Positions 1 through 64,000 of a stretch of DNA of 64,000 nt are shown here, in pieces (the stretch's first letter is position 1; each line of letters begins with the position of its first letter). Location: contig NC_132897.1 of NCBI RefSeq assembly GCF_030463535.1, positions 7,088,821-7,152,820 on the forward strand, given 5' to 3'. The DNA is from Salminus brasiliensis. Lineage: Eukaryota; Chordata; Actinopteri; Characiformes; Bryconidae. The notes under the pieces were generated by a model. It was not told the origin of the DNA. It saw nothing but the letters and a program-made list of their open reading frames with translations, and ran no database searches. A program made the position numbers and the translations under genes.

Positions 1-289
1 ATTCTTAGAAACTGAGGCATTTGCAAAGAACTACAGTTTAATTCAGTGGGATTATGAGAAGTTCCTCATAGTTGGACATACAAATACAGTAGCCTAAAGA
101 CCTCTAGGAACCTTAATTCATAGATCACTTGGAGGAACCAGATTTAAACAGAGGTTCTGAGGTTCTTACAGGCACAGCTAAGGGCATTGAGGAATGTTTG
201 AGTTCTTGGAGGAGCTTTGAGGTTCTTCAAGGAGCTTTTCATTTTTACAGTGTAGAGGCTTTTTTTATTTTTATCGTAATCTCTAGAAA

Positions 290-520
290 GGCAAACCCGA
301 GGAAGTGAGTGGAGGCAAGGCTAAAAGCTAATCGCCTACAATCTCTTTAGCCTCTTCAGCCTTAAACCTATGCTAATATAGCAACTTTCTTGGGGCTCTT
401 TTAGAGCTGTGAACCAGCCAATAAAAGCAAAGCTTGTCCTCTGTGTAAGTAAAAACTGTTTCATTTGGAGGAAGAATAACAGGGTGGTGAATAGACTTGT
501 TAAATCATGTTTAAGAGAAG
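290..520 (+). repeat. Dispersed repeat family 3, copy 1
   Basis: It shares GTGAGTGG-AGGCAAGGCTAAA, CCAGCCAATAAAAG and AATAACAGGGTGGTRAAT blocks, in the same order, with stretches at about 8985-9290 and 28430-28675. Degenerate, class unknown. It sits just upstream of the exon at 602. Confidence 0.5.
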
Positions 521-601
521 AGAAAGGATGTTCTTGGCCTCTGTTATTGTAGCTAACGTTAGGGTAATGTAAGATTTCTTCTGTTGGTTCCCGCTGCACA
601 G

Positions 602-686
602 GTGGTGACCTGTCCCAACGCCTCCTTTACGGACCTGGCCGAGATAGTGTCCCGGATAGAGCCGGTGAAGCAGGCCATTGTGGATG
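602..686 (+). CDS. Internal coding exon of an unrecognised gene (penultimate-but-one visible exon)
   Basis: The exon is bounded by a CAG acceptor at 599-601 and a GTGAGG donor at 687. It is open in one frame and reads [20 protein letters not shown] and then PVKQAIVD, leaving one base of a split codon. That base joins cleanly to the exon at 825, which supports both splice sites. The peptide looks like an ordinary conserved amphipathic segment, but I cannot assign it to a family. Earlier exons would lie left of the window; I found no convincing one in 1-600. The composition is richer in G+C than the flanking introns, as expected for a real exon. Identity unknown; confidence that it is coding is fair. 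Confidence 0.6.
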
Positions 687-743
687 GTGAGGAACAGATT
701 TAGCTCACACCCACTTACAGAGACTGTGTTTATTCCTGCTCTG

Positions 744-746
<3 letters not shown>

Positions 747-782
<36 letters not shown>
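747..782. repeat. (CA)n microsatellite
   Basis: An uninterrupted CA run of about 18 units lies in the intron between the exons ending at 686 and starting at 825. Confidence 0.95.
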
Positions 783-784
<2 letters not shown>

Positions 785-824
785 TGAGCTGCCATGCTCT
801 CTGTTTGACCTCCGTCTCTCACAG

Positions 825-967
825 AGGAATCGGAGTATCAGACAGACTATGATGAGGACGTAGTGCTGTCAGACTTTGAGCTGTCCAACGCCAGCAGTGA
901 CCACGAGCACACAGAGGAAGAGGAGCATACTGATGAGGAAGAGGAGACTGCAGACACTGCAGATACA
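825..967 (+). CDS. Acidic coding exon of the same unrecognised gene
   Basis: This exon follows a (CA)n-containing intron. It starts after CACAG (acceptor ending at 824) and ends at a GTAAGA donor at 968. With the single base carried from the previous exon it gives exactly 48 codons, EESEYQTDYDEDVVLSDFEL and so on, and ends in phase 0. The second half is almost entirely Glu, Asp, Thr, His and Ala (EEEEHTDEEEE pattern), a disordered acidic tract. Acidic tracts of this kind are common near the C-termini of nuclear, chaperone-like or cytoskeletal proteins, but that does not identify the protein. The matching phase to both neighbours is the best evidence that it is real. Confidence 0.65.
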
Positions 968-969
968 GT

Positions 970-1840
970 AAGATCGACTAAATGATGACCCCTTTTTGAC
1001 CTCTGTAGGTAGACTAATTAAAAATCTCTTTCCAAGTGACTCCAGTCTGTGATAGAAAGCTGATGGTGCACAGTAAGTGAATGCTACCCAGTATGGGCAA
1101 ATGAACACTATTAGATGTAATTAAATGTATGTAAAAGCATAGATTGTACTTTTGTACAACACATTCATATAGGAAGCCCTCCAACAGCATCAGACGGACT
1201 CCATTGAATTTGCATTTGCACTTCAAAGTGGGGTTGTTTGATGGAGATCAAAGTGAAGAGGTGAATTTCTAGCATTTTGATCTGAATTTTAAAGAGTGCG
1301 ACACCCTCGGTGTCAGCAGGTCTCCTGCTCCATCCTCTTGTCACATGAGAAAAATGCACATTCGACGGACAATAACAAGCACATGGAGGCTGGGTCAAAT
1401 ATAAGGGAGCCAATCGGAGGCTTTTCTGCACCATATGATGCCACAGCAACCAGTGGGTGTATCAACATTCAGAAGGTCGCTTCCCCCTGCTACTTAAAAT
1501 AGGGGAAAATCCCTAAAGCTGAGTTACAAATGCAGCAGAATTTTACCACTTGGGGACGTACTAGCCAGGTTTGGGACTCTTTCAGAAGGCTGCCATTGCA
1601 GTTTCTTGTAGTGAGATTCAGGTTGGTCCGTTCTCTTTAGCTAGAGTGTTTAATCAGTGAAACTCGAAGCAGCAGATGTAGGAAACTATTACTAGTCACA
1701 TTTTTCCAAAGGTTGTTTTGTAGGAGAGCAACTGGCCGATTTTGCCTTTTCTCTAATTGCTGTCTTGTGTTTACAGTCACAAGGGCTAACACGCCTCTAA
1801 GAACAACATCCTATTTCTTTATGAACGTTTATGAACATAT
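970..1840. other. Intron sequence without recognised features
   Basis: This is AT-rich sequence within the last intron of the left-hand gene. No exon-like open frame with splice signals, no transposon ends and no tandem repeat were recognised. Confidence 0.5.
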
Positions 1841-2600
1841 TGGACAAAAGTATTGAGACACCTGCTTAATAATTGTTTCTTCTGAAATTCAGGGTATTAA
1901 ACCAGAGTTTATCATGCTCTTGTTGGAGTAACTTCTACTAGATGTTGGAGCATTACTGAGAGGATTTGATTGCATTCAGCGATTTCAGTAGCGTTAGTGA
2001 GGTCCGGATGTTGGATGATCCAAAAAGTATTGGATGGAGCACCAACCATCATTCCACTGCTTCACAGCTTAATGCTGGGGGCTCTTCGCATGGCATGGTG
2101 CCATAGGCCAATATGTTTATCTGTCTGTATGAGTCCTGTTCTATTGGCAGTACTTCTCTACGGGGACTTGAAGTTGCTGAATGCATTCATTATCAAATCA
2201 AATCAAATTTTATTTGTCACATACATAGTAATACACAGTATAACTTGCAGTGAAATGCTTTTTTGACAGTCTGCCCACATCAAGCTATACAATAAAAATC
2301 TACATTTAAACTTAACTAAACCTTAACTTAATGAAGTAAAGTGCAAAAGAAAAATAAAATAAAAATAAAAAATAGAATAAGTTACATTTAAGTTAAATTT
2401 AAGTTAAAAAATAAAATATAAAAATATGAAAATATAGAAATATAAGCAAAAATAAATAAATAAATAATAATAATAATTAATATATATATTAATTGAAATG
2501 GTGCGTGCGTGCGTGCGTGCGTGTGTGTGTATATATATGTATGTACACATATGTACATATTTATTAGAAGGGGTCTCCACAAAAATGTTGACATATGGTG
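1841..2600 (+). mobile_element. Tc1/mariner-type MITE, family 1, with a nested repeat insertion
   Basis: The left end carries GGACAAAAGTATTGAGACAC and the right end the inverted counterpart near 2570-2595 (GGTCTCCACAAAAATGTTGA). The body matches the other family-1 copies: the TTGGATGATC segment, the GGAGCACCAACCATCATTCC segment and the TCCTGTTCTATTGGCAGTAC segment. The element is split at about 2191 by an AT-rich insertion ending about 2557, after which family-1 sequence (TTAGAAGGGG) resumes. The element lies inside the last intron of the unrecognised gene. Confidence 0.7.
2191..2557 (+). repeat. AT-rich dispersed repeat nested in the MITE
   Basis: It begins with tandem ATCAAATC, then TTTTATTTGTCACATACAT and a conserved-looking stretch including GCAGTGAAATGCTTTTTT, a widespread fish repeat motif. 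It runs into A-rich sequence, (AATA)n, (GCGT)n and (GT)n/(AT)n tracts. The flanking MITE sequence TTCATTA / TATTAGAAGG reads across the insertion, so the boundaries are visible to within a few bases. Class not certain; a SINE or LINE tail is likely. Confidence 0.55.
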
Positions 2601-2794
2601 TAGCTATAATGACCAGGAGTTTCTTATTTGGGCTTAAAGATATGACACTTCTGGGCTTCGTCCTGTAAAGCTGAGAGCTCTTTTGTTGGAGATTATCTTC
2701 TGAAGAACAGCAGATAATTGTGCCATATGCCGATACTGTGCATTTGCAATAATGTCAGATTCAACATCTCAAGGTGAATTGATGTTTTATTTAG

Positions 2795-2869
2795 GATGAA
2801 GAAATAAAGGTGACAAGAAGGCGAAGACGAAACCATAAAACCAACCATGCAAGACACAGCAATCACTGA
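2795..2869 (+). CDS. Terminal coding exon with Arg-rich tail, same unrecognised gene
   Basis: The acceptor TTTAG ends at 2794 and the frame continues in phase 0 from the exon ending at 967. It encodes DEEIKVTRRRRRNHKTNHAR then HSNH and a TGA stop at 2867-2869. A short acidic start followed by five consecutive arginines resembles a basic nuclear-localisation or nucleic-acid-contacting tail, but this is inference. The intron before it (968-2794) contains a MITE with a nested AT-rich repeat. I see no close canonical AATAAA signal downstream, so the 3' end is undefined. An alternative last exon could exist further right (see 13610-13786). Confidence 0.55.
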   Translation, partial: DEEIKVTRRRRRNHKTNHARHSNH

Positions 2870-3608
2870 ATGGAGGTTCCTGTACCGCTGGACATTAGTC
2901 TAGGTATACCAGGTGCCCGTCCCAGGAAGGAAGGATTGTGGTCTCGGGCATCACGATGGAAGGAAGACGAAAGGAAAGGGACCTAATGTCTGTGAAGTTT
3001 TAACTGCATTATGAATACAAGGAACAGAGTATGGACACCCAGGGTTTTCGAACAATGAACAAGTGTCCGATTAGTTTTGTGTAAAATGAGGGGTTCATAC
3101 ACTCTGGCAGAGCTTCCAGAACACTTCTGTTTGCCCTGCTCTGTTGCACTTGGTATAACTCATGAAGGGCTTTTTAATTAGGAAAAACAAAAACAACAAC
3201 AAAAAAAAAAAAACATTAATTGAGTGTTGTGGTCCTTCAGTGCTGGACTAAGACTGACCGTGAACAATAGGATCGGTGCTACATCACACTGTGTGATGCT
3301 GTATCAATGCTGGGATTCCAGCTCGGAGGCCTTGTGCTCTGGAGGCACATGACTACTAGCATTTCAATGCAATTTCAATGCAATTTTGATATGACCTGAC
3401 ATTTTTAGCTGCTCTGTATGTTTGTTATTTTCATTCCTGATTGTTACTGAAAAGAAACCGTGTAAGGAACTGATCTAGCTGCTGTTTGTTGCTGATTGTA
3501 ATGATGTAGTAGTTTTAACTTGGCCGTTCATCCTGGTAAGGTTGTCATTTTCTCTGTGCTCTTTAACACTTGTGCAGAGCTGTTGCTCTCAAGTTAAGCT
3601 GCCTTATT

Positions 3609-3610
<2 letters not shown>
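2870..3610. other. Presumed 3' untranslated and intergenic sequence
   Basis: This follows the stop at 2869. It contains an A-rich tract at about 3184-3213 and no recognised gene or repeat family. No clear AATAAA was found, so where the transcript ends is not known. Confidence 0.4.
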
Positions 3611-3614
<4 letters not shown>

Positions 3615-3687
<73 letters not shown>

Positions 3688-3715
3688 TCTCACTCAGTGT
3701 GTCGCTCACTTTCTA

Positions 3716-3774
<59 letters not shown>
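3615..3774. repeat. Twin (CT)n microsatellite
   Basis: Two long CT runs (3615-3680 and 3719-3774) are separated by about 38 bases of impure sequence. The long Ser-Leu open frames across it are an artefact of the repeat. A G-run next to a T-run follows at about 3918-3939. Confidence 0.95.
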
Positions 3775-3778
<4 letters not shown>

Positions 3779-4084
3779 GAAGATAAAGATGATGACTAAG
3801 AATGCCTCTGTGTCCTTCTTGTCACCACAGACCTGTTTAAAGTGAAGCATGACTCCTGCTGTGCTCTGATACTGTCAAAGCTGCTTAACCACCCCACTGG
3901 ACAAGGCTTGCTGTTTTGTTTTTTTTTTTGGGGGGGGGGTGTTTTGGTGGGCTTGTCAGTTTTTATGCATATTTTGACTATAAGCCATATTTTGACTCCT
4001 TGACCCCATCGAAACCATCCAGCTTAGAACCAGATTACTAATATGAACATGATACTGACTACGCACCAAAAGAAAAACAACGCT

Positions 4085-4275
4085 TTGGACACAAGTATTA
4101 GGACACCTTTCCATTCATCATTTCCCATTCATCCTAAACGTTGGAAGAACTGTTTCTACTGTTCAGTGAAGAAGGCTTTGGAGCATTGCTGTGACGATTT
4201 GAGAGCATCGTTAAGGTTCTTGGATATTGGATGATTACCACTCCACCTCCATCATCCCCAGATCCTCAACGGTGC
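4085..4275 (+). mobile_element. MITE family 1, left-half fragment
   Basis: GGACACAAGTATTAGGACAC at the left is followed by TCCATTCATC, the GTTTCTACTGT block, GGCTTTGGAGCATTGCTGTGA and TTGGATATTGGATGATTACC, all in family order. The right half is missing. Confidence 0.65.
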
Positions 4276-4289
4276 AAATCCGATTTGAG

Positions 4290-5190
4290 CTGATCAGAAT
4301 TGATTAATGAGCCTTGCAGTGTGATCGTTGCACAGTAAATTGCCACTGCTGGAGTCTCCATCCTTCTCCTGCAGTCCATCCTGCTGTAGATGGAGAGGCA
4401 GCTAAGGCTGGCAAGGAGCTTCATGAGCAGAAGGTGAAAAAAACCTGGGAGAGGGAGAGCAGTGGTGTGTCAGGACTGCTCTGAGATCAAGAGAACAGGT
4501 ACGAGAGAGTGTGAGAAAGGTGTGAGTGAGAGTAATTCAGAGGCAGATATCATCAAATCCCAAAGGAGCTGAAAATGTCAGAGCAAAACACAGGGAGGTG
4601 TTTTTGCTCCACCGGGAGAGGAGGCTGCTCAGGACGTCCTCACCTCAGTGACCCTGCTGATAACACCTCACACACGCATCCAAATGCCAAAGCTTTGAGC
4701 TTTACCTTCTGATGAAGTCCTAATGGTGGTTGATGGTAGTTGGAGAGTTTAACACACTGAGGGAAAGTGGGTCAGCACGCAGATCATCTAAAACTTCTGA
4801 GCTCTGAGCCTCTTTGAGAAGACGTTCATTGAAAAATGACCATGGCTGCAGGCCTTCACTGGTCAGGACTGCTTTCTTGGACACTGGAGATGGCCTGCTT
4901 GGCCTGCTTGACCTGCTTGACCTTCTGTGTGGGTGTTCAGACCAGTTGGGCACGCTGATGGACTTCAGTGTGCTGTACCTCTCTCATTAGACTAGTTCCA
5001 GTGGTCAGCAGGATGAGGAGTGGACATAGTGGACGTCTCCAAAAATATTAGTGGTGGTCACAACCAGCTCAGTGTTTGTGTTGCTGGAGCTGGAGGCCAC
5101 ATGGGAGCAGCTGATGGGTCTAGAGTTGGGTGGTGTAACGGTAATACCGGATCCCACCATGTTTAGCTATAATAATGTTGATATGTCAAA
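4290..5190. other. Intergenic sequence, no gene recognised
   Basis: Mixed unique-looking sequence. Around 4880-4925 there is a short imperfect GCCTGCTTG/ACCTGCTTG repeat. The 77-residue reverse frame here lacks splice or start support and looks accidental. Confidence 0.4.
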
Positions 5191-5191
5191 G

Positions 5192-5490
5192 GATAAAGGT
5201 GCACGTATTTGTCACTGTACAGCGAAATGTGTCCTCCGCATTTAACCCATCTGGTAGTGAACACACACTCACACGCACACGCACACATGTGTTAGGGGCA
5301 GTGAGTACACACACACACACACACACACCCAGAGCGGTGGGCAGCCAACTCCAGCGCCCGGGGAGCAGAGAGGGTAAAGGGCCTTGCTCAAGGGCCCAAC
5401 AGTGGCAGCTTGCCGAGCCCGGGAATCGAACCCACAACCCTGTTATCGATATCCCGGCGCTCTAACCGCTGAGCCACCACTGCCCCTATA
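5192..5490 (-). mobile_element. tRNA-derived SINE (antisense)
   Basis: Read on the minus strand from 5490, the element starts with a tRNA-like head. It has an A box TGGCTCAGCGG and a B box GGTTCGATTCC with normal spacing for RNA polymerase III. A body with GGCCCTTTACCCTCTCTGCT follows, then a GT microsatellite and the block TACAGTGACAAATACGTGCA. The 83-96 residue frames across it are not genes. Confidence 0.8.
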
Positions 5491-6262
5491 AAATGAGGAC
5501 GGTAGAGTCAAGTCTGATGTGTCAGATTTCTGTGCTGTTTTTCTAGTTCATGGCCAAACAGGCCTCCTCCCTTATGTGCATCTAACAGAGCCACCGGGTG
5601 GGGGCGCTGTGGGAGCTCACTGATTGGGGATGCGACCGAAAACACACGCTGAGCTCGTTTGACAGGGAGAATCAAGCAACCCTGGATATTAAAAGAGTCT
5701 GAAATCAGTGGGAAACACTCCTAAGACCCTTCCCTCAACTGTGTGAGGCTGTGTCCTCTAAACAGGTGTGTTTTGAGCCTCCGTTAGCTGGAACACGGGA
5801 CTGGGCCGTGGTGTTTAGCTAGCTGGCTAGCTAACTTAGCTATGCTACCTAGCTGCACGTCCAAACACGACATAACCAGCCTCTCCGTTACTCCACCACC
5901 AGTCCCCCAGCTCTCAACACTTCAGCAAGCTTTCTGTGGGCTAGCTACACTGCTGCACTGGGCTGTGTGTGCTAGCTGAGCTAGCTCAGCAAAGGATAGC
6001 CTAGCCTAGCCTAGCTTAGCTTAGCTTAGCTTAGCGAGTGGGCTACGGATCCAAAACCGTGGAGGATAAACTTTAATTTCAGCTTTCTGTCGTTGTATCT
6101 GCTGACTGGCTCCTCTGAGTGTTTATAAGTGTGTGTTTTTCAGTCAGCTCTGAGTGTGGGCTGTAGTGAGCAGGCTGCTGCCCTGCTATCAAAGCTAGCC
6201 AGCTAGCCAGCTAATGCTAACCAGCTTCTCTTTCCTGATTCAGAGCAGGTTAGCAGAGGGAG
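5490..6262. other. G+C-richer gene-free region with AGCT and TAGCC/TAGCT short repeats
   Basis: 5815-6035 is packed with AGCT/CTAGC motifs, including a pentamer run of AGCCT then AGCTT at about 6000-6034. The stretch is locally richer in G+C and could include a promoter, but there is no TATA box or exon to prove one. Confidence 0.4.
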
Positions 6263-7130
6263 GGTGTGGTGGTGGTATCGTGGTGGTACAGAAGGTATAC
6301 AGTGGTGGTACAGTGGTGGTACTGTGGTGGTACAGAAGGTGCAGTGGTGGTACAGAAGGTGCAGTGGTGGTACAGTGGTGGTACTGTGGTGGTACAGAAG
6401 GTGCAGTGGTGGTACAGTGGTGGTACTGTGGTGGTACAGAAGGTGCAGTGGTGGTACAGAAGGTGCAGTGGTGGTACAATAGGTATACAGTGGTGGTGCA
6501 GTGGTGGTACAGAAGGTACAGTGGTGGTACCGTGGTGGTACAGAAGGTGCAGTGGTGGTACAGAAGGTACAGTGGTGGTACAGAAGGTGCAGTGGTGGTA
6601 CAATAGGTATACAGTGGTGGTACTGTGGTGGTACAGAAGGTACAGTGGTGGTACAGAAGGTGCAGTGGTGGTACAATAGGTATACAGTGGTGGTGCAGTG
6701 GTGGTACAGAAGGTACAGTGGTGGTACCGTGGTGGTACAGAAGGTGCAGTGGTGGTACAGAAGGTACAGTGGTGGTACAGAAGGTGCAGTGGTGGTACAA
6801 TAGGTATACAGTGGTGGTACTGTGGTGGTACAGAAGGTACAGTGGTGGTACCGTGGTGGTACAGAAGGTATACAGTGGTGGTACCGTGGTGGTACAGAAG
6901 GTATACAGTGGTGGTACAGAAGGTACAGTAGTGGTACTGTGGTGGTACAGAAGGTATACAGTGGTGGTACCGTGGTGGTACAGAAGGTATACAGTGGTGG
7001 TACAGAAGGTGCAGTTTTGGTACTGTGGTGGTACAGAAGGTATACAGTGGTGGTACAGAAGGTACAGTAGTGGTACTGTGGTGGTACAGAATGTATACAA
7101 TGGTGGTACAGAAGGTACAGTGGTGGTACT
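6263..7130. repeat. GTGGTGGTAC minisatellite with higher-order structure
   Basis: About 870 bases are built from GTGGTGGTACAGAAGGTGCA-like units of about 20-22 bases, plus shorter GTGGTGGTAC(T/C) half-units. Variant blocks with AATAGGTATACA mark higher-order units: the block at 6476 recurs at 6673, and that at 6600 recurs at 6797, each exactly 197 bases later. The repeat has no stop codons in several frames on both strands, so it yields long overlapping frames (Val/Gln/Trp/Tyr- or Cys/Thr/Pro/His-rich). These are repeat artefacts. Confidence 0.95.
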
Positions 7131-7139
7131 AACTGGAGC

Positions 7140-7395
7140 TAAACTCCCATCAGAAGGGAAAGTATCGGTGTGCTGTCGATTTGTGCTACCTTGCTGAATC
7201 GTGCTACCGTAGTGTTTATTTATAGGTAAAGCTGCCTAAATAAACCAGCTGGTAGGAGATGTCCATAGACTAAAAGCATCATATTAGAGAATCGTCCCAG
7301 CAGAGGTATAGGAAAGATATGTGGATAGTGTAAAGGACTAGATCAAGGTAAATATAAGGGGATTTGAGGTGAAATAATAATAATAATATTAATAA
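7140..7395. other. Spacer between the minisatellite and the hAT-like repeat
   Basis: Short non-coding sequence ending in an (AAT)n-rich stretch. Nothing recognised. Confidence 0.4.
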
Positions 7396-8108
7396 TTAGT
7401 GTTGCACCAGTCCGATACTGTATTGGTATCAGCACCGTTACTGGCACTTACACACAGCATCGGTATCTGCATTAGAGAACACTGATACCATAAAGCTTAC
7501 TGACGTTTTTTTAAACATAGATCATTTTGGTTTGTATACTTTATAAAACCAGACATTAAAACCAAACGTTGAGTTTAAGGAGCTTGTTTTAAAGCCACGA
7601 CTGAAGTTTAGTATCTTTTTACTGTACTGCTGATACTGGCACTTACACACAGCATCGGTATCAGCAGTAGAGAGCTACCATAAAACTTACTGATGCCGTT
7701 TAAAATTTTTTAAAAACATAGATCATTTTGGTTTGTATACTTTATAAAACCAGACATTAAAACCAAACGTTGAGTTTAAGCAGCTTGTTTTAAGGCCACG
7801 ACTGAAGTTTAGTATCTTTTTACACAGAGACGTGTACTTGTAATAAAATGTTAATTTTAAGCACCAAATAAAAAGCTGTTTGGTCAAGCTTAGCAAGATT
7901 ATGCTTCCCTACTTGCTTACTGCATTGTGCTGAGTTTTATTGTTTCATAGCTCTGAAACTTTTTACATGTGCAGTTACTGAACCAGTACATGCTGTTCTT
8001 TTTAAGGAGTATCAGGATTTATAGCCATCTATCCAGTATTTAATATCTATCCAAAGTTGATATCGGTATCTGTATTAGAAAGGAAAAGTTGGTATCGGTG
8101 CATTCCTA

Positions 8109-8144
<36 letters not shown>

Positions 8145-8891
8145 TATTTACGTTGCAATTTACACTTTTTACACTCAAGCGAATAATAACAGTAAGCTCA
8201 GGCTGTATGATGCACCTGAGAAAAAACAGACATCATGAGAAACACATGAAAACATGGAGAGAAGTGTTTTACCTATACTCACACACAGTATCGGTATCGG
8301 CAATAGAGATCACCGATACCATGAAGCTGCTGCTTCTTTTTTCTTTCTTCTTTTTTCTTCTGTTTGCATCTTTGTTATGAAACCAAACATTTAAATAACA
8401 TAACATATAAAACAGATGTTTAATAGAACTTTTACATTTGCAGAGCATTTTATTCTGAAACCAAAAGTTGAGTTTCAGCAGCTTGTTTAAAGCCTAACAC
8501 ACACTGAAGTTTAGTAGCTTAGTAGAGCTTAGTAGAGTCGTGTACCTGAATGTGAAATTGCTGCACTTTCTGTTTCTAAGCTGGCTTCTTTCCACTGCTC
8601 TGAAATGTGAATTTTATCCAGTTGAGCTTTTTGGTGAAGTTTAGCCATTTAAGCTTCTGCATTGTGGTAATTTGAATTTTTTTTATTATTATCAATCGTA
8701 TTATAGATTATTTAGGATAAAATATAAAAAAGTCCAACCTATAAAAAGTGGAAAAGTGGATTTATAGCCGCCTGTCCTGTATTTGAGTCAGAGTTGGTGT
8801 CTGTGTCTGTATTGTTACTCTGTATCAGCAGATACGTAAAAAATCTGGTACCGGTATTGGAAAGGAAAAAGTGGCATCGGTGCAGCCCTAA
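7396..8891 (+). mobile_element. hAT-like non-autonomous element(s), degenerate
   Basis: The left end TAGTGTTGCACCAG...GATAC and the right end GGCATCGGTGCAGCCCTA are rough inverted repeats of the GTTGCACCGATACC kind seen in fish hAT-related elements. Internally, GGTATCGG-type motifs recur, and a block of roughly 150 bases at about 7445-7600 is repeated about 200 bases later. No clear 8-bp target duplication was found and no transposase is present. A (TAT)n tract lies at 8108-8145. Confidence 0.5.
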
Positions 8892-8984
8892 TTCAGAATT
8901 GTGGGTCTGTGCATCTGCAGAGCTGCTAAGTAGGACATATTGATGGGTAATGTTTGTTTATTTATTTATTTATTTATTTTTAGC

Positions 8985-9300
8985 AGGAAAACTTGAAAAA
9001 CCCAAACTCAGGGGAGGTGAGTGGGGACAAGGCTAAAGGCTGACCATCTACGTTGGGATGTCTTGCTAACAGCACAGAACATCGCGCTGAGAGGACACAA
9101 CAAGAGGACGGCGACTTGGCAATGATTACGGTATTTTTTTTTTTACGTAGGTAAAACTGTGTACTTGTCTGTGCCGTCTGCAGGCCGGGTCGTAGTGCTG
9201 TAAACAAACCAGCCAGTTTAGGCAGAGCTAATCAGGCTTGTTCTGTATTTTTCATTCTGGCAAAATAACAGGGTGGTAAATTGGCTTGAAACATTGCATC
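8985..9300 (+). repeat. Dispersed repeat family 3, copy 2
   Basis: It shares CAAGGCTAAAGGCTGA, AGAGGACACAACAAGAGGAC and AAATAACAGGGTGGTAAAT blocks with copies at 290-520 and 28430-28675, in the same order. Class unknown. Confidence 0.55.
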
Positions 9301-10548
9301 TGAGCTTTTCTCACCCCGACCAAACTCACAAAATTCCTACTAATACACAAAAGGATTCTTTACTGTAAGAAAGTTTTTAAAGCAGATCGTCTTCATTGCC
9401 AGTTCAACAAAAGGGTTAAATTTTTATAGATTTTTTTGTTAATTTGAGTAATTGAATAAACCTAATCTCATTATAGTAAAGCACATTTCCTCATGTGATG
9501 AGAGAGACCTTACGCTGCTTATGCAGATGCTAATCAATGCTAACCATTGCTGCTGCAGACAGCAGTGAAGCTTCAGTGTAATGTTCTGGTCAGTTCTGGT
9601 CTGATGGTGATTGACCGAGAGAGTCTTAATGAGTTTCTCCGGCTGCGACTCGCTGACCACACAGACACAAGCTAGCAGTAGCTGCATGCTAGCTGCAGTT
9701 GTAGTGATTTACTGTTTAGAGGGAAGCTTTTGAGTGCTGACCCCGCTCTGCATTATTGCTGCTGGTGGGGTAAGTGGACAGGGCCTTATTGTTCTGCACG
9801 ACAGGGTGTTTCTCACAGCCACTCGCGGACCCCTGATTGACGTCTCGGCTGATTCGTATCGAAATGTTTTTCGTTCCTCAGCCACCCTCACCTCCGGCGA
9901 TCCTCTCGATTAACGACCCACCGGCAAAACGTTCAATACAGGGCTTCATTTTAATGCCTTAATCCCGTCAGACACATGGGCCCTTCCACATGCTCTCCTC
10001 TTTTCTGCCCTTAGACGGAGTTCAGCAGTTGTATAGGATCATAGGAAGAGATATAGCCCTTAGACGGGATAATAGGGTGGGTAAAAAAGCACCATTAAGC
10101 GTATCTTTTTTTTGTTCCCCTGAGGCTGATGGTTTATTGTCTGTTTAAGAGGGCACTTTAACGGGACTGGCAATTAAACAGGGGCTGTTTGAGGTGCCCT
10201 AGAGCCATGAGCCACAGGACCATTGCATGTAAATTCTTCTTCTTTTGTTATTTATTTATTTATTTTTTTAACAATGAGTTTTATGGAGCATATAAATGTT
10301 GTTAAAGTTTAAAACTGTTCTACACAGGGACATCATGGGACAGGTAGCTTTTGCCAGCGTTGATGTGAAAGTATCAGAAAGAGAAAGTTTTGATTTTAAT
10401 GGGAGGTGTGCCAGGAGGAAACCCTCGCTGTCAATAAAACATCGGAGCAAGACCTTCAAAGATGCTCCAGGCCTTTGTCTAGATGCTCTCTGCCAAACTT
10501 TACACTCTGAATTTACAAAATTAAAGGTAAGGGTAAGCTTTTTTCCCC
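9300..10548. other. Gene-free region
   Basis: Unique-looking sequence, moderately G+C-rich around 9570-9930. Nothing beyond short chance frames. The 130-residue frame at 10296-10688 runs into a MITE and is not convincing as an exon. Confidence 0.4.
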
Positions 10549-10915
10549 CCTTGGTGTCCAAATGTTTGTGGATACCCCTTCTAATGGATGCATTTAGCTA
10601 TTCTAAGTTGCACCCATTGCTGAGACAGATGTCTAGATGCACACACAACTTGTCTAGTCTTAGTAGAGAGGTTTTGCTAATAGTATAGGACCCTCTGAAG
10701 CAAATAATCATGAACCTATTAGCACAGTGACTAATGCCAGGTGTGGTATAGAGGGGTATGAAATGCCCCAGCTTTGCGCTGCAGTGAAACTGTGTTCTCT
10801 GGAATGATGGATGGTCATGATCATCCAACATCCAGACCTCAGTAACACCTTTTGTTGCTAAATCCTCACAGCAATACTCCAAAATCTAGTATAAAGCCAA
10901 CCCTGGACAGTAGTA
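10549..10915 (-). mobile_element. MITE family 1, antisense copy, inner end truncated
   Basis: It starts with TGTCCAAATGTTTGTGGATA and CTTCTAATGGATGCATTTAG, the reverse complement of the family right end. It continues through GTGTTCTCTGGAATGATGGA and ATCCAACATCCAGACCTCAG, and fades near CCTGGACAGTAG. Confidence 0.75.
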
Positions 10916-11920
10916 TAAGCAGTATGTATGTATGTATGTATGCATGTATAAGAAAAGTATAAGCAGTATTAACCTTTTTTTCGACTTCCGAAGAAACAGT
11001 GAATGAGCAGTAGAAATGCAGGAGTGTGGGGATGGAGGAGAAGCTTGAAGAAGCATGAGCAATGTCACCAATGGAAGAGCAGACAGTGCAAGGCTTGAGC
11101 AGTGCTTAAAACATTGGAGTAGAGCACTTTGGACCTCTAGTATAGAATGAGCTGCAAGCCAGCCAAGGTCAGAATTCATCAACAGCAGTAAATTACGCTG
11201 CTGTGCTTATTCCATTACTGAACGCCCTTGTTGGACGGTAAAAAAGGACATTCCTAGAATCTCTGTATCTTTTTTTACTGCCATGCTCTGAAATGATTGA
11301 TTTGCCAACAGAGAAAAATGGTTTACGCTGCCATCTGTGACGAAGCGATGATAATTCACCATGCTTTAAGTACTTCCTCATATATCTGCATGAGGGTCCT
11401 AATGTGCCGGGCCATTTCAGAGGTCTGGCGCGATGTGCTTGGCTCGTTCCATTTCGTTGACTGACTGTGTTGCACTCAGGGACCTGTTAAAGTTCATCTG
11501 TGCTGTTAACTTGTCGTACCTGCAGGAGTGGAGTGGAGTGGCCCAGAGAGGACAAAGTGGATGTTGAGGGGAAGCTGAAAGACAGAAGTGCCAGCCTGTC
11601 CTGTTTGGAGAGTTTACCCCTAGACCCCTAGAGGACGGCAGCTTGGATCAGCAGAAGGTCACCAAACTTCTCTCTGTTGATAGAAGACTTTTGACTGTGT
11701 CTTAGTGCTCTGTAAGCTCTTCATCTTAAAGGCTCATGAAGCTCTTCTGTCCTCAGATGTGGAGCTTTCAGGAGGAGAACATCATGATAAAGCTCTGGAC
11801 ATCCAGCTCTGTGTACAGCAGAGATTATGAGGGTGAGTCTCAGCCACCAAGCATGTTGAGAGAGATGTCTGGGACGCTTCACATTTACATTGACTTACAT
11901 ATGAATCATGTTACACAGGT
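10916..11920. other. Gene-free region
   Basis: A short (GTAT)n run lies at about 10922-10950 and a GGAGTGGAGTGG repeat at about 11526. No exon with supported splice sites was seen. Confidence 0.4.
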
Positions 11921-12045
11921 AGGAGAATGTTAGGAGTCCTGCCCAAGGACTTTAATTAATTAGCTTACCCACCCTGGGAATCAAACCCAAATCTGGCACA
12001 GGTGGTGGTGTTACCCAACTATGCTACAACAACAGCTTTAACCCT
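11920..12045 (-). mobile_element. tRNA-derived SINE fragment (antisense)
   Basis: On the minus strand it contains GGGTTTGATTCCCAGG (B-box-like) followed by AAGTCCTTGGGCAGGACTCC. This is the same head-and-body order as the SINE at 46078-46278. The LINE-type tail is absent. Confidence 0.55.
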
Positions 12046-12060
12046 TGGGGTGCATACATA

Positions 12061-12525
12061 CACTATATAGTCAAAAGTATTGGGACACCTACTAATTAAG
12101 TTTTCTTTTACAAAATCAAGGTTACAAAATAAGTTCATTCTGCTTTACTTGTCTCTACTGTCCAGGGAGGAAGGCTTGCTACTAGATTAGATGAGGTTAG
12201 GATGTTGGATGATTACCACCCCACCTTATCCCCAACTCATCCCAAAAGTACTGGGTGGAGCACAATCATCATTCCAGAGAGCACAGCGCAATACTGGGGG
12301 GCTTTATACCCCTCCAGCCCATGTCTAGCATTAGGCATGGTGCCAATAGGTTCATGGTTATCTGCTCCAGAGAGTCCTGTTCTATGGGCAGTACTTCTCT
12401 AAAGGGCTAGACAGGCTGTGTGTGCGCATTTGCACAGTTGTCGTCACCAATGGGTGCAACTTGGAGTAGCTGAATGCTTTCATTAGAAGGGGTGTCCACA
12501 AACATTTGGATACATTTGGATAGTG
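12061..12525 (+). mobile_element. MITE family 1, full-length copy with TA target duplication
   Basis: It begins CACTATATAGTCAAAAGTAT and ends with CATTTGGATAGTG, an imperfect inverted repeat. It is flanked by TA at 12059-12060 and 12526-12527, as expected for a Tc1/mariner-mobilised element. Length about 465 bases, no coding capacity. This is the best copy for defining the family. Confidence 0.8.
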
Positions 12526-12619
12526 TATCTCCGGTTGTTAGACTTAGAGGCTAGGTCGCTAACTGAAATGTATGTAGGTGAACTGCCATGATGGTGTTTT
12601 GTTGGCAGCATGATACTAT

Positions 12620-12800
12620 ATGTGGGGTGGATAGTGTGGCCTAAAGGTTAGAGAAGCAGGCATGAGACCAGACGGTTGCCAGTTTGATCCCCTGGGCCGG
12701 CAGGATTTAAGCATGGGGTTCCTATGAAAGAACAGCACTTTCTCCTCCCTCAGTATTCACGTCTAAGGTGTCCTTGAGCAAATCACCCAACTCCCGGTTG
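12620..12800 (+). mobile_element. tRNA-derived SINE (second family)
   Basis: GGCCTAAAGGTTAGAGAAGC resembles an A-box region, and GGTTGCCAGTTTGATCCCCT carries a degenerate B box. The following GTGTCCTTGAGCAAATCACC is a common fish SINE body motif. Confidence 0.6.
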
Positions 12801-12992
12801 TTTCCTGGACACCATCTCATACATGTTATTTTTTCATGTTCACCATGAATAAGAGTGCATTCTTTGTAGTCTTTCAAACACTTTGCTTGAAAATAGTACA
12901 TTTTAACAATTTTTCCTTTAAGATCTTTTAATATTAAAAAGTATAAAAACCAAGATTTTCCATCTATGTTGAGTTAAGCCTTAAAGCTTCAT

Positions 12993-13302
12993 TTAAAGCA
13001 ACATTATGTAGCATTTCTTCCATTAAACAGCTGTAAAGTCATTGTAATGTTCCACTGACCTGTAATGAGAATAGCGTGTCTGTCGCTGCCAGTCCAGGCT
13101 CATATTTGTGTAAAATCTTGCAGCAGTACTCTACCACCTCAGTCCACATGCTTCTTTCAGTTTCAGTGACAGTTCTGTATCCATCTGCTTGTCCAGAAAA
13201 GCATGTCCCAGTAGTGGCTAAGAGAGCACATTCCACTTTCCGACTGTAGGTGGAGCCCAGGAGCCACAAATACCAATTCTTCCATAATGCTGCTTTAATA
13301 CA
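12993..13302 (+). mobile_element. MITE family 2, copy 1
   Basis: AAAGCAACATTATGTAGCAT at the left is inverted at the right as CATAATGCTGCTTTA. The interior shares GTCCACATGCTTCTTTCAGT and GACTGTAGGTGGAGCCCAGG with the copy at 25730-26092. The 94-residue reverse frame here is repeat-derived. Confidence 0.75.
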
Positions 13303-13609
13303 AAGTTTCACGAAGTGCTTCACAACAAGATTAGATAAATAATAAAATCTGAAAGGTTTAAAAGTGTAATAAAATGCAGAGCTGTAGTCACTGGGTGCAT
13401 GTTCTGACTGAGGGCCTTACTGTGTCTTCCTTCCATCCATCCTGAACTTTGCCTGCAGCCTGTTTGTCTGTAGTTGAGATGTAAGCCTGCTGAGTACATA
13501 TGAGTGACCTGTCGCCTCATTAGAGTGTCTCTCTCCCTCACCGTCTCTCCCTTTCTGTCTGTCTGTCTCTCTCGCTCTCTTTCTTTCCTCTATTCTCATC
13601 GTCCTTCAG

Positions 13610-13786
13610 AAGCGCGTCACGAGGAGGACACATCACTCTCCCGGGACGAGATCAAACGGCATGCCCTTCAGGCCCTTCAGGTGACTGAAGCCCACCAGCT
13701 CGAGAAGAGCATGTCAAAGGGCACAGAAGAAAAAGTACCGAGGCTGGGCCGAGAGCGAGAGCTAGGCAGTATCCTGCTCACTCCAG
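13610..13786 (+). CDS. Probable orphan internal exon, unrecognised gene
   Basis: A pyrimidine-rich tract of more than 60 bases ends in CTTCAG (13604-13609), and a GTGAGC donor begins at 13787. The 177 bases between are open and codon-like: ARHEEDTSLSRDEIKRHALQ, then ALQVTEAHQLEKSM and so on to GSILLTP. The length is a multiple of three and the exon is phase 1 at both ends. The peptide is charged and predicted helical, with no recognised domain. The exon ending at 686 also leaves one base, so direct splicing 686 to 13610 would keep frame and bypass the stop at 2869. That link is inference, and a separate gene is equally possible. Confidence 0.5.
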
Positions 13787-13789
13787 GTG

Positions 13790-16039
13790 AGCCAAACCAG
13801 CATGGTGAAAATAAACAGCTGCAGGGAATGACAGGTCTTAGCTTTAAGACTTGCTTGCTTGCTTGCTTTCTTTGAGCAGCTGATCATTACTTGCTGTTAA
13901 GGGTCACTGTTCTGACCAGCCAGTGTTTGATTTCAACATCATGCCCAGGTCTCTCAAACCAGTCACTTTAAAGGGGGTCATATCATGAAAAACTCTCCTT
14001 TCTTCTCTACATTAAAACTGAGCAGCCAAATCAATGCATTTTGAATTTGGGTCGCAACCATGAACACAAATGGCCACCGATCTGCTGCAGGTTAGTCCAG
14101 CCATTCATGTTGATAAGATAAGATAGTGATAAGAAGTGTAGTTTCTGTGGGTGGTCTGTATTAGAGACACAGGAGTGAAAGGTTTGGGGTAAACAAGTAA
14201 ACATTGTGCTTTTCCTGGATGAAGCGAATGGAACATTGCAGCCAGAATATGTTGTTGTTATATTTTCTGATGTTCCCAAAAATTTCAGTTAGACTAGAGC
14301 GGTGTAACGGTGTTACTCTATTTTGAGATTTTTAAACGCTTCGTTTACATAACGTACCCTCCTTATTGTGCATTACGGTATTTTCACAGTGCACTCACAA
14401 TTCTTCACTAAAAATGACACAACCCCAAGGTAGTGCACTATATAGTGAATAGGGCACAGTTCTGGGCACTGCTAATTTGTATGGAACAGGTAATATCCCG
14501 ATAACTTGAGGAGATACAGATGGGAACACTAAGTCTTAAATCTGGACCCTTTAAAGCAGCCTCATACTGTTGGAAATGCTGTTGTTTTGCTCCTGGTTGT
14601 GTAGTGCAATTCACTTTTACTCCACTGTAGTAAATGCATATGATTTGAGCTCACAGTCATGGACAGCTGTCCACATGCATTTTTTGACAAGCTGAAGGAT
14701 AGTGAAGTGTCAGAAGCGTGTGGACTAAGACAGTAGAGTCATTTCACAGGATTTATGCATTTCACAGCGTTATGCAGGTCTGGTGAGAGTTTTTTAAGGT
14801 AAAATTTAGAAATAGTGATGTTTCTTTAAAGAAGGTTAATATCGCCTCCCTTGCAATCATTGCAAACTGCATCTCTGTTGACCGCCATTTGGGTGGGGCA
14901 TTGTCCATTATGTCTTTGGGTACAGATGTCTTTTAGCAAGGTTGTGCTGTGACGTGATCCGTTCCTTGAGGAGATAGTAGGAGATGTAGGACGGCTCCAA
15001 CAGCAGAATGAGCGACGGTGGTAGAGGCTACTGGAGTGCTGTGCATGACTCTGATGTTGACCCTTGATTAAGCGTGCACTAAAAAAAAAAAGAGGTCGGG
15101 GAGGTGGCTGCCGGGAACTGGGACACGGGTGGGCTGTGTAGAGAGGCGGATCAATACAGTGCAGGAGTGGGACATGAAAAGAGATCGATGCGAGACAGCA
15201 GAGTGGAGCGGAGGGAGAGGAACAAGGGACCCGGTCTGGACACCAGGGAGGAGAACTGAATTTTACACCCAGTCATAGGTGACATCAGTTTCACCCAACG
15301 GACACAATAAAGCAGCTTTCAGGCTGATTGTGTTTTGAGCAATATCCTATACCTGTGCGTAGATGCGTTGCGGCCAAACACTAGTCTGGCGAGGGGGAGG
15401 GTTCCTAACGCCACTGTGTTTACCTTCTTGGTGTATTACAAATGACAGGGACTGCTAGCTGCTGTTTACTTTTACTAAAACTTCGGCAACAAAAGAGAGT
15501 AAAGACGTCAGAGGAGAGGAGAGTCAGGACTCCGACTGGCTCAGGCAGAAATAGGATGCTACCAAGCAGACCAATCACACTTGTAGGGCGTAGTTACATT
15601 TCTCGGGAGGTGGAAAGGCGCAGGGTGTAGAGTGAAGTATCATGGTGGTTGTTTTTAATGAGGGATGGCCACAAGATCATATATATTGAGCCTATGAGAT
15701 AATATAGTGTTTATGGCCACACCGTAGTAAAACCTTCTCACCTCCGCAACTGGTCTACTTGCAGTCTACACAGTTAGTGTTAATGTTAATGTGATGTGAA
15801 GGAAAACTTGATTTAATTTGAGGTAGGAACGTGAGAAGCCGAACCCCTTCACCCCTGTCGTTGAGGTGTGCTTGGAGAAGAAGGGGTGGAGGTGGGTGTG
15901 ATGGAGGAGAAGCAGGAGGAAGAGTTCAGAGTTTAGTTTGTTCCTTCTCCTGAAATGTACTTATGTCATTAATCCACTAAGGCTGGTTATTGCTTTTTTT
16001 TCTTTTTATCAAATCAAATCTGGAATAATGAAGCATTAT
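13790..16039. other. Gene-free region
   Basis: No supported exons. A short (TTGC)n run follows the exon at about 13852-13866. 15080-15260 is purine- and G-rich. The fragment at 14295-14330 (GTGTAACGGTGTTACT) resembles a motif at 5129-5150 and may be an old repeat edge. Confidence 0.4.
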
Positions 16040-16255
16040 CAGTTAGATTTATGATCATCCAAAATCCTCGCTAACGCTGTTTGTGCTAAATGCATCAGAT
16101 AAATGCAGTCCTCACAGCAGTGCTCCAAAATCTAATAGGAAGCCTTCCATGGACAGTAGAGACAGTTGCTCCCCTTTTTTTTTTAATATGTAAACAAATA
16201 ACCTTAAACAATGAATGAGCAGGTGTCCCAATACTTGTGTCCATATAGTGCATAT
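16040..16255 (-). mobile_element. MITE family 1, antisense fragment
   Basis: It contains ATGATCATCCAAAATCCTCG, AGTGCTCCAAAATCTAATAG and the terminal CAGGTGTCCCAATACTTGTG. The family right end is missing. Confidence 0.75.
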
Positions 16256-17035
16256 TCATCTAAATATAACCACTGTCTAACTATCATATTGTAGCTGTCA
16301 TAAACCTTGTGTCTCCAAAACAGTAACTTTACAGGAGAAGTAAAAAGAACCCCATAACTTTCAATAGAAGTCTGTGTGTAAAGATTTTATTCTGAGGCAT
16401 TTTGGGGTCTTTCTATGGGTCCATTCATCAGGAAAAATCACTTCAGTTACGTTGTGAAGCATTTATACACAGACTCAGCTATTTCAACACATCACACGTC
16501 AATAAGCTCTCTAACCCATACAGTGAAGCGTCTCACTCTGTTGGTATAAACACAGTCCGAGTCATTGTGTGCCCTTTAGGACAGGATTAACTCTCCTCCG
16601 TTTTGAGGTCAGTCGTAGTTGAATAGCTACTCTGTACTCCGCCCCCTTTTACAGCCCCTGCTGCTCCACTCCTTGCTTCTCCGCCTCAGCCGTCATTTAT
16701 TTTTAAGGTGGCAGTAGTGGGCTCAGGTAAGTAGGTCAGGGCACTGTGGAAGCTGGACCCCCTCCAGCTCCTGCGTCATGGGCAATCAGCCCCATGAGTA
16801 ATTACGCACATGATGCCGCTGCGCTTCCCGTGTGTGAGAGCGGTGGCAGAAATATGAAAGAAGGGCCAGAAATATCACCGGACTGATTTTCATTGTTTGT
16901 GACTCTAATGACTCTCGGCTCATCTCGGTCTTCAGCCGCGCAGTTTCCTGCACCTCGTCTAGCGTCAGTTTTTTACATTGACACGTGACACTGCAGAGTC
17001 TCATTATGGCATTCTTTAACACAGCAAAATGAAAT

Positions 17036-17165
17036 GCTGTGACAAAAGTATTGGGACACCTGCTCTTTCTATGTTTCTTTCAAAATCAAAGGTATTAAAA
17101 ATAGCGTACCCTGCTTTTCTTTTCTTTAATTGTGTCTACTGTCCAGGAAAGGCATTTGGACTTGT
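17036..17165 (+). mobile_element. MITE family 1, left-end fragment
   Basis: GACAAAAGTATTGGGACACC and the TTCAAAATCAAAGGTATTAA block match the family left end. The match ends after GTCCAGGAAAGGC. Confidence 0.7.
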
Positions 17166-17789
17166 GTATTTTGCTGACTTGCATTGAATTATTATTCAGT
17201 TATTGATTGGAACATTAATGATGTTACACAAGTGTTACACGATCATTATCAGTTATGATCAGTTATAAAACCAATGCAATTGAATCATCACCTTCAGATC
17301 AGTGTTTCGTGATGCGTCAATGCATTTGACTCCACCACCAATCAGTGTGAAGACCAGCTGCTAAATGCAGTTTTCCCCATGGAAATGTCCTCTTCCTTCT
17401 TTTCCACTCGACTTCCATCCCCCCCGGTCCTCTTCAGGGAGTCCAGCTCCAAAATGAAGCCAAACAGACCTGACCTAATTGGCCACGTCTGGAGTTGGTT
17501 GCGGAACGGTTATAGAAAGTCATGGGTATCATTGAAGAGAACGACTGGAGGAACGATTGGACATGGTGAAGAAAGTTTCCAAGACTTTCACCTCACCAAC
17601 AGTCAGTTTAATCAGTTCAGGTTCACTTCAGGACACTAAGGTCACTCTTATCTGTGTGCTTAAATGATAGTCTTTCTTCTGGGAGAAGCATTCAGGCCTC
17701 TCAAAGGGAGTCTTTCTTGTCACTAATTCACTTCATTCAGATGAGTGTTACAATTTACAGACCCTAGCAGAAAGAATCGCCTGTTAAAA
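17166..17789. other. Gene-free region
   Basis: The 86-residue frame at 17379-17639 starts at an ATG but has no homology I can recognise and no splice context. It is left uncalled. Confidence 0.35.
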
Positions 17790-18055
17790 TCCCATAAAAA
17801 AGGTCATCAGCAGCCAGAGACCAAGAGAGCACAATTGGGGTCCAGTCTTTACAGCCCACCTTATTCTCACAAGGGTCCCATTTAGGTCCAGTGTGCAGTG
17901 TGTTTGCCCCAATGGGGACCCATGTTTAACCCCTCCTGGTCCCATCACTGATCCTGGTGGGCATCTATATGTGGGGCCAACATAGAACCTGTGGACAAAC
18001 CGTTCTGGTTCCCAGTTACTCATACAGGTCCCACATGGGCACATTGTATGAGTAA
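17790..18055 (-). repeat. Dispersed repeat family 4, copy 1
   Basis: TGGGGCCAACATAGAACCTG, CCCATGTTTAACCCCTCCTG and CAGGTCCCACATGGGCAC recur in the same order near 57010-57320. Class unknown; orientation assigned arbitrarily. Confidence 0.55.
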
Positions 18056-18059
18056 TGTT

Positions 18060-19844
18060 AATGCATCAAGCTATAGAAACCCAAATCACTGCAGATTCAC
18101 CTAGTATACTAGTTATTTCACATTAGTAGACCAACTACGACAGTTTTCTATCCAGAGTGTTTATCAATACACACTCACACACACACACAGGAAGTGAGTT
18201 GACTGCAGTGTTGTAAAGGAGCTGGGAGCTGATTGGTCAGGGAGGAGAGTCAGACTGGATTATAAGATATTAAACACTATTAAACAGTGATTTTCAGAAA
18301 AGTCTCGACTAAATTAAATAAGTCAGTCCAGAATGTCTCATTATAGAAACTGATACTAATAATAAAAGGATTTTACTGATAGTATTGATCAGAAGCTCGT
18401 CTGATCTAAACTGTGGGGCTGAATTATTTATACAAACACATAGATCAGATCGATATTGACTGATACTCAGCATTAAGACACTTCGATTAAATCGGGGGGC
18501 AAAATAACTGGTTTGGGACATCTCTAGTTATTGTCCACAATAACAGCAGCTTAGTAGAAGTTGTAATTATCTCTTACTTGTATCTGATTGATGCGAGCAG
18601 AAGCACTCTGATCAACCTTCAATCAGTACTGCATTTGGTAAAATAGAAGAGGAAATTGTATTATGACATAAACGAGTGGATTTACTGCATATGGTTTTAT
18701 TTTGCAGAAAGAAAACCAGTCCTTTGTACATTTTTAACAACTCTGTACATTACCAAACTATATAATTAGCAATGATGAATCATAAGTATTAAAGCAAGGC
18801 CTGTGGTCTGGGCCACAATAAGAAATCACTGTTTATGAGTTTGGTTAGCGCTAAACACAGCTTGTAAACACAAATGCTAACCTTAGTATTAGTGCTGGTT
18901 GATATGACCCTCTAATCAATCAATCAATCTAATCAATTAATTCATTAATCACAATTGATGAAAAAAACTATTTTACTTTATTTTGATTAATGAAGGATTA
19001 TATAAGCTGCTCAAGTTGCTCAGTTTTCTTCCATATTGCTTCCATGTCACAGACTGGATGGGGTGGAGTCACGTGACTACTCACGCAGTAGTGGGGAAAA
19101 CACTAACCGAATTGTGAAGAAAAAAATTATTTACAGTATTTTAAAAGCTCACAGTGTGCAAGATTCTCTTTATTAGCTCTGAATGTCGGATTTAGATTAA
19201 TTTTCGATTCATTTCCTGGCTCTACCCTGTATTCATTAGTTTTATGAATACAAGTGGCTTTAGAGTTGCTGCTGCTTCTAGCTGCCTGAAGCCCATTAGT
19301 TAACTAGTACCATTTCTATTTACGGTCAATTATGTTTCAAGGACTTCCAGAAGGTCTTCAGTGACCTATTTTATTATAAACGCACCGCTTGGTTGAATCC
19401 AGTGCCAGTCTCAGATTATGTTAGTGATTAATCTGGCCTTCAGTTTTGCTCCTGAAGCCAATGGGAAAGCTCATTTAGCTGCATCTTCCTAGACACTTTT
19501 AATCATGTTAAATTTCAAGGCCGTTTCAAGGTAAAAGGTATCATTTCCTACGATTCTGGTTGTTCAAGGTACAGACAAAACTGTGAGAAATATGTATTAT
19601 TACAGTACTTACCAAGTTTGAATGCAAAAATGATTGAATCTAATAAAATGAACAAAAAAATTATAAAATTCTTTTTATCACAGGACATTTTTAAGCCTTC
19701 TGTGGCTGTCTAGGCCGTGTAGTAATGCCGGAGTAATGGTAATGATGCTGTTTTGTGGTGGAGGAACCTCGAGAGAAATGGTGGAACAGCGAGTGATAAT
19801 AACCAGAGCGTGAATTATGAGCCCAAAAACATAAAGGTTTTGCT
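18060..19844. other. Gene-free AT-rich region
   Basis: It contains a short CA run at about 18172-18190 and an (AATC)n run at about 18917-18937. No exon or transposon end was recognised. Confidence 0.4.
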
Positions 19845-19845
19845 A

Positions 19846-20340
19846 CGCTATGTGTACGCTACGAATGTTTGTAAACGCCGCTTCTAATTAATGCATTCAG
19901 CTGCGTTAAGATGCACACACAGCTTGTCTAGTCCCTGTAGAGAAGTACTGCCAATAGAATAGGACTCTCTGGAGCAGATGAACATGAACCTATAGGCACC
20001 ATGCTGCCTAATGCCAGGTGTGAGCTAGAGGGTATAAAGCCCTCCAGCATTGAGCTGTGGAGCAGTGGAGGAACTGTGTTCTCTGGAATGATGGATGGTG
20101 CTCCATGCAGTACATTTGGCATAAGATGGGGATGAGGTGGGATGGTGATCATCAAACATATGACCTCACTAATGCTTTTGTTGCTGAATGCAGTCAAATC
20201 CTCACAGCAGTGCTCCAAAATCTCATAGAAAGCCTTTTTGCCTGGACAGTAGAAACAGTTACTCATACAAAAGCAAGATAAACACATATATGTAGAAACA
20301 ATGGATGAGCAGGTGTCTCAATACTTTTGTCCATCGTGTG
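19846..20340 (-). mobile_element. MITE family 1, near full-length antisense copy
   Basis: From the right it carries CAGGTGTCTCAATACTTTTG, then GTGCTCCAAAATCTCATAGA, GGAATGATGGATGGTGCTCC and CTTGTCTAGTCCCTGTAGAG. The left end CGCTATGTGTACG is followed by CGCTTCTAATTAATGCATTC. TA dinucleotides flank both ends (19844-19845 and 20341-20342). The 119-residue reverse frame spanning it is element sequence, not a gene. Confidence 0.75.
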
Positions 20341-20342
20341 TA

Positions 20343-21439
20343 TTTGTTTAGATTCGGGACGTCCTAGAACGTCTTAATGTATTATAATGAGTATATAAGT
20401 ATACTTATATATAAGTGCAATGAGGAAGTCACGCAACGTTCATAATCTATCAGCTCTCTCTTTCCACTTATGAACCGTTGGTTTCGTAAGAAGGTCGCTT
20501 TTCCTTCTCAGAATGTTGTTTTTTTATTTTTTAAATATAATATAAGTAAATTATTCACTGAGGTGGTTCCTTCAGGCCGTCGGTGATTGAAATGAGGGCT
20601 GACTGCGATGCTTTTGTTTCTCTCAGAAGTGCACTTTTGTGTTTGAGCTAGCGGTCAGTGACATGCTACATGCTAACTGGCTTGCGGTGGGCTTTTGTTG
20701 CAGCAGTGAAAGGACTTCTGTTGAGCTCCGTAGGAGACTCTGAGCTGATGCACATAATAAGAATGTTATGTATTTAGTCCTTCCTTCAGTATTGCAACAG
20801 TAATTGGTCTCCAGCAGCTCTAGAGTTTTGACCTTTTAAAGTTTCTATGGGCACTGCCAGGGTATATGACACACACAGACACACACACAGAAACATCTAA
20901 CTGAATTTAGATATTGACTGAATGTGACTTGCAGAAAACTGGAAGCGGTCACTCAGTGCTTCACGCCAGGAATAGCTGTAAGAGTCAGTGGGCTTTCTTT
21001 CTTATAAGCTGTTTGTCATCGGCAGTGACATTTCCTCTTAGCTCAGTGTCAGACTACATACAAAGTCATACAGTCTTTCCCTTCAACCACAACCAATAGT
21101 GCTTCTGTTCAGCATCCATGGTTCCAGCCAGGGGTGCTGCCAGGGATTTTGGGCCAACGAAAAGATATTACACAAAGCCCTACAACTATTCTACATCCTA
21201 TAATAATTCTACAACAATTCTGCCAAAATACTCAATAAATACATTTTTAATGGGGCCCTGTCAATCACAGGCTTTTAGAATCGTCCCAATAAATCCACAG
21301 TTGATGGTGGAATATCTAAGAGGGAAGAAATGTCATCGTCTGACTGGTCGCAACATTAACACCCTGTTTGATAAAAAAGGGATAAAATAACAGCTAATAA
21401 TTGATTGCTTTAAAATGATATAAACTTCTTGTCATCTTG
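20343..21439. other. Gene-free region
   Basis: No supported exons. About 21120-21300 (GGGGTGCTGCCAGGGATTTT through GGGGCCCTGTCAATCACAGG) looks like an old dispersed repeat because of its ragged, stop-poor 90-residue frame. Confidence 0.35.
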
Positions 21440-21599
21440 AATAATTTCACTTCCAATATAAAGATGGAAAAAAGACCTTGGAATCTCCTCTGGATCCAGA
21501 ATACTTTCTTTTTGGCATCGACTTTGGACCTAAATATGTAAAATCACGATCACAGTGACCGCTAATGGCAATCTCCAGCTGATACAGTATAAAGTCATT

Positions 21600-22047
21600 C
21601 ACAGATCACATGTCGAACAACATAAATGATCCAAAATGGGAGAAATGGACAGACACACATACTCCTCCTACCATTTTTATGCCCATACAACAATTTTGGC
21701 ACTCTCACCCTTCACTTTGGGGACCAGCATTCCACTATTCTCCTCTGCTTTGTTTACTGGGTGACCACACCATCATGGACCCACACATCTATGACACTAC
21801 TGCCATACTCCTCTCCTTTGCATATCCAATGTTGTGGAATGGCTCGGAGGGAACACATTTCACCAACTGACTTGTAGCATTGGCATCCTACCACACTGGA
21901 ATTCAGTGAGTTCTTCAGAACCACCCATTCTTGCACTAGAGAATGGCTAGGTGCCTAATTTTATACACCTCTGGCAACAGGACTGAATGAATCACCTGAA
22001 TTCAATGATTAAGAGATGTGTCCCAATACTTTTGTCCATATAGTGCA
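21600..22047 (+). mobile_element. Tc1/mariner-type MITE, related variant
   Basis: The right end ATGTGTCCCAATACTTTTGT plus CCATATAGTGCA is the same terminus used by family 1. The interior is different: TATGACACTACTGCCATACTC, GACTGAATGAATCACCTGAA and TCAATGATTAAGAG. The left boundary is uncertain. Confidence 0.5.
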
Positions 22048-22652
22048 TCTTTAACGTCTGCTATGGTGATATATTGTTTTAGTACTAGAATTCTGCTAAA
22101 TGATTTGGGTATCAAAGTATCTCATTCTGCTAGCTGCATTTCCCAGTATGGCCCTTTAGCATCCAGTGTTATTACCTATAGATATACGTCTGTGGTTGGA
22201 CAATTGGGCAGAACACCGTCTCGACCTGAAGTGCGAGAGTTCGGGTTCGGAAATGTGGTTCTAACCCCTGCTTTTTATCTGTGGTGTCGTCAGTCGTGAC
22301 TGTAGGTTTAACAGAGTCTCTCTGACCTCCTTGTGCCTCTTCGCCAGCTCGCTCTGCAGGGAGGCGGGCTCCATCGATCCGAATTTAGAGCTGGGGAGAG
22401 ATCACAGGTAGTCTCAGCACCTAGTGGCGGGGCTATTATTAGAAGATGATGTTTTGGGATGAAGGGTGGGTGGGCGGCTCGTGCGTCACTAAGCTTCTAA
22501 AAACAGCTCGGAGACACGTGAAGACCCACATGACACACACACGCACGCACTTCAGCAGGCTGTGTGAGATGTCTGATCCAGGGCTTGTGTTAGTGATAAA
22601 ACAGCAGCAGAGAGAACTGAGTCAACACAGATACTGCACCTCTGAGGATTCT
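22048..22652. other. Gene-free region
   Basis: Unique-looking sequence. Nothing recognised. Confidence 0.35.
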
Positions 22653-22658
22653 TGTGTG

Positions 22659-22697
<39 letters not shown>

Positions 22698-22700
22698 TTA

Positions 22701-22752
<52 letters not shown>
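22653..22752. repeat. (TA)n-(TG)n-(TA)n compound microsatellite
   Basis: TA, TG and TA blocks run without interruption except TTTATG. They generate the Cys/Val and Tyr/Ile frames seen here. Confidence 0.95.
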
Positions 22753-22755
<3 letters not shown>

Positions 22756-22786
22756 TTTGTTATTTATTTATTTATATAAACACATA

Positions 22787-23248
22787 CACTGCGTGGACAA
22801 AAGTATTGGGACACCTACTCATGCATTGTTTCTTCTGAAATCAAGAGTATTAAAGAGTTTATCCTGCTTCTGTTGGAGTAACTGTCTACTTTCCAGGAAA
22901 GCCTTTCTACTAGATTTTTTTTGCTTTGATGGATTTGAGGATTTGATTGCATTCAGCAACAGAGTGTTGTCAGGATGTTGCATGATCATGCCCCCACCTC
23001 ATCCCAGACTCCCCAACTCCTCCTAAAAGTATTGGATGGAGCACTAGCCATCATTCCCCTGCTCCACAGCTCAATGCTTGGGGGGGGCTTTACACCCCTC
23101 TAGACTACGGTTGGCATTAGGCATGGTGCCAACAGGTTCATGCTTATCTTCTCCAGAGAGTCCTATCATTATGTCAACAACGGCTGCAACTTAAAGTAGC
23201 TGATGCATTCATTAGAAGGGGTGTCCACAAACATTTGGACATACAGTG
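22787..23248 (+). mobile_element. MITE family 1, full-length copy with TA target duplication
   Basis: It starts CACTGCGTGGACAAAAGTAT and ends CATTTGGACATACAGTG. TA flanks both sides (22785-22786 and 23249-23250). Length about 462 bases, almost the same as the copy at 12061-12525. This is the rightmost family-1 copy I found. Confidence 0.8.
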
Positions 23249-23249
23249 T

Positions 23250-25190
23250 ATCTTGTATCTAGTATTTGTAGTGTGTTACTAGTTTGGTAAAAGGGGATTT
23301 TGTCTGAAACTCAAAGCATGAAGGTTCTATTATAGTACCAAAAAAAATGGTTCCTTGACTCGTAATAGATCCAGGGCTTGTGTTGGTAGTGATAAAGCAG
23401 CAGCTTGTTCTCAGAGATTGAGTCAACGCTGGAGCTGTGCCTCTGGGCTTTCAGCACGACTGAGTGTATAGGGCTTTCTCACGGCTTATTACCTTTCAGC
23501 TTCTTTTACACTGAGAGGGTGTTAGTGCTTGTGGTTCTGCTGAGGGAGTCCGATAATTGGAACAATTTTGCAGGAGATGATCACGGTTTGTCTAAGCAAC
23601 ATCTGAAGTAGGGGCGTCATTAGACCCGATTTACTGGGGCACGTTCCCCAGTAAAATGTTGCTGTGCCCCACTACAGTCACTACAGTGGTTAAAAGCCCC
23701 GGCGTCTTGCCTGAAGTGAGTAGCTAACGCTTTCAGTCAGAGCCAGTTTATTTTGATTAGGGTAATGGACTCACAAATATTTAAGACGTTATGAATGATG
23801 AATGTTTTGGTTAAAGCCACTTTTAACCATGTAACCCACCAAACATGCATATTAGACCACTGAAGCAATAAACTAATCATACTAAATCATATAAACTAGC
23901 AAAGGCATCAGTTGTGTTAGCATACGTGTTATTTATAGTTGCTGTCCAATGAAAAACATCACCTTTTTTGTCTGTTTTTATGATTTGCTTTATTGTTTAA
24001 ACTCTGTAATTACTCTATACACTGGGTAAATACTTCTGTATGAACACTATGCTGTAAATTATTAGGAATTAACTCTTATTAAGTCACAATTTTGGAGATA
24101 CATGGTTTTCCATTGGACAGTGACATTATGCTGGTTAGTATAAGGGACTATAGTCTGGTAACACTATCAGCCCACAACTCATTTACATAAATTTAATCGG
24201 CCCTAAAATGGAACCCTGTGGGACTCCACAAACTTTAGTAAGTTAAAGAGCTACATGAAACTGAATTATTAATATATATTAATAACTAAATCATTAACCT
24301 AGGGTTTAAGAGGTTAATTCCCATTGCTTGTAAGCAAGCTGTACCAGCATTTTTTCAAACACAGTCAATACTTAATTTACAATTTCCATTTGTATGCTGC
24401 ATTTGTTCTCTGTTTTCTAGCTTGTGATTGAGCAATCATTTCAAGCCTGCATATCATGACACATTAAGAAGCATTTCATTTAATATCAGAAATAAGTCTC
24501 AGATTTTTTTGTTTTTTTTCCTTATTAATTTCACTTTCATTGGTTTTCTTTGCTTATTTGACAGCATTTCCCTGGAATCTGAATTTGTTGAGCTCTGGCA
24601 GACACGGTGGTGTGTGGAGAAGGCTTTGATGAGTTTGGTGAGCTCATGCCCAGGCATGTGTTGGCACCCATCTTCCCTGTCGTTACCAATTCGAGCTCCC
24701 TGCACGCCTGTACCCATGGGCCAGCTTGGCATAAAGTGGCATTAGCTGTTCTCAGATCCAGTGGCCAGCATACTCGCATCATCTCCTCATTCTTATGCCC
24801 CCAGAGACTACTCCTCTCAGACCACACCAGGCCAAGCGTGGTGGTCTTTTGGCCAAAGACACCTCCAGTGTGCTTTAAGGGCTCATATTTTACATTTTTC
24901 TTGTTCTGCATTTTCCCTTGAGGCCCACTTAGAACAGTTGTGTGGATGTATGAACCACAAATATAGTCCTCATACTGGAGTTAGTGTGGCGTGCTGGCCT
25001 GGCAGAGATCTAGAACAATGATGTGTACTTTTGAGAAGAAAGGTTCTTCAAATGGTTCTTTGAGCAATGCTGTTGAAGAACCACGTTTGGTTTCATAGAG
25101 AGCCATGTTTGTAATGAAGATATGGGATGTTGAGTCATTTGAGAGTTATTTAGACAGCATATTATATTATTTTACAGTTGTTCAATACAC
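23250..25190. other. Gene-free region
   Basis: The overlapping frames at 24428-25021 on both strands have no exon support or recognised homology. Their mutual overlap suggests a stop-poor G+C-rich patch rather than a gene. Confidence 0.4.
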
Positions 25191-25640
25191 TGATAAGCCA
25201 TAACATTAGCACCAGGTAATGGTAGGTAAGGAGAAAACATTGATTATCTCTTTATGATTATGAAGTGTTGTATATATTCAGCAGTAAGTAAAAAATCAAG
25301 CAGAACAATCTGAGCCACTTTGACAAGAACCAAATTGTGATAGCTAGACCACTGGGTCAGAACATCTCCAAGACATTAGGTTTTTCTGGTATGCAGTGGT
25401 CAGGACCTACCAAAATTGCTCCAAGAAAAGACAACCAGTGAACTGATGACAGGGTCATGGGCACTGATGCAACCCATGGAGGCCCCACTTCACAACTTAC
25501 AAGACTTTAAGGATCTGCTGCTAATGTTAGTCTTGGTGCCAGGCACCGCCTTCAGAGATCTTGTGGAGTCCATGCCTCGATGGGTTAGACCTTTTGTGGC
25601 GGCACAAGGAGGACCTAACTAAACAAACTAGACGTTTCTA
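25190..25640 (+). repeat. Dispersed repeat family 5, copy 1
   Basis: CTGATAAGCCATAACATTAGC begins a block containing GCTCCAAGAAAAGACAACCA, CACTGATGCAACCCATGGAGG and so on. Related degenerate copies occur at about 45050-45420, 51370-51600 and 57540-58195. The motif is widespread in fish genomes; class not assigned. Confidence 0.6.
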
Positions 25641-25729
25641 ATATTGCTGCTGTTCATATTAGCAAACCTGGTGCTATCACCTTCCATTACAGCAGCTCTG
25701 CTTCCTTTGGAAGCTGGACAGAGGGTCTT

Positions 25730-26092
25730 TAAAGCAACGCTATGTTGCATTTGTACCTTAAAATAGCAGCGTCAGAATCGCTGTAATGCTCCACTGACTG
25801 TAATAGGGAGAATAGTGTCGCAGTCATTGACACTCGGGGCTTGGCATGCTCCTAATTTAACTTTGCAGAAGCGAGACAACCATTGTGAGAACTGCATAAC
25901 GCTGTGTAGCTCGAGTCATATTAGTGTAAAATCCACTACCACTATCCACATGCTTCTTTCCCTTTTAGTGACTGTTCTGTATGTCTCAGCTCATCCAGAA
26001 AAGCGTGTCCTCTAGTGGTGGCTTAAAGCATAAATTACACTTTCGGACTGTAGGTGGAGCCCAGGAGCAAGAATTGTAATTTTGCTTTAAAC
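25730..26092 (+). mobile_element. MITE family 2, copy 2
   Basis: AAAGCAACGCTATGTTGCAT at the left and TAATTTTGCTTTA at the right. Interior ATCCACATGCTTCTTTCCCT, CATCCAGAAAAGCGTGTCC and GACTGTAGGTGGAGCCCAGG match copy 1. Confidence 0.75.
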
Positions 26093-28429
26093 TAGAGCTA
26101 AAACAGACAAGCTAAACCAAATCTATTGAATACTGGGGTAGTTTACTCACTTACTATACACTTTATGATAATTTTGCTACATGCAAATGATCCCTGTAAT
26201 GTGCCTCATTCTAAAAGCACTCCATGCTGAAACCCTCCTTATAACTTCAGCATGAATGGGCAGGGCTAAACTGCTGTGCCTTTAGTCTCAGGCTCCTGAC
26301 CTCTACCGTCTACATCGTCCAGACGGTTTTCTGACAATATTTAGGCCAAGCTGATCCAGGACAGGTTCCCCAGGGATGGCCGTCAGGTGACTCAGAGCAG
26401 TAGCTAATAGGATCCTTGTCTGACTCACCTGTCAGAATGAAAATGTGGAAGAGTGGAAAAATCTGACGGGATTTTTTTTCCCCCCATCCCGAGTTTTGGG
26501 AAAGATGCAGCACTGATCTGATTTGGTATGGTGTGAGCAGAGACAGCGGCAGTGTGCAGGGAAGGCACTTGTGTGTGTAACTGGCCTAGTTAGGGCTGTT
26601 TGTAAGGAATTGTTTTGATGCGCATGTTGGCACACTTTATATTCCACCCGGCTCTTACAGAGATCCTTTCTTACCTGTTGTCAGATTTTGCTTTCTTCAG
26701 TTACGGTGTGGAGGCGAGGCAGTGTGGCTCTCGTTAGAGAGATGGACATCTATGAGGTATAATGAGATTCCCATGCTTAACATTTTTAACTACAATCCAG
26801 ATCAGTCGTTTAGAGCCAGTTTGGACCTTTGAGGCCACTTGTCGACGTGAAAAGTCAGGTGTATAAACAAGAGTTAATACACCTAGTAATTATCACAGTG
26901 GATCTTGGCTTCTCTCCCCCCTTGCTCTCACTTGTCTTTATAAATCATTGCTAAATTGTAATTAGTAAAATGCAGGTAAAATAATTAGATCACTACCACA
27001 TTTATTACCACTTCAGATGTCATCATATCAGCTCCAGTTGATTAGGTCATCATTGGAGAGGATTTTGGAGGAGCCCGTTTTATTAAAACCTCAGCTCTTT
27101 AGTTGGGTTTGCTCTTGGTTGGCAAAGTGAGTGTTATCACCATGATGAGATCCAGAGAGCTTGCTGAGGCCTTCAGAAAGAAGGTTGTAGTGTCTGGGAA
27201 GAGATTTAAAAATCTCTCAGAACAGTTATAATAATAATTTAATAATTTTCAGCCTCTTTTGGGGGCACACAAGCTAGGTTTGGAACTGCAAACATATAAT
27301 TCTTCTGCATAAAATGGTTATTGTTGGACATACTATGCCCAAATTTTAAGATACAAGATTTTTGTGACCGTGACAATGTCAGAATGCTACAGGGATTATT
27401 AAAAAAAAATGTGGTTTAGAGCTTACTTACACTTTTAAAGACTGCTATAAGCAAATGATCCCTGTAATGTGCCTCATCTAAAAGCAGTCCATGCTGAAAC
27501 ACTCCTTATAACTTCATGAATGGACAGGGCCTCCTGACCAAAAGTGTAATTTTTCAGCCTAAAATGGATATTGCTGGACAAATCATCTGTTTTTACGAAA
27601 TGGCACATTATGTGTATGTGTGGAAATGTTCCTAAATAAAAAAACGTACATTATTAAATAAAACAGAATTGTTCTGAGGTGTTGATATGGCATGGATGAC
27701 TTAAGTCCCACCCCCCATGGTTGCTGCTAATTTCTCTCCATCTCCCCATGCCTCTGTCTGGACCGTAGACTAAGCAAAACGTGCATGTCAATACAGATGA
27801 TTCACAGACGATGCCTGATTGCGCCTCGCTTTCATCACATTAGTCATATCTGATGCTCACCAGACCTGCTTCTGCACATGCATATGCTCACACTTCTATG
27901 TACAAAAATAATCACATGGAGCACATGAGCAGGAGGCTGAAGGCCCTGGATATGGGGGGGGATGCATTTTCTGTGCTTTTTCTCTAATAAGTGTTTATCT
28001 TTTAATGTCAGCACTGTGTGTTCCTTTTTTCCAAATTTGAGTAATGAGAGTTCAGTACATGAAAGTGGAAAATTTACATAAACCCTGCCCACTAGAGAAA
28101 AGCTGTAGTCAAAGCTTGTAAAATACAGTACAACATGATGGCGACTTCAGGAGAATATAGTGGTGGGGATACTGGAGAGCACTACATTATCCTCCGAGCT
28201 CCGCTAGTGCTTATGGGAATACAGGTTCGCTACATGAACCAGACCTCGTGACCACAGCTTTTTTTGGGACAGAAGGGAAGCTCAAACTTGGCACACAATG
28301 AAGCAAAAGCCGTGGATAGCAACCGGGCATCCTCGCTAGGTTAAAAGCTAACAAAAAGAAAAGTGGTGGCTTCTCTCAAAAACAAACTGGAGCCAACCTC
28401 GCATTAGAATAGAAAGCCTTATTTTATCA
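26093..28429. other. Gene-free region
   Basis: A block containing CAAATGATCCCTGTAATGTGC and CATGCTGAAACCCTCC occurs at about 26185-26290 and again at about 27450-27540, so a local dispersed repeat is present twice. No exons were recognised. Confidence 0.45.
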
Positions 28430-28675
28430 GGAAGACTTGGAGTGTAGGCAAAGCTAACCTAGCTACAATTTCGTCAGCTTGCTAACAGACCATTGTACTG
28501 AGAAGACACAACAAGAGGACAGCAGTGCCACCCATCAAGCCGCTGTAGTGCCGTAGACCAGCCAATAAAAGAAGAGCTTGGCGTTTTGGTTTCTCTGTAA
28601 AAGTAAAAATCATAAAAACAAAATAACAGGGTGGTAAATAGGCTTTAATAAGCATTAAACAACACCTGAGCATTT
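28430..28675 (+). repeat. Dispersed repeat family 3, copy 3
   Basis: AGAAGACACAACAAGAGGAC, CCAGCCAATAAAAGAAGAGC and AAATAACAGGGTGGTAAATA appear in the same order as in copies 1 and 2. Confidence 0.6.
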
Positions 28676-29348
28676 GTTTACTCCAAATACAGTCACATAC
28701 CTAATATTTAAGTACTAATAAATGCATTCTTTGGCACTTTCTTATACAGCCTCCCTTGACCATTCGTTATGTCTTGCAGATGGAAGAGCAGACTTGCATC
28801 TTGAGCGTTCAGGGGAAGAGACTGACTCGTGACTTAAAGTGCGACTGGCTTTTCCAAAGGGCTCTGAGACGTACAGTAACTGCATGGCTGATTTTCTGTT
28901 ACGTAACTTGAGTCTAAGGTGGCATTAAGGGGGACGGGTTTTTAGGGCACTTTTAAAGAGGTCAGATAAACCCAGATAAATCCACATGGGCAGAATCTGA
29001 GGGAGTGACGAGAGCTAAAGAGCTGAAAAATCCTCCAATCAGATTAAATAATGAATCTGTTTACTTGTGAGTTTCAGAACAGCTGAGCCCCACTCGCCCC
29101 ATACCAATGTGTGTTGGCGCCCCATACCAATGTGAGTATCCTCAACCTCGACCCAAATCTGAGATTCAGAGGGGAAATCTATCAAACATTGAAACCAGAA
29201 AGAAGAAGAAGAAAAGGAAGGTGTGTTGGTTAGGGCAATTCCAGAGGCATGTAAACATCCCACCTCTCAGAGATTCATTTCCATGCATGCACTTAAAAAA
29301 TACACCCACCTGCTAGTGCAACACCTTTGGTTGGGATTAAATTAAGTC

Positions 29349-29350
<2 letters not shown>

Positions 29351-29401
<51 letters not shown>
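29351..29401. repeat. (TG)n microsatellite
   Basis: Pure TG run of about 25 units. A matching (CA)n run lies at 29583-29615, about 180 bases further on. Confidence 0.95.
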
Positions 29402-29405
<4 letters not shown>

Positions 29406-29581
29406 TGGTATGTGTGTAAGTATGTGTTCTACACAAACCACTCAGCAGAGGCTAGTAATAACAGGCCATTTTCTTCCCACACGTGATGCCAGTCACTATA
29501 ACAAACATGCTAACAAACCGAGAGCATGAATATTTAAAAGCCCATCTGTGTTTCTCCCTGCTGTGGCACGCTCGCAAAGCT

Positions 29582-29582
<1 letters not shown>

Positions 29583-29615
<33 letters not shown>
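29583..29615. repeat. (CA)n microsatellite
   Basis: Pure CA run of about 16 units. Confidence 0.95.
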
Positions 29616-29619
<4 letters not shown>

Positions 29620-30316
29620 GCCTGAAAACAACCACGCTGAGTAAGGGTGAAGGAAAGTGTTTACGGATTTATAATTAAAACGTATTACATGCCGAGATCT
29701 CAGGACTGCTCACCAAATCGCAATGGATCATTTCAAACCAGGACTCCTCCCTTCACACAGTGCTACCAGTGCTGGAGGGTGAAGGCTTGCCTATCCTTCT
29801 TATGAGTGACATGAAGGCAGCCAGTCACATCTTTTTAAACTGTCGCTAATGCACAGGCATTGGACACAACACTGTCAGTCCCGTTACATCAGCTAACAGA
29901 CAGCCAAACTGGCTAGCACTGTACTGGGTGATTGGGGAAAGAAGGCCATACTATCCACCCAAAGAGTATATGACCACCTGGCTGGTAAATATATTACACA
30001 TTATTTTGCGAAATATCACAGTATATGTTTCAGGATATTCTGTCTCAGTAAAATAAATGAATTGTTCAGATATAATATAATTATAAAACTGCTAATTTAG
30101 TCAAATCTGTGTTGTGAGGATGTTTTTTTAGACCACGTTGAAGTTGCAGAGAGAGAAGCGCTGTTATTGTACTGAATCCAGTCTCGAGGAAACGCTCCTT
30201 AACCAAGCAGAAGATAATTTAGCATTGATGACTTCTCTGAGGTAGTGACTGTGGTCAAAACTCTTGCTTAGCGTTGCTGTCTTGGCTTACAGAATGTTTA
30301 CCTTCGATGCCAACAC

Positions 30317-31199
30317 TGCTGTACATCCCGGGAACAGCTGGACTTAAAAACGATCTTGCCATCTCCATCTCCAACTCACTGGTCACTCCATCTACAGAAG
30401 CTGGAAGCCTTGGTGTAGTCATGGATGATCAGTTATCGTTCTCAAGTCATGTTGCAAACGTAACTCGTTCATGCAGATTCCTCCTGTACAACATCTGGAG
30501 AATTCGACCCTTTCTCTCCAGAGAGGCGCCCAGGTGCTCGTTCAGTCTCTTGTCACTTCCAGACTTGACTACTAAATCTATCTTCTGGCTGGTCTCCCTC
30601 TGCGCACCATCAGGCCCCTGCAACTTATCCAGAACGCAGCGGCACGGGTCGTCTTCAATGTCCCTAAATTCAGTCATGTCACTCCACTGCTGCGTTCTCT
30701 CTTCACTGGCTTCCTGTAGCTGCTGCCCAGGTCATCAGATTCAAAACCCTGACTCTGACCTAAGAAGCCCAGAAAGGACCAGCCAGCCCCTCTGTACTTG
30801 ATGGCAATGGTCAAAAGCCGATCCGCACCAAGAGCCCTTTGAGCTTCAAGTACGGCTCGGCTCGACCCGCCATCCCTCAAAATCCACGGAAGACAAGCGT
30901 CCAGACTTTTTTCTGTCCTGCACCGAAGTGGTGGAACGAGCTTCCCCTGGGTGTTCGAACGGCCGAGTCCAACGTTCGCTGTCTTCAAACGCAGACTGAA
31001 GACCCTCCTCTTCAGAGAGTACTTGGGCGAATAGCAGAATGGTCACCTCACTGACTTGTGTTTAGTAATGTCTAAGATTAGAGTATCTTTGAACTATTAG
31101 TCTATTCAAACTAGCTGAGGTTTTTCTTAAGTAAATAGCAAAGCTCTTTTGTAAGTCGCTCTGGATAAGAGCGTCTGCTAACTGCCTTAAATGTAAATG
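30317..31199 (+). mobile_element. L2-like LINE 3' fragment with target duplication
   Basis: The element carries the broken C-terminal end of a non-LTR reverse transcriptase. In one frame LGVVMDDQLSFSSHVANVTR then RFLLYNIWRIRPFL is readable. After frameshifts QNAAARVV-like and KWWNELPLGVRTAES segments follow, all typical of L2/CR1-type fish LINEs. It ends with GTCGCTCTGGATAAGAGCGT and a TAAATGTAAATG tail. CAACAC at 30311-30316 is repeated at 31200-31205 as the target duplication. The paralogous unit at 38243-38248 has a single CAACAC with no insert. It is 5'-truncated and dead. Confidence 0.85.
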
Positions 31200-31306
31200 C
31201 AACACAAAAGCCACAGGAACCATCCTTCTGGTCACATTTCTTCTTTCAGCATGTTCAGTTCTTGTAGCTTAGCTACGCCTCCCTTGTCTATGTTTAGCCA
31301 CAAACC

Positions 31307-31660
31307 ATGCAGAGGGGCAGCTCCTCCAATGGCTTGCTCCCTCTCTTACCTGAAACCCCGGCTGCTAGTGGTTTACTGTGGCTGTACTTTGCACTCAGAT
31401 GGCTTCCTGTAAATAAAACAGGGCTGGTGCTGCTTTCTAGATGACTGAAAGGAGACTAGATATGTGAGATCTCCCAGGACTAAGTTTACCACTCTCTCTT
31501 CTGAGTTATTCTGATGTTTTCCTGCTGTAGACGCTTCAGTAGACCATCTGGCCATGTCGGATGTAATGACTCTGCTCCCGCTGCCGGTGTGGATCTACGC
31601 TCTTCTTCAGAACTGGGTCTTTGGTTTGGTCTTGTGTAAGCTCTTATGTTACATGGTCAC
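31307..31660 (+). pseudogene. LTB4R-like receptor pseudogene 1 (N-terminal part)
   Basis: It starts at the ATG equivalent of the intact genes (MQRGSSSNGLLPLLPETPAA) and includes the TM1 region. A TAA follows the CACTCAGATGGCTTCC stretch, with a further in-frame TGA in the equivalent of RWLK. An extra stretch of roughly 80-90 bases separates TM1 from TM2. The TM2-TM3 segment (DVMTLLPLPVWIYALLQNWV then FGLVLCK) is well preserved up to about 31660. There the sequence switches to a Tc1 transposase remnant and the rest of the receptor is gone. The same lesions occur in pseudogene 2 at 38356, so inactivation predates the duplication. Confidence 0.85.
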
Positions 31661-31667
31661 TCTGGCT

Positions 31668-32075
31668 GAGCTCCATAGGAGAAACATCCAGAATGTCACT
31701 GCACACAATCACTGCAGTGCTCCTCCAGCCTGGGCTTTAATGACAGAGTGGCCAGACAGAAGCCTTCCTCAGTAAAAGACGCATGAAAGCCTGCCTGGAG
31801 TTTGAAGGCAAGAAGGCACACATTTCTCTGGTCTGATGAAACCAAGATTTTGGGCTCAGTTCTAAGCGTCATGTTCTGGAGGAAGCCAGGCTCTGCTCAT
31901 CACCTGCCCAATACCATCCCTACAGTGAAGCATAGTGTTTTTTCAGCATCTAGAACAGGGAGATGCAGGGTTGAGGGAAAGCCGAATGGAGCAAAGTTCA
32001 GAGATGTTCTTCATGAAAACCGGATCCAGAGCGCTCAGGAGGTCAGGCTGGTTCACCTTCCAACAAGATTGATGA
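31668..32075 (+). pseudogene. Tc1-like transposase remnant
   Basis: The translation contains LWSDETKI followed by KPGSAHHLPNTIPTVKH and a FRDVLHEN segment. This is the central part of a fish Tc1-family DDE transposase, including the first catalytic Asp in WSDET. Both ends are missing and there are frameshifts. It directly abuts the truncated receptor pseudogene 1, so its arrival or a later deletion probably removed the receptor's 3' part. Confidence 0.8.
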
Positions 32076-32551
32076 AATGTAATTGCTCTGAAAAGGGGCC
32101 GCACCACAACAAACATTTAAAAAATACTCTTTCGGCTTGGTGCAATTACACAGTCTCCCCAGAGAGGTTTCTAAATCCCCAAAACTTGCAGGCTGTCGCT
32201 TTAAGGTAAAAAGGCTACTTGATTTTTTTGTTGTCATTTTATTTATATATATATAAATAAGGACAGGACTTAAGGTCAGTTCTCATTAACCATGCAGAAG
32301 CACTGACGGGTTTATTAAGCAGCCTCTTAAAAAATTTTGGCATTTAGAACCTCCAACTTTTCACCTGTTTTTATTTTAATTTTTTATATAGAGTTGCTAC
32401 CCCTGCTTCAGGAAATGTTTTCAACTCTGCAGCTGCTTTTGTTTTCCAAACGGAAGCCACGATTACCATAACTCTTATCATTTTCCATCCGTTTTTATTT
32501 CAGCTGTAGCAACACTTCTAGTGACCACAGCTGCACAAACCTCACACAGCC

Positions 32552-33442
32552 ATGCAGCAGGACAGCAACTCTACTAACACCTCGCTCTCTGACTCACCTG
32601 CAAACCTGGCTGCCAGTAGTGTACTGGGGCTGTGCTTTGCACTGGGGGTCCCTGGAAACATAGCAGTGCTGGTGCTTCTTTCTAGATGGCTGAAGGGAGG
32701 CAGCTTCACCCCAAGGCTGTTGCTGAGCCTGGCCGTGTCCGATCTAATGGCTCTGCTCCTGCTGCCGGTGTGGATCTACGCTCTGCTTCACGACTGGGTC
32801 TTTGGTTTGGTCTTGTGTAAGATCCTCTCCTACATTGTCTACTGGAGCCTGTACTGCAGCGTGCTGTCTGTGACTTTACTGAGTGTGCAGAGATATGTCC
32901 AAGTGCTGCATCCTCAGAAATGGGCTAAGCTCCGAGAACACGGACTGAATGGCCTTGTGTGTGGGATCTGGATCCTGAGTGGAGTACTAGGCTGCTATGC
33001 ACTCATCCAGCGCCGTGTGAAGCTGGAGAAGGATGGGCGCTTGCATTGCAGAGCGCACTATCGGAATACTTCTGAGAGAGTGGCTACTTTGTCCTGGGAG
33101 ACCTTGGTGTTGTTTGTGTTTGCGTTCCCTGTCCTGGTTTATTTCTACGTCCGTCTTCATCGGGGTGTCAGCCAGTCAGCGTCCCTCAACACCCACAGGA
33201 TGACCAAGCTGGTGATCAGAATTGTGGCGACTTTCTTCATTTTTTGGCTCCCATATCATATCACCAACATTGTGCTGATCATTGCAGTGATACTCGGACA
33301 TGAACACGTTTTGAGGTTTGCAGAAGCTGGAAGTGATATTACGGGATCTCTAACGTTTATTAACAGCTGTGTGAATCCATTCATATATGCCTTCTCTGCT
33401 CGGGTTTTAAGGCAGCCCACATCTGGGACAGACACTGCTTAG
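32552..33442 (+). CDS. Leukotriene B4 receptor 1-like GPCR, copy A
   Basis: A complete 296-residue class A receptor with seven hydrophobic segments. Likely N-glycosylation sites are N6, N9 and, in ECL2, N172. TM1 has GVPGN (N36), TM2 LAVSD (D64), TM3 C89 paired with C166 of ECL2. The TM3 end is QRY (113-115) instead of D/ERY. TM6 has FWLPYH (W232, P234), as in mammalian BLT1, and TM7 NPFIY (275-279). The C-tail is only 17 residues, against about 60 in mammalian BLT1. BLT1-type receptors bind leukotriene B4 at the plasma membrane of leukocytes and couple to Gi/Gq; ligand here is inferred. A TTTCAG acceptor at 32498-32503 implies a 5' non-coding exon. AATAAA lies near 33723. The start is set by alignment with B-E. 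Confidence 0.85.
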   Translation: MQQDSNSTNTSLSDSPANLAASSVLGLCFALGVPGNIAVLVLLSRWLKGGSFTPRLLLSLAVSDLMALLLLPVWIYALLHDWVFGLVLCKILSYIVYWSLYCSVLSVTLLSVQRYVQVLHPQKWAKLREHGLNGLVCGIWILSGVLGCYALIQRRVKLEKDGRLHCRAHYRNTSERVATLSWETLVLFVFAFPVLVYFYVRLHRGVSQSASLNTHRMTKLVIRIVATFFIFWLPYHITNIVLIIAVILGHEHVLRFAEAGSDITGSLTFINSCVNPFIYAFSARVLRQPTSGTDTA

Positions 33443-33449
33443 GTCCTTA

Positions 33450-34140
33450 TGAAGTAGAAGCTTCTTAGGCAGTGATTTCTTGGTTTCAAAGATTTCTAAG
33501 ATTTCTTTTATTTTGTTTGATTGAATATGAGGTAAATGTGTTATTATATGTTGTATTTTTGCACTTATAAATACAGTAACTGTTGTGAATTGTCGCAATT
33601 AAAGTGCTTAATTGCATTTAATCACAACAATATTCTAAATAATTTTGATTAATCACAAGTTAGAATGCTAGCTAGCATGTCTTTAAATGTATGGGTGGGA
33701 GAACAAGTCCATGTTATTGCCTAATAAAGTGGCAAGAGGAATCAGGGTTTTTTTTTTATTATATCTCAGTGTAGTTTTGAAAAATTTAGCCTTGAACACG
33801 GTAACGCTCAGACACAGAAGCTTTAATACAGAAAAGGCTTCAACAACTTTTTTAAAGAGATAAATGGGTGGATCAGTCATTGGGCTGTGTGTATGTACGC
33901 ACACACTTCCTTAAGGGGTTCCACAGGGTTCAGTTTTAGGACATGACATTTTTTACGTCTATTTTGACAGTTTTGTTTAAACCGTAATGTTTCTGTGTCA
34001 CTGTCACACAAATGAAACTTGAATCTCTAAAATAACAAAAAATTAGAAAATGTAAAAAAAAGTACACAAGTTTCCTGCCGCAGCAGTTTGGGATGTTTTG
34101 GAGTGCTTTTAGACAACCTGAGCACAGTCAGTGCTAAGGT
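33450..34140. promoter_or_regulatory. 3' flank of receptor A with candidate polyadenylation signal
   Basis: The first 60 bases after the stop match the 3' flank of receptor B (GGTCCTTATGAAGTAGAAGC). AATAAA occurs at about 33723. The remainder is AT-rich with nothing recognised. Confidence 0.45.
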
Positions 34141-34373
34141 AAGCTAACTAGAGATCGACCAATAGGAGTTTTTTTCTATAACCGATGCCGATGGCTGATA
34201 TGCTTTGGTCAATGTCTAGTTTTCCACTTTATTTTCATGATAAAATGGCACAATTATAATAAATGGATGCAGAACATTTTTGAACTTAACATCATTTATT
34301 GAACACTGACTTGAACCATCTTTACAAATAAAAATTAATTAAACTGAAAAATATAAAAATAAAATAACACATA

Positions 34374-35984
34374 CACACGTGGACAAAATTCTTGGTACCC
34401 CTCGGTTAATGAAAGGAAAACCTACATTGGTCACAGAAATAACTTGAATCTGACAAAAGTAATAATAAATAAAAATTCTATGAAAATGAACAAATGAAAA
34501 TCCGACATTGATTTTGAACCATGCTTCAACAGAATTATTTTAAAAAAGTCATTAAACAGGCCTGGACAAAAATAATGGTACCACTGAAAATAATGTAATC
34601 AAAGGGAGATGTTAAAATCAAGGTGTGTCCACTAATTAGCATCACAGGTGTCTACAATCTTGTAATTAGTCAGTGGGCCTATATATACAGGGCTACAGGT
34701 AGTCACTGTGCTGTTTGGTGACATGGTGTGTACCATACTCAACATGGATCAGAGGAAGCAAAGGAAAGAGTTGGGTCAGGAGATTAGAAAGGAAATTGTA
34801 GACATGCATGTTAAATTTAAGAATATAAGACCATCTCCAAGCTGATTGATGCTTCTGTAACTACAGTTGCTCATATTATTTAGAAATTTAAGACCCATGT
34901 GACTGTAGCCAACCTCCCTGGACGTGGCCGCAGGAGGAAAATTGATGACAAATCAAAGAGACAGATAATACGAATGGTAACAAAAGAGCCCAGAAAAACT
35001 TGTAAAGAGATTAAAGGTGAACTTAAAGCTCAAGGAACATCAGTGTCAGATCGCACCATCCGTTGTTGTTTGAGCCAAAGTGGACTTCATTGAAGATCAC
35101 CATGGAGAACACCATTGTTGAAAACAGATCTTAAAAAAGCCAGACTGGAATTTGCCAAACTACATCTTGACAAGCCCCAAAGCTTCTGGGAGAATGTCCT
35201 ATGGACAGATTAGACAAAAACTGAACTTTTTGCCAAGGCACATCAGCTCTATGTTCACAGATGGAAAAATGAAACATATCAAGAAAAGAACACTGTCCCT
35301 ACTGTGAAACATGGAGGAGGCTCTGTTATGTTCTAGGGCTGCTTTGCTGCATCTGGCACAGGGTGTCTTGAATCTGTGCAGGGTGCAATGAAATCTCAAG
35401 ACTATCAAGGGATTCTAAGGAGAAATGTGCTGCCCAGTGTCAGAAAGCTTGGTCTCAGTCACAGGTCATGGGTCTTGCAACAGGAGAATGACCCAAAACA
35501 CAGCTAAAAACACCCAAGAATGGCTAAGAGGAAAACATTGGACTATTCTGAAGTGGCCTTCTATGAGCCCTGACCTAAATCCTATTGAGCAACTTTGGAA
35601 GGAGCTGAAACATGCCGTCTGGAAAAGACACCCTTCAAACCTGAGACAACTGGAGCAGTTTACTCATGAGGTGTGGGCCAGAATACCTGCTGAGAGGTGC
35701 AGAAGTCTCATTGACAGTTACAGGAATCGTTTGATTGCAGTGATTGCCTCAAAAGGTTGTGCAACAGAATATTAAGTTAAGGGTACCAGCATTTTTGTTC
35801 AGGCCTGTTTCATGAGTTTATTTTTTAGAATAGTTCTGTTGAAGCATAGTTCAAAATCAATGTCTGACTTTCATTGGTTAATTTTCATAGCATTTTTATT
35901 TATTATTACTTTTGTCAGATTAAAGTTATTTCTGTGACCATTTCATTAACCGAGGGGTTATACCAACAATTTTGTCCATGTGTG
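34374..35984 (+). mobile_element. Tc1-like transposon, degenerate
   Basis: The left terminus CACACGTGGACAAAATTCTT and the reverse complement of the right terminus CACACATGGACAAAATTGTT form inverted repeats that continue for about 70 bases (GGTACCCCTCGGTTAATGAA type). TA is duplicated at 34372-34373 and 35985-35986. Length about 1.6 kb, typical for Tc1. It carries a broken transposase. Confidence 0.9.
34745..35775 (+). pseudogene. Tc1-family DDE transposase pseudogene
   Basis: It starts MDQRKQRKELGQEIRKEIVD, then loses frame. The second helix-turn-helix part with the GRGRRRK hook motif is readable from 34899. The first catalytic Asp is in ENVLWTD, immediately followed by a stop codon. The second Asp is in NDPKH, and the Glu in [14 protein letters not shown] at about 35575. 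Stops and frameshifts make it non-functional. Confidence 0.85.
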
Positions 35985-36346
35985 TATAAAATAAAACAAT
36001 TCCTCAAGTAACCAACTGTAAATTAAAACATGAGTTGTAGTGCACTTGACCTAGCAACATCAGAAATCTCATTTAGCAAGTACAACAGCAGCATACCCCT
36101 CATTTCTGAGTGAAGGAAATGATGTAAACATTACAGAATGATATAAAAAGGAATGTGCTTTCATTTGAACTCAACTGCAGTCTGTGAGTCTTCCTCCCTC
36201 TACCCATCTTTCACGAATAACACAGGGCTGCCCGTAGACATGCCTGACTTTAAATCAGCGTTCCTACATACTGAGATCGGTCGATGCAGACACATTAAAA
36301 AGAGGCAAATATCGGCCCGATATATCAGTTGACCTCTAAAACTAAC

Positions 36347-36684
36347 CCCAAACCCTCCTTATATGTTGTCATAACAAGATGTTATACACAAGCCCTTTTC
36401 CTAGCTAGAATTAGCCGTTGTTGTTCTCTCGTTGCTTACCAGGTTTTGAATGTGCCCTCTTTGAATACTCCACTCTGAATTACTCCACTGACCGAATGTG
36501 TGTTTTGGGTCAATTCTCATTAACCATGCAGAATTAATTCTGCCTCTGATGATGTGGTTGCAAATAGAGCCTCCAGTGAGTACCTTTCACTTTCTTTCTT
36601 TTTTTTTTAACAGCAACCCTTGCTCTGCAGTCCTCACTGTGGTTGCTATCAATGTTTTTTTTTTTGTATACTCAGATACTTCAG
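36347..36684. other. 5' flank of receptor B
   Basis: It contains CAATTCTCATTAACCATGCAG and CAACCCTTGCTCTGC, which also occur upstream of receptors A and C, and ends in a pyrimidine-rich tract and TCAG. It is part of the duplicated unit and presumably intron sequence. Confidence 0.5.
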
Positions 36685-36733
36685 CTGTAGCAACACTTCT
36701 AGTGACCACAGCTGCATTAAACTTCACACAGCC

Positions 36734-37624
36734 ATGCAGCAGGACAGCAACTCTACCAACTCCTCGCTCTCTGACTCACCTGCAAACCTGGCTGCCAGTA
36801 GTGTACTGGGGCTGTGCTTTGCACTGGGGGTCCCTGGAAACATAGCAGTGCTGGTGCTTCTTTCTAGATGGCTGAAGGGAGGCAGCTTCACCCCAAAGCT
36901 GTTGCTGAGCCTGGCCGTGTCCGATCTAATGGCTCTGCTCCTGCTGCCGGTGTGGATCTACGCTCTGCTTCACGACTGGGTCTTTGGTTTGGTCTGGTGT
37001 AAGATCCTCTCCTACATCGTCTACTGGAGCCTGTACTGCAGCGTGCTGTCTGTGACTTTACTGAGTGTGCAGAGATATGTCCAAGTGCTGCATCCTCAGA
37101 AATGGGCTAAGCTCAGAGAACACGGACTGAATGGCCTTGTGTGTGGGATCTGGATCCTGAGTGGAGTACTAGGCTGCTATGCACTCATCCAGCGCCGTGT
37201 GAAGCTGGAGAAGGATGGGCGCTTGCATTGCAGAGCGCACTATCGGAATACTTCTGAGAGAGTGGCTACTTTGTCCTGGGAGACCTTGGTGTTGTTTGTG
37301 TTTGCGTTCCCTGTCCTGGTTTATTTCTACGTCCGTCTTCATCGGGGTGTCAGCCAGTCAGCTTCCCTCAACACCCACAGGATGACCAAGCTGGTGATCA
37401 GAATTGTGGTGACTTTCTTCATTTTTTGGCTCCCATATCATATCACCAACATTTTGCTGATTATTTCAATATTACTCGGACATGAAAACGTTTTGAGGTT
37501 TGCAGAAGCTGGAAATAACATTATAGGATCTCTGACGTTCATTAACAGCTGTGTAAATCCATTCATATATGCCTTCTCTGCTCGGGTTTTAAGGCAGCCC
37601 ACATCTGGGACAGACACTGCTTAG
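36734..37624 (+). CDS. Leukotriene B4 receptor 1-like GPCR, copy B
   Basis: 296 residues, about 96% identical to copy A by eye. All landmarks are conserved: N6 and N9 glycosylation sites, N36, D64, C89/C166, QRY at 113-115, FWLPYH at 231-236, NPFIY at 275-279 and the 17-residue tail. Differences from A are few (R55K, L88W, A226V) and then cluster at 241-264 in TM6 and ECL3. The frame is open upstream to 36620. I choose the ATG at 36734 because it matches A and C, and a CTTCAG acceptor at 36679-36684 lies between the two ATGs. No pseudogene precedes this copy, unlike A and C. Ligand specificity is inferred from family resemblance. Confidence 0.85.
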   Translation: MQQDSNSTNSSLSDSPANLAASSVLGLCFALGVPGNIAVLVLLSRWLKGGSFTPKLLLSLAVSDLMALLLLPVWIYALLHDWVFGLVWCKILSYIVYWSLYCSVLSVTLLSVQRYVQVLHPQKWAKLREHGLNGLVCGIWILSGVLGCYALIQRRVKLEKDGRLHCRAHYRNTSERVATLSWETLVLFVFAFPVLVYFYVRLHRGVSQSASLNTHRMTKLVIRIVVTFFIFWLPYHITNILLIISILLGHENVLRFAEAGNNIIGSLTFINSCVNPFIYAFSARVLRQPTSGTDTA

Positions 37625-38200
37625 GTCCTTATGAAGTAGAAGCTTCTTAGGCAGTGATTTCTAAAATTTTGTTGACTATGAGGTGAATGTGTTGTACTTT
37701 CTGTACTTTTTCCTTTATGTGCTTTCTTGGCACTTCTAATTACAATGAACTAGTTGTGAATCGGAGCTGGACTATATGAAAATTACTGATGTCAGCCGGT
37801 AAAAAATTTTTAATTGCATTAATTTTAATATTGACTCTGATTAATAAGTTAAAATGCTATGGTGTAATTAGTTTTGAGAGTCACTCCAAAGCATGAAATG
37901 CTCAAAGGTTTGAAGTCCTTATATGCCAATCAGTTCACCCTTTGGCCATCGCTGTAATGCCACCCGGCAGTTATTTCCAGTCACACAAAACCAGGCTCCC
38001 ATCCTATTTCTATGAATGGGGAAAGACCAAAATACTGGTAACTGAAGGTTAGTTTGCTGTAATTTAAATGACTGATACAATCTGATAAAACCCTCATGAG
38101 TAGATTGTAGTTTTGCACATCCGCTCGCAGCGCAACCAGCAAGCTGATTGTCTCTTTTTGCTGAAGGGTGGGACTTAAAGGAGGTTAAGAGTTTTGATCA
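37625..38200. other. 3' flank of receptor B and start of the next duplicated unit
   Basis: After a short stretch shared with the 3' flank of A the sequence is unremarkable. Homology with the left part of the A unit resumes at about 38199 (AGCGTTGCTGTCTTGGCTTG). Confidence 0.45.
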
Positions 38201-38355
38201 CAGCGTTGCTGTCTTGGCTTGCGGAAACTTGATCTTTGATACCAACACAAAAGCCACAGGAACCATCCGCCTGGTGGCATTTCTTCTTTCAGCATGTTCA
38301 GTTCTTGTAGCTTAGCTACGCCTCCCTTAACCACAGACATGTCTAGCCACAAACC

Positions 38356-38891
38356 ATGCAGAGGGGCAGCTCCTCCAATGGCTTGCTCCCTCTCTTACCT
38401 GAAACCCCGGCTGCTAGTGGTTTACTGTGGCTGTACTTTGCACTCAGATGGCTTCCTGTAAGTAGAACAGGGCTGATGCTGCTTTCTAGATGACTGAAAG
38501 GAGACTAGATATGTGAGATCTCCCAGGACTAAGTTTACCACTCTCTCTTCTTAGTTATTCTGATGTTTTCCTGCTGTAGACGCTTCAGTAGACCATCTGG
38601 CCGTGTCGAATGTAATGACTCTGCTCCCGCTGCCGGTGTGGATCTATGCTCTTCTTCAGAACTGGGTCTTTGGTTTGGTCTTGTGTAAGATCCTCTCCTA
38701 CGTGGCTTACCGGAGCCTCTACGACAGCAGGCTGCATGTGACTTTACCCCTCTGGCTTCAATGTGGTGTTAGTCAGCTTCCCTTCTCAAACACAGGATGT
38801 AGATGATGTTTCATGCTTCATGAATTCCTTAATGTACACCTTCTCTGCTGGGGCTCTAAGGCAGCACACACCTGGGACAGGCAGTGCTTAT
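38356..38891 (+). pseudogene. LTB4R-like receptor pseudogene 2
   Basis: Nearly identical to pseudogene 1 over TM1-TM3, with the same TAA and TGA lesions and the same extra stretch before TM2. It keeps a little more of TM3 (KILSYVAYRSLYDSRLHVTL). It then jumps directly to a GVSQ-like ICL3 remnant and, after stops, to a C-terminal TFSAGALRQHTPGTG-like end (38840-38890). TM4-TM6 are therefore deleted. It sits about 1.1 kb upstream of receptor C, just as pseudogene 1 sits upstream of receptor A. Confidence 0.85.
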
Positions 38892-38932
38892 GTTCTCCAT
38901 GGAGTACAAGTCTCTCAGCCAGTGATTTCTTT

Positions 38933-39163
38933 ATTTTAAAGCAGCATTACAGAGAATTGGTATTTCAGGAAGGAAGTGGGCTTTTGTGCTTTGAGCCAAT
39001 ACTCAGTGATTACAGTTTTTAGGGCCCCTCTCAGTCTTGGGCCCTTAGAATTGCCATAACGTCTCCCCCCTGATACGTGACCCCTGTCCCCTACAGGTCA
39101 GTGGAATATCACGATTCTAAAGCTGTTATTTTGAAGGAAAAATGCTATGTAATGTCACTTTAA
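38933..39163 (+). mobile_element. MITE family 2, copy 3
   Basis: TTTAAAGCAGCATTACAGAG at the left and the inverted TGCTATGTAATGTCACTTTA at the right match the termini of copies at 12993 and 25730. The interior is different. It lies between pseudogene 2 and receptor C. Confidence 0.6.
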
Positions 39164-39440
39164 GGTAAAGTATGACAAGGCAAATGTACATTAACCATAC
39201 AGGAGGTCATTTAGCACTGATGACTTTATTAAGCAACCTCTTAGTAAAGGATTGCATTCAGAGCCTCCATTAAGAACTTTTCACTTCCTTTTTATTATTA
39301 TTATTATTATTATTATTTTAATAATAGTGTTGCAACCCTTGCTTCCGGAAATCTAACTTCACACGTCACTGTAGTTGGTATCACTGTTTTTTAGCTGTAG
39401 CAACACTAGTGACCACATCTGCATCGAACTTCACACAGCC

Positions 39441-40331
39441 ATGCAGCAGGACAGCAGCTCTACCAACACCTCGCTCTCTGACTCACCTGCAAACCTGGCT
39501 GCCAGTAGTGTACTGGGGCTGTGCTTTGCACTGGGGGTCCCTGGAAACATAGCAGTGCTGGTGCTTCTTTCTAGATGGCTGAAGGGAGGCAGCTTCACCC
39601 CAAAGCTGTTGCTGAGCCTGGCCGTGTCCGATCTAATGGCTCTGCTCCTGCTGCCGGTGTGGATCTACGCTCTGCTTCACGACTGGGTCTTTGGTTTGGT
39701 CTGGTGTAAGATCCTCTCCTACATTGTCTACTGGAGCCTGTACTGCAGCGTGCTGTCTGTGACTTTACTGAGTGTGCAGAGATATGTCCAAGTGCTGCAT
39801 CCTCAGAAATGGGCTAAGCTCCGAGAACACGGACTGAATGGCCTTGTGTGTGGGATCTGGATCCTGAGTGGAGTACTATGTTGCTATGCACTCATCCAGC
39901 GCCGTGTGAAGCTGGAGAAGGATGGACACTTTCGTTGCGGGGCGCACTATCGGAATATTTCTGAGATAGTGGCTACTTTGTCCTGGGAGACCTTGGTGTT
40001 GTTTGTGTTTGCGTTCCCTGTCCTGGTTTATTTCTACGTCCGTCTTCATCGGGGTGTCAGCCAGTCAGCGTCCCTCAACACCCACAGGATGACCAAGCTG
40101 GTGATCAGAATTGTGGCGACTTTCTTCATTTTTTGGCTCCCATATCATATCACCAACATTGTGCTGATTATTACAATATTACTCGGACATGAAAACGTTT
40201 TGAGGTTTGCAGAAGCTGGAAGGGAAATTACAGGATCTCTGGTGGTTATTAACAGCTGTGTGAATCCATTCATATATGCCTTCTCTGCTCGGGTTTTAAG
40301 GCAGTCCACATCTGGGACAGACACTGCTTAG
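39441..40331 (+). CDS. Leukotriene B4 receptor 1-like GPCR, copy C
   Basis: 296 residues with the same landmarks as A and B (N36, D64, C89/C166, QRY 113-115, FWLPYH, NPFIY, short tail). The N6 glycosylation site is lost (S6), while N9 and ECL2 N172 (N-I-S) remain. Of 19 differences from A, seven to eight fall in ECL2 and its edges (163-176, for example R163H, L164F, H165R, R167G, T173I, R176I). Most others fall in 245-269. G147 is Cys here. The ATG at 39441 is chosen by alignment; the open frame extends to 39375. A TTTTTAG acceptor ends at 39393. AATAAA occurs at 40795-40800. A (TTA)n tract at 39295-39320 precedes the gene. Confidence 0.85.
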   Translation: MQQDSSSTNTSLSDSPANLAASSVLGLCFALGVPGNIAVLVLLSRWLKGGSFTPKLLLSLAVSDLMALLLLPVWIYALLHDWVFGLVWCKILSYIVYWSLYCSVLSVTLLSVQRYVQVLHPQKWAKLREHGLNGLVCGIWILSGVLCCYALIQRRVKLEKDGHFRCGAHYRNISEIVATLSWETLVLFVFAFPVLVYFYVRLHRGVSQSASLNTHRMTKLVIRIVATFFIFWLPYHITNIVLIITILLGHENVLRFAEAGREITGSLVVINSCVNPFIYAFSARVLRQSTSGTDTA

Positions 40332-41280
40332 GTCCTTCATGGAGTAAAAGCGTCTTAGGCAGATTTCTTTGCTTTAAATGTGCTGAAGAATGCATTTATC
40401 GAGTACGTTCAATTGTTCTTTACTGTAAAAATAGTATGTGACTTTGGTTTGGGGGCCAAAATGCTCAGATACCATTTAACAAGCCAGTTTACCACCCTGT
40501 TATTTCCGAATACTCTGAATGACACATGCTGATTAGCCTGTAATTTTTCACAGGTCTTACTGGATAGTGTTGCTCTAACTGCGTCTCACTGTCCTTTTGG
40601 TGTCCAGTCTGCACAGCGTGCAGTTAGTTAGCTGAAGTGCCGGCCTGGTGTTAGCTTTTAGCCACTCCAAAGGATCCAGTGTGTCATATAACTGCATCTT
40701 AAATATCCATTTCAGCCTTTCTTCCATATTCTCTCAGAGAAGCTGTTGTGTGTTTGTTGCGTGGGTATACGGACATTTCATTTTTTTGGCTGTAAATAAA
40801 GTCAAGACTGATGACAGTTTTGGGGTTTTTGAATGGGCCTGTCTTATGATTTATGTGGCGTTTGCCTTTGAAACAGGACAAGTTTAAGTCTTATTTACCT
40901 CTGGCTACAAAAAATTACTAGGATCTCTTTAAAGAAATGAAACCATACTTGTGGGGCTTTTTTCCTTCTTTGATCCTTCTTGATCAATACAATATAATTT
41001 TTTCGCGAATTAATATTTTACTTTGTATTTCTTGCATTTGTTTTTACTCTAATAAATACAACAAACCAGTTCTGAATTAGAGCCGAGCTGTACAGAAATA
41101 CCTAATGAGCACAAGATCATCTAGATTGAAATACTTAGTTTACAGAAAATCATGTCTGATTATTAATGTCATATTTTAAGGGGTTCCACAATGTTCTGTT
41201 CTAGAACTAGTTTTGTAAAATGTAATGCATATGTATTTATATTGTCATGGTAACATAAAATATGTATCTCCAAAATGGCA
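40332..41280. other. 3' flank of receptor C
   Basis: The block TTACCACCCTGTTATTTCCG at about 40490 looks like dispersed family 3 in reverse. TTAGCTTTTAGCC at about 40651 recurs at 45598. AATAAA at 40795 may serve receptor C. No gene recognised. Confidence 0.4.
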
Positions 41281-41284
41281 ACCT

Positions 41285-41580
41285 TACAGAAGAAGGAAAA
41301 TGCCTATGGCCCGTGAGTTCAGCGTTTGAACCCCCCGCCATCAGCAGCCGGAGTCAGAGAGAGCACAATTGGACTAGCTCTCTACTGGTGGGAGATGGTG
41401 CTCTATTCCTCCTCTCATGACTTAATGACTGAAGTGATGTGGACTGGCACAGGCTTCTGTTAGCTGGTGAGGTTGAGCTGGGCACCTGAGAGTGTTGGCA
41501 GCCTGGCAGTGCTGCATCGGCGGCAGTTTGAAAAGAGGCAGTGACTGGCATGTATTGGAGGAGACCTGTTAAGGCCTTAC
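41285..41580 (+). mobile_element. SINE-like repeat, related to 42890-43080
   Basis: GCCTATGGCCCGTGAGTTCA and GTTTGAACCCC suggest a degenerate tRNA-derived head. GGCTTCTGTTAGCTGGTGAG and GCTGGGCACCTGAG recur at about 43014-43060. Assignment is tentative. Confidence 0.4.
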
Positions 41581-43930
41581 CTTCCTGGTGTTGGGAGCAT
41601 TTCTAGTGCTAGGGGAAGTTACAAATGGGTGGAGAAAAAGGAAAATAATTGAGGGAAAGAAATTATGAGCCTGAGCCAGATTTAAACTTGTGATTTTTTT
41701 TATTAAGTAGCCCATTAAAACTGAGCTGAATGGCTGAAATCTGTTCAGAATGATGTTAATGAACAGTGCAATACGGATGAAGCAGAGAGCCATTATTTAA
41801 GAAAACTGTTTATTAATAATGCAACTCCTAATAATTAAAGCACCAACAATTCCAAACAATGATCCACAGGCCTAAACATCGTCAAAATAGGCTACAAGAA
41901 CAATGTCTGAATGACTTTAACACTAACTCTTAATTTAACAATATTAAAGAATATAAAATACTTTCTGAACAAACAAATGTTTTAAATTAAGCGTATAGCC
42001 TAAGTGCAACCACACAAAAAACAGCACTAAGTTATTAAACTGCAATAGGCAAACAACAATAACATAACTTACATGCAAAATAAACCAAGATAACATCTGA
42101 CATTCTTTAAATAATAAAGGCCTATGAAACAAACTGTAGTCCAATCAAAACGAATGAAATAGACTATAGGCTGGTGCAAATATCACTGTTGTACACATTA
42201 ATTCTGCATTTAGGAAACAACATAAGATATATATATATATCAGTTATCAGTATATATCAATATCAGTTACGAACGAGGCAATGTTTCGCAGGCTGAAGGA
42301 TTCCAGGACCATTTTCTTGAGCCCAACCCGACAGGGCCCGAGGAAAGTGGTGGGAAATCTCAGCCCGACCCGGCCCGAGTTCAGGTTGGGCATCGGGTCG
42401 GGTTCGGGTTCGGATTCGGGCAGAAATTCTAAACTCTACTACATACTGCCACCTCTGTCAACACAGTTATGTTTCAACAACTTTCACAATCCAACTTCTG
42501 TTTACTGCTATGTTTACTGTATTACGTTTACTGCTACCTCTACCACTACAGTGGAAACGCAGCAGGTTCTGAGGCCCCATCCTCTTTGCACACAGTTCTT
42601 CTTTTGGGCACTAAACATTTAACCGCAATGACTTGTACCTCCTGTGTGCTGCCAAAGATAAGAAATAAACTGCATGAGGCTTAAAAATTATTCACCCATG
42701 ATTCTAAGTACGGGGTCTGGTTTGGTTGACATTAAGGTTTAAATCTTCCCAAGACACAAGAAAACCTATGATTAATAATTATGATTTTTTTTGTACACAA
42801 AGTTATTTTATATATACTTTTAAGGAATTGTAAGTGTTCTGTTTTAAGATGTTGTATATTGTCATGCTCACACAAAAAACCTTGTATCTCCAAAATTGCA
42901 AAAAAGGGGGAAAAAAAAACTATGGCCGGGGGGTTCCGAGTTTGAGAGGTAGAGGGGTAGATGGTGCTCTCTGCTCTCATTACTTTTATATTAAGTGATG
43001 TTGGGTAGCACAGGTTTCTGTTAGCTGGTGTGGTGGAGCTGGAGACCTGGTTGGTTGTAATTGAGGTTTAAGGCTTTAGACACCACCTCTGAAGGCACAT
43101 AGCCCACTGAATAATGTACTGTTCCCCAGCAGGATAGCCTGAATGCCCTCCAGAATTAGTGTAATGACTAGAAAATGTCAGGAGGTAAAGGGTCTTCAGA
43201 ACTGGACCCCTTTTCACCCAACACTACAGGCAAGACTTAATATTGTTATCTCGGCAGAATTATGGTAAACAAAGTATTAAATTCAAGGCTATTCAAGCCT
43301 AAATGTTTAAAAATTATATATATATTTTGCTTTTGTAGTAGTTTTCTGTAGTTCTGCAGCATTTTGCTAATACACAACTATATTCATCCAATTCATCCAG
43401 CAGTTCTTGAGATACTGACACTGTTCCTTCTCATTTTTATTATGTTACCACTACTTATTCATTCATGCTGCAACATTACTTTCACATTGTGAATAAGACT
43501 GCTGCTACTTTTTATATTATTATTATTATTTGCTTTCTCACTTTCCTATTTATGTCTACCCTTCTACTATCTACATTTTTTAAATTCCTATTTTTATTTA
43601 TTTAATGTATTGCTCTTTGGGTGTAACTGGGACCTTGAGATCTCAATTTCGTTCCACCCCATGTAACACATTTTATGCGAATGACAGTAGAGTCTCCTTG
43701 AATATTAAAGAGTTGTACAGTATAGCCTCAAATTTGCGGCCGTAGTCAAGAATTACAGCATTGCCATAAATGCCATAACGATCCACTTAAGCACCAGTTC
43801 TTTTGCATTGCATTTTGCATTAGAGTTGGCAGCAGCCAGGACAGTGTCTAACCCTAAAGCAGGGATAATGCTGATATGTGTAAAGTGTTTATTCTTATCA
43901 TCGTCTTCTGTCATCTAATCTTGTTTTTAA
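41581..43930. other. Gene-free region with assorted repeats
   Basis: 42281-42425 is a G+C-rich patch of degenerate CCGACCCG/GGGTCGGGTTCGG motifs, of a type found in fish hAT-like elements. 42890-43080 is a second SINE-like copy. 43610-43705 (GGGACCTTGAGATCTCAATT, GTTCCACCCCATGTAA) is a dispersed tail that recurs inverted at about 52960-53045. No gene recognised. Confidence 0.45.
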
Positions 43931-43934
43931 TTCT

Positions 43935-44000
43935 GCTCTGTTTAGCAGCAGCAAAATGATCAAGATGGTGACAAGAATTCTTGTGACATGCTTTATCGGC
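43935..44000 (+). pseudogene. LTB4R-like receptor relic 3 (ICL3-TM6)
   Basis: A 60-base island reads LFSSSKMIKMVTRILVTCFI, matching the FFSSSRMTKLVTRIVVVFFI segment of receptor D at the same codon spacing. Nothing else of the receptor is recognisable around it. It shows that the D/E-type array once extended leftward. Confidence 0.65.
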
Positions 44001-46077
44001 TGTCTGAGATCTCGTTGCCTACACCAGCATCGTTGCGAAGTTACAGCATAATCACATGTTAAGGGACCCGGTTGAACATGGTGTTGCAATAGCTTGAACG
44101 CATTCCCTCCTACAAAGCTGCAGTGTGTCAGTCTTGTGAAAGACAATGCTTAGATCAAGCATTGCAACATAGTGTGTGACAGTAAGACTTCCTCTGATAG
44201 GTAAAGCACGTTCCATCACCATCATTAATGCTTTGGTAAGACAGTAGAAATGGTCAGTTGGTGCTAATTTGAATTTGTGCTACTTCAGATCATGCCTTCA
44301 GTGTTTAATTTGAGAAGATCTTATTTAACTCTTGTCTTTTTATTTGGTTGGGAATATTTTTAAGTAAACCAGTAACCACAATTTTGTGCATTTTTGGTCT
44401 GCTAAGATTAGCATGCACATGCTCAATCATTTATTAAAGTGATATCAGTATATTCCAGTTTTTTCAGAATTCGTGGGAATATTTGTAGAACAAGAGAAAT
44501 CAGGTAAGCCTAGTTTTGCTGAGCAGACATTGGCTGCATAGAATTGTCGATGGCATTTCAGCAGTGAGAAGTTTGGGACCAAAATATCTGCTCTTTATTG
44601 AGGACAAATGTTCTGTGGCATAAAATGACCCCTATTATTATTATTTCATGTGACCCTGCCTGGTAAAGGACGCTAGCCTTGCCCTCAGAGCATTAAGATG
44701 CGAAGAGCCCTGGACATCATGAACATGGCTTGTTCATTAGCGATGCTGTTAAGGCCGGCGGCCAGCGTGGTAGCGATGTAGCCTCTGCAGTAGTGTTGCT
44801 TGGAGAGTTCGACACGAGTTGCCATGGCAACAATCCTGGGCAAGGCTGGTGGTCGATGCGGTAGCAATGCTAACGCCACAATAACGATGCTAATGTTGCA
44901 ATAACAATACTGTCAGTTTAGACCCGTTTTCATGCCTTTACTGTAAACATTGGAAACCCTCACAGAAACCACTGTGAAAACCACAGTAACAGTGTCTCTG
45001 CGCTGACATCGCATACCAGTGACCACATTAGCGTCTTGCTGTGACCACACCGACCAGTCATAACCTTAGCACCACCCACCTAATATTGAGTAGGTTCCTC
45101 TTTTGCAGTAACAGACCTGACTATTCAAAACATGCATGACTTCACAAGACCTCTGGAGTTCTGTGGCATCAGGAACCACCAAGACATCAGCAGCAGAAGC
45201 TTTAAGTCCTGTAAGTTGGGAGGAGGGGCCTTCATGCACCACATCAATGAGTCTTAGGTGCCCATTACTCTGTTGGCATTTCGACGGTTGTCTTTTCTTG
45301 GAGCACCTTTAGCACGTTCTGTCTGCTGCACACCAGAAAAGGATGTTTTGATGATATTCTGACCCAGCCGGCTACTCGTCACAGCTGACCCTTGTCAAAG
45401 TGTCTCAGATTCTTATGCTTATGCTTATTCTTATGCATTTTTTCTGCTTTTAACACCCATCCATTACAACATAGCTCTAACACTGTAACAACGACACCAT
45501 GACTATTCCTGAGTCTTACCAGACAGTGTTGCTGTCCTCTCGTTGTGTCCTTTCAGTGTGATGTGCTGATAGCAAGCTGAAGAGATTGTAGCCGGTTAGC
45601 TTTTAGCCTAGCTCCTACTCACGTCCCAGGGTTTGGCCTTCGTATTGGTCTTCCCAGTAAAAAAACGTAAGCCAGTTCTTTCCCCGCTGAGGTAGTTCAG
45701 TTTATTTTTCCGAGGGAGCAGATGATAAAGAGAAGAGATGGTAAAGCACCGCTTGCCTAGTGTTGTAGCCTTTAGCCTAGCGCGGTTCCCCATTTGCTCC
45801 CCCCAGCGCTCGTTTTGTCACACTGCAACAAATGGCAAAGGAAAAATCCTATAACTATCAGAGTCTGGAGGAGATGAGCTTCTCTTCAGTATCAGCCACT
45901 TTATCAGCGGCATTTTACAGTTTCACTTGCTCTGACTTGGTTTTCTCTAGGGGGCGGGGTTTATGTTAATTTTGGGAATGTAAATATAAGGAATTGTAAC
46001 AGTTTGGGAATTGGCCTGCTTTAGCAGCTTGGTTTTGGTTCTGCTGTATTTTCTTCTGAAGGCAGTAAAAGCAGAAG
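44001..46077. other. Gene-free region
   Basis: It includes a degenerate copy of dispersed family 5 at about 45050-45420 (CAGTCATAACCTTAGCACCA, CACCTAATATTGAGTAGGTT). No exons were recognised. Confidence 0.45.
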
Positions 46078-46278
46078 GCATTTAGCTGACGCTCTTATCC
46101 AGAGCGACTTACAGGGTGACTCGTATTACAGAGGAGGGTCAGGGTAGTGTTAGGAGTCTTGCCCAAGGACTCTTATTGGTGTAGAGCAGTATAGTCACCC
46201 AGACCGGGAATCGAAACTAGTCTCCCACATGGTGTGGTATCTCAGTGGCAGGTGTTATCTGTTGCGCCACACCAACCA
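46078..46278 (-). mobile_element. tRNA-derived SINE with LINE-type tail (antisense)
   Basis: On the minus strand from 46278: GTGTGGCGCAACAGATAAC (A-box region), GTTTCGATTCCCGG (B box), GAGTCCTTGGGCAAGACTCC body, and a tail AAGTCGCTCTGGATAAGAGC. The tail is the same as the 3' tail of the L2-like LINE at 31150-31199. A related 3' part occurs at 51625-51717 on the + strand. Confidence 0.75.
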
Positions 46279-46282
46279 CATA

Positions 46283-47793
46283 CAGTGTGTGCAGAATTAT
46301 TAGGCAAGTTGTATTTGAGAGGATTCTTTTTATTATTGAACAACAACTATGTTCTCAATCAACCCAAAACACTTAATATTTATAAGCTTAATATTTTTGG
46401 AAGTTGGAGTGGGGTTTTTTAGATTTGGCTATCTTAGGAGGATATCTGTTTGCGCAGGTAACTATTACTGTGCAGAATTATTAGGCAACTTAATAAAAAA
46501 CAAATATATACCCATAATAAAATAATATAAACATAATATATACCCATCTCACTTGTTTATTTTCACCAGGTAAACCAATATAACACAAAATGTAGAAATA
46601 AACATTTCTGACATTCAAAAACAAAACCACAAACAAATCAGTGACCAATATAGCCACCTTATTTAACGATGACACTCAAAAGCCTTCCATCCATAGATTC
46701 TGTCAGTCGCTTGATCTGTTTACGATCAACATTGCATGCAGCAGACACCACAGCCTCCCAGACACTGTTCAGAGAGGTGTACTGTTTTCCCTCCCTGTAG
46801 ATCTCACATTTTATGAGGGACCACAGGTTCTCTATGGGGTTCAGATCAGGTGAACAAGGGGGCCATGTCATCACCCTTACTGGCCAGCCACGCTGTGGAG
46901 TATTCGGATGCATGTGGTGGAGCATTGTCCTGCATGAAAATCATGTTCTTCTTGAACGATACCGACTTCTTTCTGTACCACTGCTTGAAGGGGTCTTCCA
47001 GAAACTGGCAGTAGGTCTGGGAGTTGAGCTTCACTCCATCCTCAACCCGAAAAGGTCCCACAAGTTCATCTTGATGATACCAGCCCATACCAGTACCCCA
47101 CCTCCACCTTGCTGGCATCTGAGTCAGAGTGGAGCTCTCTGCCCTTTACTGATCCAGCCTCGGGCCCACCATAGAAAAATCAGTCTTAAGATATTTCTTG
47201 GCCCAGTCTTGACGTTATATCTTATGTTTCTTGTTCAAAGGTGGTAATTTTTCAGCCTTCCTTACCTTGGCCATGTCCCTGAGTATCGCACAACTTGTGC
47301 TTTTTGATACTCCAGTAACGTTGCAGCTCTGAAATATGGCAAAACTGGTGGCAAATGGCATCTTGGCAGCTTCACGCTTGATTTTCCTCAATTCATGGGC
47401 AGTTATTTTGTGCCTTTTTTTTTCAACACGTTTCTTTGCCATGAAACGCTTGATTGTTCGGTGATCACGCTTTAAAAGTTAGGCAATTTCAAGACTGCTG
47501 CATCCCTCTGCAAGACATCTCACAATTTTTGACTTTTCAGAGTCCGTCAAATCTCTCTTCTGACCCATTTAGCCAAAGGAAAGAAAGTTGCCTAATAATT
47601 AAGCACACCTTATATAGGGTGTTGATGTCATTAGACCACACCCCTTCTCATTACAGAGATGCACATCACCTGATTTACTTGATTGGTAGTTGGCTTTCAA
47701 GCCTATAGAGCTTGGAGTAGGACAACATGTATAAAAAGGATGATGTGATCAAAATACTTAACTAATAATTGCCAAATAATTCTGCACACAGTG
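46283..47793 (-). mobile_element. Tc1/mariner-family transposon, degenerate (transposase on minus strand)
   Basis: The left terminus CAGTGTGTGCAGAATTATTA and the inverted right terminus CACTGTGTGCAGAATTATT are flanked by TA at 46281-46282 and 47794-47795. Length about 1.5 kb. It lies directly next to the SINE at 46078-46278 and about 340 bases upstream of receptor D. Confidence 0.9.
46659..47568 (-). pseudogene. Tc1/mariner DDE transposase pseudogene
   Basis: From an ATG at 47568 (MGQKRDLTDSEKSKIV) there is an early stop. Then come the KRHKITAHELRKIKREAAK region and the PFATSF..VTGVSKST helix-turn-helix-like segment. The catalytic domain follows with MQDNAPPHAS (second Asp) and [14 protein letters not shown] (Glu). 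Frames are interrupted at about 47215 and 46900, so it is inactive. Confidence 0.85.
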
Positions 47794-48128
47794 TACATAC
47801 AAATACAGTTTGGCATCCAAGTCATCTAAAAGGCCAAAACATACACAAAAGGTTTTTCAAAGTATCCAGTCACGATAGATTATTACAGACAGATAATGAT
47901 TTAAAGGCTAAAGCAGCAGGTCTGAAATTGGACATCTGATCTTACTGATGGCTGAGCATTGAGGAAAGTGGTGAAAAATGTGCTCTTACTTTTGCATATG
48001 TAAACTAAACTCATCCTAGCATTGCCGCTCGCTTCGACTTTGCATATAAACACCAGAATACCTGTTACCTGTCTCTGTTTATATTCATCCGGCATTGTCC
48101 TCTTCAGCTCTGCTGCCAGCCCTACACC

Positions 48129-49034
48129 ATGCAGCGGGACAACTGCTCCAATGGTTCACAATTCAGCGAGGCCCTTCCAATATACAAAGCCAGCAGTGCT
48201 GTGTTGGGTCTGTGCTTTGTGCTGGGGGTCCCTGGAAATATAGTCGTGCTGGGGATGCTCGTCCGACGCGTGAAGGAGAACAGCTTCACCACTTGTCTGC
48301 TGCTGAGCCTGGCGGTGTCTGATCTGCTGAGTCTCCTTCCACTGCCGGTGTGGATCTGGGCTTACCTGCATGGTTGGATCTTTGGCTCTGCTGCGTGCAG
48401 GATCATCTCCTACATTGAATACTGGTGCCTCTACTGTAGCGCACTGTGTGTGACCCTGATGAGCATTCAGAGGTACATGCAGGTGCTGCATCCTCAGAAG
48501 TGGGCTAAACTTGGAGACAGAGGACGGAAGGGTCTTTTGGCTGGGATATGGATCCTGAGTGGACTTTTGGGCTTACATGCGCCTGCCAAACGTCGAGTAG
48601 GTTGTAAACCGAACGGACTCCAGGACTGTGGTCAACAATTTAGGAATGATGAGGAGAGAGTAGCCATTTTGCTCTTGGAAATATTGCTGTTTGTGATCTG
48701 CTGCTCCTTGCTGGTTTTCTTCTACTGTCGTCTTCACAGAGGGGTTAACCAGTCACCGTTCTTTAGCAGCAGCAGAATGACGAAGCTGGTGACGAGGATC
48801 GTGGTGGTGTTCTTCATTGTATGTGTCTTGGTTCCGATTGCCAACATGTTGATTATTATTATGGTGTTTCACAATAATCTCACTAGTCTGACTGTACCTG
48901 CAAACCATTTACTCAAAATATCTAGAGCTCTGACTTTTCTGAACAGCTGTGTGAACCCATTTCTCTACACATTCTCGTTTAGTGAGCTGCGGTGTCCCTG
49001 TGCTGCGACAGAGGACACAAACAGATCAGATTAG
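48129..49034 (+). CDS. Leukotriene B4 receptor-like GPCR, copy D (divergent subgroup)
   Basis: 301 residues, roughly half identical to A-C, closest to E. N5 and N8 are likely glycosylated. Landmarks are GVPGN (N37), LAVSD (D65), C90, QRY (114-116) and NPFLY in TM7. ECL2 has two cysteines (VGCKPNGLQDC). TM6 lacks the usual Trp and Pro: where A has FWLP, D has VCVL, with a Pro two residues later (VP). An N-L-T sequon lies in ECL3. The tail is short and Cys-containing (ELRCPC). A CTTCAG acceptor at 48102-48107 predicts a 5' non-coding exon. AATAAA is at 49206-49211. Membership of the BLT1-like group is clear; ligand is not. Confidence 0.8.
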   Translation: MQRDNCSNGSQFSEALPIYKASSAVLGLCFVLGVPGNIVVLGMLVRRVKENSFTTCLLLSLAVSDLLSLLPLPVWIWAYLHGWIFGSAACRIISYIEYWCLYCSALCVTLMSIQRYMQVLHPQKWAKLGDRGRKGLLAGIWILSGLLGLHAPAKRRVGCKPNGLQDCGQQFRNDEERVAILLLEILLFVICCSLLVFFYCRLHRGVNQSPFFSSSRMTKLVTRIVVVFFIVCVLVPIANMLIIIMVFHNNLTSLTVPANHLLKISRALTFLNSCVNPFLYTFSFSELRCPCAATEDTNRSD

Positions 49035-50925
49035 GGACCCGGTCTGTTTTTTTTTACTTCCCGATTCAGATCCTGTCTTTGTGTATCTGTACATAATACA
49101 GTCCAACAGAAGGTAAGACACAGTGTCTATAATCAGACTAAATTCTAATCTGATTGACTTTGTTTGGAGGATAAAAAATGATAAAGGAGACTTTATCATT
49201 GTGTGAATAAATACAATTATAGAATTTAATTTTTTTAATTAAATTGTAGAAATGAATTAAATTAATTGAAAAAGTAGCAGAAATGTGATCACAATATAAA
49301 AGGAGTGTAACAGCATGAATGAACTTGGACTGATACCTGTTGTTGTTGGTCTACCAAGGTGTAATAACTGGTTATAGTGAGTGAATGTGTGAATTTCTGT
49401 AGCGTGTGTGTATTAGCATTAGCGTTAGCCTCCACTCGGTTCTGAATGTGCTCTTGAGTGACTGAAATTCCTTTATTTACCTTCTGAAGCGTCTGCACTG
49501 CTGCCAGCTGGGTAATAATGTTCTTCACACTGCTCTGAACACTGTGGTTAAATACACAGTGGAGTTAAAATGGCCGATACCCGATCCATTAATGTCTGGA
49601 TCAGGACTTCCCTGTTAAAAATGCTTGAGCAGTTATAAAGTCATATCTAGTTTGTGTCATTTCAATCATTTAATGAAATGTATTTAATATGTGTGCCAGT
49701 GTTCTGCTCAGCTCGGTTAACTGTAATTTAAACTGCATCAATCTGCAAACAGTTCTAATAAACATGTGAGCTAGTGATGTCAATGTCATCTTCACTTTTG
49801 GATAGGCAAATTGATATAGTGGCAGCAAACACAGACACCACTGCGTCCAAAGTAAACCTCAGGAAGAGTGCCTCTCTACTCTCTCTACTGTGCTCTCACA
49901 TACCAGCGACATCAGCATCTCACTATGACTGTGTAGCAGGATTACCAATATTCCCTCACCTGCTTTCGCACGCATATGAACCTGAGTGACGTCCCATTCT
50001 TAATCCATAGGGTTTAATATGATGTTGGGCCACCCTCTGCAGCTACAACAGCTTTAACTCTTCTGGGAAGGCTTATTAATTATTATTATTATTATTAATA
50101 TTATCATTACCTCCTGCTCATATAATTTTGACGGCTTCAATGCATAGCTCATGTATTTGCGACCTTCTCTATAAAGGTCATAGGTAAGTAAAAAGTGAAG
50201 AATACCATTTTTACATTGGCATATCTTGACCACAGAATCCACAGGATCCTCATCTATAAAAGATGACCTAATTTCGTAATGAATTGTTAAGAGCTAATGT
50301 AATGTCTCCTTCCTAACAGACTCTCTTAATTCTTATTAAACAAGAAAACTACCCTTGTGTTTCCGCTGTTGGGCAGCATCCACTTTTTTTTGTTTGTTTT
50401 TTTTACTGTTATACAGTCTCAGACTAATATGTACGGGTCAAAAAGTCACCTGTATGCAGTTTTAAATCATAGAGAAGCTGGTTTGCATTAGTGTTCTTAG
50501 CAGGATAACAGTCTGTTCACCACTGAACTAATTCAAGTCTGGCCGACAGGAAACCTGCTTATAAATATAGGAGAATGACTCCAGTGACTGGTGACTAATG
50601 ACCGAGCGACTGCTGTTGAAAGGACAGAGAGCTAAATGTTAACTTTTTTCTTGTGGGTTTGGATCTGCACTTATGAAGCTAGTCTTTATCTAGTTAACTA
50701 CTTTATCCAGCTCGGTGCAGCTGCTGTTGACTAACTGCTGAGCTACCCACACAACTGTTATACCGCCCAACCCTAAATCACCCCTAAATCACTATAAAAA
50801 ATGCTGTTAGGTGACTGCTCACTTTCATTCACTGTTTGCAGCATTAGCGTTTGCAGCATTAACCGATCCAATGCTTTAGACCCTGTAGGCCACACGTCTT
50901 CACTTTCAGAACAATCATCAGTGTC
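49035..50925. other. Gene-free region right of receptor D
   Basis: AATAAA at 49206 and about 49756 may end the receptor D transcript. A (TTA)n tract lies at about 50077-50100. No other gene recognised. Confidence 0.45.
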
Positions 50926-51275
50926 ATGATGCAGAGAAAGTAGCCACTCCAGTATCTGAAGTATTTCTGTTCTTGACGTGTTTCGTCCTGCTGGTGTACT
51001 TCTACTACAGTCTTCACCGAGGGGGTGACGAGTCACCTTTCTTTAGCAGCAACAGAATGACGAAGCTGGTGATGATAATCGTTGTGGCTTTTTTTGTTTT
51101 CGGTGTGACAGTCACTATTGCTAACGTCTTAATTAGAAATACATGCTGTCTTTAACTGCAGATCTTGGTGGCAAAATATCTAATCTAATCTAAACAGCTG
51201 TGTGAACCCTTTTCTGTACACATTATCTTTTAGACAGAAGCAGCGTTGCCGTACTGTCACAGACTTCAGCCAGAC
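50926..51275 (+). pseudogene. LTB4R-like receptor pseudogene 4 (C-terminal half only)
   Basis: Similarity to receptor E starts abruptly at ATGATGCAGAGAAA (end of ECL2). It covers TM5 (VLLVYFYYSLHRGGDE), ICL3 SPFFSSNRMTKLV, TM6 and, after stops and a small deletion, TM7 (NSCVNPFLYT in broken frame) to about 51260. The N-terminal half is absent upstream. It lacks W6.48, like D and E. Confidence 0.85.
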
Positions 51276-51369
51276 TACACTTTCTTGGTATATTAAAAAA
51301 TATCACTGGTCCGAAATAACTCTGGTGTCTGGGGTTCTGTTTTCATTGCAAAACCACTGAAATGAACTG

Positions 51370-51600
51370 AAGTGTGTAGCATTGATTGTCTTGTTACAAT
51401 GGCACCTGTCAAGAGGTGGGATATATTAGGCAGCAAATAAGCAGTTCTTGAAGTTGATGTGTTGAAAGCAGGAAAAATGCAAAGGGGTACAGATTTGGCC
51501 AAAAGTGCTCCAAGAAAGGAAAACCACTAAACCAGCAACAGGGCCAGGGGTGCCCAAGCCTCACTGATGCTCGTATGGAGCAAAGGCTAGCTTGCAGAAT
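51370..51600 (+). repeat. Dispersed repeat family 5, degenerate copy
   Basis: GGCCAAAAGTGCTCCAAGAAAGG and CCCAAGCCTCACTGATGCTCG match the 25190-25640 family. Confidence 0.5.
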
Positions 51601-51624
51601 AGCTATAGCGGCAAAAAACACTTG

Positions 51625-51717
51625 GGCAAGACTCCTAACACTACATTGGCCCACCTCTGTGATACAAGTAAGTCGCTCTGGATAAGAGCATCAGCTAAAT
51701 GCCATAAATGTAAATGT
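51625..51717 (+). mobile_element. SINE 3' part with LINE-type tail
   Basis: GCAAGACTCCTAACACTACA then AAGTCGCTCTGGATAAGAGC and a TAAATGTAAATG end, as in the SINE at 46078-46278 and the LINE at 30317-31199. Confidence 0.7.
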
Positions 51718-51719
51718 AG

Positions 51720-52480
51720 ATGTGAACAGAGAGTATTGGCAAGAAGATTATCCTATAGTTTAGTTGAGCTATATATTTATATAATTAAAAAAAAAAAAAT
51801 GAAATTATGGAGGATATTTTTTCTTCAAATGCATTTTGCATTTATTTAACTTTAAAATGCTGATCATTTCACTGATGACTTTTGTCCACTTTATCAGATG
51901 TAGTGCAAAGTGTACATACAATATGGTTTTACTGTTACTAAGGATGAACTTTACAAATATGTAACCCCTAAGTTTCTATGTGGCCCCTTAGTTTAATTAT
52001 ATTAATAATTCAACAGGTTCTAAATGCTTCAGAGGCTGCAGGAATTAAGCTAATGATGAATTACACAAAGGTCAAATCAGACTAAATTCAAAGTAAACAA
52101 AACGTGCGTTGCATCCACCTACTTAGTCTTAGCTTGTTTTTTGTTGTTCTTTGTTTTTATTTTATTTTTGAGTTAATGACATGTCTATTACTTTGGCAGC
52201 TCTCTTTTGGAAAGAATTGCTTAATTACACCAAGTCCTCCCTGATGAAGGTTAGCTAAAACTGGAATTCACAATATGATCAACCCACAGCTGTGCACCTC
52301 TATGACCCCAGAGAGATGGCACTTCTTAAAATATGTCTGGTAATGACCATTAAACATTAGTACATGTGGAATTGTTCAGTTTAGCATCAAATGGTTTTGC
52401 ATATGCAAACCAGCTCTAATGCATAAACAGCACTGCTATCAGTGTTCTGACTATCCTCACAGAAACGGGAACCCTGGCTT
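51720..52480. other. Gene-free region between the two receptor half-pseudogenes
   Basis: AT-rich. Towards 52440-52538 it becomes similar to the 5' flanks of pseudogene 6 and receptor E. No gene recognised. Confidence 0.45.
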
Positions 52481-52538
52481 TTCTCTCCATTCTGCATTGT
52501 TCATCCTGAACAGTCACTTCAGCTTCTAACCCTAAGCA

Positions 52539-52890
52539 ATGCAGAAAGTCAACTGTTCAAGCAGTTGCCAGCTCACCGGTGACTTTCCAGTGTCCATAAC
52601 CAACAGCACTGGTTTATGCTTGGGGTTCCTGGTAACATAGCAGTGCTGGGGATGCTCGTCCGACGCTTGAAGGAAAAACACTCTGTTGTTTGCAAAATCA
52701 TCTCCCACTGAGTCTGATGAGCTTTTAGAAGTACATGCAGGTGCTACATCCTCAGAAGTGGGCTAAACTTGGAGGACGAAAGGGTCTTTTTGGTGGGATA
52801 TGGATCCTGAGTGGACTGTTTACATTATATGCTCTCGTTCAGCATGACGTTGGATACGATCGATATGGATTTCAGTACTGTTACCAGTAA
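52539..52890 (+). pseudogene. LTB4R-like receptor pseudogene 5 (N-terminal half only)
   Basis: It starts with ATG (MQKVNCSSSCQLTGDF-like) and shows TM1 with the GVPGN-equivalent. TM2 is mostly deleted. TM3 is truncated, with a stop in SHxVxxS. It then reads ICL2 YMQVLHPQKWAKLG, TM4 GIWILSGLF and ECL2 GYDRYGFQYCYQ. Similarity stops at 52887-52891, within about 12 bases of the position where pseudogene 4 begins on the receptor E map. Confidence 0.85.
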
Positions 52891-52954
52891 TAAAATTATT
52901 TTTTTATTTTCATTCTCTAATCACAGTCTGTTCATAATAGCTGACTTTTGTCAA

Positions 52955-53050
52955 GGCTTTAAGGATTCAAGGAGACTTTATTGTCATTCGCATCACATGT
53001 CGTACATGGGGTGGAACGAAATTGAGATCTCAAGGTCCCAGTTAGGTGGA
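52955..53050 (-). repeat. Dispersed LINE/SINE-type tail
   Basis: GGGGTGGAACGAAATTGAGA and TCAAGGTCCCAGTTA are the reverse complement of 43610-43705. Confidence 0.6.
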
Positions 53051-53264
53051 GTTTAGAGGTGAAATGAAGCCTGAAGTTTCTTAGTCTGTTCGTTTTACAC
53101 TTAATGCTCCGCAGCCTCCTGCCTGAGAGGAGCAGTTCAACTTCAGTGTCTCAAGTAAACTAATTAAAAAAAATCATAAAATCTTACATTTACCACCCTG
53201 TTACATTGTCTTTATTTCATGCCAATGTAAAAAAAAAAAGAAAAAAAGGCAGATATGACCAATG

Positions 53265-53580
53265 ACTAGGTACAGGTAGACCAACAGTGGCAATGAGAGG
53301 GTGGGACGCAAGCAGATTGACCAGTGGTTGATGTAGATGCAGGTATAGGTAGACCAACAGTTACGGTGAGAGGGTGGGACGCAAGCAGATTGACCAGTGG
53401 TTGATGTAGATGCAGGTATAGGTAGACCAACAGTTACGGTGAGAGGGTGGGACGCAAGCAGATTGATGCAGATGCAGGTACATGTAGACCAACAGTGGCG
53501 GTGAGAGGGTGGAATGCAAGCAGATTGACCAATGGTTGATGCAGATACAGATACATGTACACCAATAGTGGCGGTAAAGA
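53265..53580. repeat. 73-bp minisatellite, about four copies
   Basis: The segment GTGGGACGCAAGCAGATTGA recurs at 53301, 53374 and 53447 (spacing exactly 73). A variant follows at 53509 after an 11-base loss. The Cys/His/Ser-rich reverse frames across it are repeat artefacts. Confidence 0.9.
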
Positions 53581-53855
53581 TCTGCGCACAGCATGTGTGG
53601 CGACTGCAGAAGCGAACGCTGCTGTGAAACCAATGTGAAATCCAAGACATTTTCACAATTTAACAATCTTGATAGGATACATTTTTCACATCCCAAAAAG
53701 AAGACAGGTTTGGGAAAAGGTAGTAATAGTAGGCTAATAGGCTAAACCTTCGTGATGAGCAACCCTTTACTCTGGTATTCTAGCATTAATACAGTCACAG
53801 GAACCCTGACCCTGTTCATCTGTTTATCTGTACGGTCACATCAGCTTCTAGCCCT

Positions 53856-54100
53856 AAACCATACAGGAGTTCCCAGTTCCCAGTTCTTTGTTCTGGGGGA
53901 CCCTGAAAATCTATTCGGCCTTGGGATTCTTGTCTGATGCTTGAGGGAGAACAGCTTGACCACTAGATCAATGCTCAGCCTGGTGGTGTCAGACCTGCTT
54001 AATGTTCTAAATCATACAAAATCATTTCACACACTGATCTACTGTTCGCATCAACCATTTCAAAGGCACTGGTGCCTCCACCTGTATTACCTACTGTATT
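53856..54100 (+). pseudogene. LTB4R-like receptor pseudogene 6 (N-terminal fragment)
   Basis: The 5' flank CAGCTTCTAGCCCTAAACCAT matches that of pseudogene 5. The body shows a degraded GVPGN region (LGDPENLFGLGILV), a stop, then RENSLTTRSMLSLVVSDLLN equivalent to ICL1-TM2. A CACTGGTGCCTCC remnant of TM3 follows near 54068. The rest is missing; intact receptor E begins about 200 bases later. Confidence 0.75.
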
Positions 54101-54307
54101 CCTGGAATTGCTACTTTACATGGCTTATGAAGCCGTCAGTAGTCTTCCATTAGGTTTTGTGTGGTGCTCACTTTCACTTTTGCATATGCAAAACATGAGC
54201 TTCATAACATAGATGGTAATGAATGCCCTGACAGTGCATCCTGCATTGTTCTCCTCAGCTGTGCTGGTAGCAGCCAAGCACCAACATCAGCTCCTGACTC
54301 CTGCACC

Positions 54308-55198
54308 ATGCGTGAGGTCAACTGCTCCAGCAGTTCCCAGCTCACAGATGCCTTTCCAGTATGCGTAGCCAGCAGTGCTGTGATGGGACTTTCCTTCGGT
54401 TTGGGGTTTTTTGGTAACGCAGCAGTGCTGTGGGTTCTTGTCCGACGCTCGAAGGAGAACAGCTTCACCCTCGGACTGATGCTGAGCCTGGCGGTGTCTG
54501 ATCTGCTGACTCTCCTTCCACTGCCGTTGTGGATCTGGGCTATTCTGCATGACTGGACCTTTGGCTCTGTTTTGTGCAAGAGCATCTCCTACGTGGAATA
54601 CTGGTGCATCTACTGTAGCACGTTATGTGTGAGTCTGATGAGCTTTCAGAGGTACATGCAGGTGCTGCATCCTGAGAAATGGGCTAAACTTGGAGACCGA
54701 GGACAGAAAGGTCTTTTGGCTGGGATATGGATCCTGAGTGGAGTGTTGGCGTCCTACGCTCCAGTCCAGCGTGAAGTAGGATGTGAACTGTATGGATTCC
54801 AGTACTGTTACCAGCAATTTAGGAATGATGCAGAGAAAATCGTTACTTTAGTTTTGGAAATGCTGCAGTTTGTGATCTGCTTCTTCTTGCTGGCTTACTT
54901 CTACTGTCGTCTTCACCGAGGGGTCAATGAGTCCCCTTTCTTTAGCAGCAACAGAATGACGAAGCTGGTGACGAGAATCGTTTTGGCGTTCTTCATGTTT
55001 TACGTGGCCGTTCCCATTGTTAACGTCATGATTATCGTTGCGGTGTCGCTGCAGAATGAAAGTCTTCTGGAAAGATTCGAACTTGCTGGCAAAATGGCCA
55101 GAGCTCTGACATTTCTGAACAGCTGTGTGAACCCTTTTCTCTACACGTTCTCTTTCAGAGGGCTGCAGGTTAGCAGTCTTTCCACTGTGGACACTTAG
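54308..55198 (+). CDS. Leukotriene B4 receptor-like GPCR, copy E (divergent subgroup)
   Basis: 296 residues from the ATG that aligns with D (MREVNCSSSSQLTDAFPVCV). The frame is open from 54161, but an in-between CTCCTCAG acceptor (ending 54258) and paralogue alignment favour 54308. Landmarks: GFFGN (N37), LAVSD, C90, QRY, NPFLY. ECL2 has VGCELYGFQYC. TM6 has MFYVAVP: Tyr replaces the switch Trp, Ala replaces its Pro, and Pro is shifted by two, as in D. An N-E-S sequon lies in ECL3. The tail is short and Ser/Thr-rich (SSLSTVDT). Probably a surface receptor of myeloid-type cells by family; the ligand is unproven. It is the last intact member in the window. Confidence 0.8.
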   Translation: MREVNCSSSSQLTDAFPVCVASSAVMGLSFGLGFFGNAAVLWVLVRRSKENSFTLGLMLSLAVSDLLTLLPLPLWIWAILHDWTFGSVLCKSISYVEYWCIYCSTLCVSLMSFQRYMQVLHPEKWAKLGDRGQKGLLAGIWILSGVLASYAPVQREVGCELYGFQYCYQQFRNDAEKIVTLVLEMLQFVICFFLLAYFYCRLHRGVNESPFFSSNRMTKLVTRIVLAFFMFYVAVPIVNVMIIVAVSLQNESLLERFELAGKMARALTFLNSCVNPFLYTFSFRGLQVSSLSTVDT

Positions 55199-55199
55199 A

Positions 55200-57000
55200 G
55201 GATTGTAAAATGGTGGGTAAACAGTGTGCAATAGTGCAATAATTTCTTTTAATTCTGCTCAAGTCAAAGGAAGTCAGTTTACAGTACAACAAAACACTGT
55301 TAGGCTTAATATCCAGTGCTGTAATAGATAGACGACCACTGGGGGGGACCAAAAGCAGGACCACCACCAGGGCGCCAGTCCATTTCAGGTTTCTATTCCA
55401 AAATGCTTTGAAGACCACTTTCAGATTTCTTTTTTTTTGTACATTGTTGGAAGTTTGCTTGAAATTATACATTAGCTGTTGTTTTTATAGCCAAACTTCA
55501 TTATTTTATAAGCTAAACTTTATTATTCACCTTTGCACTAAAGTGTACTTGTGACCACATTAATTATCCGTGCACTTTAATCTGTACTTCTTAAACTTTA
55601 ATTCCACAAAAATAGAAAAGCCTAACTTCAGTTGTGTTAAGTGTTAAGTGTTAAGAGATTTTTAAAATATGCTCAGGAAGGGTTTTAAATGTACTACTGC
55701 TTCTGTTTTTAGTATTATTAATATCCATATTTCTCAAAAATGTGCAATTAAAACACTCAAGGATTACAACTGCATCACTATTATTGAGTTGTTCTAATTG
55801 AGTGTATTAGAAGCATTTTTAAAATTATTAAATTAATAATAATTAAATATTAAATACATCAAATGCACTTAATGCACTTTGCAAAAAAAAGTCAAATTAA
55901 GGTGTTAAGTAAAATGAATGCTCTCATTGCCTCGTAATGTGGAATCAGTGGCAGTTTGGAGGTGGTGGCTGGCTATGCATGTGTCAGAGGAGGCGTTCTT
56001 TCCAGTGTCAGGGGAGCTTTAAATGTGATAGGGGGAGAGTACTAATGAGTGGGTTGGGTTGGGAATCGACTGTCTAAAATTGGGGATTAAAACTGGGTAA
56101 AATAAATAACTACATAAATACATACATAAACTACCAACTACAAATACATCAGTAAAACTAAATTTTAAGTATACATCATATCCATGTATTGATAATAATG
56201 TATTTAAAGTGTGATAAAACATTTGAAGAAAGCAAAATATGAATGTGTTTTGACATATTTAAGTATATATTCTACTAGGGTTGTTTGCAGCATTTTGGAA
56301 ATCACAATCATAATCTTCTTTTAAAAAATTAAGATTTATTTTAAAACCTCTTAAACTAATGTAGATGTACAGTAACACTGATTACCTTGGGGTTACTCAG
56401 GGGAGCAAAAAGTACAAAGTAACTGTACTGTTAAAAGTGGAAGCATAAAGCCAAAACCATAATAGAGTGAAAGTAAAAATTATTTTTTTATTTTTAATGT
56501 TGAGGATATGGAACAGCATGAGTGTGCCAATTCATGATTGTTCAATATGCAAAGCATTCTGGCCTTGAGCACCTCAAAAGACTGTAATTATATTGTAAAC
56601 GAACATGCTACACTTTCAGTTTCCCTCTCTGCAGAACTGTTCACCTTCACAACCCAGCAGTATGACTATTCCAGTTGGCTTTTATTAATGTCTGTGCCAT
56701 TAGCTTTCATAGAAAGCAGTCCACCAGCCTTAGAAACGGAAACTTGTGTATCATCACTTGCACTTCATTGTCACGTACGCTTGTATATATTGTATATAAA
56801 CACTGTGTACTTCTAATTAACAAGCATTTTTCTCTTTTATATGCATGGAAAAGAAATGCAAGGATCGTAATGAAAATCTGCTCTGGTCTTATTTAGGCAG
56901 ACAAATTTCCATACCATGCTGTACGCCAGTCCTTCAGGACCAAACTGATGTAGAACCTATATAGGAGAGACTTATTAAACAGTTAAAATGCATGTACAGT
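55200..57000. other. AT-rich gene-free region right of the receptor cluster
   Basis: About 55940-56060 resembles the SINE-like repeats at 41285 and 42890 (GTGTCAGGGGAGCTTTAAAT style block). No exon or receptor relic was recognised. Confidence 0.4.
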
Positions 57001-57009
57001 GGTATGTAC

Positions 57010-57325
57010 CCAGCCAACATGCTCATGGGGGCTCACATGGGTGGAACGTGGGCTAGGTGGGTTCCAGGTGGACATGGGCTCTGAGTGGGTTTGTGGATTC
57101 CAGGATGGGCCCATTCGTTGTAGGCCACCCTAATCTCACATATCTATCTAGGCGCCATGTCCAGAGAATGACCCAAATAGGGCCCATGTTTAAACCCTGC
57201 TGGTCCTATTACTGACCATGGTGGGACGCTGGTGGGCATCCATATGTGGGGCCAACATGGAACCCATGGACAAAACTTTCTGGCTCTTAGTTGGGCTAAC
57301 CATACAGGCCCCACATGAGCATGTT
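57010..57325 (-). repeat. Dispersed repeat family 4, copy 2
   Basis: TGGGGCCAACATGGAACCCA, GGGCCCATGTTTAAACCCTG and CAGGCCCCACATGAGCATG match 17790-18055 in order. Confidence 0.55.
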
Positions 57326-57539
57326 ATCTGGGTAAACGTTTGGGTATATCTGAATTACAAAGAAGTAGATGCAGCCATTGCAGATATTTTTTAAGCACAG
57401 GTTCTTCATATTTCATTACCTCAAATAGAAGGAAATATAGCCAGACTGTCAAAGCAAATCCCCAAATCACAGCCTCCAAATGACCTGCACTAAGTTGTAG
57501 GTGACAGGAGTGATAGTACACCATTCTACTGTGCAGCAT

Positions 57540-58195
57540 TGCTCACATGTTGTTCATCACAAGGGTTAATGTCTGAAGTCTGCAGAACACTGTCTAGATG
57601 AAGCAGAGCTTTTTTGGAAACAAGTAATGTGGACTGGCCAGTGGCACAGGAAAGATGAGACGCATAGATGGAAGAATGGATTCCCTTACATTTAATGGCA
57701 TGTTGATGAGAGAGGTCAACAGAGAATGGCCAGACTGGTTGGAGGTGGATGGGCTACAATAGTAGGCACAGGCTCACCAACACTGGACAGTTGATTTCTA
57801 GATCTCTGCTGAGCCACACAGATGGTTGGGTCAGAATTTGGTGCCAGCTGCATAAATCCATGGGATCCAACCTGCCTGTATCAACAGACCAGTCTGGTGA
57901 GGATGGAGTTTTGGCACAGGGGATGTTTTCTTGGGTGTGTTAATACTGCTAATAGTTCTCCAGTGGTAATTCCCAGTCAATTGAACAGCTTTGGGATGTG
58001 GTAAAATGGGAGATTTGCAGTATTAAAAATGTTCACCTGAAATATCTGCAGGAATTGTGTGACTGAGGAATGTTTGTTTCCCACATGTTCATCTTTTGGA
58101 ATCCATGCCATGAAACATTGAGGCTGTTTTGAGAGCAAAAGGAGGCCCTGCCCAGTAATAGCATAGTGTTCCTAATAAAGTGCTTGGTCAGTGTG
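57540..58195 (+). repeat. Dispersed repeat family 5, longest copy
   Basis: GGACTGGCCAGTGGCACAGG, GGCTCACCAACACTGGACAG, GAGGCTGTTTTGAGAGCAAA and CCTAATAAAGTGCTTGGTCA are typical of a widespread, non-coding fish repeat. The 60-64 residue frames inside are not genes. Confidence 0.6.
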
Positions 58196-58599
58196 TATCT
58201 CTCTCATTGTTGTTCTTTTGTCAGTCTGCCCCTGCTATTAACAGTTACATTTGCATTTGCAAACGTACGGTAGTATGCAAAAGGGCAGCCCTGGTCACAA
58301 TAACTGTTACTGTAAGCCAGTAAAAAAGGACCTGATTTCCAAAAGGCAAGATCACTCCTTACAGTTTCAAAAATAAATAAGGAAACAGGCCCAGAGCAAA
58401 AGTTTGGGCACCCTGCATGGCCGATACTTAGTATCACTTGGGTATCACAGCTTGTAGACATTTTATGTGGACAGCTAGGTCTTTGTTAAATTTCTGTTGT
58501 TGTTTTTTTTTCTACCTTGTAAAAGAGTTCCGCCTCTTCTTTGCTCTACTAGTGAAATGTTACCCATGCCACTGACTGTCAGTCCTCCCCAATGAGGAT

Positions 58600-60614
58600 C
58601 TGTGAGGGTTTGGTTATAGTTAGGGTGATAGTTTAGGGTTAAGGTGAGGGTTTGGTTATGTTTAGGGTTAGGGTGAGGGGTTGGTTATGTTTAGGGTTAG
58701 GGTGAGGGGTTGGTTATGTTTAGGGTGAGGGGTTGGTTATGTTTAGGGTTAGGGTGAGGGGTTGGTTATGTTTAGGGTTAGGGTGAGGGGTTGGTTATGT
58801 TTAGGGTGAGGGGTTGGTTATGTTTAGGGTTAGGGTGAGGGGTTGGTTATGTTTAGGGTGAGGGGTTGGTTATGTTTAGGGTGAGGGGTTGGTTATGTTT
58901 AGGGTTAGGGTGAGGGGTTGGTTATGTTTAGGGTGAGGGGTTGGTTATGTTTAGGGTTAGGGTGAGGGGTTGGTTATGTTTAGGGTGAGGGGTTGGTTAT
59001 GTTTAGGGTTAGGGTGAGGGGTTGGTTATGTTTAGGGTGAGGGTGAGGGGTTGCTTATGTTTAGGGTTAGGGTGAGGGGTTGGTTATGTTTAGGGTGAGG
59101 GGTTGGTTATGTTTAGGGTTAGGGTGAGGGGTTGGTTATGTTTAGGGTGAGGGGTTGGTTATGTTTAGGGTGAGGAGTTGGTTATGTTTAGGGTTAGGGT
59201 GAGGGGTTGGTTATGTTTAGGTTGAGGGGTTGGTTATGTTTAGGGTTAGGGTGAGGGGTTGGTTATGTTTAGGGTGAGGGGTTGGTTATGTTTAGGGTGA
59301 GGGGTTGGTTATGTTTATGTTTAGGGTGAGAGGTTGGTTATGTTTAGGGTGAGGGGTTGGTTATGTTTAGGGTTAGGGTGAGGGGTTGGTTATGTTTAGG
59401 GTGAGGGGTTGGTTATGTTTAGGGTTAGGGTGAGGGGTTGGTTATGTTTAGGGTGAGGGTGAGGGGTTGGTTATGTTTAGGGTTAGGGTGAGGGGTTGGT
59501 TATGTTTAGGGTGAGGGGTTGGTTATGTTTAGGGTTAGGGTGAGGGGTTGGTTATGTTTAGGGTGAGGGGTTGGTTATGTTTAGGGTTAGGGTGAGGGGT
59601 TGGTTATGTTTAGGGTGAGGGGTTGGTTATGTTTAGGGTTAGGGTGAGGGGTTGGTTATGTTTAGGGTGAGGGTGAGGGGTTGGTTATGTTTAGGGTTAG
59701 GGTGAGGGGTTGGTTATGTTTAGGGTGAGGGGTTGGTTATGGTTATGTTTAGGGTGAGGGGTTGGTTATGTTTAGGGTGAGGGGTTGGTTATGTTTAGGG
59801 TTAGGGTGAGGGGTTGGTTATGTTTAGGGTGAGGGGTTGGTTATGTTTAGGGTGAGGGGTTGGTTATGTTTAGGGTTAGGGTGAGGGGTTGGTTATGTTT
59901 AGGGTGAGGGGTTGGTTATGTTCAGGGTTAGGGTGAGGGGTTGGTTATGTTTAGGGTGAGGGGTTGGTTATGTTTAGGGTTAGGGTTTGCACACCTGTAC
60001 AGATGTTCTTTTCTTTTCTGTAAATATATTTTTCAGCTCTTTATTACCTTTATTACCTTTAGTACTTTCTACTTTTTTAATTTATCCCCTACCCTATTTA
60101 TTGTTTAGTGTCATTTTCCTTTAGTTTAAGACTGTGTTCTGTGTTTCTTTGTTACTTGTCATACGTGTTGCTCTCACCAAGACAAATTCCTTGTATGGGT
60201 AACATACTTGGTGAAATAAAGAGATTCTGATTCTGATTCTGAAAGGGTGAGGGGTTGGTTATGTTTAGGGTGAGGGTGAGGGGTTGGTTATGTTTAGGGT
60301 GAGGGGTTGGTTATGTTTAGGGTGAGGGTGAGGGGTTGGTTATGTTTAGGGTGAGGGGTTGGTTATGTTTAGGGTTAGGGTATGGGGTTGGTTATGTTTA
60401 GGGTGAGGGGTTGGTTATGTTTAGGGTGAGGGGTTGGTTATGTTTAGGGTGAGGGTGAGGGGTTGGTTATGTTTAGGGTTAGGGTGAGGGGTTGGTTATG
60501 TTTAGGGTGAGGGGTTGGTTATGTTTAGGGTGAGGGGTTGGTTATGTTTAGGGTGAGGGGTTGGTTAGGGTTAGGGTGAGGGGTTGGTTATGTTTAGGGT
60601 GAGGGTGAGGGGTT
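58600..60614 (+). repeat. Telomere-like G-rich tandem array
   Basis: About 2 kb of GGTTATGTTTAGGGTGAGG-type repeats. Two main unit lengths occur, 23 and 29 bases, differing by one inserted TTAGGG (or GTGAGG) hexamer. They often alternate to give a 52-base period. All G-runs are on the + strand. The array is split at 59985-60243 by a LINE tail. No coding capacity. Confidence 0.95.
59985..60243 (+). mobile_element. LINE 3' tail inserted in the telomere-like array
   Basis: It ends AAATAAAGAGATTCTGATTC plus TGATTCTGA, a tandem hexamer/heptamer tail typical of some fish non-LTR elements. It contains CAAATTCCTTGTATGGGTAA, shared with the tail at 61990-62050. Array sequence resumes immediately on both sides. 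Confidence 0.75.
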
Positions 60615-60879
60615 GAGGAAGCCATAGCCCTACTAAACTAGCCATAGACCTTTCTGACTTAAGGTCCTTTCCTTTTTCACTATAAAATTTTACAAAACAA
60701 AAATAATCCACAGATCATAAGAGCATAATGATGAAAAGAATGGCCCATCTTTAACTTGATGGCTTTTGAAGATCAGTTCATCGTCTACGTACGTATCTAT
60801 TCACAGCAACATTGTCACATTTCCCTCAGGCTACAGCAGTGCTGCTAATGCCCACCTCAACAATCACGCCCCTGTTTTC

Positions 60880-61035
60880 CTGCATCTCTCTCTCTGACTG
60901 CTGTCTGACTGCTGTCTGTGTGTTTGGGACTGAACTTTGTACTTTCTACAATCCTGCTTTGTTACCAAGTGACTGGTAATAAAACAATATTGGTGCTTTT
61001 GGCTGGAAGGAAAGGTTTTACAACAGGTTTATGAG
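60880..61035 (+). pseudogene. Possible receptor TM1 relic
   Basis: GTGACTGGTAATAAAACAAT and the next 45 bases read VTGNKTILVLLAGRKGFTTG. This aligns without gaps to the VPGNIAVLVLLSRWLKGGSF region of receptors A-C, with the TM1 Asn in place. Upstream, TTTGGGACTGAACTTTGTAC resembles the LGLCFAL codons after an inserted segment. A stop follows. Short, so chance similarity cannot be excluded. Confidence 0.35.
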
Positions 61036-61549
61036 AGTAATTGAGAGAACAGGGTCGGCAGGAGCTTACTGCAGACTCTGAAGATTATTGCTGTGCTCAT
61101 GGGGAAGAGCGTCGAACCGAGTCAAATTCTGAAATGCTAAACCTTCACAATTATATACACACTAGTCATTTATATGATTGAGTTGCACCAAGAACATGAA
61201 TGTTGTTGCTTAACGTCTTCACAGGGCCATACAGGGATTCAGGGAGTCGTTAAGGACACTTTTCTCTCTTATGTTCTCCTGTACCATGTAGTGTTGGCTC
61301 AACTGTACAATCCTACAGAAGAGCCCTTAAATCCAGCCAATCCTTTCTGTATCAGAATTCCTAATGAGGAATAGACAGCTAGACATCTTTAGATTTTCTT
61401 ATTAGGATTATGTACAGGTGTCCTATACGCTACTGTTACGCCCCCACTAAAGGGCTTTAGTCTAGGACAAGCAAGCTTGGAATGGGGAAAATCATCAGTG
61501 TGCTAATTAGTAACTGGCAGGAGAAGCAATGTATATGTATATATATACA
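61036..61549. other. Gene-free region
   Basis: The 66-residue frame at 61174-61374 has no recognised homology or splice context. Nothing else seen. Confidence 0.35.
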
Positions 61550-61554
61550 CACAC

Positions 61555-61882
61555 ACAGTGTCTACAGAGAAGCTTCTTCCCACACGCCATCACACTCATG
61601 AACAGCTGAACATTACAACACTACATTCTGTATACAGTCTACTGCATACATACATCCTATCCAGATGTTCTCTCACTCTCTTTCTCTGTACTGCACTTTT
61701 ATTTATCTGATAGTGTCTCAGAACAATCTGTACTACCGTCTCAACCAGTGACTCCTTTGTTCTCCTTATTTATATCTATTTAATCCAGTCTGCACTGTTC
61801 TTTACTGCTGCACTTAGCACTTTACTTTAAATATACAACTCTGCACATGTTAAGTTTACAGGTGTGTCTGTGCGTGTATGTC

Positions 61883-61925
<43 letters not shown>

Positions 61926-62052
61926 GTTGGGTGTGTTTGTTACTTCTGTAATGTCAGTTATCGTGCACTGTGAGCTACTGTAACCAAAAACAAATTCCTT
62001 GTATGTGTAAGCATACTTGGCCAATAAAGTCCGATTCTGATTCTGATTCTGA
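61555..62052 (+). mobile_element. LINE 3' end
   Basis: It begins GTGTCTACAGAGAAGCTTCT, then TCCCACACGCCATCACACTCATG (residual SFFPxAxxLMN coding of a non-LTR element). After a (GT)n run at 61889-61922 it ends CCAATAAAGTCCGATTCTGA plus two more GATTCTG units. Confidence 0.75.
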
Positions 62053-63112
62053 CAGTGGAGGAAATTTGCCCACTGACGAAGAAATGAACAGTCTGTAATT
62101 TGTAATGGTAGGTTTGCTTTAACAGTGAGAAGTAGAACATCAAAAAGAAAATCCAGAAAATCACATTATATAAAATATATAAATTGATTGAATTGAGTTT
62201 TATTGAGTAAAATAAGTATTTGATCCCCTACCAACCATTAAGAGTTCTGGTTAGATTAAAGACACCTGTCTCAACTGTCACCAAGAAGACCATTGGTTAC
62301 ACACTACGCCATAAAGGATTATAATCCTGCAGCGCAAGGTTCCACTGCAAGACCCCCCTGCTCAAAAAGGCCAATGAACACCTGGAGGTGTGGGGGAGAA
62401 GGTGCTGGGGTCAGATAAGACCAAAATTGAGCCCTTTGGCATCAACTCAACTCGCCTTGTTTGGAGGAAGAGAAATGTTGACTATGACCCCAAGAACATC
62501 ATCCCCACCGTCAAGCATGCCGGTGGAAACATTATGCTTTGGGGGGGGTTTGCCTTCACTGCATCGACGGGAGGATAGACGGGTTTGTGTATTGCAAAAT
62601 CCTATAAAAACTCCTTCCTTCCACCAGGGCACTGAAAAAGGGTCGTGGATGGGTGTTCCAGGACGACAATGACCCAAAACATACAACCAAGGCAACAAGG
62701 GAGTGGCTCAAGAAGAAGCCACTGGCTCAAGCCAGTCTCCGGACCTTAATCCTATAGAAAACCTGTGGAGGGAGCTTAAGCTTCGAGTTGTCATGCGACG
62801 GCCTCAAAACTTGAGGTAAATGATTTAGAGATGATCTGCAAAGAGGAGTGGACCTAAATTACTTCTGATACGTGTGCAGACCTGGTCATCAGCTACCAGA
62901 AACTGACTTCAAGGGTTTTGCTTGAGTCTTGTTTCGTTAGGGGATCAAATACTTATTTCAGTGAAATGCAGATCAGTTAATGTATTTTATATAATTTGAT
63001 TTTCTGGATTTTCTTTTTGATGTTTTATCTCTCACTGGTAAATAAAACTACCATTAAAATTACTGTAGTAAGAAATGAGAAATCAATATGGGGGGAAATA
63101 CTTTTTTCAATG
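62053..63112 (+). mobile_element. Tc1-like transposon with internal deletion
   Basis: Long inverted repeats of roughly 150-200 bases are recognisable: the left CATCAAAAAGAAAATCCAGA and AAATAAGTATTTGATCCCCT are inverted at about 62940-63025. Only about 1.06 kb in total, so part of the usual 1.6 kb is missing. The left end directly abuts the LINE tail, and the outermost left bases are partly lost. Confidence 0.85.
62270..62930 (+). pseudogene. Tc1-family transposase remnant (catalytic part only)
   Basis: The translation contains GSDKTKIEPFGINSTRLVWR, NIIPTVKHAGGNIMLWGGFA, DNDPKHT and an [11 protein letters not shown]-like stretch in shifted frames. The N-terminal DNA-binding half is absent and the WSDET first Asp region is altered (GSDKT). 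Non-functional. Confidence 0.8.
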
Positions 63113-63114
63113 TA

Positions 63115-64000
63115 GGAAGATGGGCAGACAAAATATTGTAGATTTTACAAATACATTTTAAAACAAGACCAAATGAGAATGAGCAGGAATCAACAGTGAG
63201 AGAAAGCATAGAGACAGATTATGAAGAAAAAACACGAGGGAATGAGAGCAGGAACAGGAAGAACTGAAAGGAGAAAAGGGGGGGAAACTAGATAAAGACG
63301 TGTGAAGGATAATGAGAGAGCAAAAAAAGGAATAAATTAATTATTTTTATATATGAAATAATTAAGTGGATATATTAATAATTTATAAAATATAAATAAT
63401 TTATAAAAAATAATTTTAAATAATAAAAAGAAATGAGAAAATGTGAGGGAACCAGAGAAAACTAGCAAAAACTGAGAAATTAGGAAGAAATGAGAGAAAG
63501 AAATGAGAAAACCGAGGGAGAAACGAAAAGGAATAAGACAAAGAAACAAGAGAGGAAATGAGAGGAAATGGAAAGGGCTGAGAAAAAATGGTAGAGATAA
63601 ACAAAAGAGGAGGAAATAAGAGAGAGATGAAAGGTATGATTGAGAGAAATGAGAGGGAAATGAGAAAAGGGAGAAATGGAAGATAAAATGATGGAAAGTA
63701 ATGAGAAGCAATTAGAGGAGCGAGAGAGGATGAGACAGAAATGAGAAAAAAGGAAAAGGAGTGAGCAAATGATTAAAGGTAGAAATGAGAAAGAAAAAGA
63801 GGAAGAAATAAGAGGAGGAAAAATGAGAACTGGGAGAGAGATAGAAATGAGAAAATAAACCCCAGAAAGGAAAGAGAGAAAGAATGTCAGTAAAATAGGA
63901 AATGATGTAGAAACAAGAGAGAGAGAGAGAGAGAGAGAGCCTAGGAGCAGGACAAGAGATAATGACCGAGAGTAAAGAGCGCGAGAAAAGAGAGAGAGAG
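63115..64000. repeat. Purine-rich imperfect repeat
   Basis: The + strand is overwhelmingly A and G, with recurrent AAATGAGA and GAGAGAA motifs, an AT-only pocket at 63330-63425 and a (GA)n run at about 63913-63939. The Phe/Ser/Leu-rich reverse frames are compositional artefacts. It runs to the window edge. Confidence 0.85.

What the first reader, a model, noticed from the sequence alone, without database searches (positions are those of the whole stretch)
31307..55198. Birth-and-death tandem array of leukotriene B4 receptor-like GPCRs
Five intact single-coding-exon receptors and at least six broken copies lie on one strand in 24 kb. Mammals have one BLT1 and one BLT2 gene. The array shows two sequence subgroups (A-C and D-E), each with its own pseudogenes, so expansion happened in at least two rounds. 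This may be a lineage-specific inflammatory lipid receptor expansion.
Basis: partly seen in the sequence, partly recalled or inferred. Interest (0 to 1): 0.75.

Follow-up and report, generated by a model that had tools for sequence, protein, structure and literature searches.

The report
Fish array of leukotriene-receptor-like genes
A fish chromosome carries a row of five intact and about six broken genes for cell-surface receptors related to, but distinct from, the leukotriene B4 inflammation receptors of mammals, and three of the intact copies have stayed almost identical except where the receptor would meet its ligand.

Summary
In detail: five intact single-coding-exon class A GPCRs (A-E) and six relic regions lie on the + strand between 31.3 and 55.2 kb, in two subgroups, each with its own relics. 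The family call is partly right. A-E sit inside a leukotriene-receptor-like clade (100/99) but not inside BLT1 or BLT2. The same genome has a Blt1-like and two Blt2-like genes elsewhere that group with human BLT1/BLT2 (100/98). The array joins five other BLT-like genes in a sister lineage (91/75, not starred). New here: exons A-C are 95-97% identical from the splice acceptor to about 40 bp past the stop, while the adjoining intron is 76-80% identical where it aligns. ECL2 (in C) and TM6 top-ECL3-TM7 diverge by 11-14% against about 1% in the core. This fits exon-limited gene conversion that spares the ligand-entry region, with selection on loops as a partial alternative. Ligand, expression and taxonomic spread are untested.

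The parts
31300..31658 (+). Relic P1 (A-C type, codons 1 to about 96). A UnaL2 LINE 3' end lies just upstream. The stretch after it reads to me like a Tc1-type transposon (recalled; Pfam found no match in ORF 31787-32206)
32504..33490 (+). Near-identical exon block of A: from the inferred splice acceptor to 48 bp past the stop (A-C comparison)
32552..33442 (+). Receptor A, 296 aa
33269..33361 (+). A: divergent segment, codons 240-270 (TM6 top-ECL3-TM7)
36734..37624 (+). Receptor B, 296 aa
37451..37543 (+). B: divergent segment, codons 240-270
38305..38945 (+). Relic P2 (A-C type, codons 1-109 then C-terminus, internal deletion); 100, 97 and 96% identical to P1 in the three 100-base bins 31300-31599
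39441..40331 (+). Receptor C, 296 aa
39876..39968 (+). C: divergent segment, codons 146-176 (ECL2)
40158..40250 (+). C: divergent segment, codons 240-270
43932..44183 (+). Relic P3 (D-E type, weak)
48129..49034 (+). Receptor D, 301 aa; lacks W6.48 and P6.50
50925..51266 (+). Relic P4 (D-E type, C-terminal half, in-frame stops)
52511..52892 (+). Relic P5 (D-E type, codons 1-60 and 100-169, in-frame stops)
53882..54114 (+). Relic P6 (D-E type, codons 29-101)
54308..55198 (+). Receptor E, 296 aa; lacks W6.48 and P6.50

Best explanation
A tandem array of receptors from a BLT-like GPCR lineage that is related to, but separate from, the canonical LTB4 receptors BLT1 and BLT2. Shown: five intact genes, six relic regions, two subgroups, BLT-clade membership, and exons A-C far more alike than their flanks, with two divergent segments. 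Inferred: the copies arose by old tandem duplication and loss; gene conversion keeps the A-C exon nearly uniform; selection, or conversion stopping there, keeps ECL2 and TM6 top-ECL3-TM7 different. Inferred further: the products are membrane receptors for small oxidised lipids, with pockets tuned differently per copy, probably on leukocytes, and with little C-terminal regulation.
For: Best solved relative is human BLT1 (five-row profile 134 bits; next other family, apelin receptor, 111.5). Clade of array plus BLTs 100/99, canonical BLT1/BLT2 100/98, array 100/98; BLT clade 100/99 without the five unverified recalled rows. E at human BLT1 position 185 is present in 16 of 16 clade rows and 1 of 22 others; N6.55 in 15 of 16 and 2 of 22. 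R4.64, the predicted anchor of the LTB4 carboxyl group (PMC8137929 and PMC4349892, passages), is kept in all five. Exon A-B 97.3% over 986 bp, A-C 95.5% over 995, B-C 95.7% over 984, beginning within 8 bp of the acceptor site. Adjoining intron: 113/142, 156/200 and 102/135 identical in the best local alignments, each score above the highest of 200 shuffles. 234 core codons have 4 amino-acid changes in each pair; the 31 codons 240-270 have 8, 8 and 7 (p 5e-6, 5e-6, 4e-5). Clustering, width 105: 0, 0 and 18 of 5000 permutations as dense (A-B, A-C, B-C). Two dead copies, P1 and P2, are 96-100% identical over 300 bp amid unlike sequence, so selection on the protein is not needed for such likeness. 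D-E dN/dS 0.48.
Against: Human BLT1 as query scores C3aR (135) and SSTR3 (126 bits) above the array (B 116, A 111, C 106, E 97, D 87). H3.29, critical for LTB4 in human BLT1 (PMC8137929, passage), is S in all five; G3.33 is Y; 7.39 is G or R, so high-affinity LTB4 binding is unlikely. D and E lack W6.48, P6.50 and Y6.51 and may not signal normally. The synonymous excess in codons 240-270 is seen in A-B (p 0.027) and A-C (0.0025) but not in B-C (0 of 24). With width 60 the A-C cluster is weaker (124 of 5000). The segments were chosen after seeing the data. Codons 240-270 also change fast in D-E and the C29b pair, so fast change there may be a family trait. No expression data.
Confidence: 0.7

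Rival explanations
1. Ordinary lineage-specific duplication of BLT1 or BLT2: the array is extra copies of a canonical LTB4 receptor.
For: Best PDB match is BLT1 for A, E and the profile; Q3.49 as in human BLT2 (recalled sequence).
Against: A Blt1-like and two Blt2-like genes exist elsewhere and group with human BLT1/2 at 100/98, excluding the array; array plus fish Blt2 rejected, p-AU 0.0004; array plus BLT1 p 0.015 and array plus BLT2 p 0.042 in the small tree.
Confidence: 0.12
2. A-C are recent exon-sized duplicates, with flanks replaced by transposons, and no gene conversion.
For: Transposon remnants lie between copies.
Against: The introns next to the exon are homologous but 20-24% diverged where they align, and divergence inside the exon is clustered.
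Confidence: 0.15
3. The divergent segments are positive selection alone on evenly young copies.
For: B-C: 7 amino-acid changes and 0 synonymous in codons 240-270; the same segment is fast in D-E and in the C29b pair (amino-acid change p 0.004 and 0.005).
Against: A-C have 3 of 23 synonymous changes there against 1 of 230 in the core, A-B 3 of 23 against 5 of 230; introns are far more diverged than exons.
Confidence: 0.25
4. Assembly artefact: several copies are false duplicates of one locus.
For: High exon identity of A-C.
Against: Flanks of A, B and C are unlike each other over most of their length, and D and E are only 65% identical in protein.
Confidence: 0.03

Closest known systems
Canonical LTB4 receptors BLT1/BLT2 (zebrafish Blt1, Blt2a, Blt2b; PMC4349892)
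   Same: Same clade 100/99; R4.64, E185, N6.55 and Y3.37 kept in all five
   Different: Separate group; coding region in one open frame, where this fish's canonical genes align in three pieces; S3.29, Y3.33; R7.35 in all 6 canonical rows (human BLT2 recalled) but only in C of the array; 17-21 residues after NPxxY
C29b pair, C13 gene and C29a pair of the same genome (C29:26.24-26.26 Mb, C13:16.82 Mb, C29:16.74 Mb)
   Same: BLT-like genes, 28-42% identical to A, D or E
   Different: Pairs or a single gene, not an array
Gene-conversion mosaics in tandem opsins (recalled)
   Same: Homogenised exons with functional segments kept different
   Different: Lipid-receptor-like genes, whole coding exon in one block
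FPR-rs and TAAR-type single-exon receptor arrays (recalled)
   Same: Intronless GPCRs with birth and death in tandem
   Different: FPR1 falls in another clade; no olfactory evidence here

Membership tests
Class A GPCR | 7tm_1 domain, D2.50, R3.50, NPxxY | tested here: met
   but D3.49 is Q in all five and W6.48/P6.50 are lost in D and E
LTB4 receptor (BLT) clade in the wide sense | Monophyly with BLT1/BLT2 against other chemoattractant and peptide receptors | tested here: met
   100/99; 86/90, not starred, in the 15-row tree
BLT1 or BLT2 proper | Nested inside the canonical BLT1 or BLT2 group | tested here: not met
   canonical group 100/98 without the array
BLT1 | LTB4 contacts H94, Y102, R156, E185, N241 (PMC4349892, passage) | tested here: not met
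   4 of 5 kept in all five receptors; H94 is S
BLT2 | Y102, R156, E185, N241 kept, H94 not (PMC4349892, passage) | tested here: met
   a residue pattern only, not placement in the tree
BLT receptor | Response to LTB4 or 12-HHT | not testable with these tools
   needs expression and assay

The most novel reading that the evidence does not exclude
A third, non-BLT1/BLT2 branch of leukotriene-type receptors has become a rapidly turning over sensor set in this fish, with gene conversion keeping the signalling body uniform while the ligand-entry loops diversify, so that each copy reads a different oxylipin, possibly including external cues such as pheromonal or microbial lipids.
Probability: 0.2. 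Interest if true: 0.75.

Novelty: new variant of a known kind. Interest (0 to 1): 0.5.

Why it matters
Mammals are described with two LTB4 receptors and zebrafish with three (PMC4349892, passages). This genome has at least 13 BLT-clade genes: 3 canonical and 10 in the sister lineage. If that lineage is functional, fish lipid-mediator signalling is richer than the mammalian model suggests, names such as 'leukotriene B4 receptor 1-like' may mislead, and the loop-specific divergence points to the residues (7.35 and 7.36 among them) to test first.

Tried and rejected
AlphaFold model of A from the five window proteins: mean pLDDT 55, not used, no fold search run. Flanking genes: 20 chosen stop-free ORFs against Pfam gave two ORFs with transposase matches (one just under the family's cut-off) and one weak match at E 0.069, no neighbour gene; most short exons were not examined, so synteny is open. 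CIDE-N as a landmark of the BLT locus: 8 matches, none near a BLT-like gene. Rfam: one match, a LINE 3' element. Viral-contig scan with the array alignment: no relative. Nine literature searches showed, in listings of at most 20 papers each, none on a tandem array or a third lineage of BLT-like genes; some hit lists were far longer than what was shown (1,572 papers). I saw passages of six papers (PMC4349892, also part 1 of 5 of its text; PMC8137929; PMC10637354; PMC2556351; PMC9059464; PMC10974277). Considered and dropped: that position 7.39, a BLT1/BLT2 selectivity site, varies among A-C; with the numbering put right it is G in all three.
Full report
Observation. The window holds five intact ATG-to-stop ORFs of 296-301 aa on the + strand, all rhodopsin-type GPCRs. 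tblastn and nhmmer with these copies find six relic regions, all + strand, between 31.3 and 54.1 kb. P1 and P2 belong with A-C, P3-P6 with D-E (profile scores). P3 is the weakest (E 3.7e-14 with the D-E profile, tblastn 0.002 at best). Beyond these, nhmmer listed only a 50-bp piece beside P2 (E 0.0026-0.0048) and a minus-strand match at 31467-31515 (E 0.0095). In the whole genome (1,066,335,885 bases, 103 contigs; the window is C20:7088821-7152820) the listed matches outside the window reach 42% identity to A at most and 38% to E, so no further copy of either subgroup was seen; the tool scores only its best candidates.

Family. The best solved relative is human BLT1 for A, E and the five-row profile; B, C and D were not searched singly. 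The margin is small for A (112.4 against 105.8 bits for AT1R) and larger for the profile (134 against 111.5). The reverse search is less favourable: human BLT1 scores C3aR and SSTR3 above the array. A first tree of 15 rows gave array plus BLT at 86/90, without rejecting grouping with AT1R, chemokine receptors or SSTR2 (p-AU 0.126, 0.109, 0.154). The own genome settled it. The next best matches to A are two genes at C29:26.24-26.26 Mb (42 and 41%), two at C29:16.74 Mb (35 and 32%) and one at C13:16.82 Mb (36%), then a drop to 31% and 109 bits. With these five and 15 other own-genome GPCRs the BLT-like set is one clade at 100/99, also without the five unverified recalled sequences.

Canonical genes. 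Human BLT1 as query raised gene pieces at C28:17.742 Mb (55% over TM1-TM4), C28:17.7256 Mb and C9:41.62 Mb. Each gene aligns in three pieces. The first has H at 3.29 and D at 3.49 as in BLT1; the other two have F and H. I read them as a Blt1 and two Blt2 genes; zebrafish has blt1 and blt2a on one chromosome and blt2b on another (PMC4349892, passages). In the 38-row tree these three and the mammalian BLTs form one group (100/98). The array, C29b and C13 form another (100/98), which joins C29a at 91/75, not starred. So the array is BLT-like but not BLT1 or BLT2.

Homogenised exon. A-B, A-C and B-C match at 97.3, 95.5 and 95.7% over 984-995 bp. The match starts within 8 bp of an inferred AG acceptor, which lies 46-49 bp before the ATG, and ends 37-48 bp past the stop. 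Beyond it the 5' intron is homologous but diverged: best local alignments 113/142 (A-B), 156/200 (A-C) and 102/135 (B-C), scores 85, 132 and 76 against maxima of 43, 40 and 42 in 200 shuffles each. The next 500 bp downstream rise above shuffles only for A-B. Further upstream, A and C alone share 486 of 530 bases, which is the stretch that holds P1 and P2. Inside the exon the 234 core codons have 4 amino-acid changes in every pair; codons 240-270 have 8, 8 and 7; codons 146-176 have 0, 7 and 7 (A-B, A-C, B-C). Permutations as dense as observed, of 5000: width 105, 0, 0 and 18; width 60, 0, 124 and 1. The segments were chosen after seeing the data. Synonymous changes are in excess in codons 240-270 for A-B and A-C, not B-C. 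P1 and P2, both dead, are 96-100% identical over 300 bp amid unlike sequence. Gene conversion of exon patches explains these together; selection must be added for the loops, or conversion must stop there.

Pocket. R4.64, E185, N6.55 and Y3.37 are kept in all five; H3.29 is S and G3.33 is Y. In human BLT1, H94F and R156K lowered LTB4 potency about 28- and 40-fold (PMC8137929, passages). The three codons with three different residues in A, B and C are 245 (A/S/T), 261 (S/N/R) and 262 (D/N/E). 261 and 262 align with 7.35 and 7.36. 7.36 is N268 of human BLT1, which one of the published docking poses links to the 5-hydroxyl of LTB4. 7.35 corresponds to R270 of human BLT2, named in 12-HHT docking (PMC10637354, passages), if 7.39 is T274 as PMC8137929 states. 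R7.35 is present in all 6 canonical rows, human BLT2 being recalled. D and E lack W6.48, P6.50 and Y6.51 yet have dN/dS 0.48 between them, so they do not look like long-dead genes, but ordinary activation is doubtful. Only 17-21 residues follow NPxxY; helix 8 is reported as needed for BLT2 to pass ER quality control (PMC10637354, passages), so trafficking is a question.

Function. Inference only: G-protein signalling, Gi or Gq type as for BLT1/BLT2, to an oxidised lipid on leukocytes. A carp gene named leukotriene B4 receptor 1-like rose strongly in leukocytes after koi herpesvirus infection (log2 9.24, PMC10974277, passages), and leukotriene B4 receptor 2 is listed in goldfish olfactory epithelium (PMC2556351, passages); neither was matched to this lineage.

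Noticed in passing
G000 C20:31.126-31.284 Mb (L017-L020, L024): Another GPCR cluster on the same chromosome: 13 matches to receptor A within 160 kb; the five read fall with FPR1, C3aR and C5aR1 in the tree.
   Followed up: partly
G000 C18:34.09-34.18 Mb: A run of ten class A GPCR matches within 85 kb.
   Followed up: no
window 31138-31191: UnaL2 LINE 3' element directly upstream of relic P1.
   Followed up: no
window 35419-35772 (+), 46662-46940 (-): DDE_3 transposase remnants between the receptor copies; the second scores just under the family cut-off.
   Followed up: no
window 58602-59989 and 60244-60605: Degenerate satellite with TTAGGG-like units, periods 23, 29 and 52.
   Followed up: no
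window 6269-7129: Minisatellite with nested periods from 11 to 197 bases.
   Followed up: no
L015 (C29:16.74 Mb): C29a_2 has its TM7 piece some 600-750 bases downstream of the first ORF, near where the canonical genes also break, while its neighbour C29a_1 is one open frame: stepwise intron loss in the BLT-like lineage is possible.
   Followed up: partly
BLT clade, position 3.49: The D of DRY is Q, H or E in 13 of 16 clade rows, D only in BLT1-type rows; 1 of 22 other rows departs (human BLT2 recalled).
   Followed up: partly
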